DNA of 64,000 bases from Prevotella sp. oral taxon 475. GTDB lineage: Bacteria; Bacteroidota; Bacteroidia; Bacteroidales; Bacteroidaceae. The notes under the pieces were generated by a model. The model saw only the letters and a list, made by a program, of their open reading frames with translations. It made no database searches and was not told the DNA's origin. The translations under genes and the position numbers were made by a program. Below are positions 1 to 64,000 of the stretch, in pieces (position 1 is the first letter of the stretch; every line of letters begins with the position of its first letter). The DNA lies in the NCBI RefSeq assembly GCF_018127805.1, contig NZ_CP072334.1:2396001-2460000 (forward strand), in the 5' to 3' direction.

Positions 1-1178
1 ATATCTACGCTGTGTGTATTTGTATTCAGATATCCGGCATAGGCATAGTAGGGGTCTGCCCAAAAGCCATTACTGCTATATGCATTTCTCAGTGCCACGG
101 CCATGTGCCCCACTTTATCTATAATCACAGCAATGGGCGTTTTTGTTCCGCCAACGCCGCCAAAGGGTGTATCTTTCAGCGTACCAAGACTGCCGTCGCT
201 CATCAAATAGAGAAACGTGGGCTTCATCTTTGCCTTGACGAGATAGGTTTCGTTGGCATCTGCTTCTTTGCTGGTCTTGGTGGGCCGAAGCCAACCGCTA
301 AGTGTCTCTCTAAAGAGGGTTCCACCGGTGAAGTTTACTTGCAGGGCTGCCAGATCGGTCTTGGGTAGGAAATAATGATAATCGGCCGTGGAGGTGTAGG
401 CGTAGTTCTGCCCGTAGTTGGAGGCTGTGTACTTGGCTTCTGTACTGGCAGAGAAGCTGTTTGCCTCGGCCGTCATGGCGGCATTGGTCTTCACGCTGTA
501 GCTTCCATCGGCCGGATTGTAAGACACGGTTTGGGGGATGGGACTCGCCGAACTAATCGTGGCCGTAAGGGCGGGGATATCTTTCTTCACGGTGAGCCGT
601 GTACGTACGCGGACGCCTACATGCTTGGAGGATAGACTGACGGTTTGGTCGGTAGTGCCCAAGGTGATTTGCTGTCTGCCGATACGGGCGGTAGCAGCAT
701 TGGCCAAGGACACTTCAAGTCTGTCGCCAACGGGCACCACTTGGTCGTTGAAGCAAACGAAATCGTAGGTCTGATTCCTTGCCAATTGAATTTCGGTGGG
801 CGATCCTCCGTCGGGCGTAAAACTGGTGGCCGTAAAGGTGCCTTTCATCTCGCCCTGCATCACTCCGCCTTTATAGACACGAATGGTGTAATGCGTAGGA
901 GTGGTCACACCACGGGTGGCGGGTGTAGACTGCTCGGCCGGTTCGTTCTCTACGGTTGTTTCTGCCTCGCAGTCGCTCAGCTCTGTTGTGACGGGAAGGG
1001 AGGGCTGTGCGGCGGCGCGAGTGACTTCGATGTCTGTGCCGAATCCTTCTTCTGCCATACGGAACTGTACGGCTTGCATCGTTATTTTCTGCCCGCTCTC
1101 GTTGTTATCCTCTTTACTGCATGCGGTGAACGCAAGTGCCCCTGCGGTCAGCAGAAGGGCTAATACTATCTTCTTCAT
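1..1178 (-). CDS. surface lipoprotein, fimbrillin-like (cut by window edge)
   Basis: The gene runs off the left edge, so only the first 392 codons are visible. The protein starts with a lipoprotein signal peptide: a short basic start, a hydrophobic stretch and a lipobox ending FTAC, with the lipidated cysteine at residue 20. After this comes an acidic, threonine-rich region and beta-rich sequence without enzyme motifs. This architecture matches the broad family of Bacteroidales fimbrillin-like (Mfa/FimA-type) secreted lipoproteins, which are exported, lipidated and often assembled at the surface. That family call is inferred from overall architecture, not from a diagnostic motif. It lies 16 bases behind a 60-codon ORF and probably shares its transcript. 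The upstream DNA contains a hairpin and a (GT)28 tract that could make expression variable. Confidence 0.6.
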   Translation of the reverse strand, partial: MKKIVLALLLTAGALAFTACSKEDNNESGQKITMQAVQFRMAEEGFGTDIEVTRAAAQPSLPVTTELSDCEAETTVENEPAEQSTPATRGVTTPTHYTIRVYKGGVMQGEMKGTFTATSFTPDGGSPTEIQLARNQTYDFVCFNDQVVPVGDRLEVSLANAATARIGRQQITLGTTDQTVSLSSKHVGVRVRTRLTVKKDIPALTATISSASPIPQTVSYNPADGSYSVKTNAAMTAEANSFSASTEAKYTASNYGQNYAYTSTADYHYFLPKTDLAALQVNFTGGTLFRETLSGWLRPTKTSKEADANETYLVKAKMKPTFLYLMSDGSLGTLKDTPFGGVGGTKTPIAVIIDKVGHMAVALRNAYSSNGFWADPYYAYAGYLNTNTHSVD

Positions 1179-1194
1179 TCTCGGTCTGCTGTTT

Positions 1195-1377
1195 TTATTC
1201 AAATTCATTTTCGTCTCCATCGTCGATGTCTTGTTCGTTATCCCATTCATCTTCATTAAAGCCCGGCGCATTGGGCTTTACTTTCGGGCTGCCGCAGATA
1301 AGACTGGTTTGCTCTACCTCTACCACCTCGCACCAGGGTGCAAGATAGGTTTGCTTTCTAAATTCTTGTTTATTCAT
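1195..1377 (-). CDS. small acidic companion protein of lipoprotein gene
   Basis: A 60-residue ORF directly upstream of the lipoprotein gene, on the same strand, with a purine-rich GAGAGATT just before its ATG. The N-terminal half is basic and hydrophobic and carries a PWCEVVEVEQTSLIC segment with two cysteines. The C-terminal third is strongly acidic (many D, E and N). Short proteins of this style are common ahead of surface lipoprotein genes in Prevotella and relatives; their role is unknown. No signal peptide or membrane segment is visible. The close spacing suggests translation coupled to the lipoprotein. I regard it as a real gene because of position, a good ribosome site and the recognisable composition, not because of a known domain. 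Confidence 0.6.
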   Translation of the reverse strand: MNKQEFRKQTYLAPWCEVVEVEQTSLICGSPKVKPNAPGFNEDEWDNEQDIDDGDENEFE

Positions 1378-1453
1378 AATCTCTCATATTTAGTTGATGA
1401 AAATTGTTCTTATTTCTCCTTTCCGTACCTTGACCAACAGACATGAAAAGAGA

Positions 1454-1483
1454 AGCAAAGGGAACTCCGGAGAGCCCTTTGCT
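1454..1483 (-). terminator. hairpin with U-rich tail upstream of the small ORF
   Basis: Perfect 9-bp arms AGCAAAGGG (1454-1462) and CCCTTTGCT (1475-1483) are followed, reading leftward, by TCTCTTTTC. This looks like an intrinsic terminator. It sits between the (AC)28 tract and the 60-codon ORF, so a transcript starting upstream of the tract would have to read through it. It may end an upstream transcript or act as an attenuator. Confidence 0.55.
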
Positions 1484-1556
1484 AATAGGGGACGCACTCG
1501 TTTCGCGCGCGCGTAGGAAAAAGTGAAAAAGTATTACGCTACCAATAGGTGCGCAT

Positions 1557-1615
<59 letters not shown>

Positions 1616-1813
1616 GCAAATTATTTGGATGCACCAAACAATCGGCAAACAAATTTGCAGCGAAAGTCAACTTTCTCTGCGCCGGCCTTACACCTTTTAT
1701 ATATATACGATATGTAGCATTGCTATTCACGGCGACAAAGGTAGCACTTTCTTAGAGATTGGCCAAATACGGCAAGGGGAATTCTGTGCAGGGGTGGGCT
1801 TTGAAGAGAACGT

Positions 1814-1852
1814 TCATCGGTTCGAGGCATGCGGATGGCCCCGAACCGATGA
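1814..1852 (-). terminator. hairpin after the S9 peptidase gene
   Basis: Perfect 11-bp arms TCATCGGTTCG (1814-1824) and CGAACCGATGA (1842-1852) lie 8 bases beyond the stop codon of the peptidase gene. The U tract is weak, so this is a probable rather than certain terminator. Confidence 0.5.
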
Positions 1853-1860
1853 GAGGTTTC

Positions 1861-4308
1861 TTACAATTGCTTCTCGGGATAAAGGGCATTCCACCACGAG
1901 CCGTCGCCTTGCAGATAGCGGGCCAACCAGGCGAAAATGGTATCTTGCCATTTGATGCGCTTCTGATAATGGGTGATGGTATGGTTTTCGCCGTTCACCA
2001 CCACCAAGGCCGTGGGTCGTCCCAGCAGTTTTAAGGCGGTGAACATCTGAATGCTCTCGCCGATGGGCACATTGGTGTCGGCATTGCCGTGGAGGAAGAG
2101 TAACGGCGTGTGGATTTTCTCGGCGTTGAAGAGCGGGCTTTGGTCTACATAAAGGTCTTTGCGCGTCCATGGATAACTGTTGGCCATCGACACCTCGCTA
2201 TAGGAGTAGCCCCAATAGCCCTCGCCCCAATAGCTGGTGTGATCGCTGATGCCGGCATGCGACACAGCGGCGGCGAAGAGGCGGGTCTGGGTTTGCAGAT
2301 ATTGGGTCATGAATCCGCCATAGGAGGCTCCGATGCACCCCACGCGTTGGGCATCGACATAGGGATGGGCGGCGAGGAAGGCCTGGGTGCCCTCGATGAT
2401 GTCGTCGGCCACTCCCTTCCCGGCAGTGTTGACATGACGAGAAGAATGTTCCTGTCCGAAACCGGCGGCTCCGCTGGGGTTGATCAGATAGACAACGTAG
2501 CCTTGCGCCGCATAGAGGTGCAGAGGATAACGACTTTCGAAAAGGCGACTCACGGGCGAACAACCGCCGTAGTAGTTCACGACGAGAGGGTATTTCTTCG
2601 TGGCATCGAAATGGGGAGGCAGATAGCAACGACCGTAGATGGTGTCGCCACGCGAGGAGAGGAAGTTCCACGGTTGGCAGCGACCAAGGTCTATATCTTG
2701 GAGCTTCTCACGACTGAGGTCTTCTACGAGCGTAGACCGTCCGTTACCGAGTTGCAAGGTGTAGAGTCGGTCAGAATTGGAAACACTCTCGCCCACCCAT
2801 GCTGCCACAGGAGCGTTGCGGGCAAAGCTCACCTGCGAAACGTAATCCTCGGGCACGTCGAACCGATGGAACCGAAGACTCTTGGGGTCGAGCCGGAAGA
2901 GCGAGCGGCAATCTTTGTCGAGCGCGGTGAAGTAGATATGCTGGTCGAAGGCGTTCCAAGAAAAGTCTTCGATGCTGGGGTCGAAGTCTCGGGTGAGAGC
3001 CCGGACGGCTTTCGTACCGATGTCTACGAGGAAGAGCTGATAGTCGAACATATTGGGGATGCGTCCTTCGGGCACGTTTTTCCCAATACCACCGAAAGCC
3101 TCGGGTGCACCTTTCACCAGCAGTCGGGTGGCATCGGGCGAGAAGACGGCCGAAGCGATAAAGCCTTCGTCGTGCAGGAGGCACTCGCTTTGCATGGTGC
3201 GCACGTCGAGCCGATAGAGCGAATAGAGGGTGGTGGGCCGCTGAGTGAGTCGTTCGCGCGTAGTCATCAAGAGAAGGTAGCGACCGTCTTGCGAGATGTC
3301 TTGCAAGGCGACGTTGTGAAAACCGAAGGTGAGTGGGCGGCAGAGTCCTGTTTGCAGGTTGTAGAGCGAGAGGCCCGAGCGTTTTCGCCAGTTCGGTTGT
3401 CGGTCTTCGGGCGAGAGAATCTCGTAGAGGTCGCGGTCTTCCTTGGGCCCCTCTTGTGAAGTGGCCAGCACAAGATAGTCGGCCTGTGGCGAAGGAGTGA
3501 CGGCCCCATCGGGAATGCCGCGGGCCAGCGTCTCCTCGCGTCCGGTGTGCAGGTCGGCGGTGATGAGATCGCGCCCGTTAGGCATCCGTTGCGTAATGCA
3601 GTAACGGTTGGTGTTAGGAATCCAAGCCATCGGTTCGGTGCTCTCGCGTAGGAGGTGCCCCGTTTTGAGGTCGGAGAGCCGCCACAGAGTGCGGGAGCTG
3701 CCGCCTGCTGCCACCTCGTGATAGGTGGCGATGAGGTAGCGACCGTTGGCCGACAAGCTCGTTTGGGTGCACTTTCGTCCGTCCAGAATGTCGGTCAGGG
3801 TGAGCAGGCGACGCTTGTCGGTGCTCACACGAAAGCTCTCATCGGCACCGAGAATGCCGATTTTGAGCGAATCCGTCTGTCCGTTCTGCGAGAGATATTT
3901 AATCACCACGCGGTGGGTTTGCGGAGCGAGGGCGATGTGGGGCGAGGGAAGACGTTTACCGTCGACGTACACCTGAAAGTGTTTCAGACCTCTCACCGAG
4001 AAGCTCACCCGGCGATAGGCTCCATTCTGCACCGAGAACTGCAACAGGTGCAGGGCACAGGGAGCGGGCGAGGTGGGCGTGAGCGCACCGGAAAAGAGCT
4101 GCCCGTCTTGAGCCAGGTCGAGATGCAGCGGCGTGTCGAGCAGACTACTGGGTGTAAAGGGCCTTTGTTGTGCGTCGACGCTGTCGAGCAGTACGGGCCG
4201 TGGCACGTCGAACGGACCGGCATAGCGAAACGTTTTCACCTGAATGTCTTTGGCGGATACCATAGCCGTCATCGTGAGGGCCAGGGCGAAGAGAAGTTGT
4301 TTTTTCAT
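1861..4308 (-). CDS. secreted S9 family (prolyl oligopeptidase-like) peptidase
   Basis: An 815-residue serine peptidase with an N-terminal signal peptide (MKKQLLFALALTMTAMVSAK), so it acts in the periplasm or outside the cell. The middle has the repeating beta-propeller style of dipeptidyl-peptidase-like S9 enzymes. The C-terminal third is the alpha/beta hydrolase domain, with nucleophile Ser662 in GASYGG, Asp744 in HGNADTNVP and His776 in GENHT, a complete triad. Family members remove dipeptides or short peptides from the N-terminus of oligopeptides; the exact specificity cannot be read here. The gene follows the exporter genes on the same strand, 79 bases after the adaptor gene, and ends at a hairpin. 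Start chosen at the signal peptide methionine. Confidence 0.9.
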   Translation of the reverse strand: MKKQLLFALALTMTAMVSAKDIQVKTFRYAGPFDVPRPVLLDSVDAQQRPFTPSSLLDTPLHLDLAQDGQLFSGALTPTSPAPCALHLLQFSVQNGAYRRVSFSVRGLKHFQVYVDGKRLPSPHIALAPQTHRVVIKYLSQNGQTDSLKIGILGADESFRVSTDKRRLLTLTDILDGRKCTQTSLSANGRYLIATYHEVAAGGSSRTLWRLSDLKTGHLLRESTEPMAWIPNTNRYCITQRMPNGRDLITADLHTGREETLARGIPDGAVTPSPQADYLVLATSQEGPKEDRDLYEILSPEDRQPNWRKRSGLSLYNLQTGLCRPLTFGFHNVALQDISQDGRYLLLMTTRERLTQRPTTLYSLYRLDVRTMQSECLLHDEGFIASAVFSPDATRLLVKGAPEAFGGIGKNVPEGRIPNMFDYQLFLVDIGTKAVRALTRDFDPSIEDFSWNAFDQHIYFTALDKDCRSLFRLDPKSLRFHRFDVPEDYVSQVSFARNAPVAAWVGESVSNSDRLYTLQLGNGRSTLVEDLSREKLQDIDLGRCQPWNFLSSRGDTIYGRCYLPPHFDATKKYPLVVNYYGGCSPVSRLFESRYPLHLYAAQGYVVYLINPSGAAGFGQEHSSRHVNTAGKGVADDIIEGTQAFLAAHPYVDAQRVGCIGASYGGFMTQYLQTQTRLFAAAVSHAGISDHTSYWGEGYWGYSYSEVSMANSYPWTRKDLYVDQSPLFNAEKIHTPLLFLHGNADTNVPIGESIQMFTALKLLGRPTALVVVNGENHTITHYQKRIKWQDTIFAWLARYLQGDGSWWNALYPEKQL

Positions 4309-4387
4309 TTTTTGTTAAAGGATAAAAGGGTGTTGACGAAGGAATGAAATAAGGTAGATGGGTAGTCTGGTTACGGGGAGAAGAAGA

Positions 4388-5491
4388 CTAAGAAGCAGAG
4401 GGGGCGGTCTGCTTCGGACCGCGAACCTTTTCTCCAGCCTTCAGTCCGCTTTTGATCTCGATGTCGATACCATCGCTCAGCCCCAGGCTCACCCGTCGCC
4501 GCTCGTAGGTCAGCGTCTTTCCGGTGCCCTTTGCCACGTAGACGAACGCCTCTTTGCCTACGAATTCGACGGCACTCTCGGGAATGGTGAGTGCACCCCG
4601 GGCCTCTGCGAGCACGATTTCGGCATTGGCGCTGTAGCCGCTGCGGATATGTCCGTCCTCACGAGGCTGGACTGCCGCTTTGATTTCAAACTGATTGGCT
4701 CCGTTGCTTTCTACAGCTTTGGGCGAGATGTATTCGAGCCGAGCCGTGAAGCGGAGGTTTTGCAGGGCCCCGACGGTGATTTGCAGCGTCATGCCGGGAC
4801 GGAGACGTCCCACCTCGGTTTCGTCGATGTTGCCTTTGAAGATGAGATCGTGCATGTTGGCCACACTGGCGATGGTGGTTCCGTCGTTGAAGGTATTGCT
4901 CAGGATGACCGAATTGCCCACCTTCACGGGGATATCGAGGATGACACCGGTGATGGTCGATCGGATCAGGGTAGAGCTGGCCTTGGCATTGGCCTTCGAC
5001 ACGCCGTCGCGCACCACCTGGAGGTTGTCTTCGGCTGCGGCAGCCTCTTCCCGAGCCTGTCGGTAGGCTTGATGGATTTTATCGTATTCGTCGGCCGAGA
5101 CGAGCCCCTTATCGAAGAGCTGACGTTGGCGTTCGTGGTCGACTCGGGCCTGTTGCAGGTTGACGCTGGCGAGTCGCACCCGGGCTTGTGCCGCACTGAG
5201 TTGTCCCATGTCGGGAATCACCTTCACTCGGGCTATCACCTCGCCGGCCTGCACCGTCTCTCCGGCCTCTTTGAGGAGGTGGGTGATGATGCCGGAGATT
5301 TGCGGTTTGACGTTCACTTCATTGCGAGGTTCGATACGTCCGGTGATGACGGTGGTCTTACGCAGGTTTTTCACGCAGGCCACCAACTCGGTGTACTGCA
5401 CAGGCTGGGGCTGCGATTTCATCCATAGAAACCAGAATGTGCCCACGAAGAGCAGGACGACGAGCCCTGCAAAGATGATTTTCTTTTTCAT
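4388..5491 (-). CDS. HlyD/MacA-type periplasmic adaptor subunit
   Basis: A 367-residue membrane fusion protein. It has one N-terminal membrane anchor (IIFAGLVVLLFVGTFWFLW), then the lipoyl/barrel-sandwich halves (around VNVKPQISGIITHLLKEAGE and later SSTLIRSTITGVILDI) flanking a coiled-coil hairpin rich in Q, R, A and E at about residues 85-160. A beta-barrel and membrane-proximal domain follow. Such adaptors link MacB-type inner membrane ABC transporters to a TolC-like outer membrane channel; no channel gene is in the window. I start at MKKKIIF rather than the upstream in-frame methionine (5626), because the longer version would translate a block of palindromic repeats. The two permease genes and the ATPase lie upstream in the same direction. 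Confidence 0.9.
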   Translation of the reverse strand: MKKKIIFAGLVVLLFVGTFWFLWMKSQPQPVQYTELVACVKNLRKTTVITGRIEPRNEVNVKPQISGIITHLLKEAGETVQAGEVIARVKVIPDMGQLSAAQARVRLASVNLQQARVDHERQRQLFDKGLVSADEYDKIHQAYRQAREEAAAAEDNLQVVRDGVSKANAKASSTLIRSTITGVILDIPVKVGNSVILSNTFNDGTTIASVANMHDLIFKGNIDETEVGRLRPGMTLQITVGALQNLRFTARLEYISPKAVESNGANQFEIKAAVQPREDGHIRSGYSANAEIVLAEARGALTIPESAVEFVGKEAFVYVAKGTGKTLTYERRRVSLGLSDGIDIEIKSGLKAGEKVRGPKQTAPSAS

Positions 5492-5522
5492 AAAACGTTT
5501 GTTCTTATGTCTGGAAAGTGCG

Positions 5523-5661
5523 TCGTAGGGGTACGAAAGGGCTTTCTTCTGCCCATTTTGCGTTTCGTAGGGGTACGACGCTCTGTTTTTCTTCTTTTCT
5601 TGTTTTCGTAGGGGTACGAAAGGCATTTAGGTCGGCCATTCTGCATTTCGTAGGGGTACGA
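5523..5661. repeat. four palindromes TCGTAGGGGTACGA at 41-42 bp spacing
   Basis: Exact 14-base copies start at 5523, 5565, 5606 and 5648, each with 5-bp arms TCGTA/TACGA around GGGG. Copies 1 and 3 share the right flank AAAGG; copies 2 and 4 share the left flank CCATTyTGCrT, so the block is also two 83-bp units. The spacing of 42, 41 and 42 bp is close to four helical turns, which would put all sites on one face of DNA. It lies in the 255-bp gap between the permease and adaptor genes. It could be an operator array for the downstream adaptor gene or a spreading repeat. Confidence 0.9.
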
Positions 5662-5746
5662 AGACGATTTCGGCTCATTTTCTGCCCAAAACGGGTGGGC
5701 GTATTGCTTATTTTTTCGCTCGTTCGAGGCAGAACGGGAGACGTTT

Positions 5747-6985
5747 TCACTCCTCGCGCATGGCGTCGATGGGTTTAATGTTCATGGCGCGCAGGGCGGG
5801 AGCCAGTCCGGCCAACACACCCAGCAGGCTCAAGGCTCCCGTAGCACCGAGGGCTGTCCAGAAGTCTACCTGAAAATGGGCGGTGACGATGCCGTCGGTG
5901 ATGCTGGCCAACTCGGCCAACTGAAGCACACCCACGGAGAACAACAGACCCGACATCCCGGCCACAGCCGTGAGGAGGATGCTCTCCGAGATGATTTGCC
6001 CCAGAATCTGATGCGGCGTAGCTCCGATGGCGCGGCGGATTCCTATCTCCGTGGTTCGTTCTTTCACCGTCACCATCATGATATTACTCACACCAATGGC
6101 TCCGGCCAGCAGCGTTCCGATGCCCACCATCCAGGCCAGGAGATTGATGCCATGGAAGAGATTGTCGACCATCGAGAAGAGCACTTCCATGTTGAAGGAC
6201 GAGATGGCGCGTTCGTCGGTGGGGTCGATGCGATGGCTTCGAGCGATGACAGCGCGTGCCTGCGGGATGAGCGTGCTCACCTTCACGCCGGGTTGTGCCG
6301 TGAGGCAGGCCATTTGCAGACTGTCGCCTTTGGCATAAGCGCGCTGCATGAGGGTGATGGGTACGCAGACGCTCTCTTCGGCCCGACCGTTGATGTTGAT
6401 TTCGCCTCCACCATAGTCTACACCCACCACCTGGAAGTAGATCTCACCCACGCGGATGCGCTTTCCGCAGGGGTTACCGCCCGCGGGAAAGAGGGACTTA
6501 TACACTTTCTTGCCGATGACGCACACCTTGCGGCTCTGTCGAAGGTCCATCTCGTTGAGGTAACGACCGTAGAAAAGTTGGGGCGTTTCCACTCGGGTGT
6601 AGTTCGGTTCGAGTCCTTTCAATACGCACGTTGTCTTTTCTTTGCCGCACACGGCTGTCTTTCCCCATTCGTTCAGAGTGCCCGTCACGATTTCCAGACT
6701 GGGCACTTGCTGGCGCAGGCGTTCGATATCTTTGTTGGTCATAGCCCAGGCGCGCCCCTTTCTCAGCCCCTCGTAGGGCTTCGTGGTGGGTTGTGCCCAG
6801 ATGATGGCTGCGTTGTTGGCAAATCCTTCGAAGTTGCGCGAGAGAATTTCTCTCAGTCCCTCTCCGCCGCCGATGAGCGAAACGAGCATGAACACGCCCC
6901 AGAACACACCGAAACCGGTGAGGAAACTCCGCGTCTTGTTGCGCGAGAGCGTTTCGAGAATCTCTTTGTAGCGATCTGTTAGCAT
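5747..6985 (-). CDS. MacB-type ABC transporter permease (second of pair)
   Basis: A 412-residue protein with the MacB/FtsX layout. There is an N-terminal membrane segment (SFLTGFGVFWGVFMLVSLIGGGEGL), a large periplasmic domain of roughly residues 45-280, then three membrane segments, with the conserved cytoplasmic-side sequence VKERTTEIGIRRAIGATP before the last two. These proteins transmit ATP-driven mechanical motion to export substrates from the periplasm (peptides, drugs or lipoproteins) rather than forming a classical channel. It is 31 bases downstream of a second permease and is 418/412-residue matched with it, so the transporter is probably a heterodimer. The substrate cannot be deduced. 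Confidence 0.92.
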   Translation of the reverse strand: MLTDRYKEILETLSRNKTRSFLTGFGVFWGVFMLVSLIGGGEGLREILSRNFEGFANNAAIIWAQPTTKPYEGLRKGRAWAMTNKDIERLRQQVPSLEIVTGTLNEWGKTAVCGKEKTTCVLKGLEPNYTRVETPQLFYGRYLNEMDLRQSRKVCVIGKKVYKSLFPAGGNPCGKRIRVGEIYFQVVGVDYGGGEININGRAEESVCVPITLMQRAYAKGDSLQMACLTAQPGVKVSTLIPQARAVIARSHRIDPTDERAISSFNMEVLFSMVDNLFHGINLLAWMVGIGTLLAGAIGVSNIMMVTVKERTTEIGIRRAIGATPHQILGQIISESILLTAVAGMSGLLFSVGVLQLAELASITDGIVTAHFQVDFWTALGATGALSLLGVLAGLAPALRAMNIKPIDAMREE

Positions 6986-7016
6986 CCGTCAATGATCAAT
7001 GGTCTGTTCTCAATTG

Positions 7017-8273
7017 TCAATTACAAAGGGCCTCGATGGGTCGCACGCGGGCTGCTTTTCGAGCCGGAATCAGTCCGGCCAGCGTTCCGGCCACCACGAT
7101 CAGCAGCGTCGCCTCGAGGCAAACGTCGAAGCCCACCGTAGGATTGACAAACACCGACATCTTGAAGACGCCCGCATCCATCTGCATATCGCCCGCCTTG
7201 GCGTCCATATAAAGGTTGGCTGCAATGCCGAGTAGCATACCGATATAGCCGAACAGCGTCGTGATGACAACGCTCTCGAGGATGATGAGCCGCAGAATCG
7301 ACCACGGCGTAGCCCCGATGGCCTTTCGAATGCCGAACTCGCGCGTACGCTCCCTCACCGTGATGAGCATGATATTGCTCACACCCACGATGCCGCTCAG
7401 CAGCGTAAAGATGCCGATCACCCACAGAGCGGTGTGTATCACAGTCACTCCCTGTTGCATTTGCAGAGCCTGCGTGAAGCGATTCCATATCCAAACGGCC
7501 TGCTCATCGTCGGGAGCAACGTTGTGATGGGCATTGAGTCGGCGGCGATAGTGGCGTTCGAAAGCCTCGTTGGCTTCCTTTGTGTCGAGCCCTCGGAAGC
7601 TAAAGACGATGTTGTCGGTCTTGTTTCCCCGTCCGTACATCGTCCGCACGGTGGTGAAAGCCGAGTAACCCTTGTTGTTCATCTCGCTTTGATTATCTTT
7701 ATAGATGCCCACCACCAAGAACGGAATATGCCCCACGCGCACGCTTTGCCCCACGAGCGTCTCGGGATGTCCCGCTGTCAGTTCCTTAGCCATGCTCTCA
7801 CTGAGCACCAACGTCTTGCGTTGTTCTTGCAGATCGAGAGGATCGACGAATCGTCCACAAAGCAACTCCTTCTTGTTAATGTCCATTTCGTTAGGATATA
7901 CGCCGCAGATGCTGCCCGCAACGTAGTTGGAACCGCGCGAAAACGTCTCTCCATTCACCTCCACCTCAGCTCCAACAGTCTCCACATGCTGTGGGAATCC
8001 CGTTCGGGTCTCATCGATATCGACATCGTTCAGCGTGATGGCGCGCCCCTCTTTCAAGCCTTTGTATTCTTTGGCGGTGATTCCACCGCCCGCCACCATC
8101 GAGTTGGCCAGTCGACGGTCCATCTCCTGTCGGTTGGCATTGAGAAGTCCGTTGCCCGCTCCCAGCAGAAAGATGAGCATAAAGATACCCCAGGCCACGG
8201 CAAAGCCCGTCAGAGCCGTGCGCAGTTGATTGCGCCGGACCGTCGACCAGATTTCTGTCAGCAGACTGTACAT
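7017..8273 (-). CDS. MacB-type ABC transporter permease (first of pair)
   Basis: A 418-residue MacB/FtsX-family permease: N-terminal membrane segment (ALTGFAVAWGIFMLIFLLGAG), a MacB periplasmic core domain, and three C-terminal membrane segments with VRERTREFGIRKAIGATPWS, the coupling motif that touches the ATPase. It follows the ATPase gene by 72 bases and precedes the second permease by 31. The paired, non-identical permeases with one ATPase and one adaptor indicate an asymmetric tripartite exporter. No regulator gene is adjacent. Confidence 0.92.
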   Translation of the reverse strand: MYSLLTEIWSTVRRNQLRTALTGFAVAWGIFMLIFLLGAGNGLLNANRQEMDRRLANSMVAGGGITAKEYKGLKEGRAITLNDVDIDETRTGFPQHVETVGAEVEVNGETFSRGSNYVAGSICGVYPNEMDINKKELLCGRFVDPLDLQEQRKTLVLSESMAKELTAGHPETLVGQSVRVGHIPFLVVGIYKDNQSEMNNKGYSAFTTVRTMYGRGNKTDNIVFSFRGLDTKEANEAFERHYRRRLNAHHNVAPDDEQAVWIWNRFTQALQMQQGVTVIHTALWVIGIFTLLSGIVGVSNIMLITVRERTREFGIRKAIGATPWSILRLIILESVVITTLFGYIGMLLGIAANLYMDAKAGDMQMDAGVFKMSVFVNPTVGFDVCLEATLLIVVAGTLAGLIPARKAARVRPIEALCN

Positions 8274-8345
8274 TGTTTTTCCTTTCTTCGTTTTGAATCT
8301 CCCGACCGCTTGTTCATCCTCTTTCGATAGACAAACGGTCCGCCG

Positions 8346-9065
8346 TTACTTCATCACCCCATTCCTTCCGAAAGGCGTAGCATCGTGTTCCCGATTATCG
8401 TCTATCCGCTCGATGAGCCCGTCTTTTATTCGAACGATTTTGTCGGTCTGATTGGCCACACCGCTTTCGTGCGTCACAACGACGGTGGTGATACCCTCTT
8501 CGCGGTTGAGCTGCGTCAAGAGCGTCATCACTTCGAGGCTTGTTTTCGAGTCGAGTGCTCCCGTAGGCTCGTCGGCCAGGATAATTTGTGGGCGCGTGAT
8601 GAGGGCCCGTGCGATGGCCACCCGTTGCTTCTGCCCGCCCGACATCTCGTTGGGATAATGCTCGGCCCATTGCTCTAAGCCCAACCTCTCCAGGTATTGC
8701 AGAGCCATCTGGCGGCGTTTTTTTCTACCCACACCCTGATAGAAAAGGGGCAACTCTACGTTCTCAGCGGCCGTTTTGAAGCCGATGAGGTTGAACGATT
8801 GGAACACAAAGCCGATCATCCGGTTGCGATAGGCTGCCGCCTGTCGCTCGGAGAGATCTCGGATGAGCGTTCCGGCGAGTCGATATTCGCCCGTATCGTA
8901 GTTGTCGAGAATGCCGAGTATATTTAATAAGGTGGATTTGCCCGAACCGGAAGCCCCCATAATCGAGACGAATTCGCCCTCGCCGATGGAGAGAGAGATA
9001 CCCTTGAGCACGTGCAGAGGCTGCGCGCCGAAGTAGGTTTTGTGAATGTCTTTGAGTTCAATCAT
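8346..9065 (-). CDS. MacB/LolD-type ABC transporter ATP-binding protein
   Basis: A 239-residue nucleotide-binding subunit with Walker A GASGSGKST (37-45), Q-loop VFQSFNLI (about 88-95), ABC signature MSGGQKQRVAIARAL (141-155), Walker B IILADEPTGALD (161-172) and H-loop VVVTHE. The MSGGQKQRVAIARAL and ALDSKTS sequences are typical of the LolD/MacB exporter class. It is the first gene of the exporter operon and powers the two downstream permeases from the cytoplasmic side. A good Bacteroidota promoter lies upstream. Confidence 0.95.
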   Translation of the reverse strand: MIELKDIHKTYFGAQPLHVLKGISLSIGEGEFVSIMGASGSGKSTLLNILGILDNYDTGEYRLAGTLIRDLSERQAAAYRNRMIGFVFQSFNLIGFKTAAENVELPLFYQGVGRKKRRQMALQYLERLGLEQWAEHYPNEMSGGQKQRVAIARALITRPQIILADEPTGALDSKTSLEVMTLLTQLNREEGITTVVVTHESGVANQTDKIVRIKDGLIERIDDNREHDATPFGRNGVMK

Positions 9066-9145
9066 ATCCGTCAGACGCAGAAACGTTGATCAAAGTTGCA
9101 GCACCATCCTGTGTTTTTTATGCTTCATACTGGACCTTGATGGGG

Positions 9146-9176
9146 CAAAAATACGAAATCTATCCTTTACAAACAA
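9146..9176 (-). promoter_or_regulatory. promoter of the ABC exporter operon
   Basis: On the - strand, TTG (9176-9174) is followed after 20 bases by TATTTTTG (9153-9146), matching the Bacteroidota primary-sigma consensus TTG ... TAnnTTTG. Transcription would start about 70 bases before the ATPase ATG. Confidence 0.6.
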
Positions 9177-9320
9177 GTCTGTGCCGCATTATTTGGCCGG
9201 TTTGTTTGGATGGGATGCAACAAAAATCATGTTCTTTTCACTTGGAAGAAAGTGGTGATCATCCCTATCAAGTTCAATCCCCCATTGCCAATTGGAATCA
9301 GGATGCCACAGCAGCGTGTT

Positions 9321-9410
9321 GCAAAAGCTTAGCTTTCACCGCGCATTTTCTTAGCTTTCGCATGCCATTCTCTTAGCTTTTGCAGGTCAAAAGCTAAGGT
9401 TTTGCAAAAC
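9321..9410. repeat. AGCTAAG array 1 (four 22-bp units)
   Basis: Three units read on the - strand at 22-bp steps (cores at about 9325, 9350 and 9372) and a fourth core in the opposite orientation (AAAAGCTAAGG near 9390). The array is bounded on the right by the palindrome GTTTTGCAAAAC. It lies between the end of rnc and the exporter promoter. It belongs to the seven-member family described in the findings. The rest of the 9066-9585 gap holds only the promoter and a terminator. Confidence 0.9.
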
Positions 9411-9480
9411 CACTTCTCAACAGTCCTATTCAGACGGGGCAAATGCGATGGGAGTAAAGCCCCCGACCAACGAGAAAGAT

Positions 9481-9530
9481 AAAGGCAAGGAGGACGGCGC
9501 ACGTTGGTGTGTACCGTCCTCCTTGCCTTT
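9481..9530 (-). terminator. intrinsic terminator of the acpP-fabF-rnc operon
   Basis: Perfect 17-bp arms AAAGGCAAGGAGGACGG (9481-9497) and its complement (9514-9530), followed leftward by TTTATCTTTCT. It lies 55 bases after the rnc stop codon. Confidence 0.85.
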
Positions 9531-9585
9531 GTTGATACCGTTTCCGGTTGTCTTTGCACTGGCTTTAAAGGGCCTGGAGCGAGAA

Positions 9586-10965
9586 TTACTCTGAGAAAGC
9601 GGCGGCCTCAGCGGCAGCGATGATGTCTTCGCGCGACTGCTCTTTGGCCGTGATATGACTCAAGTCGAAGTCGGGATCTTCCTCCTTGGCAGAGGATTTT
9701 TGAGGCTTTTCGATCTCCATCCGAGGCTCTTGCAGAGCGTTCTCCGACTCCTGACCGACATGGACTTCTTCCTTGGCAGCCGGCTTCTTCCTTCTTCGCG
9801 GCGTAGTTGCGGCCCCTTCCACAGCGTCATCTGCCTTTTCAGCAGCGGTGCGTTCCTTCTTCTTCGGCGATGCAGCCGGTTTCTCCGTCTCCGCCTTTCT
9901 TCTTCGTGTGGCAGAAGCGGAGGTATCGGCAGCCATCGGCTTTTCTTCTTTGGTGGCAACGATCGACTCCGAATCAGTCGATTCTGCCGGTTTACGGCGC
10001 GTTCTTGGTTTGCGTTCCGTCTGTTTCTCAGAGAGTGCAGGTTCGGCGTTCTCCTTTGGCAGCTCGGCCGGGGCTTCCACAACGGCCGTTTCCTGGGGAG
10101 CTTCTGCCACAATCGTTTGTTCGGAAACGATGATGAAGTCGTTTTGTGGCTCCGTATCGGGCACACTGCTCACGGGTTCTTCCTCCATCTTCGTGCGTTG
10201 GGTCTTGGCTGCAAACACCTCGTCTATGAAAGAAGGTTCCTTTTTGAGTCGTTCCAGCGTGAGTTTGGAAGCTAACTGCTGACTCTCTTTCTTGCTATAG
10301 CCCTTGCCCACACAGCCTTCGACACCTTCGAGCACAGCGCAGAACAAGAAAAACGGACTTCCGTTTTTGTCTTTTCCCTGCTCTTTCACCTTGAAATCGA
10401 GTTTGACGCGATTCTTTTGGCTCCATTCAATGAGCTTACTCTTGAAGTTCACCTCCTTATAGGCCACCTTGTCGATGTTGATCATCTTGGCCAGGATGCG
10501 CTGTTCCATGAATTTCATGCAGCGGGTGTATCCTCTATCCAAATAGATCGCTCCCACTAAGGCCTCGAAAGCATTGCCTCCCATGTAGTTGTTGTGGGAA
10601 GAGCTGCGCCCAGACGAAAGAATCAGTCTACTGATGCCCATCTCCTGAGCAAGCTTGTTCAGTGTTTCGCGCTGCACGAGCTTACTCCTCGTGTTGGTAA
10701 GAAAGCCTTCCCGCTTGCCGGGGAAGTGGCGATAGACGATGTCTCCTACGATAGCGTCGAGGATAGCGTCGCCTAAGAACTCCAATCGCTCGTTGTTGGC
10801 CGGCTTTCCGTTGGCTCCGCGGCGCATCACACTTTTGTGCATCAACGCCAATTTGTAGTATCGGATGTCTCGAGGGTAAAAGCCGAGGATGCGATACAGA
10901 GACGAATAAAGCTCCTTTTCCTTGCGGAAAGGGAGCTTTATCCTATCGATAAGATTACTCAGCAT
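9586..10965 (-). CDS. rnc: ribonuclease III with long charged C-terminal tail
   Basis: Cleaves double-stranded RNA (rRNA precursors and structured mRNAs). The catalytic RNase III domain covers about residues 15-160, with signature NERLEFLGD at 58-66 and the catalytic GNAFEALVGA segment with Glu134. A double-stranded RNA-binding domain follows (about 170-242). Residues from about 245 to 459 are an unusual low-complexity tail, rich in K, R, E, A, P and T with TRRRK, SPKKKE and TPRRRKK blocks, doubling the usual length of about 230-250. The start codon overlaps the end of fabF by 11 bases, so translation is probably coupled. The tail could bind nucleic acid or partners; this is inference. Confidence 0.95.
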   Translation of the reverse strand: MLSNLIDRIKLPFRKEKELYSSLYRILGFYPRDIRYYKLALMHKSVMRRGANGKPANNERLEFLGDAILDAIVGDIVYRHFPGKREGFLTNTRSKLVQRETLNKLAQEMGISRLILSSGRSSSHNNYMGGNAFEALVGAIYLDRGYTRCMKFMEQRILAKMINIDKVAYKEVNFKSKLIEWSQKNRVKLDFKVKEQGKDKNGSPFFLFCAVLEGVEGCVGKGYSKKESQQLASKLTLERLKKEPSFIDEVFAAKTQRTKMEEEPVSSVPDTEPQNDFIIVSEQTIVAEAPQETAVVEAPAELPKENAEPALSEKQTERKPRTRRKPAESTDSESIVATKEEKPMAADTSASATRRRKAETEKPAASPKKKERTAAEKADDAVEGAATTPRRRKKPAAKEEVHVGQESENALQEPRMEIEKPQKSSAKEEDPDFDLSHITAKEQSREDIIAAAEAAAFSE

Positions 10966-12217
10966 ACTTTTTGAAGATCACACAAGCGTTATGTCCACCG
11001 AAACCGAACGTGTTGCTCAGAGCCGCACGCACCTTACGCTGTTGCGCTTTGTTGAAAGTGAAGTTCAGATTGTAGTCGATGTTCTCGTCTTTGTCTGCCT
11101 CTTCGTGATTGATGGTGGGCGGAATGAGGTCGTTTTTCACGGCCAGCACACACGCCATCGCCTCAACGGCACCGGCAGCACCCAGCAAATGGCCCGTCAT
11201 CGACTTGGTAGAGCTGATGTTGAGCTTGTAGGCAGCCTCGCCAAAGAGTTCTTTAATAGCCTTGGCCTCTGAAATATCGCCCACCGGAGTCGACGTTCCG
11301 TGCACGTTGATATAGTCGATATCCTCGGGTTTCATACCTGCATCCTCCAGCGCATTTTGCATAACGAGACGCGCACCCAAGCCTTCGGGATGACTGGCGG
11401 TGATATGATGTGCGTCGGCACTGGCCCCTTCGCCTACCATTTCGGCATAGATCTTTGCTCCACGAGCCTTTGCATGCTCAAGTTCTTCAAGAATCAAGCA
11501 GCCAGCACCTTCTCCCATGACGAATCCATCACGGCTGGCACTGAACGGACGAGAAGCATGTGCAGGGTCATCGTTGCGAGTTGACAAGGCATGCATGGCG
11601 TTAAAGCCACCCACTCCGCAACCGCAGATAGCGGCTTCGGCACCTCCGGCCACAATCACGTTGGCTTTTCCCAAGCGGATGAGGTTGAAAGCATCGGCCA
11701 AAGCATTAGTAGACGATGCACAGGCAGAAGTGGTTGCATAGTTAGGGCCATGAAGACCGTACATGATCGATATGTGTCCGGCGGCAATATCGGCAATCAT
11801 CTTCGGGATGAAGAAAGGGTTGAACTTGGGTTCTTCCCCAAGATGCTGTCCGAAATAGGTCACCTCGTCTTCAAATGTTTTGATACCGCCGATGCCTACG
11901 CCGTAAACTACGCCAATGCGGTTGCGGTCTTCGCTCTCCAAGTCGAGTCCGCTGTCTTTCATTCCCTGCATGGCAGCGATGATGGCGAGCTGTGTATAGC
12001 GGTCCATCTTTCGTGCTTCTTTGCGGTCGATATAGTCGGTTACGTTCAGACCTTTTACCTCGCAGGCGAACTTTGTTTTGAATTTGGTTGTATCGAATGC
12101 CGTAATCGGGGCGGCACCACTCTTACCGGCAACTAAGTTTTCCCAAGTTTCCTCGGGCGTATTGCCTACAGGAGTAACGGCACCGAGTCCTGTTACTACT
12201 ACTCTTTTTAACTCCAT
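10955..12217 (-). CDS. fabF: beta-ketoacyl-ACP synthase II
   Basis: A 420-residue condensing enzyme that elongates acyl-ACP with malonyl-ACP in type II fatty acid synthesis in the cytoplasm. The Cys-His-His triad is visible: Cys166 in TTSACASST, His306 in NVHGTSTPVGD and His343 in KSMTGHLLGAAG. Full length for the family. It lies between acpP (220 bases upstream) and rnc (overlapping by 11 bases), the gene order commonly seen in Bacteroidales. Confidence 0.97.
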   Translation of the reverse strand: MELKRVVVTGLGAVTPVGNTPEETWENLVAGKSGAAPITAFDTTKFKTKFACEVKGLNVTDYIDRKEARKMDRYTQLAIIAAMQGMKDSGLDLESEDRNRIGVVYGVGIGGIKTFEDEVTYFGQHLGEEPKFNPFFIPKMIADIAAGHISIMYGLHGPNYATTSACASSTNALADAFNLIRLGKANVIVAGGAEAAICGCGVGGFNAMHALSTRNDDPAHASRPFSASRDGFVMGEGAGCLILEELEHAKARGAKIYAEMVGEGASADAHHITASHPEGLGARLVMQNALEDAGMKPEDIDYINVHGTSTPVGDISEAKAIKELFGEAAYKLNISSTKSMTGHLLGAAGAVEAMACVLAVKNDLIPPTINHEEADKDENIDYNLNFTFNKAQQRKVRAALSNTFGFGGHNACVIFKKYAE

Positions 12218-12437
12218 CTATGAAATAAAATTAGCTTTAAAAGCGTTTTCGGCGCAATCAATGGGGTAAAGAAAGGGTGATTGAGAAAAAAGTCGTTTAG
12301 CCTTTGCATTTCCGCCTTCAACTGCGAAAGTCGAAATCTGCCGTTGAATAAAAATAGGGATAGCCCTAAGGGGGAATTGAGTTTTTGGGTATGGCGCTAT
12401 CAAAGAGATAGAACGCCATAACCAAAAGCATCAAACA

Positions 12438-12674
12438 TTACTTCGAGTTCTCCTCGATGTAAGCGATAGCATCGCCTACTGTACCGATTTTCTCTGCCTT
12501 ATCATCAGGAATAGAGATGCCAAATTCTTTCTCAAATTCCATGATCAGCTCTACAGTATCAAGAGAATCTGCACCAAGGTCGTTTGTGAAGCTTGCTTCG
12601 GGCTTTACCTCTGCTTCGTCTACACCAAGTTTGTCAACGATGATAGCTTTTACTTTCGATTCGATTTCTGACAT
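12438..12674 (-). CDS. acpP: acyl carrier protein
   Basis: A 78-residue acidic protein with the phosphopantetheine attachment site Ser37 in [10 protein letters not shown]. It carries growing acyl chains as thioesters for fatty acid synthesis, including the fabF enzyme encoded next. Length and the four-helix pattern are typical. The 220-bp gap to fabF has no convincing gene; the short ORFs in it lack ribosome sites. Confidence 0.98.
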
Positions 12675-12729
12675 AATTGTAATTTTTTTAATTGTGTTTG
12701 TAATTAAATTTCATCCAAAAATTCGGGTG

Positions 12730-12760
12730 CAAAGGAAAACATTTTTATTCATACTCGCAA
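12730..12760 (-). promoter_or_regulatory. probable acpP promoter
   Basis: On the - strand TTG (12760-12758), 20 bases, then TTCCTTTG (12737-12730), a one-mismatch version of the TAnnTTTG -7 box. Start of transcription would be about 50 bases before the acpP ATG. Confidence 0.45.
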
Positions 12761-12928
12761 ATATTTCGTGCAAAAAAGCACTCTTTATTGCACACTACAC
12801 CCATGGTTGTGCATGTTTTGAGGGCTTTTGTTAACATTTTAGTCCTCTTTTTTTAATGTCTCGTAGCAAAGGAATGAAGGCATGTTGATGGATTTTCGGT
12901 GTCCCAAATGAAAGAAAAACGTTGCACA

Positions 12929-12946
12929 TATATATAATAAGGTGTA
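12929..12946 (+). repeat. TATATATAATAAGGTGTA element, copy 1
   Basis: An 18-base AT-rich element; the identical 18-mer occurs at 23209-23226, and its 15-base core TATATATAATAAGGT occurs on the other strand at 48445-48459 and 63877-63891. It is in the 752-bp gap between acpP and the DUF1735 lipoprotein gene, facing away from both. Apart from this, the acpP promoter, a pyrimidine tract (about 13060-13145), repeat array 2 and a terminator, I see nothing coding in the gap. Confidence 0.7.
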
Positions 12947-13145
12947 CCGAAAACCGATGATACCCCTCCAGGGAGGAGCGAATGTGCCGATGAAAACGGA
13001 GCGCAGAGGATATGATTTGTCATCATTTGACAACCAATTACCTACAAAAATACCGTGCATTACTCCCCTCCTTACCGCGCACAAATTCTCTCCTTAATCC
13101 TCACTCCATTCCCCCTTACTACTTACTCCTTCCCTCCTTACTACT

Positions 13146-13232
13146 TAAAAGCTAAGCTTTCGCACATCGTTTTCTTAGCTTTTGCACTCCAATCTCTTAG
13201 CTTTTGGCATGCGTTTTCTTAGCTTTTGGAAA
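13146..13232. repeat. AGCTAAG array 2 (four 22-bp units)
   Basis: Four units at 22-bp steps, read on the - strand, with CTTAGCTTTTG cores near 13173, 13195 and 13218 and a terminal palindromic core AAAGCTAAGCTTT at 13148-13160. A pyrimidine-rich stretch with repeated CTTACTACTTACT precedes it directly on the left. It lies downstream of the DUF1735 gene terminator. Confidence 0.9.
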
Positions 13233-13357
13233 TTGTTTGTAACCGATTGAAGTGAAGAGAGAAAGAAGGAGGAGGTGGCTTTCAGGCCGCAGGAGAGTTG
13301 ATCGCTACCAGTATCTGCACCCTGAGCTGGCGGATCATCGGGCACTGCACAAAGAAA

Positions 13358-13401
13358 CATCTCTGCCGAGAGCCCCAAAGAGGGACATCTGGGCAGAGAT
13401 G
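13358..13401 (-). terminator. terminator of the SusCD/GH18 locus
   Basis: Arms CATCTCTGCC (13358-13367) and GGCAGAGATG (13392-13401), followed leftward by TTTCTTTG. It lies 25 bases beyond the stop codon of the last gene of the glycan locus. Confidence 0.6.
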
Positions 13402-13426
13402 CTTTGACAATGAAAGGACAACTACG

Positions 13427-14623
13427 CTATTCAGGACACCGAACGGCATCTACAAACGAGGGCACACCGCCGTCGTACCAGCCATAATAATAGGCGTCGT
13501 AACCGTTTCCGGTGAGGTCGGTCACGATGTAATAAGAGCCCGACTGGTGCGCTTCGTTAAACCGCCAGTAGGCCACCAGCCCCTCGGAGAGCGGGTCTAC
13601 CCAGCAGACATTGTTCTTTAACTCGGCTGCTGTGCGAGCGGTGGCCCACACACGGGCCTCGCTCACCCAACCTTCCATGCAGCGATCGTCGTTGGCAGAC
13701 TGACCGATGAAGAACAAATCGTGCTGCCCGTAGGCACTGGCCAGGCTGATCGTGGGTCGGCTATCGGTAGTTTCGGCTTGCAGTTCGCCGTTGATATAGA
13801 GATATTTCTTACCCGTCTCGCCGTTATAGACGCAGGCCAGATGCACCCATTTGTCGTTGGGCAGCACGTCACGAGAGTCCATGTGGTTGGGATCTCCCAG
13901 TTGTAGCTTCCAGCCATCTTTGGGTCCGCCGGCCGTTCTTAAGCAAAGGTTCTCTTCAAGCCCCATCACCGAGTAGCACCACTTACTGCTGCTGGCGTTC
14001 ATCTTTCGAAAACGCACGCGCGCCTCAAAGGTAACGGTCTTCATGGCCTTGGTGTTGAACTTGGACTCGTGGCTGAAATCGGCATAATAATACCGCCAAG
14101 GCTGATCCAAGTCGGCCGCCTTGGTGACGATTACCTGGTTCACTACGACGTAAATGGTGCGCGACGCCTCGATCACAGGCAGCTTCCCGCCTTCCACCTT
14201 CTCAATGCTCACGGGCAGAACATAGGTGATGCCCATCTTCATATCGTCTCGATTGACGATGCTCAGACGCATACCGGTGGTCGTGATATGCTTCCCTTGT
14301 TCTATTTTCAGCTGAGTGTTGTCGAGTTTGTAGGCACTGGCGGGCAGCAACTCATAGTTTTTGTGGTGTTCTTTGTTGAAGGTCTCCACCAGTTCGGGGT
14401 TCACCTTCATGTCGATCGTCAGGTTCTCAGTGGCCAACGACGAGGAAGCCACGTTGATACCGATGGCCGACGGAACATCGTCTACGGTGAGTGCCGCCGT
14501 CACGTCTTTGCCTTCAGTGCCCACGATGTACACTCCGTCATAATAACCCGGGCTGTTTTTACAAGCAACCCAAAGCAAAATCGATAACAGAATGGGAAGT
14601 TTCCCTACTATTGATTTCATCAT
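13427..14623 (-). CDS. DUF1735 / LamG-like glycan-binding lipoprotein
   Basis: A 398-residue lipoprotein with signal peptide and lipobox (LLWVACKN). Residues of about 25-165 match the DUF1735 pattern found in Bacteroides glycan-locus proteins (repeated VNPELVETFNKEHHKNYELL-like and LPVSIEKVEGGK-like strands). The C-terminal half (about 185-390) has a concanavalin-like LamG pattern (FEARVRF, WVHLACVYNG, KYLYINGEL, VSEARVWATARTAAEL, GLVAYWRFNE). It most likely binds glycan at the cell surface alongside SusD and the GH18 enzyme. It is the last gene of the locus, 47 bases after GH18. I use the ATGATGAAA start rather than an in-frame codon further upstream, because it fits the signal peptide. Confidence 0.8.
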   Translation of the reverse strand: MMKSIVGKLPILLSILLWVACKNSPGYYDGVYIVGTEGKDVTAALTVDDVPSAIGINVASSSLATENLTIDMKVNPELVETFNKEHHKNYELLPASAYKLDNTQLKIEQGKHITTTGMRLSIVNRDDMKMGITYVLPVSIEKVEGGKLPVIEASRTIYVVVNQVIVTKAADLDQPWRYYYADFSHESKFNTKAMKTVTFEARVRFRKMNASSSKWCYSVMGLEENLCLRTAGGPKDGWKLQLGDPNHMDSRDVLPNDKWVHLACVYNGETGKKYLYINGELQAETTDSRPTISLASAYGQHDLFFIGQSANDDRCMEGWVSEARVWATARTAAELKNNVCWVDPLSEGLVAYWRFNEAHQSGSYYIVTDLTGNGYDAYYYGWYDGGVPSFVDAVRCPE

Positions 14624-14670
14624 TTTTCTTATATTAATAGTGATTTTTGAGAACAAACAAGCAGCAAGCC

Positions 14671-15687
14671 CTACTTGTGTTCTTGCATAATTTGAATGGC
14701 TTGACGGATGTAACGATAGTTAGGCGTGTTGTTATAGTCGTTCTCCATGTGGTAAGCACCACACCCGCCTTTACGTTTGGCGATCTTTCCTTCGAACTCG
14801 GGCAAGAAATGAGCCATGCCCAAGATCGACGGAACGAGTGGTCCGCCCTCGCGCAAGGTGTGACTCACACCCCCGGTAGTGGCCTTTCCACCTTCGAAAG
14901 TCTCGGCAAAGATGTATTGTTCGGGCTTCCAACCGCGATTGGCAGCACGGTTAAAGCGACTTTGAAGGTCGGAGAAGCCCCCCGAATCGTAAGACTGCAC
15001 CACACCGTAGTTGAAGTATTCGGCCAGTTCGGGATGCACATCATAGGGCACTCCGTCGATAATAAGGAGGTTCTTCGTGCCCGATTTGGGACCAATAAAC
15101 TCGCCCAGCTTCTTGACAAACACAGCCATGTTGTCGCGATAGTTGGGATATTTCGTCGCCGGACCTACCAACGGACCAGTGAAAGGCCCACCGGCGGGAT
15201 CTTGATAGCCCGGTTCGTAGTCGAGATCGATGCCCTGATAGCCATACTTCTTCATCGTATCGACCAGCGCAACGGCATAAGCCTCGATGCCTTCTTTGGT
15301 CACTTGGTCGTGGTTTTCGCCACCCAGGAACGTCTTCGGTATCTGATGGGCGAAGATCGTATAAGTGACGCGTGTACCTTTGACGTTCTGTACATACTCA
15401 AGATCTTCGCGATTGTAGGTTCCACTCCAAATAGAGATGATGTCGACACTATCGGGAACACTCTTCAACGACCCAATCATACTGGGCGAATCGGTGTTCC
15501 ATCCACCGAACCAACCGAAGAAAACCTCATGGTCGTCGCGTTGTTTGTAGGCCCTGAGGTCGGCATAATACTGTTCCGACTTCGGCTCCGGCTTCACGAT
15601 ATCCAATGCCTCGATCTCGGTGCTGCACGAAATCAGTGTGCTCACGGCCGAGAATGCCAGCAGCAAAGATGCAATTTTATTTCTCAT
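14671..15687 (-). CDS. GH18 endo-beta-N-acetylglucosaminidase-like lipoprotein
   Basis: A 338-residue surface lipoprotein (lipobox ending LISC, Cys21) of the GH18 TIM-barrel family. The catalytic motif appears as YQGIDLDYE, with Asp154, Asp156 and the acid/base Glu158. Short single-domain GH18 lipoproteins in SusCD loci are typically endo-beta-N-acetylglucosaminidases that cut between the two core GlcNAc residues of N-glycans; a chitinase role is less likely given the context. It follows susD by 26 bases and precedes the DUF1735 lipoprotein by 47, forming one operon. Confidence 0.88.
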   Translation of the reverse strand: MRNKIASLLLAFSAVSTLISCSTEIEALDIVKPEPKSEQYYADLRAYKQRDDHEVFFGWFGGWNTDSPSMIGSLKSVPDSVDIISIWSGTYNREDLEYVQNVKGTRVTYTIFAHQIPKTFLGGENHDQVTKEGIEAYAVALVDTMKKYGYQGIDLDYEPGYQDPAGGPFTGPLVGPATKYPNYRDNMAVFVKKLGEFIGPKSGTKNLLIIDGVPYDVHPELAEYFNYGVVQSYDSGGFSDLQSRFNRAANRGWKPEQYIFAETFEGGKATTGGVSHTLREGGPLVPSILGMAHFLPEFEGKIAKRKGGCGAYHMENDYNNTPNYRYIRQAIQIMQEHK

Positions 15688-15713
15688 TTTCTTATTGCTT
15701 TAGGTTCATTCTT

Positions 15714-17285
15714 TTATTTCTTGTCCCACCAAAGGCGCGTTCCGCCGGTATCGGCACCGCCCAACAGCTTCACGGCTTTCTCCACTTCGGCCTTATTTCC
15801 TGTGTATTCCGACTCGGGGAAAGGCAAACGACGCACCTGTATCTCGGTGTTCACAGCCCCATTGCTCAGGTTATCCACCACGGGGAAGAGCTTCGGGTAG
15901 CCCGTTCGTCTGAATTCGCTCCAGGCCTCCTGCCCCAAGGGATACATGGCAATCCACTTTTGCGTGATGATACGCTCGAGTTTCTTCTCGGTTGTGGCAG
16001 CATCGTCCCAGGCTACCGTGATGTCTGAGGGGGCAGCAGCCGACGGACTGCGATACACACCGTCGTAAGCCGCCGGCTGATGGGTGCTGGCCAGATAGGC
16101 ATCGGCTTGCGCATCGAGCCCATGTTGTGAGAGCGAAGTTCTGATTCCCTGCTCATACAAATCTTTGGCAGTGCCTTTCATCTGCCAATTCAGCAAGGCA
16201 CCCTCGGCTCTCAGGAGCCAAACCTCGGCTGCAGTCATCCATAAATAAGGCGTAGCCTGTGTGATGGTAGGCTTGGAAAGGAGCGGTTTGCCCTGGAATC
16301 GGTTTCCATTTTTATGTCCGTTTCGCAGTCCGTGATACTTGTTATCGGTTCCTTTGGTGAAGAAGATGCTCAAGCGCGGGTCGTCGAAGCCCACGAGATA
16401 GGCTTCCATCGAGGCTCCCATGCGGTCTTCGTTATAGCCTTCTTCGCTATAAAGGTTATAGAACGGATTGAAGTAGGTGAACGACAAAGCATTGTTGCTT
16501 TGCATCGTAGGATTGTCGGCATTGCTTTCTATCACCCCATAGCTATTGTTCACCGCAGCTTCGGCCAGAGCCTGCGCCCCGGGATAGGCATAACGCACGC
16601 GCATGGCCAAGCGCAGCTTGAGCGAATTGGCAAAGCGTATCCACTTGGCGATGTCGCTTCCGTAGATCAAATCGAACTTTTCGAGCGGCTTACTGCCTGC
16701 GTTGTGTGCGTCGAACTCGGTAAGAATGCCGATGGCATGATCGAGTTCTTTGAAGAAACGCTCGTAAACGGCCTCCTGCGAGTCGTAAGGCACCGGACTG
16801 GCCAAGCCGAATCGAGTATAAGGAATCGGCCCGTAGATGTCGGTGGTCTTATGCATCGCCGCCACTTTCACCACCTCGCCCACGGCAAAGAGCACGGTAG
16901 AAGAATCGGTTTTCTGTCGAAGCACATTCCACGAAGAAAGAAAGTCGACGAAGGCCACCTTGAACGGGCGGTTGATCCAACCGTCGGGGAAAGAATAAGT
17001 GGTGCCGTTATAGCCGCCCTCCCAGTTCTGTGTACCGGCATAATAGCCTGCATACATATTGCCGACGAGGTCTTCTGTGAGCTGAAAATCGTTCTGATCT
17101 TCAGGTGCTACACGGCGTTGCATCGTCGTGAGATAGGTTCCCCACAGATTGTCTTTGTTGAGTTCGCTCTCCATGATCTTGTCCGGATCTTTGTTGATAT
17201 CGCCATCCATGCAGCTCCCCAACGAGAGAGCGGCGATCAACAAACCGGCCGAAAGACACATGTTGGTTATCAAATTCTTTTTCAT
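15714..17285 (-). CDS. susD-like: SusD/RagB-type glycan-binding outer membrane lipoprotein
   Basis: A 523-residue lipoprotein with lipobox LSLGSC (Cys25), the SusD-like helical repeats and the typical C-terminal motif region (RIITQKWIAMYPLGQEAWSEFRRTGYPKL). With the SusC partner it forms the lid of a pedal-bin importer for oligosaccharides. The lack of an isolated long N-terminal extension and the sequence style fit the SusD_2-like group often paired with GH18 enzymes. A 267-bp gap with repeat array 3 separates it from susC, unusually long for this pair. Confidence 0.95.
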   Translation of the reverse strand: MKKNLITNMCLSAGLLIAALSLGSCMDGDINKDPDKIMESELNKDNLWGTYLTTMQRRVAPEDQNDFQLTEDLVGNMYAGYYAGTQNWEGGYNGTTYSFPDGWINRPFKVAFVDFLSSWNVLRQKTDSSTVLFAVGEVVKVAAMHKTTDIYGPIPYTRFGLASPVPYDSQEAVYERFFKELDHAIGILTEFDAHNAGSKPLEKFDLIYGSDIAKWIRFANSLKLRLAMRVRYAYPGAQALAEAAVNNSYGVIESNADNPTMQSNNALSFTYFNPFYNLYSEEGYNEDRMGASMEAYLVGFDDPRLSIFFTKGTDNKYHGLRNGHKNGNRFQGKPLLSKPTITQATPYLWMTAAEVWLLRAEGALLNWQMKGTAKDLYEQGIRTSLSQHGLDAQADAYLASTHQPAAYDGVYRSPSAAAPSDITVAWDDAATTEKKLERIITQKWIAMYPLGQEAWSEFRRTGYPKLFPVVDNLSNGAVNTEIQVRRLPFPESEYTGNKAEVEKAVKLLGGADTGGTRLWWDKK

Positions 17286-17391
17286 TTTATTTCTTTATTT
17301 TGCTGAGATGCGAGTGTAGCTCGCCCGATGGCTCGACCTTGTCTTTCCTTTTCCGCTGAGAAGGTTTTCCCGTTCTCGAGCGGCTGCCTTG

Positions 17392-17479
17392 CAAAAGCTA
17401 AGAAAACACCTTGCAAAAGCTAAGGAAACGCACGCTAAAAGCTAAGCTTTCGAGGCACAAAAGCTAAGAGATGGAAATG
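17392..17479 (+). repeat. AGCTAAG array 3 (four 22-bp units)
   Basis: Four consecutive 22-base units start at 17392, 17414, 17436 and 17458, with cores AAAAGCTAAG (A, G, C or A next). The array separates the susC stop from the susD start within what should be one operon; it reads on the strand opposite to the genes. Confidence 0.92.
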
Positions 17480-17552
17480 GGATTTGTAAGTCGCTGTGTG
17501 CAAAACACTTATCCGATGCCTTCTCTCGTGCCATCACTCGCAGGATGGAACA

Positions 17553-20500
17553 TTAAAAATTCACCTTTACACCGAAACCTAAACTGCGCTGACTGGGCGG
17601 CATGAAATAGTCGAACCCTTGATAGTAGGTGCCCGTATTGGCCGTCAGTTCCGGGTCGAAGGGGGCCCGGTTGTGGAACATCATCAGGTTATGCCCCGTC
17701 AACGACACGGCCACCTTCAGCCGGTTGGCAAACCAAGCCTCGGGCAAAGCATACGACAGCGAGAGCTCGCGCAGGCGAACGTTGGTGGCACTGTAGGTAT
17801 AATGAGCCAGCAAACCGGTTTTTCCACCGGCCACTACGGCGTAATACTGCTCGGGATTGAGGTATCCGTTGTTCACCTTCACGCCCTTTCCGTCGCGCGC
17901 ATCGGCTGTTTGCTTCGACACACCGAACTGGTCCATCAAGGCCTGCGTGGCCGAAACGACCACTCCTCCCACACGGGCGTCGATGAGGAAGCCCAGCTCC
18001 AGTCCTTTCCAAGCAAAGCTGTTGCGGATGCCCAAGTTGTATTTGGGTGCCGCCGAGCCCACTTTGACAAACGTCTTGTCGTCTTTCGAGACGCCTCCGT
18101 TGGATAGAATGTTTCCTTGGAAGTCTTGTTTCAGTTTGCTGGCATAGATGTCGGACATCGTTCCGCCTTTCCGAAGAATCATTTTATACGATTCAGCACT
18201 CGAAACCTCGAACTCTGTGGGGGCTTTGACGGTGGTGTTGGTCTTGCGATCGGTCACGTATTCGGGCAGCAACTCCTTGATTTCGTTTCGGTTGAGCGAG
18301 TAAATCAGTTGTGCATTCCAGTCTACCGGACCTAATTTCTGATTCAGTCCGATGGTCAGTTCGACACCCCAGTTGTTCACCTTTCCTGCATTCTCGTAAG
18401 CATAGGCATAGCCCGTGCTCGGGGGCAACTTGTATCTGAAGAGCTGATTGTAGGTGTTGGAATTGTAATAGGTGGCTGACAGATTCACGCGATTGCCGAA
18501 AAGGCGCACGTCCATACCCAATTCGAAGGCTTTTGTCATCTCAGGCTTCAGGTGATTGGCCGGCGTATAGGTAGAACTGGTGGCGTTTCCGTTAGACAAA
18601 GCGATCGTGGCATAGGGCAGATAGGCTGCCGGAGGGTTGCCCACCTGGGCGTAAGAACCGCGTATTTTCCAAAAAGAAATGACGTTTTTGGGTAATGGCA
18701 GTACTTCGGAAAGCAACATCGAGAGGCCCACCGAGGGATAGACGACGTTGTTCTTGGCCGTTCCCTGAAGAGTGGAAAAGATGTCGATGCGGCTCGTTGC
18801 GTCGGCAAAAAGGAAGTTGCGGAAGTTCAATTCCACCTTGCCATAGAAGGATTGTGTTTGTGTGTGCAAGTTGGAATAAACGGTACGGCTCTCTGCCGGC
18901 GACATGTTCGAGGAGTGGAAGAAGTTGGGAACACGAACTAAATTCCCCTCAAAAACATGCGATTTATATTTCTCATCATAAAAACTGCCACCCAGATTGG
19001 CCAATAACCGAAGATCTTCGCTCAACTTCTTGTCTACGTTCAACAGAAAATCGAGATAAACCGATGTGTTTTTGTCGTCTTGTGTCATCCAGTTTCCTTG
19101 CGGTTTGGCAAAAAGTCCGTCGGTAGAAGCATACAACTTTCGTTCGAAGTCCATGTAAGCATGATCCATTCGGGCTCGTCCCAACACGTTAAGCCAGTCG
19201 GTGATGTTCCATTTCATCGACAAACTCACGATGTTTCGCTCGCGGTCGGTGTTGAACATATTGCGATTGACAATCCAATAGGGGTTCTGCATGCCTAAAC
19301 CTAAGTTGTGATAGGGCCAGTTTTGTAGTTTGAAGTTGCGCGTTGCATCGTACATTTCGTACACTCGGTAACGATTGATGTCGTCACTGGGCGGAAACAG
19401 ATAGGTCGAAACCAAGGGATTGTAATACATTCCCTGCCCGATGCCGTTCTGTGTGTTCTGCTTGATGTAGAACAAACCGAAGTCCATCGAGAGCACATCT
19501 TTAATAATGTCCCATGAATTGCGGAAGGTGAGGTTATAACGGTTGTACTTATTGTTGGGAATAATGCCCGCAGCGTTCACCGCTCCTAAAGAAATGTGAG
19601 TTTGATTGGTTTCGCTGCCGGTGGAAAGAGCCACCGAATTCATTACGTTATAACCTGTTTGAAAAAAGTCGAGCGGGTTGTAAGACGACGGACGCTGCAA
19701 CTTCTCACCCCAACTGGCAAACTCGCCCTCTTTGCGTCCATAGGTATTCTGAAATTGGGGCGTAACAAACGGACTGCTGAAACTGGTGCTATGCGAGAAA
19801 GAAATGCGGGGTTTGCCCACAGCTCCTTTCTTTGTGGTGATGAGAATCACACCGTTGGCACCACGATTTCCATACAATGCCGCCGCAGAAGCTCCTGTCA
19901 GAACCGACATACTTTCGATATCGTCGGGGTTAATATTGGAAATGCCATCCCCATCGGCCACTTCCACCGCCTCATAGAAGTTATCGCTCTGCTTGGTTCT
20001 TAGTCCTTGCATCGGAATTCCATCGAGAACGTAGAGCGCATTGTTCTCTCCGAATAGCGATTTGGTGCCTCGCATCACCACACGAGAAGAACCACCCACG
20101 CCGGAAGAGCTCTGATTGATCGTGACACCGGCTATTTTGCCCGCCAAACTGTTGATGAAGTTGGCATCTTTTACCTGCGTCACCTCTTTGGCTTTTAAGT
20201 CTTGTACGTTATAAGTGAGAGCTTTGGCTTCGCGCTTGATGCCCAATGCCGTTACCACCACTTCGGAAAGCAATTGCCGATCTTCTTCCAACACCACCGA
20301 AAGCGGATGATTGCCCGACACTTTCACGGTTTTCGGCGCATAGCCTACATACGAAATCTCGAGCCAAGTGCCGTCGTTCACCTGCAGAGAGAAGTTTCCG
20401 TCAATATCAGTGATAGCTCCCGAGCCTCCGTTTTTGCGTTTGACGCTGACGCCTATCAAAGGTTCTCCCTGACCGTCTTTCACGTTTCCTTTCAGCATAA

Positions 20501-20828
20501 AAGGGGTACTGCCCTGCTTTCCGTCAGTTTTCTTCACTGAAAGGATGATTTGTTTGTCCACCACTTCATAGGAAATGTTGGTGCCACGGAAGATATGGTC
20601 GAGTATTTCCGTGATGTTTCCGTTCTTATTGTTCACCGATACCGTCTTATGGGTATTCAACGCCTTATCATTATATAAGAAAACGTAGCCCGAAGACTTT
20701 TCGATTTGATTCAACACCTGCTCGATCGTCGCGTTATGGGCAGAGATGGGTGCGTTTAAGCGTTGACTATAGACGCTCCCTGCATACCATTGGAGTGCGA
20801 TGGACAGCAGTGCAACTTTTGTCCTCAT
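17553..20828 (-). CDS. susC-like: SusC/RagA TonB-dependent transporter with STN domain
   Basis: A 1091-residue outer membrane importer. From the N-terminus: signal peptide (about 1-22), an STN domain (about 25-95; IEQVLNQIEKSSGYVFLYND), a carboxypeptidase-like CarboxypepD_reg domain (KGNVKDGQGEPLIGVSVK ... ITDIDGNFSLQV), the plug domain (VVVTALGIKREAKALTYNVQ ... ANFINSLAGKIAGV) and a 22-strand-type barrel ending in aromatic VNF. The STN domain is the signature of transporters that signal to a FecR-type anti-sigma factor, and a fecR gene lies just upstream. The start at 20828 gives a proper signal peptide; an in-frame ATG at 21002 would add 58 residues without one. Confidence 0.93.
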   Translation of the reverse strand: MRTKVALLSIALQWYAGSVYSQRLNAPISAHNATIEQVLNQIEKSSGYVFLYNDKALNTHKTVSVNNKNGNITEILDHIFRGTNISYEVVDKQIILSVKKTDGKQGSTPFMLKGNVKDGQGEPLIGVSVKRKNGGSGAITDIDGNFSLQVNDGTWLEISYVGYAPKTVKVSGNHPLSVVLEEDRQLLSEVVVTALGIKREAKALTYNVQDLKAKEVTQVKDANFINSLAGKIAGVTINQSSSGVGGSSRVVMRGTKSLFGENNALYVLDGIPMQGLRTKQSDNFYEAVEVADGDGISNINPDDIESMSVLTGASAAALYGNRGANGVILITTKKGAVGKPRISFSHSTSFSSPFVTPQFQNTYGRKEGEFASWGEKLQRPSSYNPLDFFQTGYNVMNSVALSTGSETNQTHISLGAVNAAGIIPNNKYNRYNLTFRNSWDIIKDVLSMDFGLFYIKQNTQNGIGQGMYYNPLVSTYLFPPSDDINRYRVYEMYDATRNFKLQNWPYHNLGLGMQNPYWIVNRNMFNTDRERNIVSLSMKWNITDWLNVLGRARMDHAYMDFERKLYASTDGLFAKPQGNWMTQDDKNTSVYLDFLLNVDKKLSEDLRLLANLGGSFYDEKYKSHVFEGNLVRVPNFFHSSNMSPAESRTVYSNLHTQTQSFYGKVELNFRNFLFADATSRIDIFSTLQGTAKNNVVYPSVGLSMLLSEVLPLPKNVISFWKIRGSYAQVGNPPAAYLPYATIALSNGNATSSTYTPANHLKPEMTKAFELGMDVRLFGNRVNLSATYYNSNTYNQLFRYKLPPSTGYAYAYENAGKVNNWGVELTIGLNQKLGPVDWNAQLIYSLNRNEIKELLPEYVTDRKTNTTVKAPTEFEVSSAESYKMILRKGGTMSDIYASKLKQDFQGNILSNGGVSKDDKTFVKVGSAAPKYNLGIRNSFAWKGLELGFLIDARVGGVVVSATQALMDQFGVSKQTADARDGKGVKVNNGYLNPEQYYAVVAGGKTGLLAHYTYSATNVRLRELSLSYALPEAWFANRLKVAVSLTGHNLMMFHNRAPFDPELTANTGTYYQGFDYFMPPSQRSLGFGVKVNF

Positions 20829-21057
20829 GTTTAAGGTGATTTTAGATTTCTGCACACGCCTTTTCTTTGCTGTGTGCTTGTAAATAAATAGATTGTTATT
20901 TCGTGGGGAAAAGAGGCTGCACACAGTAGCGCAGCAGAGTGTTGGATTGCTGGAAGAGCGTGCGGCACGAGCCGTATTCCCCTTGCTCTTCGTTGATTTC
21001 ATTCTTTTTTCTGTGTCATAGAGGTAGGTTTCTTTGTTTTAGAAATGAGTTATCGAT

Positions 21058-21993
21058 TTATTCATTCAAGTCTATCACAATGGTTTTGCGCCCTGTAGGA
21101 TGCCCCAAGGCTGGCTTTCCGTCCACCGTTTGCCACTTCATCGAGGTGGATTTAGCCAGATAATCGAGAATCTGCGGCAGTGTTTCGCCATTGAAAGTGG
21201 CTCGATATCGGTATTCTTTTTGCGAGCGACGGCGCAGAATCAGCTGCACATTGAAGTGCCGTTCCAGAGCGGCGAACACCTCTTCAAGGGTGGCATTGCG
21301 GAAGATGAGTCGACCTTCGCGCCAGGAAGTCTTCTCGTCGGTCTCCACTTTTCTGCGTTCCACACGTCCCGTTGCTTTGTCGTAAGAGAGCCATTCGCCC
21401 GGTTCCAGCCGGCATGGGCTCTTTTTTCCGGGCAGCATCACATTGACTTTCCCCTCTTCCAGAGTTGTTTCCACGTGCGGTTCTTCGTCGTAGGCCGACA
21501 CGTTGAAGTGAGTTCCGTAGACAAAAACGCTGAGCCCGGCGGCTGTATGCACATAGAATGGCGACGATGCATCGGCCTTCACCGCGAAATAGCCCTCACC
21601 TCGCAGCTCCACCTGTCGTGTTTTGCTATTCAATAAGGTGGGATAGCGCAGTCTACTACCCGAGTTGAGCCATACAACACTATGATCGGGCAGTTCGTAT
21701 CTCACCACCGTACCGTTGGAAGCCACCACTTCGGCATACTGCACCTCTTGTTTTGCTGGGCGGAAGTGTAGATAAGCCAATACCATTGTGCTGAGAAGCA
21801 ACGGTAAAGCCAGCATTGCTGCATAACGCACAAGGCTTTGCCGGAGGCGATACCGACGTTTCCGGGTTATCTTTCCGCATACTTCTTGATAGGCAGCGAC
21901 CGTGTCGACGGCTTCGATAGCCAAGATGTCTTTGCTCAATCTTTCGGCTTGAGCAAGCAATTGGTCGATAGGAAGATGGTTATTGTCGTCCAA
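21058..21993 (-). CDS. FecR-family anti-sigma factor
   Basis: A 311-residue inner membrane protein: cytoplasmic N-terminal sigma-binding region (1-75), one membrane segment (YAAMLALPLLLSTMVLAYLHF, about 77-97), then the periplasmic FecR domain (VVRYELPDHSVVWLNSGSRLRYP ... VELRGEGYFAVKAD ... VYGTHFNVSAYD) and a C-terminal STN-like/DUF4974 domain (LEEVFAALERHFNVQLIL). It relays binding of substrate by the SusC transporter to an ECF sigma factor. Unusually, no sigma factor gene is adjacent; the upstream neighbour is a small peptide gene after a 260-bp gap. Confidence 0.93.
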   Translation of the reverse strand: MDDNNHLPIDQLLAQAERLSKDILAIEAVDTVAAYQEVCGKITRKRRYRLRQSLVRYAAMLALPLLLSTMVLAYLHFRPAKQEVQYAEVVASNGTVVRYELPDHSVVWLNSGSRLRYPTLLNSKTRQVELRGEGYFAVKADASSPFYVHTAAGLSVFVYGTHFNVSAYDEEPHVETTLEEGKVNVMLPGKKSPCRLEPGEWLSYDKATGRVERRKVETDEKTSWREGRLIFRNATLEEVFAALERHFNVQLILRRRSQKEYRYRATFNGETLPQILDYLAKSTSMKWQTVDGKPALGHPTGRKTIVIDLNE

Positions 21994-22208
21994 AATTCAG
22001 TTGTGTTTAGGTGCTTTATATGAAGTAATACAAACGAACGGCGAAAAAAGGACAGACTTTTTGAAAAATTTTTTAGTGTTTTACAAATGGAAGAAATGAT
22101 CCAAGCGTCAACCAAAGGCTATCCAGGCATCTATCCGACAGCCATCCATCCCTCACCGTCGGCTCTGCCTTCCGCATTTCAGGACTAAAGAAAAGCATGA
22201 AAGAAAAA

Positions 22209-22239
22209 GATGTCGGCATGATCACTCATCCCGACATCC
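22209..22239 (-). terminator. terminator of the small peptide transcript
   Basis: Arms GATGTCGG (22209-22216) and CCGACATC (22232-22239), followed leftward by TTTTTCTTTC. It lies 12 bases beyond the stop codon of the 31-codon ORF. Confidence 0.7.
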
Positions 22240-22251
22240 CAAAGAATAATG

Positions 22252-22347
22252 TTAATGTACGTTGGTGTGTTGCAAAGCAATGATGCTAAAAGCAGTAGCT
22301 AATGTAACGCCAACCAACATAGCGATTGTTTCAAAATCTAATAACAT
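22252..22347 (-). CDS. 31-residue hydrophobic membrane peptide
   Basis: A 31-codon ORF encoding one predicted membrane helix (FETIAMLVGVTLATAFSIIA) with a short polar tail ending in NVH. It is bounded by signals of its own: a TATCTTTG -7 box about 75 bases upstream (22431-22424 on the - strand), a TTTTAAGGTTAAAG leader resembling a ribosome site, and an intrinsic terminator 12 bases after the stop. The gene thus forms a separate unit of about 210 nt. No family is recognised. It could instead be a small RNA with a fortuitous ORF. Confidence 0.55.
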   Translation of the reverse strand: MLLDFETIAMLVGVTLATAFSIIALQHTNVH

Positions 22348-22423
22348 AATCTTTAACCTTAAAATCTATCAAACTACTAACCTAATGAAAACTTATTATG
22401 AAAGTATTCTCTCGAACACGTTG

Positions 22424-22431
22424 CAAAGATA
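22424..22431 (-). promoter_or_regulatory. -7 box for the small peptide gene
   Basis: TATCTTTG on the - strand matches TAnnTTTG exactly. No TTG is found at the ideal distance, so the call rests on the -7 box and on the terminator at the other end of the unit. Confidence 0.4.
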
Positions 22432-22501
22432 ATGAGAAATTCAATACCTTGTATAGCAGGATGCTATTTTTTGTATTTATTTTGCAATTACTTGATTTAC
22501 G

Positions 22502-23197
22502 TCAACCGATAGACTCCTTTTTCCGAATCACAGTCAGTCCATCTCGCAGCGGAATGATCGCCTTTTCTACCCGCGAATCCTGGGCAACGAGGTCGTTGAA
22601 TCTTTTGATTCCCGCCGTCTGAGGGTCGGTTTCATAGGCAGGATCTATCACATGACCGTCCCAAAGGGTGTTGTCGGCCAGGATGATGCCTCCCGGACGC
22701 AGCAGAGAAAGCACCATTTCGTAGGTCTCCACATAGGTTCGCTTGTCGCCATCGATAAAGGCCATATCGAAGACAAGGCCCAGTCGTGGTGCGTTTGTAA
22801 TGGCATCGCCGATGAGAAAGCGGATTTTGCTGGCCACAGGCGAGCCTTCTATCCAGCGGCGGGTAAAGTCTTCCTGCTCATCGTTGATTTCGAAGGTCCA
22901 CACTTTCCCGTCTTCGGGTAGAGCTTCGGCCATACAGATGGCACTGTAGCCACTGAACGTGCCCACCTCGAGAATATTTTTGGGCTGCACCATCCGCACA
23001 AACATCTTCAGCAGTCGACCTTGCAAATGTCCACTGGCCATGCGTCCGTGGAGCGTATGGATGTTGGTGGCGCGATAAAGACGGTAGAGATAATCGCCCT
23101 CGGGGTCGATATGAGAGAGGATGTAGGCCATTTCGGCCTCCTCTTTTTCCGAGAAACGGGAAGGCGAAGTGAGCGTTTGATGGGGCGGTAGATTCAT
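22502..23197 (-). CDS. SAM-dependent O-methyltransferase (family 3)
   Basis: A 231-residue Rossmann-fold methyltransferase of the caffeoyl-CoA/catechol O-methyltransferase-like family. SAM-binding motif I is ILEVGTFSGYSA (about 75-86), followed by the acidic MTF motif WTFEIND, the metal/substrate motif FDMAFIDGDK and GGIILADNTLWDG. Family members methylate catechol-like or other hydroxyl substrates with a divalent cation; the natural substrate of the Bacteroidales members is not known. Start placed at the methionine before NLPPHQ; the longer in-frame version would include the TATATATAATAAGG element and the end of the upstream gene. It follows aroQ by 43 bases. Confidence 0.88.
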   Translation of the reverse strand: MNLPPHQTLTSPSRFSEKEEAEMAYILSHIDPEGDYLYRLYRATNIHTLHGRMASGHLQGRLLKMFVRMVQPKNILEVGTFSGYSAICMAEALPEDGKVWTFEINDEQEDFTRRWIEGSPVASKIRFLIGDAITNAPRLGLVFDMAFIDGDKRTYVETYEMVLSLLRPGGIILADNTLWDGHVIDPAYETDPQTAGIKRFNDLVAQDSRVEKAIIPLRDGLTVIRKKESIG

Positions 23198-23208
23198 GTT
23201 GAGAGTGC

Positions 23209-23226
23209 TATATATAATAAGGTGTA
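23209..23226 (+). repeat. TATATATAATAAGGTGTA element, copy 2
   Basis: Identical over 18 bases to the copy at 12929-12946. It fills most of the 43-bp gap between aroQ and the O-methyltransferase gene, ending 11 bases before the methyltransferase ATG, in the opposite orientation to the genes. Confidence 0.7.
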
Positions 23227-23240
23227 ACGGCGTTCGACAT

Positions 23241-23681
23241 CTATAGCCTTGCCGGCGAACAAGAACCAGCGCGCAAACTCTCGATAGCCAGACGGTAAGA
23301 GTCCAGTCCGAAACCGGCAATCACCCCCTTACAGGCTGCCGCCAGGAGCGAATGATGCCTCAACGCCTCGCGTTGGTAGACGTTGGAGATGTGCACTTCC
23401 ACTACCGGAGCCGACAGAGCGCGGATGCAATCGGCCAAAGCCAGGCTCGTATGGGTGTAGGCACCGGCGTTGAGAACGATGCCATCGCAGCCGAATCCCA
23501 CCTCTTGTAGTCGGTTGATGAGTTCTCCTTCCACGTTGCTTTGATAGTAGTCGATGTCCACATCGGGAAACGCAGCCCGCAGCACGGGCAGATATGCCTC
23601 GAACGAAGACCGCCCGTAGATCTGTGGTTCGCGTGTGCCCAGGAGGTTGAGATTGGGCCCATTGATGACGTGTATCTTCAT
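23241..23681 (-). CDS. aroQ: 3-dehydroquinate dehydratase, type II
   Basis: A 146-residue shikimate-pathway enzyme that converts 3-dehydroquinate to 3-dehydroshikimate. Type II signatures are clear: GPNLNLLGTREPQIYG near the N-terminus with the catalytic Tyr, the active-site NAGAYTHTSLALADC, and EVHISN before the catalytic His region. Full length for the dodecameric type II family. It is divergent from xerD, with a 111-bp gap that should hold both promoters. Confidence 0.96.
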   Translation of the reverse strand: MKIHVINGPNLNLLGTREPQIYGRSSFEAYLPVLRAAFPDVDIDYYQSNVEGELINRLQEVGFGCDGIVLNAGAYTHTSLALADCIRALSAPVVEVHISNVYQREALRHHSLLAAACKGVIAGFGLDSYRLAIESLRAGSCSPARL

Positions 23682-23792
23682 TTCAACTTTTATTCGTACA
23701 TTTGTTGCACAAAGCCACTGCTGTCTGCACCGTGTGTACAGGGTTTGATCGGCAGGCAGAGAAGCGGCTTTCTGCAAAAGTACGAAAAAGAT

Positions 23793-24719
23793 ATGGAAAG
23801 CGAAAACAAAAGTTCTGCCGATGTGGTGAGGCGTTATCTGCGCTATCTGAAGCTGGAACGCAACTACAGTCCTAACACCATTGCGGCCTATCGAACCGAC
23901 TTGCGTTGGTTGACGAACTATCTGCAAGATCGCCATCTCGAGTTTTCCGACGTGCGATTGGAGCATCTGGAGCATTTCTCGGCTTCGCTTCACGACCATC
24001 ATATCACGCCGCGCTCGCAGGCACGCATCCTGAGCGGCGTGCGTGCTTTTTTTAAATATCTGCTATTGGACGACTATATCGACGCCGACCCCACAGAGTT
24101 GCTCCCCTCTCCTCATGTCAACACCCATCTACCCGATGTTCTTTCCACGGCCGAGGTAGACTTGTTAGAAGCCTCGATCGACCTTTCCAAGTGGGAAGGT
24201 CAGCGCAACAAGGCCATCATCGAGGTGCTTTTCAGTTGCGGACTCCGCGTATCCGAATTGGTGAATCTGAAACTTTCCGACCTCTATCTCGACGAAAAAT
24301 TTATCCGCGTGCTGGGAAAGGGGAGCAAAGAACGCCTCGTTCCCATCTCGCCAAAGGCGATTGCGGAACTGAAATACTGGTTCGTCGACCGCAACTTGAT
24401 GGTCATTCGTCCCGGTGAAGGCGATTATGTGTTTCTCAATCGGCGAGGGGCACACCTCACACGCACCATGATTCTCATCATGATCAAGCGCCAAGCCGAG
24501 GCGGCAGGCATCCAAAAGACCGTCAGTCCGCACACCCTTCGCCACTCTTTTGCCACCTCTCTGCTCGAGGGCGGTGCCGACCTGCGCGCCATCCAGGCCA
24601 TGCTGGGGCACGAACGGATAGGAACCACCGAGATATATACCCACATCGACACCTCTACGCTGCGCGAAGAAATTTTAAACCACCATCCGCGCAACTGCAT
24701 TCCATCGAAAGACGACTGA
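23793..24719 (+). CDS. xerD: tyrosine recombinase XerD
   Basis: A 308-residue site-specific recombinase that resolves chromosome dimers with XerC at dif. The N-terminal SAM-like DNA-binding domain spans about 8-95; the catalytic domain carries Arg152 (CGLRVSEL), Lys176 (LGKGSKER), His247 and Arg250 (HTLRHSF), His273 (LGHERI) and nucleophile Tyr282 (TEIYTHI). Length and motifs fit the housekeeping XerD rather than a phage integrase. An in-frame upstream codon would overlap aroQ, so the ATG at MESENK is preferred. Confidence 0.93.
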   Translation: MESENKSSADVVRRYLRYLKLERNYSPNTIAAYRTDLRWLTNYLQDRHLEFSDVRLEHLEHFSASLHDHHITPRSQARILSGVRAFFKYLLLDDYIDADPTELLPSPHVNTHLPDVLSTAEVDLLEASIDLSKWEGQRNKAIIEVLFSCGLRVSELVNLKLSDLYLDEKFIRVLGKGSKERLVPISPKAIAELKYWFVDRNLMVIRPGEGDYVFLNRRGAHLTRTMILIMIKRQAEAAGIQKTVSPHTLRHSFATSLLEGGADLRAIQAMLGHERIGTTEIYTHIDTSTLREEILNHHPRNCIPSKDD

Positions 24720-24911
24720 TTTTCCCTCATCATCTATTCATCATTCGTTACGAATAGCAACGGCATTCTAACAAAAAACCGATGACGCACGTCGCGTATG
24801 GGTGCTCTTTTGTTGGGCCTTTATGCGCCCAATTGTCGATGGGCATTGCTCAATTGTCAATTAAAAACAGCCCCAAATAGGGTTCCCCATCTCCTACCTT
24901 AAGAGATCGGA

Positions 24912-25019
24912 CAGACCAACCCCTACAGGGTTGTTATTGATTTGTATCGCTTAGACAGGGTAGGCGCGCTTCGCTTGCCAACCCTGTCCTACCAACAGAC
25001 CAACCCCTATAGGGTTGTT
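24912..25019. repeat. pair of palindromes CAACCCCTAyAGGGTTG with a hairpin between
   Basis: Two 24-base copies (24912-24935 and 24996-25019, one base different) of an interrupted palindrome with arms CAACCC/GGGTTG, 84 bp apart. Between them is another hairpin, ACAGGGTaGGC (24955-24965) with GCCaACCCTGT (24977-24987). They follow xerD and may act as terminators, but no long U tract follows; the repetition suggests a REP-like element. Confidence 0.75.
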
Positions 25020-25029
25020 TACAAAAAAC

Positions 25030-25150
25030 GACACCTCTCCTTATTACTTACTACTCCCCTCCTCGACACTTATCACACCTCCCTTTACTCCTTACTACTC
25101 CCCTCCTTACTACTTACTACTTCTCTCCTTACTACTTACTCCCCCTCTCT
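25030..25150 (+). other. pyrimidine-rich CTTACTACT tract
   Basis: About 120 bases almost entirely of C and T with scattered A, built from imperfect repeats of CCTTACTACTTACT. A shorter tract of the same kind precedes array 2 at about 13060-13145. No convincing ORF; the translated frames are low complexity. The remaining part of the 24720-25612 gap contains the palindromes, array 4 and the M16 gene leader. Confidence 0.6.
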
Positions 25151-25158
25151 TTATTTTT

Positions 25159-25246
25159 CAAAAGCTAAGAAAACGATGTACGAAAGCTAAGAAAACGCAC
25201 GCCAAAAGCTAAGAAAATGAAGTGCAAAAGCTAAGAGATGGAGAAA
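25159..25246 (+). repeat. AGCTAAG array 4 (four 22-bp units)
   Basis: Units start at 25159, 25181, 25203 and 25225, all C(A/G)AAAGCTAAG followed by AAAACG, AAAACG, AAAATG and AGATGG. A hairpin ATGCCTtatcAGGCAT follows directly. Preceded by the pyrimidine tract. Confidence 0.93.
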
Positions 25247-25409
25247 TGCCTTATCAGGCATTGGTAATAAAACAGTTATACATCTGGAAACGGATCAAGA
25301 ACGACAACGAGCGAAAAGTGCTTTTGCCGATACACAGGTGATGAGGATGCAACTTATCTATATTCGTGCATATATTTGTTAAAAGAAAAAACAAATCGAG
25401 GAAAATCAT

Positions 25410-25417
25410 TATCTTTG
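25410..25417 (+). promoter_or_regulatory. -7 box upstream of the M16 peptidase gene
   Basis: TATCTTTG followed by CAACG, an exact TAnnTTTG match about 195 bases before the peptidase ATG; no matching upstream TTG at the right spacing was found. Confidence 0.4.
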
Positions 25418-25612
25418 CAACGGATGGATTTGCCTTCGGTTCGGCCGGGGGCCGTCACAGAGATTGCACCCGCCCCGCCCTCGCCCCCCAAAAGGCGACA
25501 CACAGAGGCATGCAAGTTGAGACCGGCCGCACACGGCGGCACCGTTTGTTATCCGCAGACACTCCATTTTATCAAACAAATTACCATTTATAAAAACCCA
25601 AAAAGTAGATTT

Positions 25613-28438
25613 ATGCGTTTTAGAAACTGGCTTTTGCTTGCTGCTTTGGCCCTTGCCGGTGCCACGCAAGCACAAATGCAGATGCCCCCGATACCGCTCG
25701 ACCCTGCGGTGAAGATCGGCAAACTGGACAACGGACTTACCTATTACATCCGTTACAACAACTGGCCCGAGAAGCGTGCCAACTTCTATATCGCCCAGAA
25801 AGTGGGCTCGATACAGGAGGAAGAGGCACAACGCGGACTGGCACACTTCCTCGAACACATGTGCTTCAACGGCACGAAACACTTCCCCGGAGATGCCCTG
25901 TTGCGCTATTGCGAGAGCCTGGGCGTGAAGTTCGGTGCCGACCTGAATGCCTATACCAGCATCGACCGCACGGTGTATAACATCGACAATGTGCCCACGG
26001 CACGGCAGTCGGCCCTCGACTCGTGTCTGCTCATCCTGCGCGACTGGGCCGGAAGCCTCACACTCGACCCGAAAGAAATCGACCAAGAACGCGGCGTGAT
26101 TCACGAGGAGTGGCGTTTGCGCACGAGTCCGGGCAGCAGAATGTTCGAGCGCAACTTGCCCAAACTCTACCCTGGGTCGAAGTATGGGTTGCGCTATCCC
26201 ATCGGACTGATGAGCGTTGTCGACAACTTTAAATACAAAGAACTGCGCGACTATTACGAGAAATGGTATCACCCCTCCAACCAAGGCATCATCGTGGTGG
26301 GCGATGTGGACGTAAATCATGTGGAAGCCGAAATCAAACGACTCTTCGGCGACTTGAAAAACCCGCTCAATGCCGCTCCTGTGGTGGAAGAACAGGTGCC
26401 CAACAACAACACGCCCATCGTGATTGTAGACAAAGACAAGGAGCTAAACGCCAGCATGGTGGAGGTGATGATGAAGCACGACGCTATGCCCGACTCGATG
26501 AAAACCGACCTCTCTTACCTCTTATATAACTATGTAAAAGGGGTGGGAATCGGCCTTCTGAACGACCGTCTGGCCGAAGCGGCTCTCAAATCCAACTGTC
26601 CTTTCGTGTCGGCCAATGCCAGTGATGCCAGCTATATCTTTGCCAAGACGAAGGATGCTTTCACCATCGGCGTGTCGCCCAAAGACATGTCGCAAACGGC
26701 CGAGGCCCTGAAAGCGGCTTATGCTGAAGCATTGCGGGCGGCTGAGTTTGGCTTCACGCCCTCCGAATACGAACGCTCGAAAGCCAGCACACTGGGTTCG
26801 CTCGACAAGATGTACAGCAATAAGGACAAACGCTTCACCCAGCAGTTTGCATCCGAGTGCACTGAGCACTTCCTTGCCAACGAACCCATGCCGCCAATCG
26901 ACTTCTACTACGAAACCATGAAGAAGATGGTGCCGAGCATTCCCTTAGACTATATCAACGAGACGTTTAAAGAATTGGTGGCGAAAACCGACACCAACCT
27001 TGTCATCATCAGCTTCAACCCGGAGAAAGAGGGCAGCGTCTACCCCACCGAAGAAAGTCTGTTGGGAGCTGTCAAGCAGGCACGCAGCCAGAAACTCGAG
27101 GCTTATGTGGACAATGTGAAAAACGAACCACTGCTCGCTACTCTGCCCAAACCGGGCAAAATCAAGGGTGAGAAACGCAACGAGAAGTTCGGCTACACAG
27201 AGATAACGCTGTCTAACGGCGTAACGGTGCTGCTGAAGAAAACCGATTTCAAGAAAGACCAGGTGTCGCTGAGCGGTAAAGGCGGCGGCGGAAGCTCGCT
27301 CTATGGCGAAAAAGATTATACCAACCTGCAACTCTTCGACGACGTGGTGGAAAACAGCGGACTGGGTGTGTTCTCCAAAACAGAACTCTCGAAGGCTTTG
27401 GCCGGTAAGATTGCCTCGGCCAACCTCTCCATCTCCGACCGACGGATGCAGGTCAGCGGTTCGTCTACGCCCAAAGATCTTGAAACGATGCTGCAACTGG
27501 TGTATCTCCATTTCACTCAGATCAAGAAAGACCCAGAGGCCTTTAACAACTTGATGGCCTATCTCCAAATGGCACTTAAAAACCGGGAGACTTCACCCGA
27601 TGTGGCCTATCAAGACTCGGTGCAGGCCACTCTGTATGGTCATAATAAACGACTGAAACCGCTCGAACTCACCGATCTGCCTAAGATCAGTTGCGATCGG
27701 ATTCTGCAAATGGCTGCCGAACGTACGGCTAATGCCAATGGCTGGTGCTTCACCTTTGTGGGCAACTACGATGAAAAGACCATCCGTCCGCTTATCTGCC
27801 GCTATTTGGGTTCGTTGCCTTCTAAGGGTAAGAACATAGAAGGAAGACGCACGAAATTCTTCCAAAGAGGTATCGTCAAGAACGACTTCACCCGTAAGAT
27901 GGAAACACCTAAGGCCAATGCCACGATGGTGTGGTTCAACGAGTCGATTCCCTACAGCGTGGAGAACTCGATCAAAGCCAATATGGTGGGCGAAGTGCTC
28001 AAAATGGTTTACCTGAAGAAGATTCGCGAAGAGGCCAGTGCAGCCTACTCATGCGGCGCAAGCGGCTGGGCCACTATTGATGATGACTATCATTTTGCTG
28101 CTGTTTATGCCGTTTGTCCGATGAAACCGGAGAAATCGGCCGAGGCTTTGCAGATTATGCGCGACGAAATGCCTCAGTTGGCCAAGAGTTGCGATGCTTC
28201 GATGCTGGCAAAGGTGAAGGAATATATGCTCAAAGAGGCTGACGACCAGGCTAAGAGCAATGACTATTGGATGGGCGTTATCAACACTTGGCACCGCTAT
28301 GGCATCGATAGTTATACCCAATACAAAGCTCTGGTGGCCGCACAGACGCCCGAGAGCATCTCTCACTTTGCAAAAGAAATTCTTAAGGCAGGTAACCATA
28401 TTGAGGTGACCATGATGCCCGCCGAGGAGAAGAAGTAA
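25613..28438 (+). CDS. secreted M16 family zinc metallopeptidase
   Basis: A 941-residue peptidase with signal peptide (MRFRNWLLLAALALAGATQA) and duplicated M16 halves. The inverted zinc motif is HFLEH at 78-82, with the downstream glutamate in the ERGVIHEEW region. The second, non-catalytic half starts near KFGYTEITLSNG. M16 enzymes close around peptides and degrade them; the Bacteroidota periplasmic versions are thought to recycle peptides. The ATG preceding the signal peptide is chosen; an in-frame upstream extension would translate the leader. A strong terminator follows. Confidence 0.93.
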   Translation: MRFRNWLLLAALALAGATQAQMQMPPIPLDPAVKIGKLDNGLTYYIRYNNWPEKRANFYIAQKVGSIQEEEAQRGLAHFLEHMCFNGTKHFPGDALLRYCESLGVKFGADLNAYTSIDRTVYNIDNVPTARQSALDSCLLILRDWAGSLTLDPKEIDQERGVIHEEWRLRTSPGSRMFERNLPKLYPGSKYGLRYPIGLMSVVDNFKYKELRDYYEKWYHPSNQGIIVVGDVDVNHVEAEIKRLFGDLKNPLNAAPVVEEQVPNNNTPIVIVDKDKELNASMVEVMMKHDAMPDSMKTDLSYLLYNYVKGVGIGLLNDRLAEAALKSNCPFVSANASDASYIFAKTKDAFTIGVSPKDMSQTAEALKAAYAEALRAAEFGFTPSEYERSKASTLGSLDKMYSNKDKRFTQQFASECTEHFLANEPMPPIDFYYETMKKMVPSIPLDYINETFKELVAKTDTNLVIISFNPEKEGSVYPTEESLLGAVKQARSQKLEAYVDNVKNEPLLATLPKPGKIKGEKRNEKFGYTEITLSNGVTVLLKKTDFKKDQVSLSGKGGGGSSLYGEKDYTNLQLFDDVVENSGLGVFSKTELSKALAGKIASANLSISDRRMQVSGSSTPKDLETMLQLVYLHFTQIKKDPEAFNNLMAYLQMALKNRETSPDVAYQDSVQATLYGHNKRLKPLELTDLPKISCDRILQMAAERTANANGWCFTFVGNYDEKTIRPLICRYLGSLPSKGKNIEGRRTKFFQRGIVKNDFTRKMETPKANATMVWFNESIPYSVENSIKANMVGEVLKMVYLKKIREEASAAYSCGASGWATIDDDYHFAAVYAVCPMKPEKSAEALQIMRDEMPQLAKSCDASMLAKVKEYMLKEADDQAKSNDYWMGVINTWHRYGIDSYTQYKALVAAQTPESISHFAKEILKAGNHIEVTMMPAEEKK

Positions 28439-28541
28439 TTTCAAGAGGGAAGAGGGCGGTTTCCGATCGTCGAAAACCTCTGCTCTTGATGGCATCCCTC
28501 GGTCTCTCCTACGGGTATCGCAGATCGTATTCAGATAGACT

Positions 28542-28590
28542 GTCCTCGAAACGCTCGCCTCTATGGGCACGTTTCGAGGACTTTTGTTTT
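28542..28590 (+). terminator. intrinsic terminator of the M16 gene
   Basis: Perfect 12-bp arms GTCCTCGAAACG (28542-28553) and CGTTTCGAGGAC (28570-28581) followed by TTTTGTTTT. Confidence 0.9.
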
Positions 28591-28715
28591 ACTCTGCCAA
28601 TCGATTAAAAAGATATAAAGAGACAACACGGTAGAGAATAAAAAGTGAGAAAGCTTGCGGGATAGGAAGTTTTTTCATAAATTCGGCACGAGAAACTTTC
28701 AAGAGCTCTAACAGA

Positions 28716-29801
28716 ATGAATCAGACCAATAACTATTGCGTGATTCTGGCCGGCGGAAGAGGGCTGCGCTTGTGGCCCTACAGCAGGTTGTCGTATCCTA
28801 AACAGTTTATCGACTTCTTTGGTTGCGGAAGAAGCTTACTGCAACAAACCTTCGACCGCTTTCTCAAAATCCTCCCCATAGAGCATATTCTGGTTAGCAC
28901 GAACGAGATGTATGCCGACATCGTGCACCAACAACTGCCCGAACTGCCTACCGAAAATATCTTAGCAGAACCGATCTACCGCAGTACGGCACCCAGTTTG
29001 GCCTGGGCCTCGCACCGCATTCTTCACCTCTGCCCCGAGGCAAACATCGTGGTGACACCATCAGATCAGGCCATACAAAACGAGAAGGCTTTCGAAGAGA
29101 ATATCCAAACGGGATTTAACTTCGTCAATAGCTGTAGCGGTATGCTTACCATGGGCATCAAACCTACACGCCCCGAACCGGGTTACGGTTATATCCAACT
29201 GGGCGAACGGGCTTCTGAAGGGGTGTATAGGGTGCGCTCGTTCACGGAGAAACCTGATCGCTCGTTCGCCCGCCTCTTCCTCGAAAGTGGCGAGTTCCAT
29301 TGGAATACGGGCCTTTTCCTCTTTCATGCTCGCTTTGCCTATGACCGACTGTGCGAACTGCTGCCTTCGGTTCTGCGCCAGTTCGATGAGCAATATCCTA
29401 CGTTCACCCCACAGGAAGAGACGCGCTTCATCCACGAACACTTCCCGCTCTACCCCAATCTCTCTCTCGAACATGGTATGCTCGAAAACTCTACCGATGT
29501 GTATGTGATGCGATGCGACTTCGGATGGGCCGACCTGGGCACCTGGCATAGCTTGTTCGAGTCGATGCAAAAGGGCGAAGAGGATAATGTTGTCATCGAT
29601 TGTGATGTGATTTTAGAAAATAGTCGCGATAATATCGTTAAGGTTCCGAAGGGTAAACTGGCTGTCATCAACGGTCTGGATGGCTATATTGTGGTGGAAA
29701 AAGATAATGTCCTGCTCATTTGTAAAAAAGAAGATTCTTCGGCTTTGGTGCGGAAATATGCCAACGAAGCTCGACTCAAGAAGGGAGATGAGTTTGTGTA
29801 A
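28716..29801 (+). CDS. manC: mannose-1-phosphate guanylyltransferase
   Basis: A 361-residue nucleotidyltransferase making GDP-mannose from mannose-1-phosphate and GTP in the cytoplasm. The nucleotide-binding signature ILAGGRGLRLWPYSR is at about 10-24, followed by KQF, the sugar-binding EPGYGYIQLG and FTEKPD motifs and FGWADLGTW. It lacks the C-terminal isomerase domain of bifunctional ManC/AlgA, so it is a monofunctional enzyme. GDP-mannose feeds glycan and fucose synthesis; no pathway neighbours are next to it. Confidence 0.92.
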   Translation: MNQTNNYCVILAGGRGLRLWPYSRLSYPKQFIDFFGCGRSLLQQTFDRFLKILPIEHILVSTNEMYADIVHQQLPELPTENILAEPIYRSTAPSLAWASHRILHLCPEANIVVTPSDQAIQNEKAFEENIQTGFNFVNSCSGMLTMGIKPTRPEPGYGYIQLGERASEGVYRVRSFTEKPDRSFARLFLESGEFHWNTGLFLFHARFAYDRLCELLPSVLRQFDEQYPTFTPQEETRFIHEHFPLYPNLSLEHGMLENSTDVYVMRCDFGWADLGTWHSLFESMQKGEEDNVVIDCDVILENSRDNIVKVPKGKLAVINGLDGYIVVEKDNVLLICKKEDSSALVRKYANEARLKKGDEFV

Positions 29802-29923
29802 ACGGTCTCGACTGCAGATGCGAGGTAGATTGAATTAGTTTTACAAACTCACAAGAATGTTCCAACACCCAATAACTCATAAGGCTTTTTCTAATGATCG
29901 TCTAAAACTTTTCTTGCAAACTT

Positions 29924-29953
29924 TTGTCTATCTTGGAAAAATATGTACCTTTG
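29924..29953 (+). promoter_or_regulatory. promoter of tRNA-Leu
   Basis: TTG at 29924-29926, then 19 bases, then TACCTTTG (29946-29953), a textbook Bacteroidota promoter, 12 bases before the tRNA. Confidence 0.75.
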
Positions 29954-29965
29954 CACCCACAATAA

Positions 29966-30047
29966 GCCCAGATGGCGGAATAGGTAGACGCGCTGGTCTC
30001 AAACACCAGTGGAGCAATCCATCCCGGTTCGAGCCCGGGTCTGGGTA
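29966..30047 (+). tRNA. tRNA-Leu (anticodon CAA)
   Basis: Acceptor strands GCCCAGA and TCTGGGT plus discriminator A, anticodon stem-loop CTGGT-CTCAAAC-ACCAG with anticodon CAA, a variable arm (TGGAGCAATCCA) as expected for a class II tRNA, and T-arm CCCGGTTCGAGCCCGGG. CCA is not encoded. The AT-rich island begins just after its terminator, suggesting this tRNA or its surroundings as integration site. Confidence 0.93.
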
Positions 30048-30051
30048 CTAT

Positions 30052-30095
30052 AAATCTCTTGTAAGTTTTTGACTTACAAGAGATTTTGTTTTTCT
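30052..30095 (+). terminator. tRNA-Leu terminator
   Basis: Perfect 15-bp arms AAATCTCTTGTAAGT (30052-30066) and ACTTACAAGAGATTT (30072-30086) followed by TGTTTTT. Confidence 0.9.
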
Positions 30096-30277
30096 AACAT
30101 ATACTAAAAGCCTACTATATAACAATATTATGAGAAAAGTGTACTTTTATAGTTTCTCGCCACTTATATTTAATTAATGGCAACTTTCCCCTTTTATTCT
30201 GTTTGTTTCCCTTTCTCGGCTTTTTCTCCAATGAATGCCCTATCTTTGTAAACAGTACCCATCATAGAAATTGCAAA

Positions 30278-31032
30278 ATGGGAAATGACAATCTAAAGAT
30301 ACAGCTTGACAGTATTCAACGAATAATTACAACGATGAAGTTTTGTGGGAAAGCTCCTTCTTTGAATCATTGACCAAAGAACAAAAACAGAAACATACCT
30401 CTTTATCTGTTTCTTCATTTGAATATGCGAAATACATTAAGGCACACACCTTATATAATGATGCCCTGCCGATGTTCTCGTATCTTGTTGATGCAATTCT
30501 ATATGAACGATACGCAAAATGTCTCATGGTAGAAATAGAACGAATTGAATTGACAGAGATACAAACCGATCGGTCTCGCTCTTCAGTCTTGATAAACGAT
30601 GAACCATGTAAGCAGAAAAGGAAACCTGTCATCGTTGGTAAAAGGACAACTCCATTTCAATCAGATTTTACAGACGAGCAAATTGAGATTCTTACCGCTT
30701 GCATCAACGAAATTCAATTATTTACAACTTGCATATCTTCCAAGATACTCAAAGATTTTTTTGCTTGTAAGCTAAAAGGTGCCCTGAAATCAAACAACAA
30801 CCGCCAGTTGGCGTATCTCATGCAAAGTCTTAATCTTCGAGGGTTCATTACTGATGAATGGCAATCTGCGATTGCTCGTAATGAACTTGTCTTGGGGAAA
30901 ACAAAAGATACGCCACTGACACGCACCGACCTTTCCACCGCAACAGACCAAATCAATATGAAGCAACCGAAAAGATGGGAAACCATTGATAACTACATCA
31001 AACAACTGAAAAAAAGGTTGAGCATAGGTTGA
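30278..31032 (+). pseudogene. mobile-island protein, probably frameshifted near its start
   Basis: The main reading frame (from about 30343, 229 residues) has no ATG at its start: it begins with a TTG inside what looks like coding sequence. A good ATG with an upstream TATCTTTG box (30241-30248) lies at 30278 in another frame; its 31 codons (MGNDNLKIQLDSIQ...) run straight into the region where the main frame takes up (DEVLWESSFFESLTKEQKQ). A single-base deletion around 30330 would explain this. The protein is unrecognised: charged, helical, no motifs, C-terminus KQLKKRLSIG. Its place as first gene of the island suggests an accessory or regulatory role. Alternatively TTG is used as a start. 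Confidence 0.5.
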
Positions 31033-31103
31033 TATCTCAAACATTGCTCAACGTCATTTACTTTTATCGTTTCTAATTTTGCCCTCGTTAACAAATAATT
31101 AAC

Positions 31104-31117
31104 GAAGGTGCACCTTC
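31104..31117. promoter_or_regulatory. 14-bp palindrome, possible operator
   Basis: GAAGGTGCACCTTC is a perfect palindrome 28 bases upstream of the HTH gene. Its position fits autoregulation by a dimeric DNA-binding protein; this is inference. Confidence 0.4.
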
Positions 31118-31145
31118 ATATTGTTTAATTCAAAATGTTTTCAAT

Positions 31146-31439
31146 ATGAACAAGACATTAGAAACTCGAGTTGAAGAACTCGAACAAATGGTATTCATGA
31201 ATAAGAATGTGTTGAGTTTTGAAGAAGCCAGCAAGTTCTTAAACCTCTCAAAGAGTTATCTCTACAAACTCACATCAGGGAACCTGATACCACATTACAA
31301 ACCGCAAGGTAAAATGCTTTACTTTGAGAAAGCTGAACTTGAAGCGTGGCTACGGCAGAACCCAGTTAAAACTGCTGCACAAATAAATCAAGAAGCCCAG
31401 CGGTATATAATGAGTAGCAAACCCTTAATGCAGAAATAG
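31146..31439 (+). CDS. helix-turn-helix (excisionase-type) protein
   Basis: A 97-residue protein: short coiled-coil start (ETRVEELEQMV), then a MerR/excisionase-like HTH_17 domain (LSFEEASKFLNLSKSYLYKLTSGNLIPHYKPQGKMLYFEKAELEAWL, described here by its key residues at about 21-67). Proteins like this open the replication/mobilisation modules of Bacteroides mobilizable elements and act as excisionase or regulator. The stop is three bases before the next gene, so the two are co-translated. A copy of its last 20 or so codons is found near 39700. Confidence 0.85.
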   Translation: MNKTLETRVEELEQMVFMNKNVLSFEEASKFLNLSKSYLYKLTSGNLIPHYKPQGKMLYFEKAELEAWLRQNPVKTAAQINQEAQRYIMSSKPLMQK

Positions 31440-31442
31440 CTC

Positions 31443-32624
31443 ATGGCACAGGAAGAATTTATCCGTGTTGGCACGACCTTATACAAGATTGTGAATCAAC
31501 CACGCATCAATGGCGGTTTTGTCAAGAAGCGTATCGTCTGGAACAATGAAACGCTACGGCAGGATTATGGAAAGGATTTTATTGCCACAGTCTCGAAGTA
31601 TGATGGTTTCTGCACCGTTCCCAATCATGTGGACTATCAACCTGTAATTGATAAGTTTCTTAATCTCTACGAGCCGATAGGACACCTGCCAAAAGAAGGA
31701 GAGTTTCTACACATCGAATCATTGATAAGACATATCTTCGGTGAACAGTATGAGTTAGGCATGGATTACTTGCAATTGCTCTATCTCCACCCCGTGCAGA
31801 AACGCCCCATTCTCCTGATGGTGTCAGAAGAACGCAACACAGGCAAGAGTACGTTCCTTAACTTTCTCAAAGCTGTTTTTCAAAACAATGTTACTTTCAA
31901 CACCAACGAGGATTTTCGCAGCCAATTCAATGTTGATTGGGCTGGTAAACTGCTCATTGTCGTGGACGAGGTCTTGCTCAACTGTAGGGAGGATAGTGAA
32001 CGATTGAAAAATTTCAGCACAACGCTTTCCTACAAGATGGAAGCCAAGGGCAAAGACCGAGACGAAATCTCCTTCTTTGTGCTGTGTTCCAATAACGAGT
32101 TACTCCCTGTCATTATAGACATAGGAGAAACCCGATATTGGGTAAGGAAGATAAATCGTCTGGAGAGTGACGATACCGAGTTTCTTCAGAAGTTGAAAGC
32201 AGAGATACCTGCCTTTCTTTATTTTCTCCAGCATCGCACGCTGTCTACCCAAAAGGAAAGCCGTATGTGGTTTGCAACCAAGCTGACCTTTACACTAGCC
32301 TTGCAACGCATTATCCGCAGCAACCGCAATAAGATTGAGTTGGAAATGTCCGAACTCTGTTTGGAGATTATGGATCAGATGGTTGTTACCGAACTTTCAT
32401 TCTGTATCAATGATATGGTGTGCTTGCTGAACAACACAGGCTATAAGGCAGACAAGAGTCAAGTCCGCAGGATTGTGCAGGATATATGGAAACTCATTCC
32501 TGCCTCCAACACGCTGACATATCTGACTTATCAGATGGATTACAACAGCTTGCGGAATTATTCACCCATCAAGCGGACAGGCAGGTACTATACCCTAACC
32601 AAAGAACAACTCACAAACATTTAA
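31443..32624 (+). CDS. primase-helicase family ATPase of the island
   Basis: A 393-residue P-loop ATPase similar to the DUF5906 / superfamily 3-like helicases of mobile elements. Walker A is SEERNTGKST (128-137) and Walker B LIVVDE (171-176); a sensor region FFVLCSNN follows. The C-terminal portion resembles a winged-helix domain. Such proteins unwind DNA for replication of the excised circular form. It is full length and intact, unlike the primase that follows. A remnant of its N-terminal 80 codons occurs near 39760-39970. Confidence 0.8.
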   Translation: MAQEEFIRVGTTLYKIVNQPRINGGFVKKRIVWNNETLRQDYGKDFIATVSKYDGFCTVPNHVDYQPVIDKFLNLYEPIGHLPKEGEFLHIESLIRHIFGEQYELGMDYLQLLYLHPVQKRPILLMVSEERNTGKSTFLNFLKAVFQNNVTFNTNEDFRSQFNVDWAGKLLIVVDEVLLNCREDSERLKNFSTTLSYKMEAKGKDRDEISFFVLCSNNELLPVIIDIGETRYWVRKINRLESDDTEFLQKLKAEIPAFLYFLQHRTLSTQKESRMWFATKLTFTLALQRIIRSNRNKIELEMSELCLEIMDQMVVTELSFCINDMVCLLNNTGYKADKSQVRRIVQDIWKLIPASNTLTYLTYQMDYNSLRNYSPIKRTGRYYTLTKEQLTNI

Positions 32625-32881
32625 TCATTATTTTGATGAAATGATGAAAAGTATATATAACAGATTGATTGGCAATGCCTATTTGATTCATCTTTCCACT
32701 CATCAGTATGAAAGAATGATGAAAGGAAAAGACGATACTGTCCAAAAGAGAAATACATATCTTTTCTTTTGGTAAGTCCTGTGATGAAACCATGATGAGC
32801 AAGTAATTTATTTGTTATGAAATGGTTATGTGCATTTTCATCAAATCATCAATTTTTCAAACCATTCAACTTCACTCTAAT

Positions 32882-33811
32882 ATGAACATACAAGAAATTA
32901 AAACGATAAAGTTGCAGGATTTTCTTACGAGTCAAGGATATTCTCCCACCAAGCAACAAGATAACAACTTGTGGTATCTTTCTCCTTTTCGTCAGGAGAG
33001 CCACGCTTCATTCAAGGTAAATACCGAGCGTAACCAGTGGTATGATTTCGGTATAGGTAAAGGTGGAAACATCATAGATTTGGCAGAGCAACTCTACAAA
33101 TCCTCTGATGTATAGTATCTCATTCGCAAGCTAGCGAGTAATGCTTCACGTTGTATGCCAATCTCTTCTACATCATTTGCTGGTATCAAGGTAGGACAGC
33201 ATATAAACTCTTTTGAGAATTTACAGGTACTTTCCCTATCACACCCTGCTTTGATAAGGTATATTCGGGGCAGGTGTATTGATGTGGAGGTGGCAGTTTC
33301 TGTATGCAAGGAACTGCATTATGATTCCAATGGCAAACATTACTTTGGTATAGGTTTTCCCAACATAGCAGGTGGCTATGAATTGCGCAATCCATTCTTC
33401 AAAGGCAGTATTGCACCGAAACACATCAGCCATTTCTATGCCGACAAGCCGAAGAAAGTATGTTTTCTTTTTGAGGGTTTTATGGACTTTCTGTCATTCA
33501 TGACACTGAAAAGGAAAGAGAATCCACAGATTACAAGACTGCGGCAACAGGATTATTTGATACTCAATTCTGTAACAAATATTCATAAGACGATAGAGAG
33601 ATTATCACGCTATGACAGCGTTCAATGTTTCTTGGATAATGACGGTGCAGGAAGAAATGCCTACCTGCGATTATCGAAGAAATTAGGAAATTCAGTTACA
33701 GATGCTTCAAATTTATACAATGGTTTCAAGGACTTAAACGAGTATTTATGTGCTGAATTCAAGCATTCAGAGAAAGCTGAAATCAAGAAAACTAAAGGGA
33801 TTAAGCTATGA
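32882..33811 (+). pseudogene. DnaG-like primase interrupted by an in-frame TAG
   Basis: Two adjacent open stretches are in the same frame and join into one protein of about 309 residues. The first holds a CHC2-like zinc-finger region (WYLSPFRQESHASFKVNTERNQW...GGNIIDLAEQL, about 29-74), the second a TOPRIM domain with FLFEGFMDF and FLDNDGAGRN. They are separated only by TAG at 33113-33115, after which the frame continues YLIRKLASNASRC without a start signal. A point mutation is the simplest explanation. Note that canonical zinc-binding cysteines are not obvious in the first part. Readthrough or a sequencing error would restore the protein. Confidence 0.7.
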
Positions 33812-33845
33812 TTGTAGGATTTGCTTTGCATAATCTGTTTTTCGG

Positions 33846-33887
33846 GGAGCAAGTTTATGTTTTGGGCATACCAAAACCATTTGCTCC
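33846..33887. other. candidate oriT (nested inverted repeats)
   Basis: Outer arms GGAGCAA (33846-33852) and TTGCTCC (33881-33887) enclose inner arms GTTTTGG (33859-33865) and CCAAAAC (33871-33877). Nested inverted repeats just upstream of mobC and the relaxase gene are where transfer origins are normally found. No nic site can be assigned from sequence alone. Confidence 0.45.
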
Positions 33888-33954
33888 ACCTCCTGACAGT
33901 CGTTGCAGAGGATTATCCCGCTGGTCTTCATCAAATCAAATTAAAGAAACAAGT

Positions 33955-34308
33955 ATGATAAAAACAGAATATAAAAAAGGTGGTCGTCCAACCAAGGGCG
34001 TAGCCGAAAAGAAGAAATACCGTATCACGGTGAAACTGAATACGCAGGATTACTATACGCTCAAAGGCAAAGCCAAAAGCGCAGGAGTAACCATGAGTGA
34101 GTTTGTAAGGAAAGTTCTTGAGGAAGGAAATGTCATTGAACGACTGACAGTAGAGCAAGCAGACTTCATCCGCAAGCTGTGTGGTATGGCAAATAATCTC
34201 AATCAGTTGGCACATCGTGCCAATGCGGAAGGGTTTCATGTCATTGCTCCTTTCCATAAAACCATCATTGGCAAGATAGATGAAATATTAAATCTGATAC
34301 GAAGATGA
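33955..34308 (+). CDS. MobC-type mobilization accessory protein
   Basis: A 117-residue basic protein with ribbon-helix-helix character (KKKYRITVKLNTQDYYTLKGKAKSAGVTMSEFVRKVLEEG, about 20-60) followed by the conserved C-terminal MobC-like segment ending NLNQLAHRANAEG...IDEILNLIRR. It binds oriT and helps the relaxase form the relaxosome. Its stop codon overlaps the relaxase start (ATGA). An in-frame extension upstream to 33808 would cross the presumed oriT, so the ATG at 33955 is preferred. Confidence 0.88.
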   Translation: MIKTEYKKGGRPTKGVAEKKKYRITVKLNTQDYYTLKGKAKSAGVTMSEFVRKVLEEGNVIERLTVEQADFIRKLCGMANNLNQLAHRANAEGFHVIAPFHKTIIGKIDEILNLIRR

Positions 34309-35225
34309 TAGCCAAAATTATGAAAGGTTCGGGCTTCAAGGGTGTCATCAATTACATCCTTGACCCGAAGAAAGGAACAGAACTTATAGACAGTTCCGGA
34401 GTGAGAACAGACAGTATCAGCCATATTGTCCAAAGTTTTATTGCCCAAACGGAATTGAATCCACGAGTAAGTAAGGTTGCCGGACATATCCCCCTGAGTT
34501 TCTCGGTACAGGACTCTCCTAAACTCAGCAATGAATGGATGGTAAAAGTGGCTCGTGAGTACATGGAAAAGATGGGGATAAGAGATACACAGTACATCAT
34601 CGGTCGTCATTTCGATAAGGAACACCCACATATTCATATCGCTTTTAATCGGATAGATAACAACGGCAAGACCATTTCTGATCGTAACGACAGATTCAGA
34701 AGTGAGAAGATTTGCAAGGAACTAACCGCTAAATATAGCTTGTACTTCGCTGGTGGTAAGGAGAATGTCAAAGAACACCGACTGAAAGAACCTGACAAGA
34801 CCAAGTATGAAATCTATCAGACATTGAAAGCAGAGATTGCTCAGTGCAGGGATTGGAAAGACCTTCTTGCTCATTTGAAAAAGCAAAATATTGATGTCCG
34901 CTTTAAGTATAAAGGCAACTCACAGGAGGTGCAGGGAATTATCTTTGAAAAGAACAGTTATCATTTCAATGGCTCTAAGGTGGATAGGAATTTCAGCTAT
35001 TCTAAAATAGACTTTGCTCTGCAACAGAATAGCAGGGAACACGAACAACAGATGCAAGGAACGATAAACTTCATATCCAATGTTGCAAGCGTTACGAGCG
35101 AAATAGCCAACGAACTCATTGAAGGAGGATTGGGATTATTCCAGACCCATGGCACTGTCCCTGCGGAGGTTTACAACACACTCGATAAAAAGAAGAAAAA
35201 GAAAAAACGTAAAATACATTTATAA
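34305..35225 (+). CDS. MOBP-type relaxase/mobilization nuclease
   Basis: A 306-residue relaxase that nicks oriT and pilots single-stranded DNA through a helper conjugation system. The three-histidine metal motif is HPHIHIAFNR (HPHIH at 107-111); the likely nucleophile Tyr lies in the N-terminal INYILDPKK segment. The C-terminus is a lysine-rich tail. No coupling protein or type IV secretion gene is in the island, so it is mobilizable and not self-transmissible. Overlaps mobC by four bases. Confidence 0.92.
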   Translation: MIAKIMKGSGFKGVINYILDPKKGTELIDSSGVRTDSISHIVQSFIAQTELNPRVSKVAGHIPLSFSVQDSPKLSNEWMVKVAREYMEKMGIRDTQYIIGRHFDKEHPHIHIAFNRIDNNGKTISDRNDRFRSEKICKELTAKYSLYFAGGKENVKEHRLKEPDKTKYEIYQTLKAEIAQCRDWKDLLAHLKKQNIDVRFKYKGNSQEVQGIIFEKNSYHFNGSKVDRNFSYSKIDFALQQNSREHEQQMQGTINFISNVASVTSEIANELIEGGLGLFQTHGTVPAEVYNTLDKKKKKKKRKIHL

Positions 35226-35227
35226 CT

Positions 35228-35875
35228 ATGGCTGATAATAATACATTTGTCCTCTTTGAGGGAATTAAAAATAAACTGGAGACAATTTACAGGGAACTAA
35301 AGGAACTGAAAGAAAAGAGAAATGCCTCTACTTCTCTCCTAGCTCCATCTACAAACGCACAAAGTAATGAACAGCAGGAACAGGAATTGCTCAATCAGTA
35401 TGAGCAGCGGACGAAAGATATACTTAACGAGTACATTGGTGTGCAAGTGCGCATTAAGGATGAAGAAGCTAAGTCCATAGAAAAATTGGTGGAAAACGTC
35501 CTGACCATGCTGCACGAGTGGCAGGAGCAGAAGGAGCACCCACAACCACAAGAACACATCCATAGACACTGCTTTGACATCAAATCCTCGAAAATCTTTA
35601 CCACTGTGGTGGCAGTGTCTATCATCTGCTTTGTTTCGTTGGTCGGTAACTACTTCTTGTGGAAAAGCAGGCTGCAATATAAGGACGACGCCTTGAAGTT
35701 CCGTATCATCAGAGTATGGCGAGGATACAGCCCAAAGGAAATCCTATGGCTCAATGATGTGTTCGATATTCATCGCAATGAAAAGATTATCAAGCTAATC
35801 AAGGAAAAAGCAGATGATTACGACATGGAATTGAAGCAAAAGGTAGATAGTTTGATGCAAAGAAAACTAAAGTAG
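35228..35875 (+). CDS. membrane-anchored mobilization accessory protein
   Basis: A 215-residue protein starting 2 bases after the relaxase gene. A coiled-coil-like N-terminal half (residues 10-100, rich in E, K, Q and L) is followed by one membrane helix (about 123-145) and a charged C-terminal domain. It may tie the relaxosome to the membrane; the function is inferred from its place as third gene of the mob operon. A bidirectional terminator follows. Confidence 0.65.
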   Translation: MADNNTFVLFEGIKNKLETIYRELKELKEKRNASTSLLAPSTNAQSNEQQEQELLNQYEQRTKDILNEYIGVQVRIKDEEAKSIEKLVENVLTMLHEWQEQKEHPQPQEHIHRHCFDIKSSKIFTTVVAVSIICFVSLVGNYFLWKSRLQYKDDALKFRIIRVWRGYSPKEILWLNDVFDIHRNEKIIKLIKEKADDYDMELKQKVDSLMQRKLK

Positions 35876-35884
35876 CCCCACATG

Positions 35885-35923
35885 AACAAGCCCAACCACA
35901 CGAGATACTAGGTTGGGCTTGTT
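35885..35923. terminator. bidirectional terminator between converging operons
   Basis: Perfect 13-bp arms AACAAGCCCAACC (35885-35897) and GGTTGGGCTTGTT (35911-35923) in the 59-bp gap between the mob operon (+) and the AlbA/HEPN/DUF262 operon (-). Confidence 0.75.
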
Positions 35924-35934
35924 ATAGTATCATA

Positions 35935-37424
35935 CTATTCTATAATTTCCCAAAAACCACTTTTGTCAGAACCAACTCTACGTAGATATTTACCTCGCAT
36001 AAACTCTATATTGCGCATAATTGTACTTGCATTCAATCCTGTAATTGTTGCCATTTCATCCTTTGTAATATAAGGATTTTCAGCCATTAATCGCAAAATG
36101 TAAATACGATTGGCTGTAAGTTTTTCTCCTCTTACGATTGCTTTTTCAATTAGCTTCTTAATAAGGTTCTCACTATTTACAGTTGCATTTTGGGCAGTTG
36201 CGTTTGCAGTCCTTTTTGAAGTATTTGCAGTTGCATTTATTTGGTTTTCTGCCTGAGACACGACCTTCGGTACTGTCATTTTCAAAATAAAATCATCAAG
36301 ATGGAAAGATAAATGTGATGTACCATTAGCCTCCAACTCCCGGCACATGCGATCTACACCTTCGCCAAATTCCTTTACATAGTCGTATGCTTTAAGGAAT
36401 TGTGCTATTTTAGAATTGCGTGAGAAATGTGTATGACGAATGTTGGAAGGCTTGACCGTTCCTGGCAATCTGTCGGGCGATTCGAATACAAGACGATTGT
36501 CAAACATCTTGATTTGGATTTCCGTACCCTTAATATTATAGGCACGGTGGTAACAAGAATTGACAACCATTTCCTGAATTACAAACTTTGGATAATTTCT
36601 ATGGGTTACAAACTGCCCATGTTGTCCAAGGAATGTATGTTCCTCTACTTGGGTTTCAAGATAAGCTATCGTGGCTTTCACCTGATCAAGTATCGTTCCT
36701 TCAAAGGTTACATCCTTAATTACGTTCATCTCTGCACCCACTCGTTCCTCTGTACCTTTATAGCGGATGAAGCGAGTACGCCCACGAGGAAAGAACTTTT
36801 GAGGATATCTTCCAAACAGAAGAATAGAAGCCACACTTACGTGCTCTTCTCCCTTTACATTGATAGTCAAGAAGCCATTATTCTCTTGTAAATATTGCTT
36901 TGCTATTTGGTATAACCAATTAATTCTGTATATCTTTCGACAGCAGCCATATCAATATCATCTACCCTAGCACCATACACAGCCGTATCTTCATAGTAGC
37001 GTTCGCCTTTATCATACATCAACTGTATGCGTTCCTCAAAAGACAGCTTTCTACTTTTATCACCAACACGCATATAGGCTTCATCGGCTTGATTGGAATG
37101 TAGCTCAGAACTCGCAGGAATATACATCAATAAAATATGATTCTCGTTTCCATCCTTATCTGTACAGGGTAACAAATCGCTAGTAATAGGCACAGAAGGA
37201 TTGCAGAAATCTAAAGGAACACGCAACAATTCATTCAGCTTCTCCGTATATTGATTTACACCTTCTATCCTTCTTATCTTATCAGACACACCAATAGCAA
37301 TCGTTCCGCCATCGGCATTTGCAAATGCAACAATAGTAATAGCCAATACCTTAGGAGCAATTTGAATGCTTTTGCAGTCAAAGGTTTGGTCTTCCTTGCG
37401 ATTCTGTATTTCTTCTATAGTCAT
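35935..37424 (-). pseudogene. AlbA_2/Schlafen-type ATP-binding protein split by a frameshift
   Basis: Two adjacent frames together encode one protein of about 490 residues. The first (37424-36903, 173 codons) is the AlbA_2 domain (FDCKSIQIAPKVLAITIVAFANADGGTIAIGV; key part about residues 14-45). The second (about 36915-35935) has VSVASILLFGR, a GHKL-like ATPase region (FVIQEMVVNSCYHRAYNIKG ... EFGEGVDRM) and a C-terminal winged helix. The break is at GGTTATACCAAATAGCAAAG: adding one A to the A run gives a continuous GYTKIAKQYLQENNGF. The second part has only a TTG start. Such proteins act as regulators or phage-defence components. It starts 8 bases after the HEPN gene. Confidence 0.75.
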
Positions 37425-37432
37425 AATACTAA

Positions 37433-37909
37433 TTATACCATAACTACATGCAACGCATCTATTATTTTCTTCCCGAGTTCATAATCTTGAATACATTCAT
37501 CATATGAGAGATTTATTCGATTTGCATGAACATACGAATGCCTACCTTGTATCAAGTTTTGATAACAGGACCTCACAGAGGGCTCAACTTGTTCCACTTC
37601 TGTAATTTTTGTTTCAAAATTCATTGCCAAAGTATTATCAATTTTTTTGATTTCCTTTTTTAAATCAGAGATCTCTATTCTTCCATTTAATATAGAAAGA
37701 TAATTTTGAATAAAACCACCAAATAAATGATGCTTATTAGAAGCATAATCTATAAGTATCTCCTTTATAGCAAGTTCATATGAAGTTACAGCACTTACAG
37801 AAATTGCACCAGTAAACTTAGGTAAAGCTACTGGCGAAATATGAGGTTTTAAAGTATTAATCTCATTAATCAACTCGTCTGCAGGTTGAAACTTATCGGT
37901 GTAAGCCAT
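37433..37909 (-). CDS. HEPN-domain protein (possible ribonuclease)
   Basis: A 158-residue all-helical protein with the HEPN catalytic-type motif R-x4-H: Arg123 to His128 in QGRHSYVHA. It resembles MAE_28990/MAE_18760-like or RiboL-PSP HEPN proteins, many of which cut RNA and serve as toxins in defence systems. It overlaps the end of the DUF262 gene by 17 bases, which indicates tight translational coupling and a functional pair. The first codon before the chosen ATG is GTG and could also be used. Confidence 0.75.
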   Translation of the reverse strand: MAYTDKFQPADELINEINTLKPHISPVALPKFTGAISVSAVTSYELAIKEILIDYASNKHHLFGGFIQNYLSILNGRIEISDLKKEIKKIDNTLAMNFETKITEVEQVEPSVRSCYQNLIQGRHSYVHANRINLSYDECIQDYELGKKIIDALHVVMV

Positions 37910-38966
37910 CACTAAACAAAAAAGTTTCTACATATTCAAATCTCTCCTTAAGGATTTTTTCATCAGTTGTAGCTAATGTTGTCAAATCCGTGAACTTTTG
38001 ATCTACAAGAAGTTCCTCATATCGCTGAGGCAGATTTGCTGGTAAATTATCTATATGTAACAAAATCTTGCAAAAGACAGAATCAAACAAAGATACATTA
38101 AAAGGTCCGCGTACATGAAAAGGCTTAATCCTTAACTTTGAATCAATATAGTCTGCTGTTCTTTCGAAAGCAATAGCAAAGCTATCTATATTTTCACATG
38201 CATTCATATTGCTTTTAGCTACTTTATTGAGAAACTCTTTCATTGGTTTTTCATATCTACTTAGATAGTAAGCTAATCCATAAACTCTTAAAATCAGCTC
38301 TATATCTGATTGATTTTTAACAATGTCTTTCTTGTTTATAACTTTACGCCATGATGGATTTTTATTTAGTTCCTTCAACTTATTTAAAAAGTCACTTCTA
38401 AATACGCAATTCCTTATTTCTTGTGACTTAAGGGGAGTTCCTCCTGTATTTAGTCGTTCAAAAATGTGGTATACAGATGTATTTTCTTTTGTAGGTGAAA
38501 GTTGTCTTATATTAATTGCTCTCAGTACAGAAGAAGCCAGTTTTCTTTTATCTTTATCGTCTAAATCATTATAAGTACAATTATAAAACTTGTTTTTAGA
38601 ATTTAGTCCCGACAATTTAAAAACCTGTCGTTTCCCTGTTTGACTTTCTTTGCCAAAGTATCCTTCAAAAAAATAAACAATACTTAATAGACGCTGCTGA
38701 CCATCAATGACCAAATTCTTATTTTCGTCATCAATATATAAAAAAATAGGAGGGACTGGTAGTCCTATTAAAAAGGATTCAATGAGTAATGATGCCTGTT
38801 TTATATTCCAAACATAACCACGCTGATAATCAGGAATCATAATGTCCTCATTTTTAAACATTTCAACAAGTCCCATTAACGTATAATCAGAAGGATAAGA
38901 TGTAATATCGTATTCTATATTAATCATCTCTTCGGCCTCATTCTCTGAAAATTCAAAGTCTTCCAT
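37893..38966 (-). CDS. stand-alone DUF262 (ParB-like nuclease/NTPase fold) protein
   Basis: A 357-residue protein whose N-terminal half is DUF262: IPDYQRGYVWN (44-54), LLIESFLIGLPVPPIF and the conserved DGQQRL (88-93), continuing to HIFERLNTGGTPLKSQEIRN. DUF262 is the nucleotide-binding/ParB-like half of GmrSD type IV restriction enzymes and several other defence proteins, where it is usually fused to a DUF1524 HNH nuclease. Here that nuclease is absent and the partner is instead a separate HEPN protein. It lies 42 bases after the integrase, in the same direction. Confidence 0.85.
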   Translation of the reverse strand: MEDFEFSENEAEEMINIEYDITSYPSDYTLMGLVEMFKNEDIMIPDYQRGYVWNIKQASLLIESFLIGLPVPPIFLYIDDENKNLVIDGQQRLLSIVYFFEGYFGKESQTGKRQVFKLSGLNSKNKFYNCTYNDLDDKDKRKLASSVLRAINIRQLSPTKENTSVYHIFERLNTGGTPLKSQEIRNCVFRSDFLNKLKELNKNPSWRKVINKKDIVKNQSDIELILRVYGLAYYLSRYEKPMKEFLNKVAKSNMNACENIDSFAIAFERTADYIDSKLRIKPFHVRGPFNVSLFDSVFCKILLHIDNLPANLPQRYEELLVDQKFTDLTTLATTDEKILKERFEYVETFLFSDGLHR

Positions 38967-39008
38967 ATTTGTTAGTTTAATAATCCCTTGCAAATATAAC
39001 ATTATTTT

Positions 39009-39707
39009 CTATATAGTAGTCAATTCCGGCAAACTATTTATCGCTTCAGACTTCAATTTATCCACTGCACGAGTGTATTTTTCCGTGTGTTTTAATCCGC
39101 TATGTCCCAATAGGCTGGCAACGGTCTTGATGTTGGCACCATTATTCAGGATGTTCACGGCAAAGCTGTGGCGGGCACAATGCCAGCTGATGTGTTTATT
39201 AATACCTGCACGCTTTACCCACCGTTTCACAGACTTACTGCAACTCTCATATGAGGGAAGGTTGAAGATAGAGGAACTTAGGTCCTCAGGAGCTTCGCCA
39301 ATCAAAGAGAGTAAACCGTCATTGAGAGGAATAATAACGCCACTATGTGCAGAATGTCCTTTGGTCTTATTTTGTTCAAATTTCAACAGGCAGTTGGTAT
39401 AATCTACATTCTTATAGGTAAGGTCTTTTACATCGCAGAAGCGCAGACCACAATACAAACAAGGGATAAAGGCACGTCTGACATTAGGATTCTCATTCTC
39501 ATAATAACATTGAATCAGTGCTTGTATTTCGGCCATTGAGAGTACATCTTTGCGTAACACTTGGTCATCTACCTTGCACACAACACCTTTGCAGGGATCT
39601 TTCTGCATTACTTCATGGTCTATGGCATAGCGTACAACTTTCTTGAAACGCTGATAGATACTCTTTGCTCCTTCACCAACACTTCTTCCGCTGCGCAGAT
39701 CACACAA
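39009..39707 (-). pseudogene. tyrosine integrase lacking its N-terminal domains
   Basis: A 232-residue C-terminal fragment of a Bacteroidota-type integrase. The catalytic residues are all present: Arg in CLYCGLRFCDV, HCARHSF (His...Arg), His in LGHSGLKHTEKYTRA, and the Tyr in EKYT. The core-binding and arm-binding domains (normally about 180 residues more) are missing, because the sequence upstream (from about 39695) is homologous to a different gene pair of the same element type. The remaining start (MCDLRSG) is fortuitous. The element is therefore probably fixed in place unless helped. Confidence 0.75.
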
Positions 39708-39970
39708 GAAGCACAGCGATATATCATGGGCAGCAAACCCTTAATGCAGAAATAGCTTATGGTACAGGAAGAATTTATCCGTGTTGGCACAACCTTATAT
39801 AAGATTATGAACCAGCCACGCATCAATAGTGGTTTTGTCAAGAAGCGTATAGTGTGGAACAATGAGACGCTACGGCAGGACTATGGTAAGAACTTTATTG
39901 CCACTGTCCCCAATCATGTGTACTATCAATCTGTGATTGACAAGCTTTCTCTCTACGAGCCTATGGGATT
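39695..39970 (+). pseudogene. remnant of a second copy of the HTH/primase-helicase genes
   Basis: Contains a near copy of the end of the HTH gene (AAQITQEAQRYIMGSKPLMQK against AAQINQEAQRYIMSSKPLMQK) and the start of the primase-helicase gene (VQEEFIRVGTTLYKIMNQPRIN against AQEEFIRVGTTLYKIVNQPRIN). There is an in-frame internal deletion of about 9 codons and homology ends near codon 70. It corresponds to about 31370-31690. Divergence of several percent shows that it is not a recent duplication but a piece of a related element. Confidence 0.85.
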
Positions 39971-39977
39971 TGCATCT

Positions 39978-40826
39978 CTAAAGCAAAGGACTTAATTCTT
40001 CAATAGCACATCCAGCATTCATGAAAAGATTAAAAACATAAGACCAATCACGATTATTCGTATTTACTGCAAACCAAAAACAGCTTTTGAAGACTAAATG
40101 CAAAGCATCTCTATCCTCAACCAAAGCAAGTCTTCTTGATATAGAATTTTTCTCAAGAGAACCATTCTTTACCTTTTCTTCTATAAATTCCTTTGTAAAG
40201 CCCAAATCAAGACCTATCACAATTAGGTTTTGTATAGCTTTTGTATAGAAAGTTGTTCCTTCTGCTTTCCTGGCACAATAACACTGAACATCCAATAATG
40301 CAAGTCTATCATCAGGGCTTACATTTCTCCAACGTTCTCCAACCTTAGACAAATCAAACTCTTCATCTATATTCCCAATTCGTAAATAAGAATTAGTCTC
40401 CTTTTTGTCTGGTTCTTCTTGCTTTTTTACCAATCTAATATACTTAATGCACTCTGATTCTAACTTGTCTATTTCTTTTTCAGAATATACAGCGGTATAA
40501 GTATCATTCTTTTTATAAAATGCAAGAGGAGTCTTATGCAATTCGTATGGTAAATCTGCATCAGGATCAAATTCAAAAGTATAACCTTGTGCTTCCAGTT
40601 CAAGCAAGACAGACATAAGAGTACTATTATAATTTTTTTTTAGGTTACTCGTACTATTGAAATATGAACCAACAGGCCATTCTCTTATCCTTCCTGTTCC
40701 ACTTTCAATATATTGATTTTTTTCTGCCAGTTCTTTAGATTCTTTCATCAGTTCATTATGTTTATAAGCAACATAAACAAAGAGAATCACAACTGCGACT
40801 ATGATAATTATTAAAGGTTCCATCAT
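39978..40826 (-). CDS. membrane-anchored protein of unknown function
   Basis: A 282-residue protein with one N-terminal membrane helix (PLIIIIVAVVILFVYVAYK, about 4-22) and a soluble, charged remainder. The soluble part has a middle segment rich in E, K and S, then a helical C-terminal domain (LALLDVQCYCARKAEGTTFYTKAIQNL...). No family is recognised and no catalytic motif is visible. It follows a 215-residue unknown protein by 26 bases and probably forms a two-gene operon with it at the AT-rich right edge of the island. Confidence 0.7.
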   Translation of the reverse strand: MMEPLIIIIVAVVILFVYVAYKHNELMKESKELAEKNQYIESGTGRIREWPVGSYFNSTSNLKKNYNSTLMSVLLELEAQGYTFEFDPDADLPYELHKTPLAFYKKNDTYTAVYSEKEIDKLESECIKYIRLVKKQEEPDKKETNSYLRIGNIDEEFDLSKVGERWRNVSPDDRLALLDVQCYCARKAEGTTFYTKAIQNLIVIGLDLGFTKEFIEEKVKNGSLEKNSISRRLALVEDRDALHLVFKSCFWFAVNTNNRDWSYVFNLFMNAGCAIEELSPLL

Positions 40827-40852
40827 AATTTGTCTTAAATATACATTAGCAC

Positions 40853-41500
40853 CTAAAACTCATTGCCTCTCAACGCACAATCAAACTCTATATCCTTGCA
40901 AATCTGTTCAATTATAGGAGTGCACTCACATTTCAGAATAGAGAGATCTGCAACTTTAGGTAAATATTGATTAAGTTCCTGTGCAAGTTCCTTATATTCT
41001 TCCATAAGTTCATCACCAATAAAGTGATGAAAATGCATTGTTTCTACATGCTGGACTGTTTTACAGAAAAGTAGAAGTTGATTGCCTAAATGCTTTCGCG
41101 CACCATCTGGCATATAATGTGCAATGCCAGATATGATAGAGAAAGCAATAAACTTCATGAATTTTGTCATAAAGATTATTCCCAGTTGACAGCCATCTAT
41201 TAGGTCAGCATACTTAACATCAGATATATCCATATCATTGTTTATCAAATAATTTTTCAACAAACAATAGTAAAGCAACTTTGCTACCGGAATACTTTCT
41301 TCATCCGTCAGTTTTGCTTCATCAGAAAGGAGATGATATAATGCTGTAGCCATCGCATAAGGATGAGTTGTTCTTGTGAACTGATATTCATCCTTATTAA
41401 TTTCTCCTACAAGAATTCTCGCCTTATGGCAGATTTCTTTTTCATTCTTTGAGTTGTAAACAGCAACAAACTCTTGGGCAAATTCTTCAATAAAAGTCAT
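40853..41500 (-). CDS. hypothetical helical protein, first gene of a two-gene unit
   Basis: A 215-residue protein, predicted almost wholly helical, without signal peptide; a hydrophobic stretch (CQLGIIFMTKFMKFIAFSIISGIAHY, about 107-132) could be membrane-associated. Cysteine and histidine residues (FCKTVQHVETMHFHHF; ILKCECTP) are scattered, but no known motif is formed. It is preceded by a long imperfect palindrome (41560-41730) and, further up, a TATCTTTG -7 box on its strand (41780-41773), so the palindrome may lie in its 5' leader. Function unknown; possible accessory or defence cargo. Confidence 0.7.
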   Translation of the reverse strand: MTFIEEFAQEFVAVYNSKNEKEICHKARILVGEINKDEYQFTRTTHPYAMATALYHLLSDEAKLTDEESIPVAKLLYYCLLKNYLINNDMDISDVKYADLIDGCQLGIIFMTKFMKFIAFSIISGIAHYMPDGARKHLGNQLLLFCKTVQHVETMHFHHFIGDELMEEYKELAQELNQYLPKVADLSILKCECTPIIEQICKDIEFDCALRGNEF

Positions 41501-41559
41501 TTCTTTGATACTGTTGGCCTTTCACAATTCCAATAGACCTCTAAATAGTTTATATATGT

Positions 41560-41730
41560 AGAAGCGTGGAACTGACTATGCCCACGTTCTAAGTTGAAGG
41601 TCCTGAGAAAACCCTGTGTACAAATGTAGTAATAGCAGCCCACGCTATAGCGTGAGAACCACTATGCTATCCCTGTACACAATTGAAAGTTTCTCAGGTT
41701 TTCAACTTACAAGATAAGCATAACGCTTCT
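41560..41730. repeat. 171-bp imperfect palindrome
   Basis: Seven nested complementary blocks around a central ACGCTATAGCGT (41642-41653): AGAAGCG/CGCTTCT (41560, 41724), TATGC/GCATA (41577, 41718), TAAGTTGAA/TTCAACTTA (41590, 41701), CCTGAGAAA/TTTCTCAGG (41602, 41690), GTGTACA/TGTACAC (41616, 41674), TAGCA/TGCTA (41633, 41665). It would form a long hairpin in RNA or a cruciform in DNA. It is upstream of the two-gene unit read leftward. It could be a MITE-like element or a structured leader; no target duplication is evident. Confidence 0.85.
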
Positions 41731-41772
41731 TCTTTTCCAACGATGTCATGTACCTTTAAAAAGGACACGATG

Positions 41773-41780
41773 CAAAGATA
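41773..41780 (-). promoter_or_regulatory. -7 box for the two-gene hypothetical unit
   Basis: TATCTTTG on the - strand, upstream of the palindrome. No TTG at ideal spacing was found. Confidence 0.35.
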
Positions 41781-41850
41781 ACAAATTTATCTTGAAAGGT
41801 TATTTGAAAGCCAATATTCTTCAGCAAAACAGTACTATTCCATTCGAAAA

Positions 41851-41881
41851 TTGCAATATGACAAAACAATTGTTATCTTTG
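41851..41881 (+). promoter_or_regulatory. promoter of the small cysteine-containing gene
   Basis: TTG (41851-41853), 20 bases, then TATCTTTG (41874-41881), 41 bases before the ATG. Confidence 0.65.
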
Positions 41882-41922
41882 TGTCTGTCGAAAAAAGCCA
41901 TTATACACTTTAAAACGACAGC

Positions 41923-42384
41923 ATGATGACCCTCGAAGAATACAACCTGTTAGATGCCGACTTTGCCCATTGCCCCGGCACCCATTGTGAGAAAGCAAAC
42001 GAATGCCTACGCCACACCGCCCACCAGATGCTAGCTAAGAACACGCGAGAGAGCTACACCGTTGTCAATCCCGCCGTGATAACCGGTCGCCAACCCTGCT
42101 CACTCTTCATGCCCGACCGCAAGGAACGTTACGCATGGGGCATCTCCCGCATCTACGACAACGTGCGCGCCGCCGACCTACGCGGCATCAAACTAAGCGT
42201 CATGTCATGCCTCGGTTCCTCTTCCTATTACAGGATTAAGCAGCAACGCCGTACCATCACCGAAGAAGAGCAACTGGACATCCGCCAAGCTTTCACCGAC
42301 ATGGGCTACGACGGACAAGCCATTGAGTTCGACCGCTATGAAGAACATTACCCCGCACTTATGCGACTAAGAAAAGGCGACTGA
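41923..42384 (+). CDS. conserved Bacteroidales protein with N-terminal cysteines
   Basis: A 153-residue soluble protein. The N-terminus has FAHCPGTHCEKANECLRHTAHQM with three cysteines and three histidines that could bind a metal; further on come CSLFMPDRKERYAWGISRIYD and a C-terminal helical part. It resembles the small Bacteroidales proteins classed as DUF6078 (from memory, not verified). The function is unknown. It has its own promoter. A decayed second copy of its first third lies at 43824-43979, beyond the S41 protease gene. Confidence 0.7.
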   Translation: MMTLEEYNLLDADFAHCPGTHCEKANECLRHTAHQMLAKNTRESYTVVNPAVITGRQPCSLFMPDRKERYAWGISRIYDNVRAADLRGIKLSVMSCLGSSSYYRIKQQRRTITEEEQLDIRQAFTDMGYDGQAIEFDRYEEHYPALMRLRKGD

Positions 42385-42489
42385 ACCACCCGTCTCACGC
42401 ATTTTTTATTACGTTTGTCCCTATTATATTCTGTCCTAAGTCAATCTATAGAATATTCTCTTCTCTTTCATCTTTATATATAGAATTGT

Positions 42490-42577
42490 CCAAACGCGGA
42501 TAAGTCATTAGCCATATTTGGAGAATAGATTGCCCATATTTGGACAATTGATTATCCAAAGATGGCCATATCACTCA
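42490..42577 (+). repeat. variant 4 x 22-bp array (CCATATTTGG type)
   Basis: Four consecutive 22-base units start at 42490, 42512, 42534 and 42556, each beginning CCAnA and sharing GG at positions 9-10; units 2 and 3 share CCATATTTGGAnAATnGATT. The sequence is unrelated to the AGCTAAG family but the layout (four units, 22 bp, intergenic) is identical. In the 341-bp gap before the S41 gene; the rest of that gap shows only a possible TAAATTTG -7 box (42634-42641). Confidence 0.8.
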
Positions 42578-42725
42578 GAATGTTGGATGAGCCAAAAAAC
42601 ATGAAAAGGAAAGGAAGAGTAGAATAAAATATATAAATTTGCAAAGTCACGATTAAGTGTCGAACAAGAAGTAGCCATTCATAAAGATATGATTAAAAGA
42701 TAATTCACCTAAAAGACAATATATC

Positions 42726-43805
42726 ATGAACTTAAGATTGTTCCTTGTTTCTTTTGCTTTATATTGGCCTTCCACCTCATTTGCAATACATCCCGACAGC
42801 ATCAATCATCATCTAAAAGATTATCAATATCTAACAAGATTTACTGAAGCTAATCTTGCTACTTACCCATATATTCACAAAATGTATGGTAAGGAATACG
42901 CCAAGCTTAAAAAGTCGATCAGGCGACATTTACTGAAAGGTCAAGATATAGAAACCGCAACTTGTGACTATGTCTTTTGGTTTTTCTCTCAATTCGATAC
43001 GCATTTTATAGTTGACCGACATCGATTCTGGCAAGAGTATGACCGAAGGGTTCATCCCAAGTATAACGAAAGGATGGAGTATGACCCTCAACCCCTTGCG
43101 TGTATGCTCGATACGGATACCTATCTGGTAAGAATACCCTCTTGCAGCGGTCAGAATCCCACTTACGCATGGGTCGATAGTGTTGCCCAAGCCTATAAAA
43201 GAACGAATTGTCCCTATCTCATTTTAGATATTCGAGGTAATTCTGGGGGAAATGATGCCATTTGGGAACCTTTTCTTGAGATACTCGCAGACCATCTACC
43301 AAAGAAACCTTGGAGAGTTCTATTCAGAAACACCCCCATGAACAGAGAAGTACTCATGAAACAAGGTGATACAAATATCGTAGAGAAAGCCCGTCAATCG
43401 AAAGCACAGTTTGTGCCATTGTCAGAAGAGAACAATAACGAGGAAATGCCTTTCATTGCAAGCCATTTAAAAAAGGCGGCAATTCTCGTTGATAGCAGAA
43501 CAGCAAGTTCTGGAGAAACCTTAGCTCGTTTTGTAAAAGACTATTGCCATCGTGGAAAAATATATGGACAAGACCCTACCAGCGGAGCAAACCTATCGGG
43601 TAACATTGCTCCATTTCAGCTGCCACATAGTGGGATTACTTGCTATTATCCAGTTTGTGTCGACGAAGACTTCGCTTTGCAAATAAAAACAAAAGAAATA
43701 GGAATCAAGCCAGATATAAAGATCCCGCTACCACTTCCCGCCTCTCTCAAAGATCATATTGACACATGGGTTGTATGGGTTGCAAAGAGTTTGCAATCAA
43801 ACTGA
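42726..43805 (+). CDS. S41 family (tail-specific protease-like) peptidase
   Basis: A 359-residue protein with a signal peptide (MNLRLFLVSFALYWPSTSFA) and a C-terminal S41 domain: YLILDIRGNSGGNDAIWEPF (about 158-177) and AILVDSRTASSGETLARFVKD, with the probable nucleophile in TASSGE. No PDZ domain is visible, so it is closer to the short C-terminal-processing-like peptidases than to CtpA. It is expected in the periplasm or on the surface. The gene stands alone and is bracketed by a gene and a decayed copy of the same small-protein family. Confidence 0.82.
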   Translation: MNLRLFLVSFALYWPSTSFAIHPDSINHHLKDYQYLTRFTEANLATYPYIHKMYGKEYAKLKKSIRRHLLKGQDIETATCDYVFWFFSQFDTHFIVDRHRFWQEYDRRVHPKYNERMEYDPQPLACMLDTDTYLVRIPSCSGQNPTYAWVDSVAQAYKRTNCPYLILDIRGNSGGNDAIWEPFLEILADHLPKKPWRVLFRNTPMNREVLMKQGDTNIVEKARQSKAQFVPLSEENNNEEMPFIASHLKKAAILVDSRTASSGETLARFVKDYCHRGKIYGQDPTSGANLSGNIAPFQLPHSGITCYYPVCVDEDFALQIKTKEIGIKPDIKIPLPLPASLKDHIDTWVVWVAKSLQSN

Positions 43806-43823
43806 CACCATAAAAACAACAGC

Positions 43824-43979
43824 ATGATGAAACAAGAAGAATACAACCTGTTAGATGCCGGCTCTGCCCATTGCAGCGGCGAACAGGGCGGACGAGCAAA
43901 CGAATGCCTACGCCACACCGCCCACCAGATGGCTTGCAGAGAGCACACGAGAGAACAACACCGTCGTCCATCCCGATGA
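43824..43979 (+). pseudogene. decayed copy of the small cysteine-containing gene
   Basis: The first 36 codons closely match those of the gene at 41923 (EEYNLLDA...ANECLRHTAHQM), including the same AACAGCATGATGA start context. After codon 36 a one-base insertion shifts the frame, the nucleotide match continues for about 35 bases (ACACGAGAGA, CCGTCGTC, ATCCC), and the frame ends at a TGA. The rest of the gene is gone. Confidence 0.8.
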
Positions 43980-44139
43980 GAAAGTTGTCTACGAAGCGAT
44001 GGCGTGGATAAACAAGGTAGGTCGTGTTCTTCAGTAACTCGTTGAAACCTTAATGATATAGCATTTTCGAAGGATCCTTTCATCCCACAAGGGCATCAAC
44101 TTATGACAGACTAAGGGGATAGATTGCCCCGAACAAGAA

Positions 44140-44322
44140 TGCGCCGCAGCTCTCAACGAGTTGCGGCGCACTTCTTATGTTTAACTAAAACTGTTGTTCT
44201 AAACAAATGAAAGCCTCACGGTTTTCATTGTTATCCGTTAAACAATCTATCAATCTACCTTAAATCTAATAACTAAAAACCTAAATCTAATATTACTAAC
44301 CTAAACAATCTATTAACCTTTT
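44140..44322 (-). ncRNA. candidate small RNA unit with own promoter and terminator
   Basis: On the - strand TTG (44360-44358), 20 bases and TATCTTTG (44337-44330) form a full promoter. About 180 bases on is a strong hairpin, TGCGCCGCA (44140-44148) with TGCGGCGCA (44162-44170) and an inner CTC/GAG, followed by TTCTTGTT. The only ORF inside is nine codons (MKTVRLSFV). Leader sequence resembles that of the 31-residue peptide unit (GGTTAGTA and GATTTAAGGT). It is a short transcript, perhaps a leader peptide or an sRNA. Otherwise nothing is seen between 43980 and the glycosyltransferase promoter. Confidence 0.5.
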
Positions 44323-44517
44323 GACGTTGCAAAGATACGACGAGATTTCAAACCGCGCAATAGTTTTGATGCACTTTAGTTGTAAAAAGCCCCCATTCTT
44401 GACATAAATCAACACCATGTGTCCGAACACAGATACATTTATGCTTCTTTCTTCCTTATTTCGCTTTCGTTTTGTTTGCTGTTCTGCCTTTCCAACGGCT
44501 AACCGACACGAGCTGTT

Positions 44518-44547
44518 TTGCCAATTGAGGTTTTTTTCTTAAGTTTG
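44518..44547 (+). promoter_or_regulatory. promoter of the glycosyltransferase pair
   Basis: TTG (44518-44520), 19 bases, TAAGTTTG (44540-44547), 31 bases before the ATG. Confidence 0.65.
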
Positions 44548-44578
44548 CATCTATCTATAAGGCGTAAGACACGGCAGT

Positions 44579-45853
44579 ATGAGAATTTTGATTGTGAACA
44601 CAAGCGAGCGAACGGGTGGTGCGGCTGTGGCCGCCAATCGACTGATGGAGGCTTTGAACAACAACGGCGAAAAAGCGAAAATGTTGGTGCGCGACAAGGA
44701 AACAGACTCCATTACCGTGGTTTCGCTGCGACGACAGTTCTTTCAACGGTGGCGTTTCCTGTGGGAACGCTGGTGCATCTATTGGCATCTGCATTTCTCA
44801 AAACGACATCTCTTCGACATAGACATTGCCAACACCGGCGCAGACATCACCCGATTGCCCGAGTTTCGAGAGGCCGACGTCATTCATCTCTCGTGGGTGA
44901 ACCAGGGTATGCTCTCCCTCCGCGGCCTCAGAAAGATTCTTCGAAGCGGCAAACCTGTCGTCTGGACAATGCACGACCTTTGGCCTGCCACCGCCATTTG
45001 CCATCTTACGCTGGGCTGCAACCTCTTTAAGCAGCAGTGCAGAACATGCAAATATCTACCGGGAGGCGGCTCTGCTACCGACCTTTCAGCTACGGTGTGG
45101 ACCAAAAAGAAAAGAACCTACGACCTGGGGCCTATCCATTTCGTGGCCTGCAGCAAGTGGTTGGCCGACCAGGCACGACAAAGTAGACTACTGCGAGGGC
45201 ATTATGTGTCGGCTATTCCGAACCCCATCGATACACGGATGTTTGTCAAGGAAGACCGAACACTGGCTGCCCGACGGGCCCAACTGCCCGTAGACAAACG
45301 CCTGATCTTGTTTGCCGCCCAACGGGCAACCAATGAGAACAAAGGCATGACCTATCTCATCGAGGCTTGTCGTCGACTGTCCGCCTTACATCCGCAGCTG
45401 AAAGAGACGGTGGGTATAGCAATCATGGGAAGCCATTCGGAAGAGTTAGCCCATGAATTCGACTTTCCCGTCTACTCCTTGGGCTACGTTACCGACACCC
45501 GTACCTTGGTAGACATCTACAACAGCTCAACGGTTTTCGTGCTTCCGTCGCTCTCCGAGAATCTACCCAACACCATTATGGAGGCCATGGCCTGTGGTAT
45601 TCCGTGCGTAGGCTTCAACGTTGGCGGCATACCCGAAGAGATCGACCACCGCAAAAATGGCTATGTGGCGGCCTATCGGGATGCCGAAGACCTGGCCCGC
45701 GGCCTGCATTGGGTGCTCGAAGAGGCTCCATACAACGAAATAAGCACCCAAGCTATACGCAAAGTAGCTCAGTGTTACTCGCAGAATTCGGTAGCGATGC
45801 ACTACATCGAAATATACAATCAGGCCATCGCCTTTAAAAAATGTAAGTTATGA
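44579..45853 (+). CDS. GT4-type glycosyltransferase
   Basis: A 424-residue GT-B fold glycosyltransferase. The N-terminal acceptor half begins MRILIVNTSERTGGAAVAANRL; the C-terminal half has the GT4 donor-binding pattern LFAAQRATNENKGMTYLIEA, then SLSENLPNTIMEAMACGIPCVGFNVGGIPEEI, with the ExxxE-type NTIMEAMACG motif. It transfers a sugar from a nucleotide donor in cell-surface polysaccharide or lipopolysaccharide synthesis; donor and acceptor are unknown. The HDLWPATAICHLTLGC...C..C segment (four cysteines around 160) is a feature of a subset of these enzymes. Overlaps the next gene by four bases. Confidence 0.9.
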   Translation: MRILIVNTSERTGGAAVAANRLMEALNNNGEKAKMLVRDKETDSITVVSLRRQFFQRWRFLWERWCIYWHLHFSKRHLFDIDIANTGADITRLPEFREADVIHLSWVNQGMLSLRGLRKILRSGKPVVWTMHDLWPATAICHLTLGCNLFKQQCRTCKYLPGGGSATDLSATVWTKKKRTYDLGPIHFVACSKWLADQARQSRLLRGHYVSAIPNPIDTRMFVKEDRTLAARRAQLPVDKRLILFAAQRATNENKGMTYLIEACRRLSALHPQLKETVGIAIMGSHSEELAHEFDFPVYSLGYVTDTRTLVDIYNSSTVFVLPSLSENLPNTIMEAMACGIPCVGFNVGGIPEEIDHRKNGYVAAYRDAEDLARGLHWVLEEAPYNEISTQAIRKVAQCYSQNSVAMHYIEIYNQAIAFKKCKL

Positions 45854-46620
45854 TAAGGCTTTCTGTCATTACGTGCACTTACAATGCTGCACACGAATTG
45901 CCCCGAACGTTAGACAGTGTTCGGGCTCAAAGCTATCCGTATGTGGAGCATATCCTGCTCGACGGACGGTCGACGGACGATACATGGTCCATCGCCCGGG
46001 CTTATGAAGAGCAGTCTGTCGGGATGGAAAACGGCCATACCGTTGTGTTGAAGTCCGAGAAAGACCAGGGACTATATGATGCCATGAACAAGGGTCTTTA
46101 CCTGGCAACGGGCGATTATCTCGTGTTTCTCAATGCCGGAGACGTGTTTCCATCCGACAACACATTGGAACAGGTAGCCAATGCCGTGGGCGAAGGCGAA
46201 GCCTTGCCTGCCGTTCTTTATGGCGATACCGATATAGTGAACGATGAAGGACGCTTTCTTCGCCACCGTCGGCTCTCCCCGCCCGAACAGCTCTCTTGGC
46301 GTTCGTTTCGCCAAGGCATGCTGGTTTGCCACCAAGCCTTCTACGTTCGCACAGACATCGCCCGTCAAACGCCCTACCATCTGGACTATCGCTTCTCGGC
46401 AGACGTTGATTGGTGCATCCGTGTGATGAAGAACGCCGAGGCCATGGGTCTACCTTTGCGCAACATCCATGCCGTGGTGGTGAACTATTTAGAGGGCGGA
46501 ATGACGGCCAAAAACCACCGTGCCTCGCTCAAAGAGCGTTTTTCCGTGATGCGAAACCACTACGGTTTGCTTTCAACCCTACTGATGCACCTATGGTTTG
46601 TGGTGAGAAGGTGGTTCTAA
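45850..46620 (+). CDS. GT2-type glycosyltransferase
   Basis: A 256-residue GT-A fold transferase: N-terminal LSVITCTYNAAHELPRTLDSV, then HILLDGRSTDDTW, EKDQGLYDAMNKGLYLATGDYLVFLNAGD (the DxD-like element is LNAGD) and a C-terminal region that may pack on the membrane. It shares an ATGA overlap with the GT4 gene, so the pair acts together in one surface-glycan pathway. A terminator follows. Confidence 0.9.
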   Translation: MIRLSVITCTYNAAHELPRTLDSVRAQSYPYVEHILLDGRSTDDTWSIARAYEEQSVGMENGHTVVLKSEKDQGLYDAMNKGLYLATGDYLVFLNAGDVFPSDNTLEQVANAVGEGEALPAVLYGDTDIVNDEGRFLRHRRLSPPEQLSWRSFRQGMLVCHQAFYVRTDIARQTPYHLDYRFSADVDWCIRVMKNAEAMGLPLRNIHAVVVNYLEGGMTAKNHRASLKERFSVMRNHYGLLSTLLMHLWFVVRRWF

Positions 46621-46648
46621 GGCCAGTCCATTTCACCCCATAAAGAAA

Positions 46649-46684
46649 TGTCCGGCAAGCCACGAGCCTGCCGGACATTTTTTT
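46649..46684 (+). terminator. terminator of the glycosyltransferase operon
   Basis: Perfect 9-bp arms TGTCCGGCA (46649-46657) and TGCCGGACA (46669-46677), then seven T. Confidence 0.92.
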
Positions 46685-46705
46685 ATAAAAACACGATTCC
46701 GCTTA

Positions 46706-47662
46706 TTAAGAATATCTAAGAATCTGTCCTGGTCGAAGTTTGTCTGTCTTCCGGATATGGTTCAGCTGACAGATCGTTTCGATAGAAACGCCCCGTTTCT
46801 CTGCAATAGAGGCCAAGGTCTCGCCAGACGACACTTTGTGGTAGAGCTTTTCGGCCGCGTTATACGGTATCGGAGCCGTCTCTTCGCGATCTCTTCCAGG
46901 CTTGCCCACCACCTCTTCGCGACTGTAGCCTCCGTTGCCCACCACGCCACGCAGATGAGTAGCCTCAGCAGAAGCCTGCTCGTAGGTGGAACGACGGAAC
47001 ATATAGCTATCTGCCACCACGTCTTGTGCGCGAAAATCGAAGAAGATAGCCGGATTCAGAGCGATGCCGCAGAGGCGTGTTTCGAAGTGAAGATGCGAAC
47101 CGGTGCTACGTCCTGTGTTGCCGCCGAGGCCGATCGGATCGCCGGCGCGCACGTCTTCGTTTTCCGTTACCAGTTGTTTGGAGAGGTGTCCGTAGATGGT
47201 TTCCAAACCATTGGGATGCCGGATGACGATGTATTTTCCATATCCTGCCGCCTCATACTTCACGATGCGCACCTTTCCGGAGAACGCAGCGCGGATAGTA
47301 TCGCCGATATAGACCTTGATGTCCAAGCCTTTATGTTGGCGTCCCCACCTGCTTCCGAAGTTACTCGTCACCACTCTACTGGGTGTGGGCATGCAAAAAT
47401 GGCGCAGGTTGATCAGGAAAGAGTCGGGCAGAGCCGTGAGATGATGCGTGCGAGTGTTGTCCCACGTATCGTAAAGGCTGGCCGCCGGCATCTGTATATT
47501 TTCTCTTTTGATGATGGTTTGAAGAACCAGCGTATCCACCGACTTCATTTTCCTGTCTACCGGAGCCTGCCTTGCCAAGAGGTCTTGGCCGGCAGCGGGA
47601 GCCGCAAACAGGGCGATGAATGCTGTAAAAGCAATTGTTTTTATCGTTCTTTTCAGTCTCAT
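46706..47662 (-). CDS. M23 family peptidoglycan endopeptidase with LysM domain
   Basis: A 318-residue exported protein (signal peptide about 1-25). The M23 domain covers about 90-210, with the zinc ligands in HKGLDIKV and SHLHFE and intervening GKYIVIRHPNGLETIYGHL. A LysM peptidoglycan-binding domain ends the protein (KVSSGETLASIAEKRGVSIETICQLNHIRKTDKLRPGQIL; about 273-314). It cleaves peptide cross-links or activates amidases at the cell wall in the periplasm. It converges with the glycosyltransferase operon, sharing the terminator region. Confidence 0.92.
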   Translation of the reverse strand: MRLKRTIKTIAFTAFIALFAAPAAGQDLLARQAPVDRKMKSVDTLVLQTIIKRENIQMPAASLYDTWDNTRTHHLTALPDSFLINLRHFCMPTPSRVVTSNFGSRWGRQHKGLDIKVYIGDTIRAAFSGKVRIVKYEAAGYGKYIVIRHPNGLETIYGHLSKQLVTENEDVRAGDPIGLGGNTGRSTGSHLHFETRLCGIALNPAIFFDFRAQDVVADSYMFRRSTYEQASAEATHLRGVVGNGGYSREEVVGKPGRDREETAPIPYNAAEKLYHKVSSGETLASIAEKRGVSIETICQLNHIRKTDKLRPGQILRYS

Positions 47663-48175
47663 TTTTTATTCTTTAGGTGCAACCTCGGCGAAAGACCAAA
47701 CAAATGTGTCTCGCCCACGACCCGCATCCAAAAGGGGATGACACAGGGGTTGATATCAAAAGACGTTGCAAAGGTAATAAAAAAAGCAATAGGAGAGGCA
47801 CCCGCTTAACAGTTTTTGTCCGCGCGTAGCTCTCTCTTTCTGCGCGCTCGAGCCCGCTGTCCAACTTTTATACAAGGGTCTCAGCAAAGAAGCTCTGCGG
47901 TACCACAAATTACATTTATTTAACTTCTCACCTCGTTTTTTACACAATTCTCCTTGCTGTTTCGTTGCTTTGAGGGGCACCATTGCCCTCCCACAAAACC
48001 CAGACAGTGAGCCAGCCCGAGTCTATCGTGCCACGATGGCCAGACACGCCACTTGCTCATGCAATGAGGACAACGCTCAAACACCCCACGCTTTCCCACA
48101 GGTTGCGCTCTTCTTTCCCCGTCCATCCGCACCCCTTCATCATCTCTTGACCATCAAGGACTGACAAGCCTCTTT
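47663..48175. other. intergenic stretch without recognised genes
   Basis: About 510 bases between the M23 peptidase start and repeat array 5. I see no ORF with a recognisable protein or ribosome site; apparent frames are short and arginine- or serine-rich. A -7-like box for the M23 gene is not obvious. Confidence 0.5.
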
Positions 48176-48264
48176 CCATTCTCTTAGCTTTTGAACCTCA
48201 AAAGCTAAGAGAATGGTGTGCAAAAGCTAAGAAAACGCGTTGCGAAAGCTTAGCTTTTGCAAAA
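48176..48264. repeat. AGCTAAG array 5 (four 22-bp units, first inverted)
   Basis: Units start at 48199, 48221 and 48243 on the + strand, preceded by an inverted unit (48177-48198). The inverted and first direct units make a perfect 19-bp hairpin with a 3-base loop (48176-48194 with 48198-48216). The last unit ends in the palindromic AAAGCTTAGCTTT core. Unlike arrays 3, 4, 6 and 7, one unit is flipped. Confidence 0.93.
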
Positions 48265-48444
48265 CAGGCTGTTTGGTTTTGATGGGGGTAAACTACGATC
48301 GTTGTGGATAGGATATGGGCTGACGCAGGACCGTATGAATAGGTGAGTGAGCAATGATTGCTGCGAATAGACCGTTTGTCGACACATTTTTCCTGCTGTT
48401 CGCTCTATCCAGACGAAAGCGATGCGATTGAAATCATCGTCCAT

Positions 48445-48459
48445 ACCTTATTATATATA
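48445..48459 (-). repeat. TATATATAATAAGGT element, copy 3
   Basis: Exact 15-base core on the - strand, 20 bases to the left of the sialidase terminator hairpin. Confidence 0.65.
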
Positions 48460-48479
48460 GGAAGTAAACATAACATACG

Positions 48480-48510
48480 GAGGCCTTCTGCGGGTTGCAG
48501 AAAGCCTCCA
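48480..48510 (-). terminator. hairpin after the sialidase gene
   Basis: GGAGGCcTTCTGC and GCAGAAaGCCTCC arms (48480-48492 and 48498-48510) form an almost perfect stem 22 bases past the sialidase stop; the following U content is low. Confidence 0.55.
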
Positions 48511-48531
48511 TGATGTAAGAGCAGCATGCCG

Positions 48532-50154
48532 TTATCGGGATAAGAGCGCCTTGAGCGGGATGCGTTGGAAGGTCATTTGCGCCACACTACTCTCGTAAAG
48601 GATGCCGATGGTCTCGCGGTCGATCATCGTCAGGCAGGAATATCCCCAGCTGGTGCCCTCGTCGAGCAGAAGTTGATGCTCGGGAAGCCAGGTGTTTCCG
48701 CCGTCGAGACTCATCTTTAGGGTGATGTGATGACGATCTTTCGTGGTGTTGGGATTAGAGAAAAGCAGGAGGTTACGTCCCAAAACGTTGTCTTTAGCCG
48801 GAACGCTGATGAGGCTGGCCATGCAAACCGGCTCGATCAAGGCCGAACGATTGGAGGGATGTTCTACCCAGGTGGCCCCGAGATCTCGGGTGGTCGATAC
48901 GGCACGACTTCCCCCTCGATTGTCTCTCATGTTGAGCATCAGCACGCCAGGGCTCACCTCGGCCACTTGCGCCTCTGTGGTATTGCTGCGCGCAGGACGA
49001 CTGATGTGCCACGTCTGACCGCGGTCTTTACTGTACATAATGCCTGCCGAGGGCTCGCGATCTTTGCCAAGGAATTGGATGGGGAACACTAATGTGCCGT
49101 CGTTCATCGTGATGCCGCGACCAGGCCCTTGGAGCAGAAAATGCCATTCGGGCCGTTTCACCTGCGGTGTGATGTTGATCGGGGCGGTCCAAGTTTGTCC
49201 GTCGTCGGTGCTTTTGGTCATGACGAGCTGTGCTGTGCGGGTAGAATCCATACCCGACTGCGAGCTCCACCACGCCCGTTGATTGCCCATGCCGTGCGTC
49301 CAAGCAGCTACAATCCACACGGTGTTGGTCTTTGTGTCGACGAGAATCGAGGGGTCGCCCACGCCATTCTGTGCTTTCGGCAGTCCACCTCTCTCTCCGA
49401 ACGAGAGCGGTAGCCGCATTTTCTCCCACGTTTTTCCGCCGTCGGTACTTCGACTCAGGCCCACGTCGATGTGTTCTTGCAGGTCGACGCTATTGTTGTG
49501 TCGCACATCGTAGACGCCGAGCAAGGTTCCGCGACGGGTAGTGACCAAACCCGGAATGCGATAAGCCGCCACACCGTCGTCGCCCGCATGCCGAACGCCG
49601 ATGCCCATGCGGCGTAACACTTTCTCAGGGCCTACCGATTGGATGGGCAACGCTCGTCCGTCGGCCACCGCCTCTTGAAGACGAGCTGTGAGCGTGGTGT
49701 GAAGCGCCGCGTGAGACTGCATCTCGATGCTCACCCAAAAGAAGTTATAGCCGGGAAAAAGAGACTGGTTAGCGGTCAGCCTCACGGTGTTCCGCTGCGG
49801 CTGCACCTGATCTTTGAGCACAGAATAGGAAGGAATGGCCGATAGCGTCTTGCCGGGCGTAAAGTTGGTGATATAGTCTACAGGTGCCATTCGCCGGTGC
49901 GGATAGTCTTGTCGGGCATCCGTTCCGCCGTAATACAGCTTGACCGACTTGATCTCGGAGAGTGAAACGCCATCCAGGTTGATGCTGAATCGCTCCAATT
50001 TTCGGCTTTCCTGCGCATCGATACGCATGAGAAGCAGAACGTTATCGTGCCGTTCGATGAGGATAGGCCATTGCGGTTGTTGTACGAAAAGCGTGTCGCG
50101 GGCCTGAGAGGCCAAGGTAAACACGGTGAAAAGGATGATCAATAATCGTCGCAT
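48532..50154 (-). CDS. GH33 exo-alpha-sialidase
   Basis: A 540-residue secreted sialidase (signal peptide about 1-18) that releases terminal sialic acid from host glycans. Residues of about 20-175 form the N-terminal beta-domain common to Bacteroidota sialidases (BNR_assoc_N type). The catalytic propeller starts at YRIP (198-201, Arg199 of the Arg triad) and carries Asp-boxes STDGGKTW (236-243), STDDGQTW, SKDRGQTW, a degenerate TTRDLGATW and SLDGGNTW. The C-terminal GILYESS holds the Glu/Tyr pair region. Last gene of the host-glycan cluster; no sialic-acid catabolic genes are in the window. Confidence 0.95.
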   Translation of the reverse strand: MRRLLIILFTVFTLASQARDTLFVQQPQWPILIERHDNVLLLMRIDAQESRKLERFSINLDGVSLSEIKSVKLYYGGTDARQDYPHRRMAPVDYITNFTPGKTLSAIPSYSVLKDQVQPQRNTVRLTANQSLFPGYNFFWVSIEMQSHAALHTTLTARLQEAVADGRALPIQSVGPEKVLRRMGIGVRHAGDDGVAAYRIPGLVTTRRGTLLGVYDVRHNNSVDLQEHIDVGLSRSTDGGKTWEKMRLPLSFGERGGLPKAQNGVGDPSILVDTKTNTVWIVAAWTHGMGNQRAWWSSQSGMDSTRTAQLVMTKSTDDGQTWTAPINITPQVKRPEWHFLLQGPGRGITMNDGTLVFPIQFLGKDREPSAGIMYSKDRGQTWHISRPARSNTTEAQVAEVSPGVLMLNMRDNRGGSRAVSTTRDLGATWVEHPSNRSALIEPVCMASLISVPAKDNVLGRNLLLFSNPNTTKDRHHITLKMSLDGGNTWLPEHQLLLDEGTSWGYSCLTMIDRETIGILYESSVAQMTFQRIPLKALLSR

Positions 50155-50281
50155 AGAAAGAATAGATAAAGTTGATCTGTTAACGAATGGATGAGTGAAC
50201 CAGGAAGAAGGTGGGTTGAATCAGTTGAGAAGGGATCTGAGTTGACCCGTCAACAAAAATCCTTTCTCAGCTGGTCAACTT

Positions 50282-52339
50282 TCAATTCACCCTGATTTCA
50301 TCCGTAAAAATCCAACCGCCGTCTTTGGGCTGCCAAGCTTTGAGGCGCACATAGCGTGCTTGTGCAGAACCCTTCCAGGTGTAAGGCTCGATGAAAAACT
50401 CGCGATGAGCGTTGCGTGGCGTAGAAAGACGGTCGATCAGGGTGAAGTTTTTGCCATCGAGAGAGACCGACAACTCGACATCTGCGGGGAAAACGATGTC
50501 TACGCCCAGCGATTGCATAAAGTCGACGGAAAGCTCGTGCAAGTCGACTGTTCGCCCCATGTCTACGGTAACGTCCATTCCCGTCTCGCCGACAAAGCCC
50601 TGCCAGCGTCGGTCTTTAAAGTTCCAGTCGGCCCGTTGACCGTCGGTGAGCGTACTGTCTCCCGCCCCTGCATACTTTTTAGCATAGGCACGAGTGTATG
50701 TCACCGCCTTTCCCACGCCCGCATGAGCACACGGATGCAGAGCCTCCTTTCGACTTCCGATTTCTTTTCGCAGGTCGAAGTGATGATATCCCGCCGCTTT
50801 CAGACGGTCGAGAGCCGTCAAAGTGCGTTCTCGAAAGTTGGCATACGACGTGCGATGGCGGCTCCAGCCCACCTCGGCAATAGCCAACAGACGCGGATAA
50901 AGCATGTACTCGGCATGCTCGGGCGTAGGAATCTCCTCCGTCCAAAGGTTCCCCTGCACACCGTCCATCAATCTTTCCACATTCGTTCCGCGAGCATCTG
51001 CCGGCAACGGCTCATAAGCATACACCTTTTCGAGGGGCAGATAGCCGCCGAAAGCCTTGGGTTGCGAGAAAGGAACATCTTGATAATAATCGAGATAGCA
51101 GTAGGTTGTAGGAGTCATCACCACATGATGACCGTCGCGAGCCGCAGAAAGTCCGGCCTCTTCTCCTCGCCACGACATCACCGCAGCATTCGGAGCGAGC
51201 CGTCCTTCCATAATTTCATCCCAGCCCAGAAGTTTCTTTCCGTGCGCATTGAGGAAGCGTTCGATTCTCATCACAAAGTCGGCTTGCAGCTCGTTGGTAT
51301 TCTTCAAGCCCATCTTCTGCATGCGTTCCTGGCATTTGGGGCACGTTTTCCAAGCCTCTTGCCAGGCCTCATCGCCACCGATGTGGATGTATTCGGAGGG
51401 GAAAAGCTGCATCACCTCGGTGAGAACACCCTCGAGAAAGGCGAAGACACTGTCGTTTCCGGCACAAAAGTCGGGCCCGCTGTAAGGCTTTCCCGTGCAA
51501 CACAACTCAGGATAAGCAACGAAAACCTCGTTGCTATGTCCCGGCATCTCGATTTCGGGGATAACGGTGATGTGGCGTTCGGCCGCATATCGCACGATGT
51601 CGCGCACCTCTTGCTGCGTGTAATATCCGCCATAAGCCCCCGAATCGGTAGCGTGACAGTAGCGGCGGTCGCGGTTTCGCCACCATTTCGTCCAGTCGCT
51701 CTGCGTGCGAAAGGCTGTTTCCTCGATGAGTTTGGGATATTTTTTGATTTCCAAACGCCAGCCGCCACCATCGGTCAGATGCCAATGAAAGCGGTTGAGT
51801 TTGAAATAAGCCATGGCATCCAGCTGTTTTTTGATGAAGCTGACGGGGAAAAAGTGGCGCGAGCAGTCGAGCATCATCCCGCGATACCTGAACCGCGGCT
51901 CGTCTTTCACCGAGGCACAAGCCACCCGCCCCTCTGCCGTCAGCTGCCGGATGGTTTGCAAAGCGTAGAAGAGACCTTGAGGCGTGCGGGCGATGACGGT
52001 GATTTTGTTCGGCGTAATGTTGAGCGTGTAGCTCTGCTCTTGGGTTACGGAGAGATCTTTTATCCGTATCACCAGCAGGTGAATGGAGTTTTTGACAGTC
52101 GATTTTCCGGCTTTGAGCGGACCGAATCGGTGCAGTTGCATGGTCTCGGTCACATAGTTGCGCAGCTGTTGGGCCTCTTTGCCCGTGAGATTGGTGTAGA
52201 TGCGCGTGTCTTTGCTGAGTACGAAAAAGCCGGAAGAGCGACTGATGCTGTCGGGTTGAGGAATGATGGTCTGTGCGTGCAGAGCCAACGGAAGGACCAG
52301 CACGACAGATAGGAGGAGAAGTGTTAGCGTTTTCTTCAT
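50282..52339 (-). CDS. GH20 beta-N-acetylhexosaminidase with C-terminal F5/8-type domain
   Basis: A 685-residue secreted enzyme (signal peptide about 1-22). GH20b-like N-terminal domain (about 25-145), then the TIM barrel with FRYRGMMLDCSRHFF, FHWHLTDGGGWRLEIKKYP, VIPEIEMPGH and the catalytic pair Asp323-Glu324 in HIGGDEAW. A C-terminal discoidin/F5-8C-like region (about 545-685; WQGFVGETGMDVTVDMGR...) would bind sugar. It removes terminal GlcNAc or GalNAc from the antennae of host glycans once galactose is gone. It lies 127 bases upstream of the sialidase gene. Confidence 0.95.
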   Translation of the reverse strand: MKKTLTLLLLSVVLVLPLALHAQTIIPQPDSISRSSGFFVLSKDTRIYTNLTGKEAQQLRNYVTETMQLHRFGPLKAGKSTVKNSIHLLVIRIKDLSVTQEQSYTLNITPNKITVIARTPQGLFYALQTIRQLTAEGRVACASVKDEPRFRYRGMMLDCSRHFFPVSFIKKQLDAMAYFKLNRFHWHLTDGGGWRLEIKKYPKLIEETAFRTQSDWTKWWRNRDRRYCHATDSGAYGGYYTQQEVRDIVRYAAERHITVIPEIEMPGHSNEVFVAYPELCCTGKPYSGPDFCAGNDSVFAFLEGVLTEVMQLFPSEYIHIGGDEAWQEAWKTCPKCQERMQKMGLKNTNELQADFVMRIERFLNAHGKKLLGWDEIMEGRLAPNAAVMSWRGEEAGLSAARDGHHVVMTPTTYCYLDYYQDVPFSQPKAFGGYLPLEKVYAYEPLPADARGTNVERLMDGVQGNLWTEEIPTPEHAEYMLYPRLLAIAEVGWSRHRTSYANFRERTLTALDRLKAAGYHHFDLRKEIGSRKEALHPCAHAGVGKAVTYTRAYAKKYAGAGDSTLTDGQRADWNFKDRRWQGFVGETGMDVTVDMGRTVDLHELSVDFMQSLGVDIVFPADVELSVSLDGKNFTLIDRLSTPRNAHREFFIEPYTWKGSAQARYVRLKAWQPKDGGWIFTDEIRVN

Positions 52340-52469
52340 AAAAAAGAGATTTTTACAAACAGGGCAACGGTTGTTTTCTCGGTTTGTCGCCCTCCTTCGG
52401 CACCCTCTCTTCGAGGCTTTTTACCGTCTTTCTAACTCTCTTATTTTCAATGTCTTATGAAAGGCTTTG

Positions 52470-52579
52470 TAAAAGCTAAGCTTTTGAACCTCAAACACTA
52501 AGAAAACACACTTCAAAAGCTAAGAGATGGACCTGCGAAAGCTAAGCTTTTGCAGACGCATGCCTTGACATGCGTCTGC
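52470..52579. repeat. AGCTAAG array 6 (four 22-bp units) plus hairpin
   Basis: Units start at 52470, 52492 (degenerate: CAAACACTAAG), 52514 and 52536. The last unit runs into a perfect 11-bp hairpin, GCAGACGCATG (52552-52562) with CATGCGTCTGC (52569-52579). The array lies in the 311-bp gap between the two GH20 genes; the hairpin may end transcription from the upstream one. Confidence 0.92.
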
Positions 52580-52650
52580 AAAGAGAGTAGAAAAGAGGAT
52601 GAACGGGGGGCTCGAAGACCGAGATCAAGAAGGCCTGCGAGGAGACGTTT

Positions 52651-54279
52651 TTACCACACGGCGTTGGTGGGACGCCATTTGTCTTTCCACAAATGGCGGG
52701 CATATTCGTAGCCATAGAGGTCGTAAAGATCGCTCATACGGCGAGAACGAGCCACAAATTCTTTAAAGTTTTTGCGCTCTGCCGGTGTCCATTGCACCTC
52801 GGCCAGGGCAGCCATGCGGGGCAGAACCATGTATTCTGCTTGCGTGGTGAAGGGGATATACTCTGTCCAAAGGTTGGCCTGAACGCCCAGAATGTGATTC
52901 TTGGCCTCGGGAGAAAACGTCGGCGGCGTGGGTTCGAACTCATATACCTTGACAACGGGCAGAAAACCGCCGATGGCATCGGGTTCGTTTTTAGTGTTTT
53001 TGCTTTGATAATAGTCGAAGTAAGCATGCGAGACGGGTGTCATGATCACGTCGTGCCCCTGCAAAGCGGCCTTTTGACCCGGCTCGACACCACGCCAACT
53101 CATAATCGTAGCACTCGGATGGATGTCTCCTTCCAGGATTTCGTCCCAACCGATGATGCTCTTTCCTTTGCGGTTGACGTATTTCTCGATACGATTCGTG
53201 AAGTATTGTTGCAGCTTTTTGACGTCGATGTTCTGCTCTTTGGCCAGTTGCTGACACTTAGGACATACCTCCCAACGTGCCGTTGGCGTCTCGTCGCCGC
53301 CGATATGGAAGTATTTAGCGGGGAAAATATCGCAGATTTCGTCGATGACTTTCTGCACAAAGGTGTAGATTTTCTCATTGCCCAGACAGAGCACGTCCTT
53401 GTATACGCCCCATTTATGGCCCACTTCATAAGGTCCTCCGGTGCATCCCAGTTCGGGATAGGCGGCCAAAGCTGCGAGCATATGCCCGGGCATGTCTATC
53501 TCTGGGATAACGGTGATATTGCGCTGACGGGCATATTCGACAATCTCGCGGGCTTCTTCCTGCGTGTAATAACCGCCATAGGCGATGCTGTCGTCGATCA
53601 TAGAGTTGTGTCCGACGACGGTTCCGCTTCTCTTCGATGCCACTTCGGCCAGTCGGGGCAGACTTTTTATCTCGATTCTCCAACCCTGATCTTCGGTGAG
53701 ATGCCAATGGAAGACATTCATATTGTGCAGGGCCATGATGTCGATATACTTCTTGATGAAACCGATGGGGAAGAAATGGCGCGCACAGTCGAGCATCATG
53801 CCTCTATAACCAAAGCGCGGGGCATCTGTTATCTGAACGGCCGGCAATGAAATCTGGCTTTCCGTGGTTTGTATGGGCAGCGATTTGCGCAGCGTCTGTA
53901 TGCCGTAGAATACGCCCGCCGAGGTATTGCCGGCAATCGTGATCTGTTTGCCGCTCACTGTCAGGCGATAGGCTTCCCGACCTTGTATCTTCGGGTCGAT
54001 CAAAAGCACGATGGAGGCTTGCCTTTTGTCTTTTTTAGCGGTCTGATGAAGGCGTATACCGATTATCTGGGCTACGTAGTCGGCCAGAAACGCTGCGTTT
54101 TGCTTCATCTCCGGGCTTGTTCCTTCGTAGACAATCGGCGTTGCTGACGAGAGAATAAAGGGTTGTCCCTTCATCGTTTCTATCTTTTGAGGCATCGGAA
54201 TCACGTTGTAATCCACGTTTCCGGCAGTAGCACTTAGCATGAAAGCGCATAAGGCAAGGGTCAATAGTTGTTTTTTCAT
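52651..54279 (-). CDS. GH20 beta-N-acetylhexosaminidase
   Basis: A 542-residue secreted GH20 enzyme (signal peptide about 1-19) without the extra C-terminal domain of its neighbour. N-terminal GH20b domain, TIM barrel with FGYRGMMLDCARHFF, FHWHLTEDQGWRIEIK, VIPEIDMPGHM and catalytic Asp329-Glu330 in HIGGDETP. The two GH20 proteins are clearly different (only motif-level similarity at the ends), so they probably have different linkage preference. It is downstream of the GH130 gene by 113 bases. Confidence 0.95.
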   Translation of the reverse strand: MKKQLLTLALCAFMLSATAGNVDYNVIPMPQKIETMKGQPFILSSATPIVYEGTSPEMKQNAAFLADYVAQIIGIRLHQTAKKDKRQASIVLLIDPKIQGREAYRLTVSGKQITIAGNTSAGVFYGIQTLRKSLPIQTTESQISLPAVQITDAPRFGYRGMMLDCARHFFPIGFIKKYIDIMALHNMNVFHWHLTEDQGWRIEIKSLPRLAEVASKRSGTVVGHNSMIDDSIAYGGYYTQEEAREIVEYARQRNITVIPEIDMPGHMLAALAAYPELGCTGGPYEVGHKWGVYKDVLCLGNEKIYTFVQKVIDEICDIFPAKYFHIGGDETPTARWEVCPKCQQLAKEQNIDVKKLQQYFTNRIEKYVNRKGKSIIGWDEILEGDIHPSATIMSWRGVEPGQKAALQGHDVIMTPVSHAYFDYYQSKNTKNEPDAIGGFLPVVKVYEFEPTPPTFSPEAKNHILGVQANLWTEYIPFTTQAEYMVLPRMAALAEVQWTPAERKNFKEFVARSRRMSDLYDLYGYEYARHLWKDKWRPTNAVW

Positions 54280-54392
54280 ATGATTGTTAATGATGGGTGA
54301 GTTTTCTTAGTCTTTAAATAGAAGGATTGCCAAGCGTGTTTTGAAAGCGGGTGAGCTTTGAGCGGAACTCAAAAACTCACCGGCTTGGAAAC

Positions 54393-55364
54393 TTAAATGC
54401 TGTTGTTCTTCACAAAGTCTACAATTTCTTTGATGTAGCCAAAGGCCATTCCTACGACGGTATCTGCCGCTCCGTAGTATACGGCCACTCGTTCTCCGTC
54501 TTGCAAAGCGGCACAAGGGAACACTACATTGGGCACATCTCCTTGCAGTTCGTAGGGTGCTGCGGGAGCAAGAAGATAGGGACGGGTGCGATAAAGCACC
54601 TTTTCGGGGTGGTCTTTATCGAGAATGGCCGCTCCCATCGAATAGCGAAAACCGTTGCAAGTGGTGATCACACCGTGATAGAAGATGAGCCAACCCTCGT
54701 CAACAAGGAACGGAACAGAACCTGCTCCGATCTTTGTGCACTGCCAAGCACTCTCCGGAAAGGGTGTCACTTTCATCACACAACGGTGCTCTCCCCAGTA
54801 TTTCATGTCGGGACTGTAACTCAAATAGATGTCGCCGAAGGGTGTATGCCCGTTGTCGCTGGGCCTACTGAGCATTGCATATTTGCCGTTGATCTTCTCA
54901 GGAAAGAGCACACCGTTGCGATTAAAGGGCAGGAAGGCGTTCTCGCACTGGTAGAACTTTTTGAAATCGAAGGTGTAGGCAATGCCGATCGTGGGTCCGT
55001 GATAGCCATTACACCAGGTAATCCAGTATCGATCCTCAATCCACGTTACCCGTGGGTCGTATTTATACTCGGATTCGATCATCTCTGTGTTGCCGGCCTC
55101 AAAAGAAATGGGTTCGTGTTGGATGTCCCAGTGAAGACCATCTTTGCTGAATCCGGCAAAGATATTCATCTGAACCGACTTGTTATCGCATCGGAATACG
55201 CCGGCAAAACCGTCTTCAAAGGGCACAACGGCACTGTTGAAGATGCTGTTTGAGGTAGGGATGTGGTAGCGTCCGATGACCGGATTCTTAGAATAACGCC
55301 ACATCACGTCTGTCGTTCCCGCAGGTCTTTCTTCCCAGGGCATGATGTCTTTTAGCTGTTTCAT
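54393..55364 (-). CDS. GH130 beta-mannoside phosphorylase (probable Man-GlcNAc phosphorylase)
   Basis: A 323-residue cytoplasmic phosphorylase without signal peptide, five-bladed propeller style ([90 protein letters not shown]). GH130 enzymes split beta-mannosides with phosphate to mannose-1-phosphate. In Bacteroidota N-glycan loci the subfamily in this setting acts on Man-beta-1,4-GlcNAc, and the neighbouring MFS carrier and glycosidases support that. The mannose-1-phosphate could feed GDP-mannose synthesis. It follows the MFS gene by 95 bases. Confidence 0.88.
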
Positions 55365-55459
55365 TGTTATTTTGGGTTTTTATGTTTTTGAATTGAATAG
55401 TCGATGAGCGATTCGTTTTTCTTCCTTTTATCTGAGAAAAGAAACAGGTTGAGGTTCTT

Positions 55460-56794
55460 TCACGAGACAGTTTCTCCTGATTCGCTTTCCGTTTTCACAG
55501 GGGCGGAATAAGTAAACGGCACGAAATAGGTGATAAGGAAGGCCGGAATGGTGGCCACCAGCGTAAAGACAAAGAAGTATTTGTAACCCAATGCATCGCT
55601 GATAAAGCCGCTGATGCTGCCCGGAAGCATCACTCCGAGATTCATAATGCCCGATGCGAAGGCGTAATGGGCCATCTGATGCTTGCCGGGAGCCACTTGT
55701 TGCATCATGAAAAGGGTAAGACCTACGAAGCCAAAGCCATAACCGAAGTATTCCAACGTGATGGCTCCACCGATGAGAAGACCGTTTTCCGGCTGATAGA
55801 AAGAGAGTAAGGTATAGGCCACAAAGGGCAAATTGAACACGCAACAGAGCGAGAAAAGCGTCTTTTTCAGTCCGAAATGCGAGATGTAATAGCCCGCAAG
55901 AATCGATCCTAAGACAAAGGCTGCTGCCCCGAACGTACCATAATAAATTCCGATTTCTTCTTCGCTAAGTCCCAAACCGCCGATGTTACGACCGGCTTTG
56001 AGGAAAAGCGGAACGATTTTCATCACAAACCCTTCTGCAAAACGATAGAGAATGATGAAACATATATAATAGATAATGTGTCGTTTGTGGAAGAAGTCGC
56101 CCAAAACCTCTAACAAACGCTGCCATGTTTCGCGAGCACTCTCGGCTTTTTTTACGGCTACTCCGCCTGAGGGAAGCATTCTACTGTGATACAAACTGAG
56201 TAAAACCAAAATGCCGCCAAGGGCCATCATCACGATCATCCAGGCTTGAACGGTGGCCCGTTGCATAACTTCCGCCGACGCACCGGGCACTCCTCCATTC
56301 TGTTTGAGCAGCCAACCGGCCAACCAAACCAGTCCTCCCGAGGCCACAATCTTGGCAATATTGTAGAAAGCCCCTTGCCAACCGATGAACCGAGCTTGGT
56401 CTTCCTTGCTCAGTTCCGACATATATACGCCATCGGCAGCAATGTCATGGGTAGCACCGCTAAAGGCAATGATGGCCATGAGCACAATGCAAAGGGTGAA
56501 GAAGTGGGGCAAATGCAGAGCCAAACCTACCAAACCGAAGCCCACACCCGTGATTAACTGTGAGAGAACGACAAAGAACTTCTTCGTTTTGTACATCTCT
56601 AAGAACGGGCTCCACAAGAATTTCAGTGTCCATGGCATCATAATCCACGACGTCCAAAAGGTGATTTGTCCGTCGCTGATGCCCATTCCCTTGAACATCA
56701 GTACCGAAACCATGTTCAGCACCACAAAGGGAAGCCCCATGGCAAAGTAGACTGAGGGCACCCAAGTGATGGGATTGCTTTTGATTGAGGTCAT
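55460..56794 (-). CDS. MFS transporter, probable oligosaccharide importer
   Basis: A 444-residue permease with 12 predicted membrane segments, AmpG/PAT-like (WVPSVYFAMGLPFVVLNMVSV; SWIMMPWTLKFLWSPFLE; GATHDIAADGVYMSEL). Beside a GH130 phosphorylase this fits the importer of Man-GlcNAc from the periplasm, as in the known Bacteroides N-glycan operon; the substrate is inferred from context. It sits 90 bases after the fucosidase gene. Confidence 0.85.
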   Translation of the reverse strand: MTSIKSNPITWVPSVYFAMGLPFVVLNMVSVLMFKGMGISDGQITFWTSWIMMPWTLKFLWSPFLEMYKTKKFFVVLSQLITGVGFGLVGLALHLPHFFTLCIVLMAIIAFSGATHDIAADGVYMSELSKEDQARFIGWQGAFYNIAKIVASGGLVWLAGWLLKQNGGVPGASAEVMQRATVQAWMIVMMALGGILVLLSLYHSRMLPSGGVAVKKAESARETWQRLLEVLGDFFHKRHIIYYICFIILYRFAEGFVMKIVPLFLKAGRNIGGLGLSEEEIGIYYGTFGAAAFVLGSILAGYYISHFGLKKTLFSLCCVFNLPFVAYTLLSFYQPENGLLIGGAITLEYFGYGFGFVGLTLFMMQQVAPGKHQMAHYAFASGIMNLGVMLPGSISGFISDALGYKYFFVFTLVATIPAFLITYFVPFTYSAPVKTESESGETVS

Positions 56795-56884
56795 TTTCTG
56801 TTGATGAATTTTGATATGTTTGAGTTTCTTTTGTTAGGAGATCCATATACGGTAGAACGCTTAATGGCTGCGAATCCTTCCCTT

Positions 56885-58747
56885 TCACCTCACGACAATC
56901 TGCTTCCACCGTAGTTGTTTGCCCTTGGATAGCCGAGTGGCAACCAATTTTAGGTAGCGCGTTTGTAAGCCCGGAAGCGTAAGAGTTTGAGGGATGGGAT
57001 TGTTCTCGATATTCGAAAATTCGCCACCCAGCCAGCGTTTCCACTCCAACATATCGTCAGAAGCATACAGTTCGTAGTGAGTGGCCAGTCCGTCTTGATC
57101 GTTTTCGAGGGGGATATACACCAGTTGGCGACAAGCTACAGGCTCTTGCAGATCTATGAGCACAGCGTTGCTGCTGTCGTTGGCTATCGCTATGTTCAGA
57201 GAAGGCATCTGTTCATGAGCCGTCGAAGCTTTTTGCAGTGCCGATGCCGGGATTTTTACGGCGTCCTTAGGCAGCGGTGGAGCACAATACACACCGATAT
57301 TCGAGATGAGCGGACAAGCCTTGGCATCATTGATGGTGAATCGTAGACGTGTGGTCTTGATGGTTGGGAAGCACACAATGCGTTTATAGCCAATCGTAGT
57401 GAGGCCCGTTGTACCCTCGGGAGCCCGTTCATCGCGCAGCGAAACCCACTTTCCGCCGACCCACGCTTCGAGTGTGAAACGCTTGACGCGCTGTCCCAGG
57501 GCGATATATTCCTGCGCAAGGAAACGGTTGATGCGTGTCGGTCGTTGGAAAGTCAGCGTCAGCGAAGCCCTTTTCACGCCATCATCGGTGGCCCAGTAGG
57601 TGTTTGTGCTACCGTCTATGGCCTTATCGGCGGCATAGGTCTTGCTTGCGCCGCGCACTTGCGATGCCGTTATCGTAGCGTTGCGGGCCAGATTGTGCGC
57701 CAGTTCGGCCCGAATCGTCTGCGCCATTGCCACGGCATGCGCCGAGTCGATAGGATGAATCAGTCCGTTTCGCGTGATGGGAAAGTTCAACAGCAGAGAG
57801 GCGTTGCGGCCCACCGACTCATAATACGTATCCACCAGTTTTTTTAAGCTTTTCACTTGGCTGTCTTCACGATCGTGATAGAACCATCCCGGGCGGATGG
57901 ACGTGTCGCATTCTCCGGGCGACCAGTGTTGTCCGCCCTCCTGTCCGTTCATCAATGTGTCTCTGGGCGTATCGAAAACATAGTCGATGGTGCACCAGTT
58001 GGTGAGTCCGGCAAATCCCTTCTCGGTTCCGATCCACCGCAATTCGGCTCTGTCTCCCCAAATAACCAGATTGGGTTGGAGCCGATGGATGAGGTCGAAT
58101 GTGGTCTTCCAGTCGTAGTAAGTGGCACCGTCGATTTGACGATTTTCCCTTGCTCCGCCATAATAACCTGTTCCGCCGTTAGCTCCATCGAACCAAACTT
58201 CAAACATTTCGCCATAATTGGTGAGCAGTTCTTCCAGTTGATTGCGAAAATAAGTGAGGTAAGCCGGACGGCCATAGTCGGCAAAATTTCGATCCCAGGG
58301 CGAGAGATACACGGCAAACTTCAGTCCGTATTCCCGGCAGGCATCGGCCAATTCGCGCACCACATCTCCCCGTCCGTCTTTCCACGGAGCGTTTTTTACC
58401 GAATATTCGGTGTATTTCGACGGCCACAGACAGAAGCCGCTGTGATGTTTGGCCGTGAGAATGATGCCCTTCATCCCGGCGTTTTTACAGGTGCGGGCCC
58501 ATTGTCGTGCATCCAAATGCGAGGGATTGAAAAGCTGCGGATCTTCATCACCGAATCCCCACTCCTGATCAGTGTAGGTATTGAGGGAATAATGCAGAAA
58601 GGCATAGGTCTCCAGCTCGTGCCATTTCAGTTGATTCGCATTGGGAATCGGGCCGCAGGGAGCGGGAACCGTCACAGGTTTCTTAGTGCCTGCACAAAGA
58701 CCGAGCGTCAGTGTCGTGAGAAACACTGCAAATAGGGTTCTTTTCAT
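56885..58747 (-). CDS. GH29 alpha-L-fucosidase with discoidin-like domain
   Basis: A 620-residue secreted enzyme (signal peptide about 1-20). The GH29 barrel shows WGFGDEDPQLFNPSHLDARQWA, ILTAKHHSGFCLWPSK and the nucleophile region FEVWFDGANGG; the acid/base is less clear. After about residue 345 an F5/8-type C region (KAIDGSTNTYWATDDGVKRASLTLTFQRPTRINRFLAQEYI) and a second beta domain follow. It removes fucose (core or antennary) from host glycans. It starts the run fucosidase-MFS-GH130-GH20. Confidence 0.94.
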   Translation of the reverse strand: MKRTLFAVFLTTLTLGLCAGTKKPVTVPAPCGPIPNANQLKWHELETYAFLHYSLNTYTDQEWGFGDEDPQLFNPSHLDARQWARTCKNAGMKGIILTAKHHSGFCLWPSKYTEYSVKNAPWKDGRGDVVRELADACREYGLKFAVYLSPWDRNFADYGRPAYLTYFRNQLEELLTNYGEMFEVWFDGANGGTGYYGGARENRQIDGATYYDWKTTFDLIHRLQPNLVIWGDRAELRWIGTEKGFAGLTNWCTIDYVFDTPRDTLMNGQEGGQHWSPGECDTSIRPGWFYHDREDSQVKSLKKLVDTYYESVGRNASLLLNFPITRNGLIHPIDSAHAVAMAQTIRAELAHNLARNATITASQVRGASKTYAADKAIDGSTNTYWATDDGVKRASLTLTFQRPTRINRFLAQEYIALGQRVKRFTLEAWVGGKWVSLRDERAPEGTTGLTTIGYKRIVCFPTIKTTRLRFTINDAKACPLISNIGVYCAPPLPKDAVKIPASALQKASTAHEQMPSLNIAIANDSSNAVLIDLQEPVACRQLVYIPLENDQDGLATHYELYASDDMLEWKRWLGGEFSNIENNPIPQTLTLPGLQTRYLKLVATRLSKGKQLRWKQIVVR

Positions 58748-58994
58748 TCGTCAATAAGGGGGTTAGTCTTAATTCAAGTTGAAAGGTACTGCTTTTTCTT
58801 TGTTCGCCCCACATCCTTTCACATTGTTTAAAGATAAAGACGTTCTGCAGTCGTTGCCGCCTCGAAACGGCTGGTGCAAAATTATAATATTTCCCCCACA
58901 AACGTTACATATAGAACGTTTTTGTTGCGCCAAACGAACAAAGCCCAGTTCGTTTGAGCATTGCCATGGCGAGAGAACATGACCGCACGTTTTT

Positions 58995-59082
58995 CAAAAG
59001 CTAAGAAAACGAAGGGCAAAAGCTAAGAAAATGAGGTGCGAAAGCTAAGAGAATGGAACGCAAAAGCTAAGAGATGAGAATT
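58995..59082 (+). repeat. AGCTAAG array 7 (four 22-bp units)
   Basis: Units start at 58995, 59017, 59039 and 59061, all direct, with tails AAAACG, AAAATG, AGAATGG and AGATGAG. The 615-bp gap between fucosidase and galactosidase genes otherwise holds a terminator (59137-59196), and I see no gene in it. Confidence 0.93.
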
Positions 59083-59136
59083 CGTTTTGTAAACGACTGA
59101 TGATCAGATGACTGGGCGTCGATATTCAGGAGCTTA

Positions 59137-59196
59137 AAAAGGCGATACCAACGGGATGTGTTTGCCTGTGCACAAACGCCGTTGGCATCGCCTTTT
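59137..59196 (-). terminator. terminator of the GH2 galactosidase gene
   Basis: 18-base arms AAAAGGCGATACCAACGG (59137-59154) and CCGTTGGCATCGCCTTTT (59179-59196), one mismatch, enclosing TGTGTTTG/CACAAACG. Followed leftward by TTTTTAAG. It is about 165 bases beyond the stop codon. Confidence 0.75.
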
Positions 59197-59362
59197 GGGG
59201 GTGTTGCCGGTCTTTCCTTCCGACTTGAACAACAGGTTGTGTCTCACGCTTTCCTGTCGAAAGGCTGAAAGTTCTCTCTCTCCTTCTGGATAGAAGGATG
59301 TGCTCTTCTCAAGAAAAAGGTATGTTGCTTGCGTGAAAGAGCAAAATAGGCTCTCCCGTTTT

Positions 59363-61765
59363 TTATCGAGAAGCAGAGCCGGCTGTGAGCGTTTTCGTGC
59401 CGGTAATGCCTCGTTGGGGGGCCGAGACGACGAGCTGAGCCGTTCCTTTCCGACCGTTACTCTGAACGGTAACCACTAATTGCCCATGGAAGAGACGCAT
59501 GTGGGGCTGATGAAAGAGCTCTAAAGAGGTGGCATCGCCATTGCAAACGGCCTTGAAATGGGCGGCACCTGTGCAGCGAAACGTGAGTTCATCGTCGGCA
59601 TCGGGACAGAGATTTCCGTCCTTATCTACCATCGAAACGGTGAGGTAGACCAGGTCTTCGCCATCGGCTTCAAGTCGTTGTCTGTCGGCCTCGATGACGA
59701 GATGATGGGGCTGACCGGCGGTTCGCACCACTTTTTCGGCTGCTTTGTTGCCTTTGGCATCGTAGGCCACCACCTTCAGTTCGCCGGGTTCATAGACGAC
59801 GTTGTTCCAGCGCAGGCGATAACGGTCTAAGGGGCTTGTCTTCTCTTTGGAAAGTCGGCCCTGACTCTTGCCGTTGACAAAGAGTTCGGCCTCGGGATAG
59901 CTGGTGTAGCAATAAACAGGGGTCGTCTTTCCCTCGCGACCGGGCCACGTCCAATGGGGCAGAAGATGGAGGGTGGGCTGCTGTGTGTTCCACACCGAGC
60001 GGTAGAGATAGAACCTATCTTTGGGCAATCCGGCCAAGTCCACCGCCCCGAAGTAACTGCTTCGCGAGGGCCAATAAGAGTAATAGGGCGTGGGTTCGCC
60101 CAAATAGTCGATGCCCGTCCAGATAAATTGCCCGATGGCCCATGAGTGATCGTCTTGCGCAGCGAAGTCTATATCGGGCAGATTGCTCCATCCACAGCAT
60201 TCCACATCATAGGAAGAGCATTGCCCATCGGGGTAGGTGGCCATCTTTTTCTCTTCCACCGGAAACTTATATACGCCCCGGCTGCTCACCGTCGACGTCG
60301 TTTCCGACCCGAGAAGGAAGCCCTGCGGCTGTTGGGAAATAAGCTCTTCGTAGAGATTCACACGGTAGTTGAATCCCGGAACGTCAAGGGCAGCATAGAA
60401 TCCACACTCGGTATTGGCCTTGGGATTGTCTCCTCCGCAGGTCACAGTACGACTGGGGTCGAGCTGATGACAGAACTCGGTCATGGCTTTTGCTCGTGCT
60501 GCGCCTTCTTTGTTCCACTGTTCGGGAATCTCGTTGCCGATGCTCCACATCACGATAGAGGGGTGATTGCGATGTCCGCGGATCAGGTTTTCGAGGTCTT
60601 TGCGCCACCATTCGTCGTAGAAACGGTTGTAGCCGTTCTTCACTTTGGGCTCTTTCCAGGCGTCGAAGCTCTCGGCCATGACCATCATTCCCATCGAGTC
60701 GCACACGTCCATCTGCATTTGCGAGGGCATGTTGTGAGAGGTGCGGATGGCATCGGCCCCCATTTCCTTCATCAAACGTATCTGACGAATGAGCGCAGCC
60801 TTGTTGACGGCGGCTCCAAGCGGACCTAAATCGTGATGCAAACACACGCCCTTGAACTTGCGCGACTGCCCATTGAGTTGGAATCCATGCGTCTTCGAGA
60901 TCGAAAGGGTGCGGATACCTACTCGCTGAGAAGTGCGATCGATGAGTCGTTTGCCCTGATACAAACTCAGACGGAGGGTGTAAAGGTGGGGCGTTTCGGG
61001 ACTCCAGAGCTGCGCCCGACTCACGTTCAGTGCCGCAGAGACACGTCCTTGTGCGTCGGCAGGCAAGCTTTTCTGTGCTGCTATGCGCCCGTTGGGATCG
61101 ATAAGGGCGATGTGAAAGCGCAGATGAGAGGCTGATGGGCGAGCCTTTGCCTGTGCGTCTACAGACAGTTGCGCCGTATTTTGGCGGACCGAAAGGGTGC
61201 GAAAGAAAGTGCTCCAGGGGTCGATGCGTGTCTCTCCGGTAAGGATGAGCTTCACGGGTCGGTAGAGACCGGCTCCGGGATACCATCTACTGCTCTCCTC
61301 TCGGTTGTTCAACGTCACGCGAAGTTGATTCTCTCCCGCCTTCACAAAGGGCGTAATGTCCAGTCGGAAGGCGTTGTAGCCATACATCCAACGGCCTGCT
61401 TCACGTCCATTGACATAGACAACAGGTTCGCTCATAGCTCCATCGAAGTAGAGTTCGGCATGTTGAGCACTTGCAGGTAGCCGGAAAGTGGTACGATATT
61501 CGCCCTCTCCAATCCAGGGTAATGCCCCCGAACGGCCTGTATGGTCTATGGCTTCGGTTTGTCCGTCTTGCTCGATGGCCAGGTGTTGGATGTCCCATTT
61601 GCGGTCGAATGGTCCTTGAATAGCCCAGTCGTGAGGCACTTTCACCTGCTCCCAGGTCTTTCCATCGCGCGTGAAACTCCATCTTGACAGAGTTGTTTCC
61701 TGTCTTGTCTGCGCCGTTGTGGCGGCAGACAGGGCGAGAAGCCCTGCTAAAATCAGTGGTCGCAT
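59363..61765 (-). CDS. GH2 beta-galactosidase-type glycoside hydrolase
   Basis: An 800-residue secreted enzyme with signal peptide (MRPLILAGLLALSAATTAQT). GH2 sugar-binding domain (VKVPHDWAIQGPF ... EGEYRTTFRLP ... VVYVNGREAGRWMYGYNAFRLDIT), immunoglobulin-like domain, TIM barrel with KGVCLHHDLGPLG, RTSHNMPS, acid/base Glu in VMWSIGNEIPEQW and nucleophile Glu in FLLGSETTST, then a C-terminal DUF4982-like and Ig-like domain (VYEPGELKVVAYDAKG; DGEDLVYLTVSMVDKDGN). It removes beta-galactose from host glycan antennae. The start before MRPLILAG is chosen over an in-frame one at 61807, because it gives a proper signal peptide. It is 51 bases after lgt. Confidence 0.93.
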   Translation of the reverse strand: MRPLILAGLLALSAATTAQTRQETTLSRWSFTRDGKTWEQVKVPHDWAIQGPFDRKWDIQHLAIEQDGQTEAIDHTGRSGALPWIGEGEYRTTFRLPASAQHAELYFDGAMSEPVVYVNGREAGRWMYGYNAFRLDITPFVKAGENQLRVTLNNREESSRWYPGAGLYRPVKLILTGETRIDPWSTFFRTLSVRQNTAQLSVDAQAKARPSASHLRFHIALIDPNGRIAAQKSLPADAQGRVSAALNVSRAQLWSPETPHLYTLRLSLYQGKRLIDRTSQRVGIRTLSISKTHGFQLNGQSRKFKGVCLHHDLGPLGAAVNKAALIRQIRLMKEMGADAIRTSHNMPSQMQMDVCDSMGMMVMAESFDAWKEPKVKNGYNRFYDEWWRKDLENLIRGHRNHPSIVMWSIGNEIPEQWNKEGAARAKAMTEFCHQLDPSRTVTCGGDNPKANTECGFYAALDVPGFNYRVNLYEELISQQPQGFLLGSETTSTVSSRGVYKFPVEEKKMATYPDGQCSSYDVECCGWSNLPDIDFAAQDDHSWAIGQFIWTGIDYLGEPTPYYSYWPSRSSYFGAVDLAGLPKDRFYLYRSVWNTQQPTLHLLPHWTWPGREGKTTPVYCYTSYPEAELFVNGKSQGRLSKEKTSPLDRYRLRWNNVVYEPGELKVVAYDAKGNKAAEKVVRTAGQPHHLVIEADRQRLEADGEDLVYLTVSMVDKDGNLCPDADDELTFRCTGAAHFKAVCNGDATSLELFHQPHMRLFHGQLVVTVQSNGRKGTAQLVVSAPQRGITGTKTLTAGSASR

Positions 61766-61816
61766 GTATGTGTTGAATGTTAAGTTGACGAGTAAACGAG
61801 TTGACAAGTCGATGAG

Positions 61817-62650
61817 TCAACGAGCGGATTTCTTTCTTTTCATGCAGTAAATGCCTGCTACGATGAAAGGCAGAGAGAGGATTTGCCCCATGTTGAGCCA
61901 CATTCCGCTTTCGAAATCCACCTGAATATCTTTGGTATATTCGATCAAAAAGCGGAAACTAAAGATGAGTGTGAGGCACAATCCGAAAAAGAATCCGGTG
62001 CCCACTCTTTGCGGTTGTTTGCGATACAGCCACCAACCCACCACAAAGAACACGGCATAGGCCAAGGCTTCGTAGAGCTGTCCGGGATGGCGAGGCAGCT
62101 GATCGACGCGTTCGAAGATAAAAGCCCAGGGCACATCCGTGGGTTTTCCGATGATTTCAGAGTTCATCAGATTTCCCAATCGGATGAAACAAGCCGTTAT
62201 CGGGGTGGCAATAGCGATGTCGTCGAGCACCTGCCAGAGATTCATCCGCGTCTTTCGATAGTAGCAATAGAGGGCGATCATCAGTCCGAGTGTGCCTCCG
62301 TGCGAGGCCAATCCTTCATATCCCACAAATTTCCAACTGCCATCCGAGAGATATTTGATGGGCAGAAACATTTCCACAACGTGCTGCCAGCTGGACAAAA
62401 AGTGCTCCGGCTGATAAAAAAGACAATGCCCCAGGCGGGCTCCTACAAGGATTCCGACGAAGCAATAGACGAAAAGCGGATCGAAATATTCGTCTTTCAC
62501 CTTTTGCTCCTTATAGAGTCGTTGCACAATGAAGTAGGCCAGGAGCAGTCCTATCAACCAACACAGGGAGTACCAACGAATGGACAATCCCCATAAACCG
62601 AATGCCTGCGTGTCAGGATTCCAAACAATATAATTCAATAGCTGTGCCAT
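61817..62650 (-). CDS. lgt: prolipoprotein diacylglyceryl transferase
   Basis: A 277-residue inner membrane enzyme with about seven membrane segments that transfers diacylglycerol from phosphatidylglycerol to the lipobox cysteine of prolipoproteins. Family signatures: [29 protein letters not shown] and [22 protein letters not shown], with HPGQLYEAL. It services the several lipoproteins seen in this window (SusD, GH18 and others). Between ychF (102 bases) and the GH2 gene. Confidence 0.96.
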
Positions 62651-62752
62651 CTGTCTTGGGATAAATAATAGATGTGTTTCAAAAGAAAGAAGAAAGACGA
62701 GGATGGAAAGGCTGATGCTCTTGAGAACCCTCCTTCATTCTTCATCCGACTT

Positions 62753-63853
62753 TCAGACATTGAACCGGAAGTGCATAATGTCTCCATCCTGCACCACATA
62801 GTCTTTGCCCTCGATACCCAATTTTCCGGCCTCGCGCACGGCTGCTTCCGAACCGTAGGCCATGTAATCTTCATATTTAATCACTTCAGCTCGGATGAAT
62901 CCTTTCTCAAAGTCGGTGTGGATAACGCCTGCACATTGCGGAGCCTTCCAGCCTCGATGGTAAGTCCAGGCTTTGACTTCCATCTCGCCGGCGGTGATAA
63001 ACGTCTCGAGGTTGAGCAGAGAATAGGCCTTTTTGATGAGTCGATTCACGCCGCTTTCCTCCAATCCCAGTTCCTCTAAGAAGAGTTTCTTATCTTCATA
63101 GGTCTCAAGCGAGGCGATATCTTCTTCCGTTTTACCGGCAATGACGAGCACTTCTGCTCCCTCTTCTCTGGCCGTTTGCTCCACGAGCCGACTGTAATCG
63201 TTGCCGTTTTTGGCCCCGGCCTCATCCACATTGCAGACATACATCACCGGTTTGGCCGTCAACAAGAACAGATCTCGAGCCGCTTGCTGCTCTTCTTTGC
63301 TCTCGAAAGTCACCGTGCGAGCATTCTTTCCTTGCTCCAGCACAGCCTTATACGCCTCCAGCACGGCCACGTTTGTCTTGGCCTCTTTGTTTCCCGACGC
63401 AGCCATTTTTTGCTCTTTGGAGAGTTTGCCCTCAATGGTTTCGAGGTCTTTGAGTTGCAATTCGGTGTCGATAATCTCTTTATCGCGTATGGGATCGATG
63501 GTTCCGTCGACGTGTGTGATGTTTTCGTCGTCGAAACAGCGCAACACATGGATGATGGCATCGGTCTCGCGGATGTTGCCCAGAAACTTATTACCCAGTC
63601 CTTCACCTTTGGATGCCCCTTTCACCAGGCCTGCAATATCCACAATTTCGCAGGTAGCGGGCACGATACGCCCAGGGTGCACGATCTCAGCCAGGCGAGT
63701 AAGCCGTTCGTCGGGCACGGTAATGACGCCCACATTGGGCTCGATGGTACAGAAAGGGAAGTTGGCTGCCTGCGCTTTTGCACTCGACAGACAGTTGAAT
63801 AGTGTAGACTTCCCCACATTGGGAAGCCCTACAATGCCACATTTTAATGCCAT
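62753..63853 (-). CDS. ychF: YchF/OLA1-type P-loop ATPase
   Basis: A 366-residue protein of the Obg-related YchF family, which binds ATP in preference to GTP. G1 motif GLPNVGKSTLF (8-18), DIAGLVKGASKGEGLGNKFL (switch II/G3, about 68-87), NVDEAG (G4 region), coiled-coil insertion (about 130-200) and a C-terminal TGS domain (WTYHRGWKAPQCAGVIHTDFEKGFIRAEV). It associates with ribosomes and the stress response. Full length, ends with HFRFNV as usual. The TATATATAATAAGG element sits 24 bases upstream. Confidence 0.97.
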   Translation of the reverse strand: MALKCGIVGLPNVGKSTLFNCLSSAKAQAANFPFCTIEPNVGVITVPDERLTRLAEIVHPGRIVPATCEIVDIAGLVKGASKGEGLGNKFLGNIRETDAIIHVLRCFDDENITHVDGTIDPIRDKEIIDTELQLKDLETIEGKLSKEQKMAASGNKEAKTNVAVLEAYKAVLEQGKNARTVTFESKEEQQAARDLFLLTAKPVMYVCNVDEAGAKNGNDYSRLVEQTAREEGAEVLVIAGKTEEDIASLETYEDKKLFLEELGLEESGVNRLIKKAYSLLNLETFITAGEMEVKAWTYHRGWKAPQCAGVIHTDFEKGFIRAEVIKYEDYMAYGSEAAVREAGKLGIEGKDYVVQDGDIMHFRFNV

Positions 63854-63876
63854 TTCTTTATCTTATCGTTGTATAT

Positions 63877-63891
63877 ACCTTATTATATATA
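63877..63891 (-). repeat. TATATATAATAAGGT element, copy 4
   Basis: Exact 15-base core, read in the direction of ychF, 24 bases before its start codon. Confidence 0.65.
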
Positions 63892-63900
63892 GACAGAAGA

Positions 63901-63991
63901 CCGCCTATTTGATGCAAAATAGCGCCAACCGAAGGCTATGGAGCTTGCTCAATATGGCTGAGGTGCCGCCTATTTTATGCAAAAATAGTGC
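63901..63991. repeat. two 26-base direct repeats with CTATTT...AAATAG arms
   Basis: CCGCCTATTTgATGCAAAATAG begins at 63901 and CCGCCTATTTtATGCAAAAATAG at 63966, 65 bp apart, each containing an inverted repeat CTATTT/AAATAG. At the right edge of the window; no gene is seen beyond 63853. Confidence 0.6.
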
Positions 63992-64000
63992 AAATAATCG

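What the first reader, a model, noticed from the sequence alone, without database searches (positions are those of the whole stretch)
9321..59082. Seven intergenic arrays of exactly four 22-bp units built on AAAGCTAAG
Seven gaps (9321, 13146, 17392, 25159, 48176, 52470, 58995) each hold four units C(A/G)AAAGCTAAG + 5-7 variable bases + 4-6 bases, at 22-bp steps (about two helical turns). All lie between genes, none in the AT-rich island, roughly one per 8 kb of backbone. The copy number is always four. The third block of the unit is chosen from a small set (AAAACG, AGAATGG, AGATGG, CTTTTG). Fixed copy number and fixed phase argue against simple microsatellite growth and suggest a bound protein tetramer, an architectural site or a small mobile unit. 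I know of no named family; absence from my memory is weak evidence.
Basis: partly seen in the sequence, partly recalled or inferred. Interest (0 to 1): 0.88.

Follow-up and report, generated by a model that had tools for sequence, protein, structure and literature searches.

The report
Phased four-palindrome arrays across Prevotella
An estimated 200 gaps between genes in this Prevotella chromosome each hold four imperfect palindromes exactly 22 base pairs apart, often beside a likely DNA-bending site, and related species keep that layout with quite different palindrome sequences, so the arrays probably dock a four-part protein assembly that would help organise the chromosome.

Summary
In an even 34% sample of the genome (864 kb), 69 of 75 seeds found with the AAAGCTAAG-type profile are arrays of exactly four units on a 22-bp lattice, about 200 genome-wide. 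Each unit is a 17-bp imperfect palindrome, CAAAAGCT-W-AGCTTTTG, either way round. At 48 of 70 arrays a second palindrome (X) sits at a fixed distance on one side and resembles two back-to-back IHF sites.

The layout, with a different unit sequence per lineage, occurs in much of Prevotella (148 of 398 genomes match the model). The published, unexplained PINSR repeat of P. intermedia is very probably one version. In G350, with another core, none of 40 listed clusters exceeds four units. Exceptions exist: five units in a rumen Prevotella, six in one variant array of this genome.

Arrays avoid genes, ignore gene direction, thin out away from the skew-defined origin, and keep units better than spacers. 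Best reading: selected docking sites for four dimers beside an HU/IHF-type bend. The binding protein is unknown and nothing was tested at the bench. Mobile ancestry (P. brunnea, PINSR) and folding (PINSR) are partly supported; a REP/RAYT link is unlikely but not excluded here.

The parts
9322..9404 (.). array 1, four units (---+)
13146..13228 (.). array 2, four units (+---)
13238..13270 (-). X-like palindrome of array 2, one base further out than usual; below the cut-off at the standard register
   Evidence: profile hit 15.2 bits, not at the exact register
17392..17474 (.). array 3, four units (++++), between a susD-like and a susC-like gene
17483..17515 (-). X palindrome of array 3 (33 bp, predicted HU/IHF-type site)
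25159..25241 (.). array 4, four units (++++), between xerD and an M16 peptidase gene
25250..25282 (-). weak X palindrome of array 4
48136..48168 (+). X palindrome of array 5
48177..48259 (.). array 5, four units (-++-)
52429..52461 (+). X palindrome of array 6
52470..52552 (.). array 6, four units (++++), second one degenerate
58995..59077 (.). array 7, four units (++++)
59086..59118 (-). X palindrome of array 7

Best explanation
Each array is four 22-bp-spaced dyad sites, often beside a palindrome that resembles two back-to-back IHF sites, and it likely docks four dimers of a still unknown DNA-binding protein next to an HU/IHF-type bend, a nucleoprotein bead that would help organise the chromosome. 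Shown from sequence: four units, 22-bp lattice, dyad symmetry, units better kept than spacers, X at a fixed distance (33 bp centre to centre, three turns), intergenic placement regardless of gene direction, and the same layout in other species with other unit sequences. Inferred: that dimers bind the units; that 22 bp (two turns) puts four of them on one face so that they touch; that an HU/IHF-family protein binds and bends X; that the bead serves chromosome organisation rather than the neighbouring gene. The arrays probably first spread as mobile or copied elements (still visible in P. brunnea and as PINSR) and were then kept by selection, with unit sequence and protein changing together in each lineage.
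For: Exactly four units in 69 of 75 seeds. Another species with another core (G350): the first 100 of 242 listed units form 40 clusters, all gaps are multiples of 22, 16 clusters span four and none spans more. Mean pairwise identity 0.78 in units, 0.37 in spacers, 0.27 in flanks. The dyad survives replacement of the core: CAAAAGTTSAACTTTTG (G350), CAAAAGCATAGCTTTTG (G039), TTCCAGCTAAGTTGGAA (G288); period 22 stands out against 15 other periods in G350 (8 hits against 5 in all others together), G167 (7 against 2), G288 (7 against 3), G368 (5 against 2) and G084 (9 against 3). X: 50 of 51 flanks scoring at least 13 of 17 have it 25 or 26 bp from the array edge; such scores occur in 37% of 138 array flanks and 1.5% of random stretches; exact WATCARNNNNTTR at 19 arrays (25 bp) and 3 (26 bp) of 69, and at none of 85 other registers. 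HU/IHF-family genes in 12 of 12 genomes. 67 of 68 placeable arrays intergenic, gap types in proportion to available DNA. Density falls from 2.43 to 1.00 per 20 kb away from the skew-defined origin, rho -0.47, p 0.0014; it holds per intergenic kb (p 0.0077) and per gap (p 0.0023).
Against: No binding protein was found and nothing was tested at the bench. X is below the cut-off at 22 of 70 arrays and was not noticed beside the G288 and G368 arrays. Unit number is not universal: five in RGIG4444, six in a variant array of this genome, longer rows in G368; in the P. brunnea set 35 of 52 have four. The unit identity is inflated because arrays were found by a unit profile. The core-blind finder does not single out period 22 in this genome (9 against 19 in 15 other periods, because units are asymmetric), nor in G010 (1 against 3), G249 (0 against 2), G045 or G345 (0). 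PINSR elements show folding and some u1:u3 covariation. P. brunnea shows dispersed copies. The origin gradient could reflect gene dosage or core-gene content, and the origin rests on skew only.
Confidence: 0.45

Rival explanations
1. The arrays are remnants of a non-autonomous mobile element: units are transposase or recombinase sites, X is the host-factor bend of the transposition complex, and four is inherited from the founder.
For: In P. brunnea, 5 of 10 other copies share the 130 bp left of the array with L023 at 76-83% identity and 8 of 10 share the 45 bp on the right at 73% or more. PINSR is about 190 bp with conserved ends. One own array lies where the syntenic P. brunnea gap is empty. 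In G084 the synteny with G017 breaks at an element edge downstream of tnaA.
Against: In this genome no conserved sequence was seen beyond X and no target duplication was found; units are kept better than spacers; 3 of 4 comparable sites are shared between G084 and G017; no partner enzyme identified.
Confidence: 0.27
2. The arrays work as folded RNA or extruded DNA: units pair with each other.
For: 51 PINSR elements: alifold energy -52 against -17 in column shuffles (lowest of 20: -24), ends pair, u1 pairs with u3; u1:u3 covariation p 0.004 in G084 and 0.065 in G017; at one orthologous site u1 and u3 differ together between the two species. In this genome plus P. brunnea a weak nested fold also beats shuffles, -14 against -1 (lowest -3.4).
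Against: The fold tool finds 0 pairs in 59 elements of this genome and P. brunnea. 26 of 69 arrays have all units one way round and so little antiparallel pairing between units. u1:u2 shows no covariation (p 0.34 and 1.0) and u1 against the better of u2/u3 gives p 0.019 in G017 but 0.65 in G084. Column shuffles also destroy plain dyads. No Rfam match in the window.
Confidence: 0.12
3. Operators of a large regulon or transcription terminators.
For: All window arrays lie in gaps next to genes, several of glycan-use type.
Against: Gap types 41 co-directional, 17 divergent, 9 convergent follow available DNA (65/21/14%); no fixed distance to starts or stops; X faces either way.
Confidence: 0.08
4. 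REP/RAYT-type system: units are REPs moved by a Y1 transposase.
For: Palindromic, intergenic, more than 100 copies, lineage-specific; BIME-1 has an IHF site (passages of PMC2817692). This genome has two Y1 transposase genes and both have an array within about 1.3 kb: two at L287:260-314 and 759-881, and the six-unit variant array at L123:8952-9078; a random point has a 21% chance of that.
Against: PF01797 absent from 11 of 13 genomes, including array-rich P. brunnea G317, G350, G167 and G084; in L287 both arrays lie on one side of the gene rather than flanking it.
Confidence: 0.05

Closest known systems
[quoted passage not shown] 2015, PMC4755523; abstract and section 3.4 read)
   Same: Intergenic, 177-184 copies per genome in P. 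intermedia, function unknown. The G084 element has the matching length (about 190 bp), matching location downstream of tnaA, four 22-bp units and X.
   Different: The window's arrays have another unit core and no shared 188-bp body; PINSR was described as group-specific with no internal architecture and no terminal inverted repeats, whereas here its ends can pair.
REP/BIME-1 elements with an IHF site (passages of PMC2817692)
   Same: High-copy intergenic palindromes, lineage-specific, associated with an IHF site.
   Different: Four dyads at 22 bp, bend site outside the array, no Y1 transposase in most array-bearing genomes tested.
BrickBuilt MITE of Porphyromonas gingivalis (PMC4596501; abstract, section 5 and part 1 of section 7 read)
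   Same: Intergenic tandem repeats of similar period in a related order.
   Different: 23-nt repeats in 1 to 22.8 copies, IS5-like terminal repeats, 19 copies per genome.
Plasmid iterons, and SlmA or Noc sites (recalled, not looked up)
   Same: About 22-bp phased repeats (iterons); origin-biased dispersed palindromes (SlmA/Noc).
   Different: Iterons sit at one origin; SlmA and Noc sites are single palindromes.

Membership tests
PINSR | intergenic repeat of about 188 bp downstream of tnaA in P. intermedia | tested here: met
   For the G084 element: L291:971-1167, just downstream of tnaA; G084 is inferred, not named, as P. intermedia group
PINSR | the published 188-bp consensus sequence | not testable with these tools
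   Figure 4A of PMC4755523 is not held
PINSR | window arrays share the PINSR unit core and body | tested here: not met
   Cores CAAAAGCTWAGCTTTTG against CAAAACCTACGCTTTTG and others
REP/BIME with RAYT | cognate Y1 transposase gene in the genome | tested here: not met
   Absent from 11 of 13 genomes; present twice in this genome, near arrays
REP/BIME with RAYT | high-copy intergenic palindromes | tested here: met
MITE | terminal inverted repeats and target-site duplications | tested here: inconclusive
   No conserved ends beyond X in this genome; PINSR ends can pair; no duplication sought systematically
IHF/HU site (for X) | WATCAANNNNTTR-like consensus | tested here: met
   With R at the sixth base: exact at 19 + 3 of 69 arrays, 0 at 85 other registers; 15 of 16 P. 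brunnea and 29 of 51 PINSR elements
IHF/HU site (for X) | bound and bent by an HU/IHF protein | not testable with these tools
   Genes present in 12 of 12 genomes; no binding data
Lrp/AsnC octamer site | bound by an Lrp/AsnC protein | not testable with these tools
   Genes in 14 of 14 genomes, with or without detected arrays, so not discriminating

The most novel reading that the evidence does not exclude
Bacteroidaceae carry a chromosome-wide system of nucleosome-like beads: an octameric protein (four dimers) holds 88 bp of phased dyads beside an HU/IHF hairpin at about 200 intergenic sites per genome. The architecture (four sites, two-turn steps, bend) is frozen while the DNA code it reads is rewritten genome-wide in each lineage.
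Probability: 0.2. Interest if true: 0.93.

Novelty: new variant of a known kind. Interest (0 to 1): 0.75.

Why it matters
It turns an unexplained species-specific repeat (PINSR) into one version of a genus-wide, perhaps family-wide design whose geometry is conserved and whose sequence is not. If a protein binds it, these bacteria would have a dedicated chromosome-organising site system with fast-changing specificity, directly testable by pull-down with array DNA. It also shows that sequence-based repeat searches miss such families, because only spacing and symmetry are conserved.

Tried and rejected
XerD next to array 4 as the element's own recombinase: it scores as housekeeping XerD, has a strong match in 15 of 15 genomes, and only 3 of the 15 xerD loci hold an array match, at different places. 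REP/RAYT: disfavoured; the check showed arrays near both Y1 genes of this genome, so I raised it from 0.02 to 0.05. Orthologous sites in P. brunnea: only 24 shared neighbouring gene pairs in the held DNA, one with an own array and an empty P. brunnea gap. M16 locus in relatives: by the A1 profile none of 29 other loci has an array at this site, but that profile sees only related cores; a core-blind scan covered only the first 1,500 bp of 8 loci and found one lattice, about 1.2 kb from the gene in L219 (G288). A 227-bp difference at L300/L297 looked like an empty site but is another element. Phage and plasmid collections: no match to window 25100-25300. Viral contigs: 7 stretches with single pattern pairs, not examined. 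The exact-consensus count used a register off by one; one search replaces it. Half-site correlations in this genome give a grammar, not base pairing.

Rows dropped: A1 uses 43 of 47 own elements with X and 16 P. brunnea elements picked; A2 uses 51 of 54 full-length hits (24 of 26 from G017, 27 of 28 from G084). The 'P. brunnea' set is 41 loci, one of which (L087) is P. corporis, and all were fetched because they hold a pattern hit. Gene calls come from a simple codon model of mine covering 81% of the DNA, so some gaps are too long.
Full report
Organism. The window is bases 2,396,001-2,460,000 of a single 2,560,308-bp contig.

Observation. All seven arrays are real: 27 exact cores against 0.57 expected. 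Inverted units occur within arrays and are shifted by 4 bp on the lattice, which fixes the axis of symmetry and defines the unit as CAAAAGCT-W-AGCTTTTG, with one strong half and often one variant half (AGAAAACG, AGAAAATG, AGAGAATG, AGAGATGG). With spacers the consensus approaches TGCAAAAGCTWAGCTTTTGCA plus one free base.

Genome scale. The pair pattern gives 339 hits and none for the reversed control. In 40 evenly spaced 20-kb stretches plus the window, 69 of 75 seeds have exactly four units, one has five, one has two and four are singles; this extrapolates to about 204 arrays. The profile sees only AAAGCTAAG-type arrays: a six-unit array with another core, CAATAGGACACCTTTCG and variants, plus an X, lies at L123:8952-9078. 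Outward-facing halves of the outer units are mostly AGCTTTTG or AGAGATGG, inner halves often AGAAAACG or AGAAAATG; the two inner units usually point the same way.

Selection. Mean pairwise identity is 0.78 in units, 0.37 in spacers and 0.27 in flanks. The unit value is inflated by detection with a unit profile, but a recently copied neutral element would keep its spacers as well as its units; this looks like selected binding sites.

X. At 48 of 70 arrays (28 left, 19 right, 1 both sides) the flank carries a palindrome centred 25 bp outside the array edge, 33 bp from the centre of the first unit; 22 arrays do not pass the cut-off. Template matches of at least 13 of 17 sit at 25 or 26 bp in 50 of 51 flanks that have one (51 of 138 flanks; 1.5% of random stretches). 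With neighbours it reads nTTTnTAAnnnnTTGATAATCAGnnnnTTACAAA. The published IHF consensus WATCAANNNNTTR was seen in a passage of PMC7581858. With R at the sixth base it occurs exactly at 19 arrays (25 bp) and 3 (26 bp) of 69, and at none of 85 other registers. HU/IHF-family genes are present in 12 of 12 genomes tested.

Context. 67 of 68 arrays that could be placed are intergenic; one overlaps a weak ORF call, and 2 of 70 had no called gene on one side. Gap types 41 co-directional, 17 divergent and 9 convergent match the share of available intergenic DNA (65/21/14%); X faces either way and distances to genes vary. Density declines from 2.43 to 1.00 arrays per 20 kb with distance from the skew-defined origin (rho -0.47, p 0.0014; per intergenic kb p 0.0077; per usable gap p 0.0023).

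Other species. A model of X plus four units matches 148 of 398 Prevotella genomes at E <= 0.01, this genome included, with only 8 candidates scored per genome. Fetched loci show a lineage-specific core: CAAAAGTTSAACTTTTG (G350), CAAAAGCATAGCTTTTG (G039), CAAAAGGTCATCTTTTG (G010) and others; X scores at least 13 of 17 near 25 of these 30 loci, which were found with a model that contains X. A core-blind dyad finder peaks at period 22 in G350, G167, G288, G368 and G084, not in G010, G249, G045, G345 or, because its units are asymmetric, in this genome; G076 has 1 hit against 0. In G350 none of 40 clusters among the first 100 of 242 listed places spans more than four units. In RGIG4444 the arrays mostly have five units. 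In a family-level search 15 of 201 genomes match at E <= 0.001, 11 of them in five other genera. L322 there has an X-like palindrome and four units, the last inverted; L325, L327, L328, L329 and L332 show units at 22 bp with other sequences; L326 looks like a plain tandem repeat and L331 gave no match on re-scan.

PINSR. In G084 and G017 the element is about 190 bp: ends TTTTGTAAAGATAAT and AAAAATATTTACA, four units (the first inverted) and X beside the fourth, about two turns away rather than three. G084 carries tnaA with the element just downstream, as Naito et al. report for PINSR (PMC4755523, section 3.4); length, density and intergenic habit agree. So PINSR is very probably this family; its printed consensus could not be seen. 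Between G084 and G017, 3 of 4 comparable sites are shared and the fourth coincides with a break in synteny.

Folding. PINSR elements have a strong alifold structure and some u1:u3 covariation. The window's species and P. brunnea show 0 pairs in the fold tool and only a weak fold with ribosum scoring, though below all 20 shuffles; 26 of 69 arrays have all units one way round. Folding is a possible added function in one clade rather than the common rule.

Mobility. In P. brunnea 5 of 10 other copies share 130 bp to the left of the array with L023 at 76-83% identity, so spread by copying happened there. No transposase partner was established: Y1 genes are absent from 11 of 13 genomes, but the two in this genome both lie within about 1.3 kb of arrays, and XerD is housekeeping.

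Mechanism. I commit to protein-docked DNA: four dimers at two-turn steps on one face next to an HU/IHF-type bend, kept by selection after an origin as spreading elements. Docking, contact between dimers, bending and the chromosomal role are inferences. An octameric Lrp/AsnC-type protein would fit the number four (recalled property), but its genes are in 14 of 14 genomes and do not discriminate.

Literature. Searches in the open-licence PMC library led to PINSR and BrickBuilt but, in the listings and the passages read, to no description of 22-bp phased four-dyad arrays; subscription papers and preprints were not searched. PMC5771137, PMC7581858 and PMC2817692 were read in passages only.

Noticed in passing
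window 13085-13147 and 25034-25153; also flanks in L143, L115, L110: A 22-bp-period minisatellite (CCTCTCCTTACTACTTACTACT) abuts several arrays, often on the side away from X.
   Followed up: partly
L123:8952-9078 (same genome): Six-unit array with a different core plus X, about 1.1 kb from a Y1 transposase gene.
   Followed up: partly
L287:260-314 and 759-881 (same genome): Two arrays, one partial, on the same side of the other Y1 transposase gene.
   Followed up: partly
window 29966-32624: tRNA-Leu followed by a palindromic att-like sequence and an integrase gene at the edge of the island.
   Followed up: no
window 1558-1613: 28 perfect GT dinucleotide repeats.
   Followed up: no
L023:278, L080:6111, L093:2132 and others (P. 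brunnea): Dispersed element of about 250 bp with an array whose second unit is a variant (CAATTCATGACCTTTTG).
   Followed up: partly
L300 against L297 (G084/G017): 227-bp insertion with inverted ends near TTGCTGTCCGGTAAAA, a probable MITE unrelated to the arrays.
   Followed up: no
L260-L263 (G368): Longer rows of 22-bp palindromic repeats (AAAACGCACTGCGTTTTGGTGC), no X noticed, in a close relative.
   Followed up: no
L013, L045, L085, L090, L092, L100 (Hymenobacter): CAAAAGCTAAGTTCTGGACAGGT units at 22 and 33 bp in several Hymenobacter species, perhaps ends of another element.
   Followed up: no
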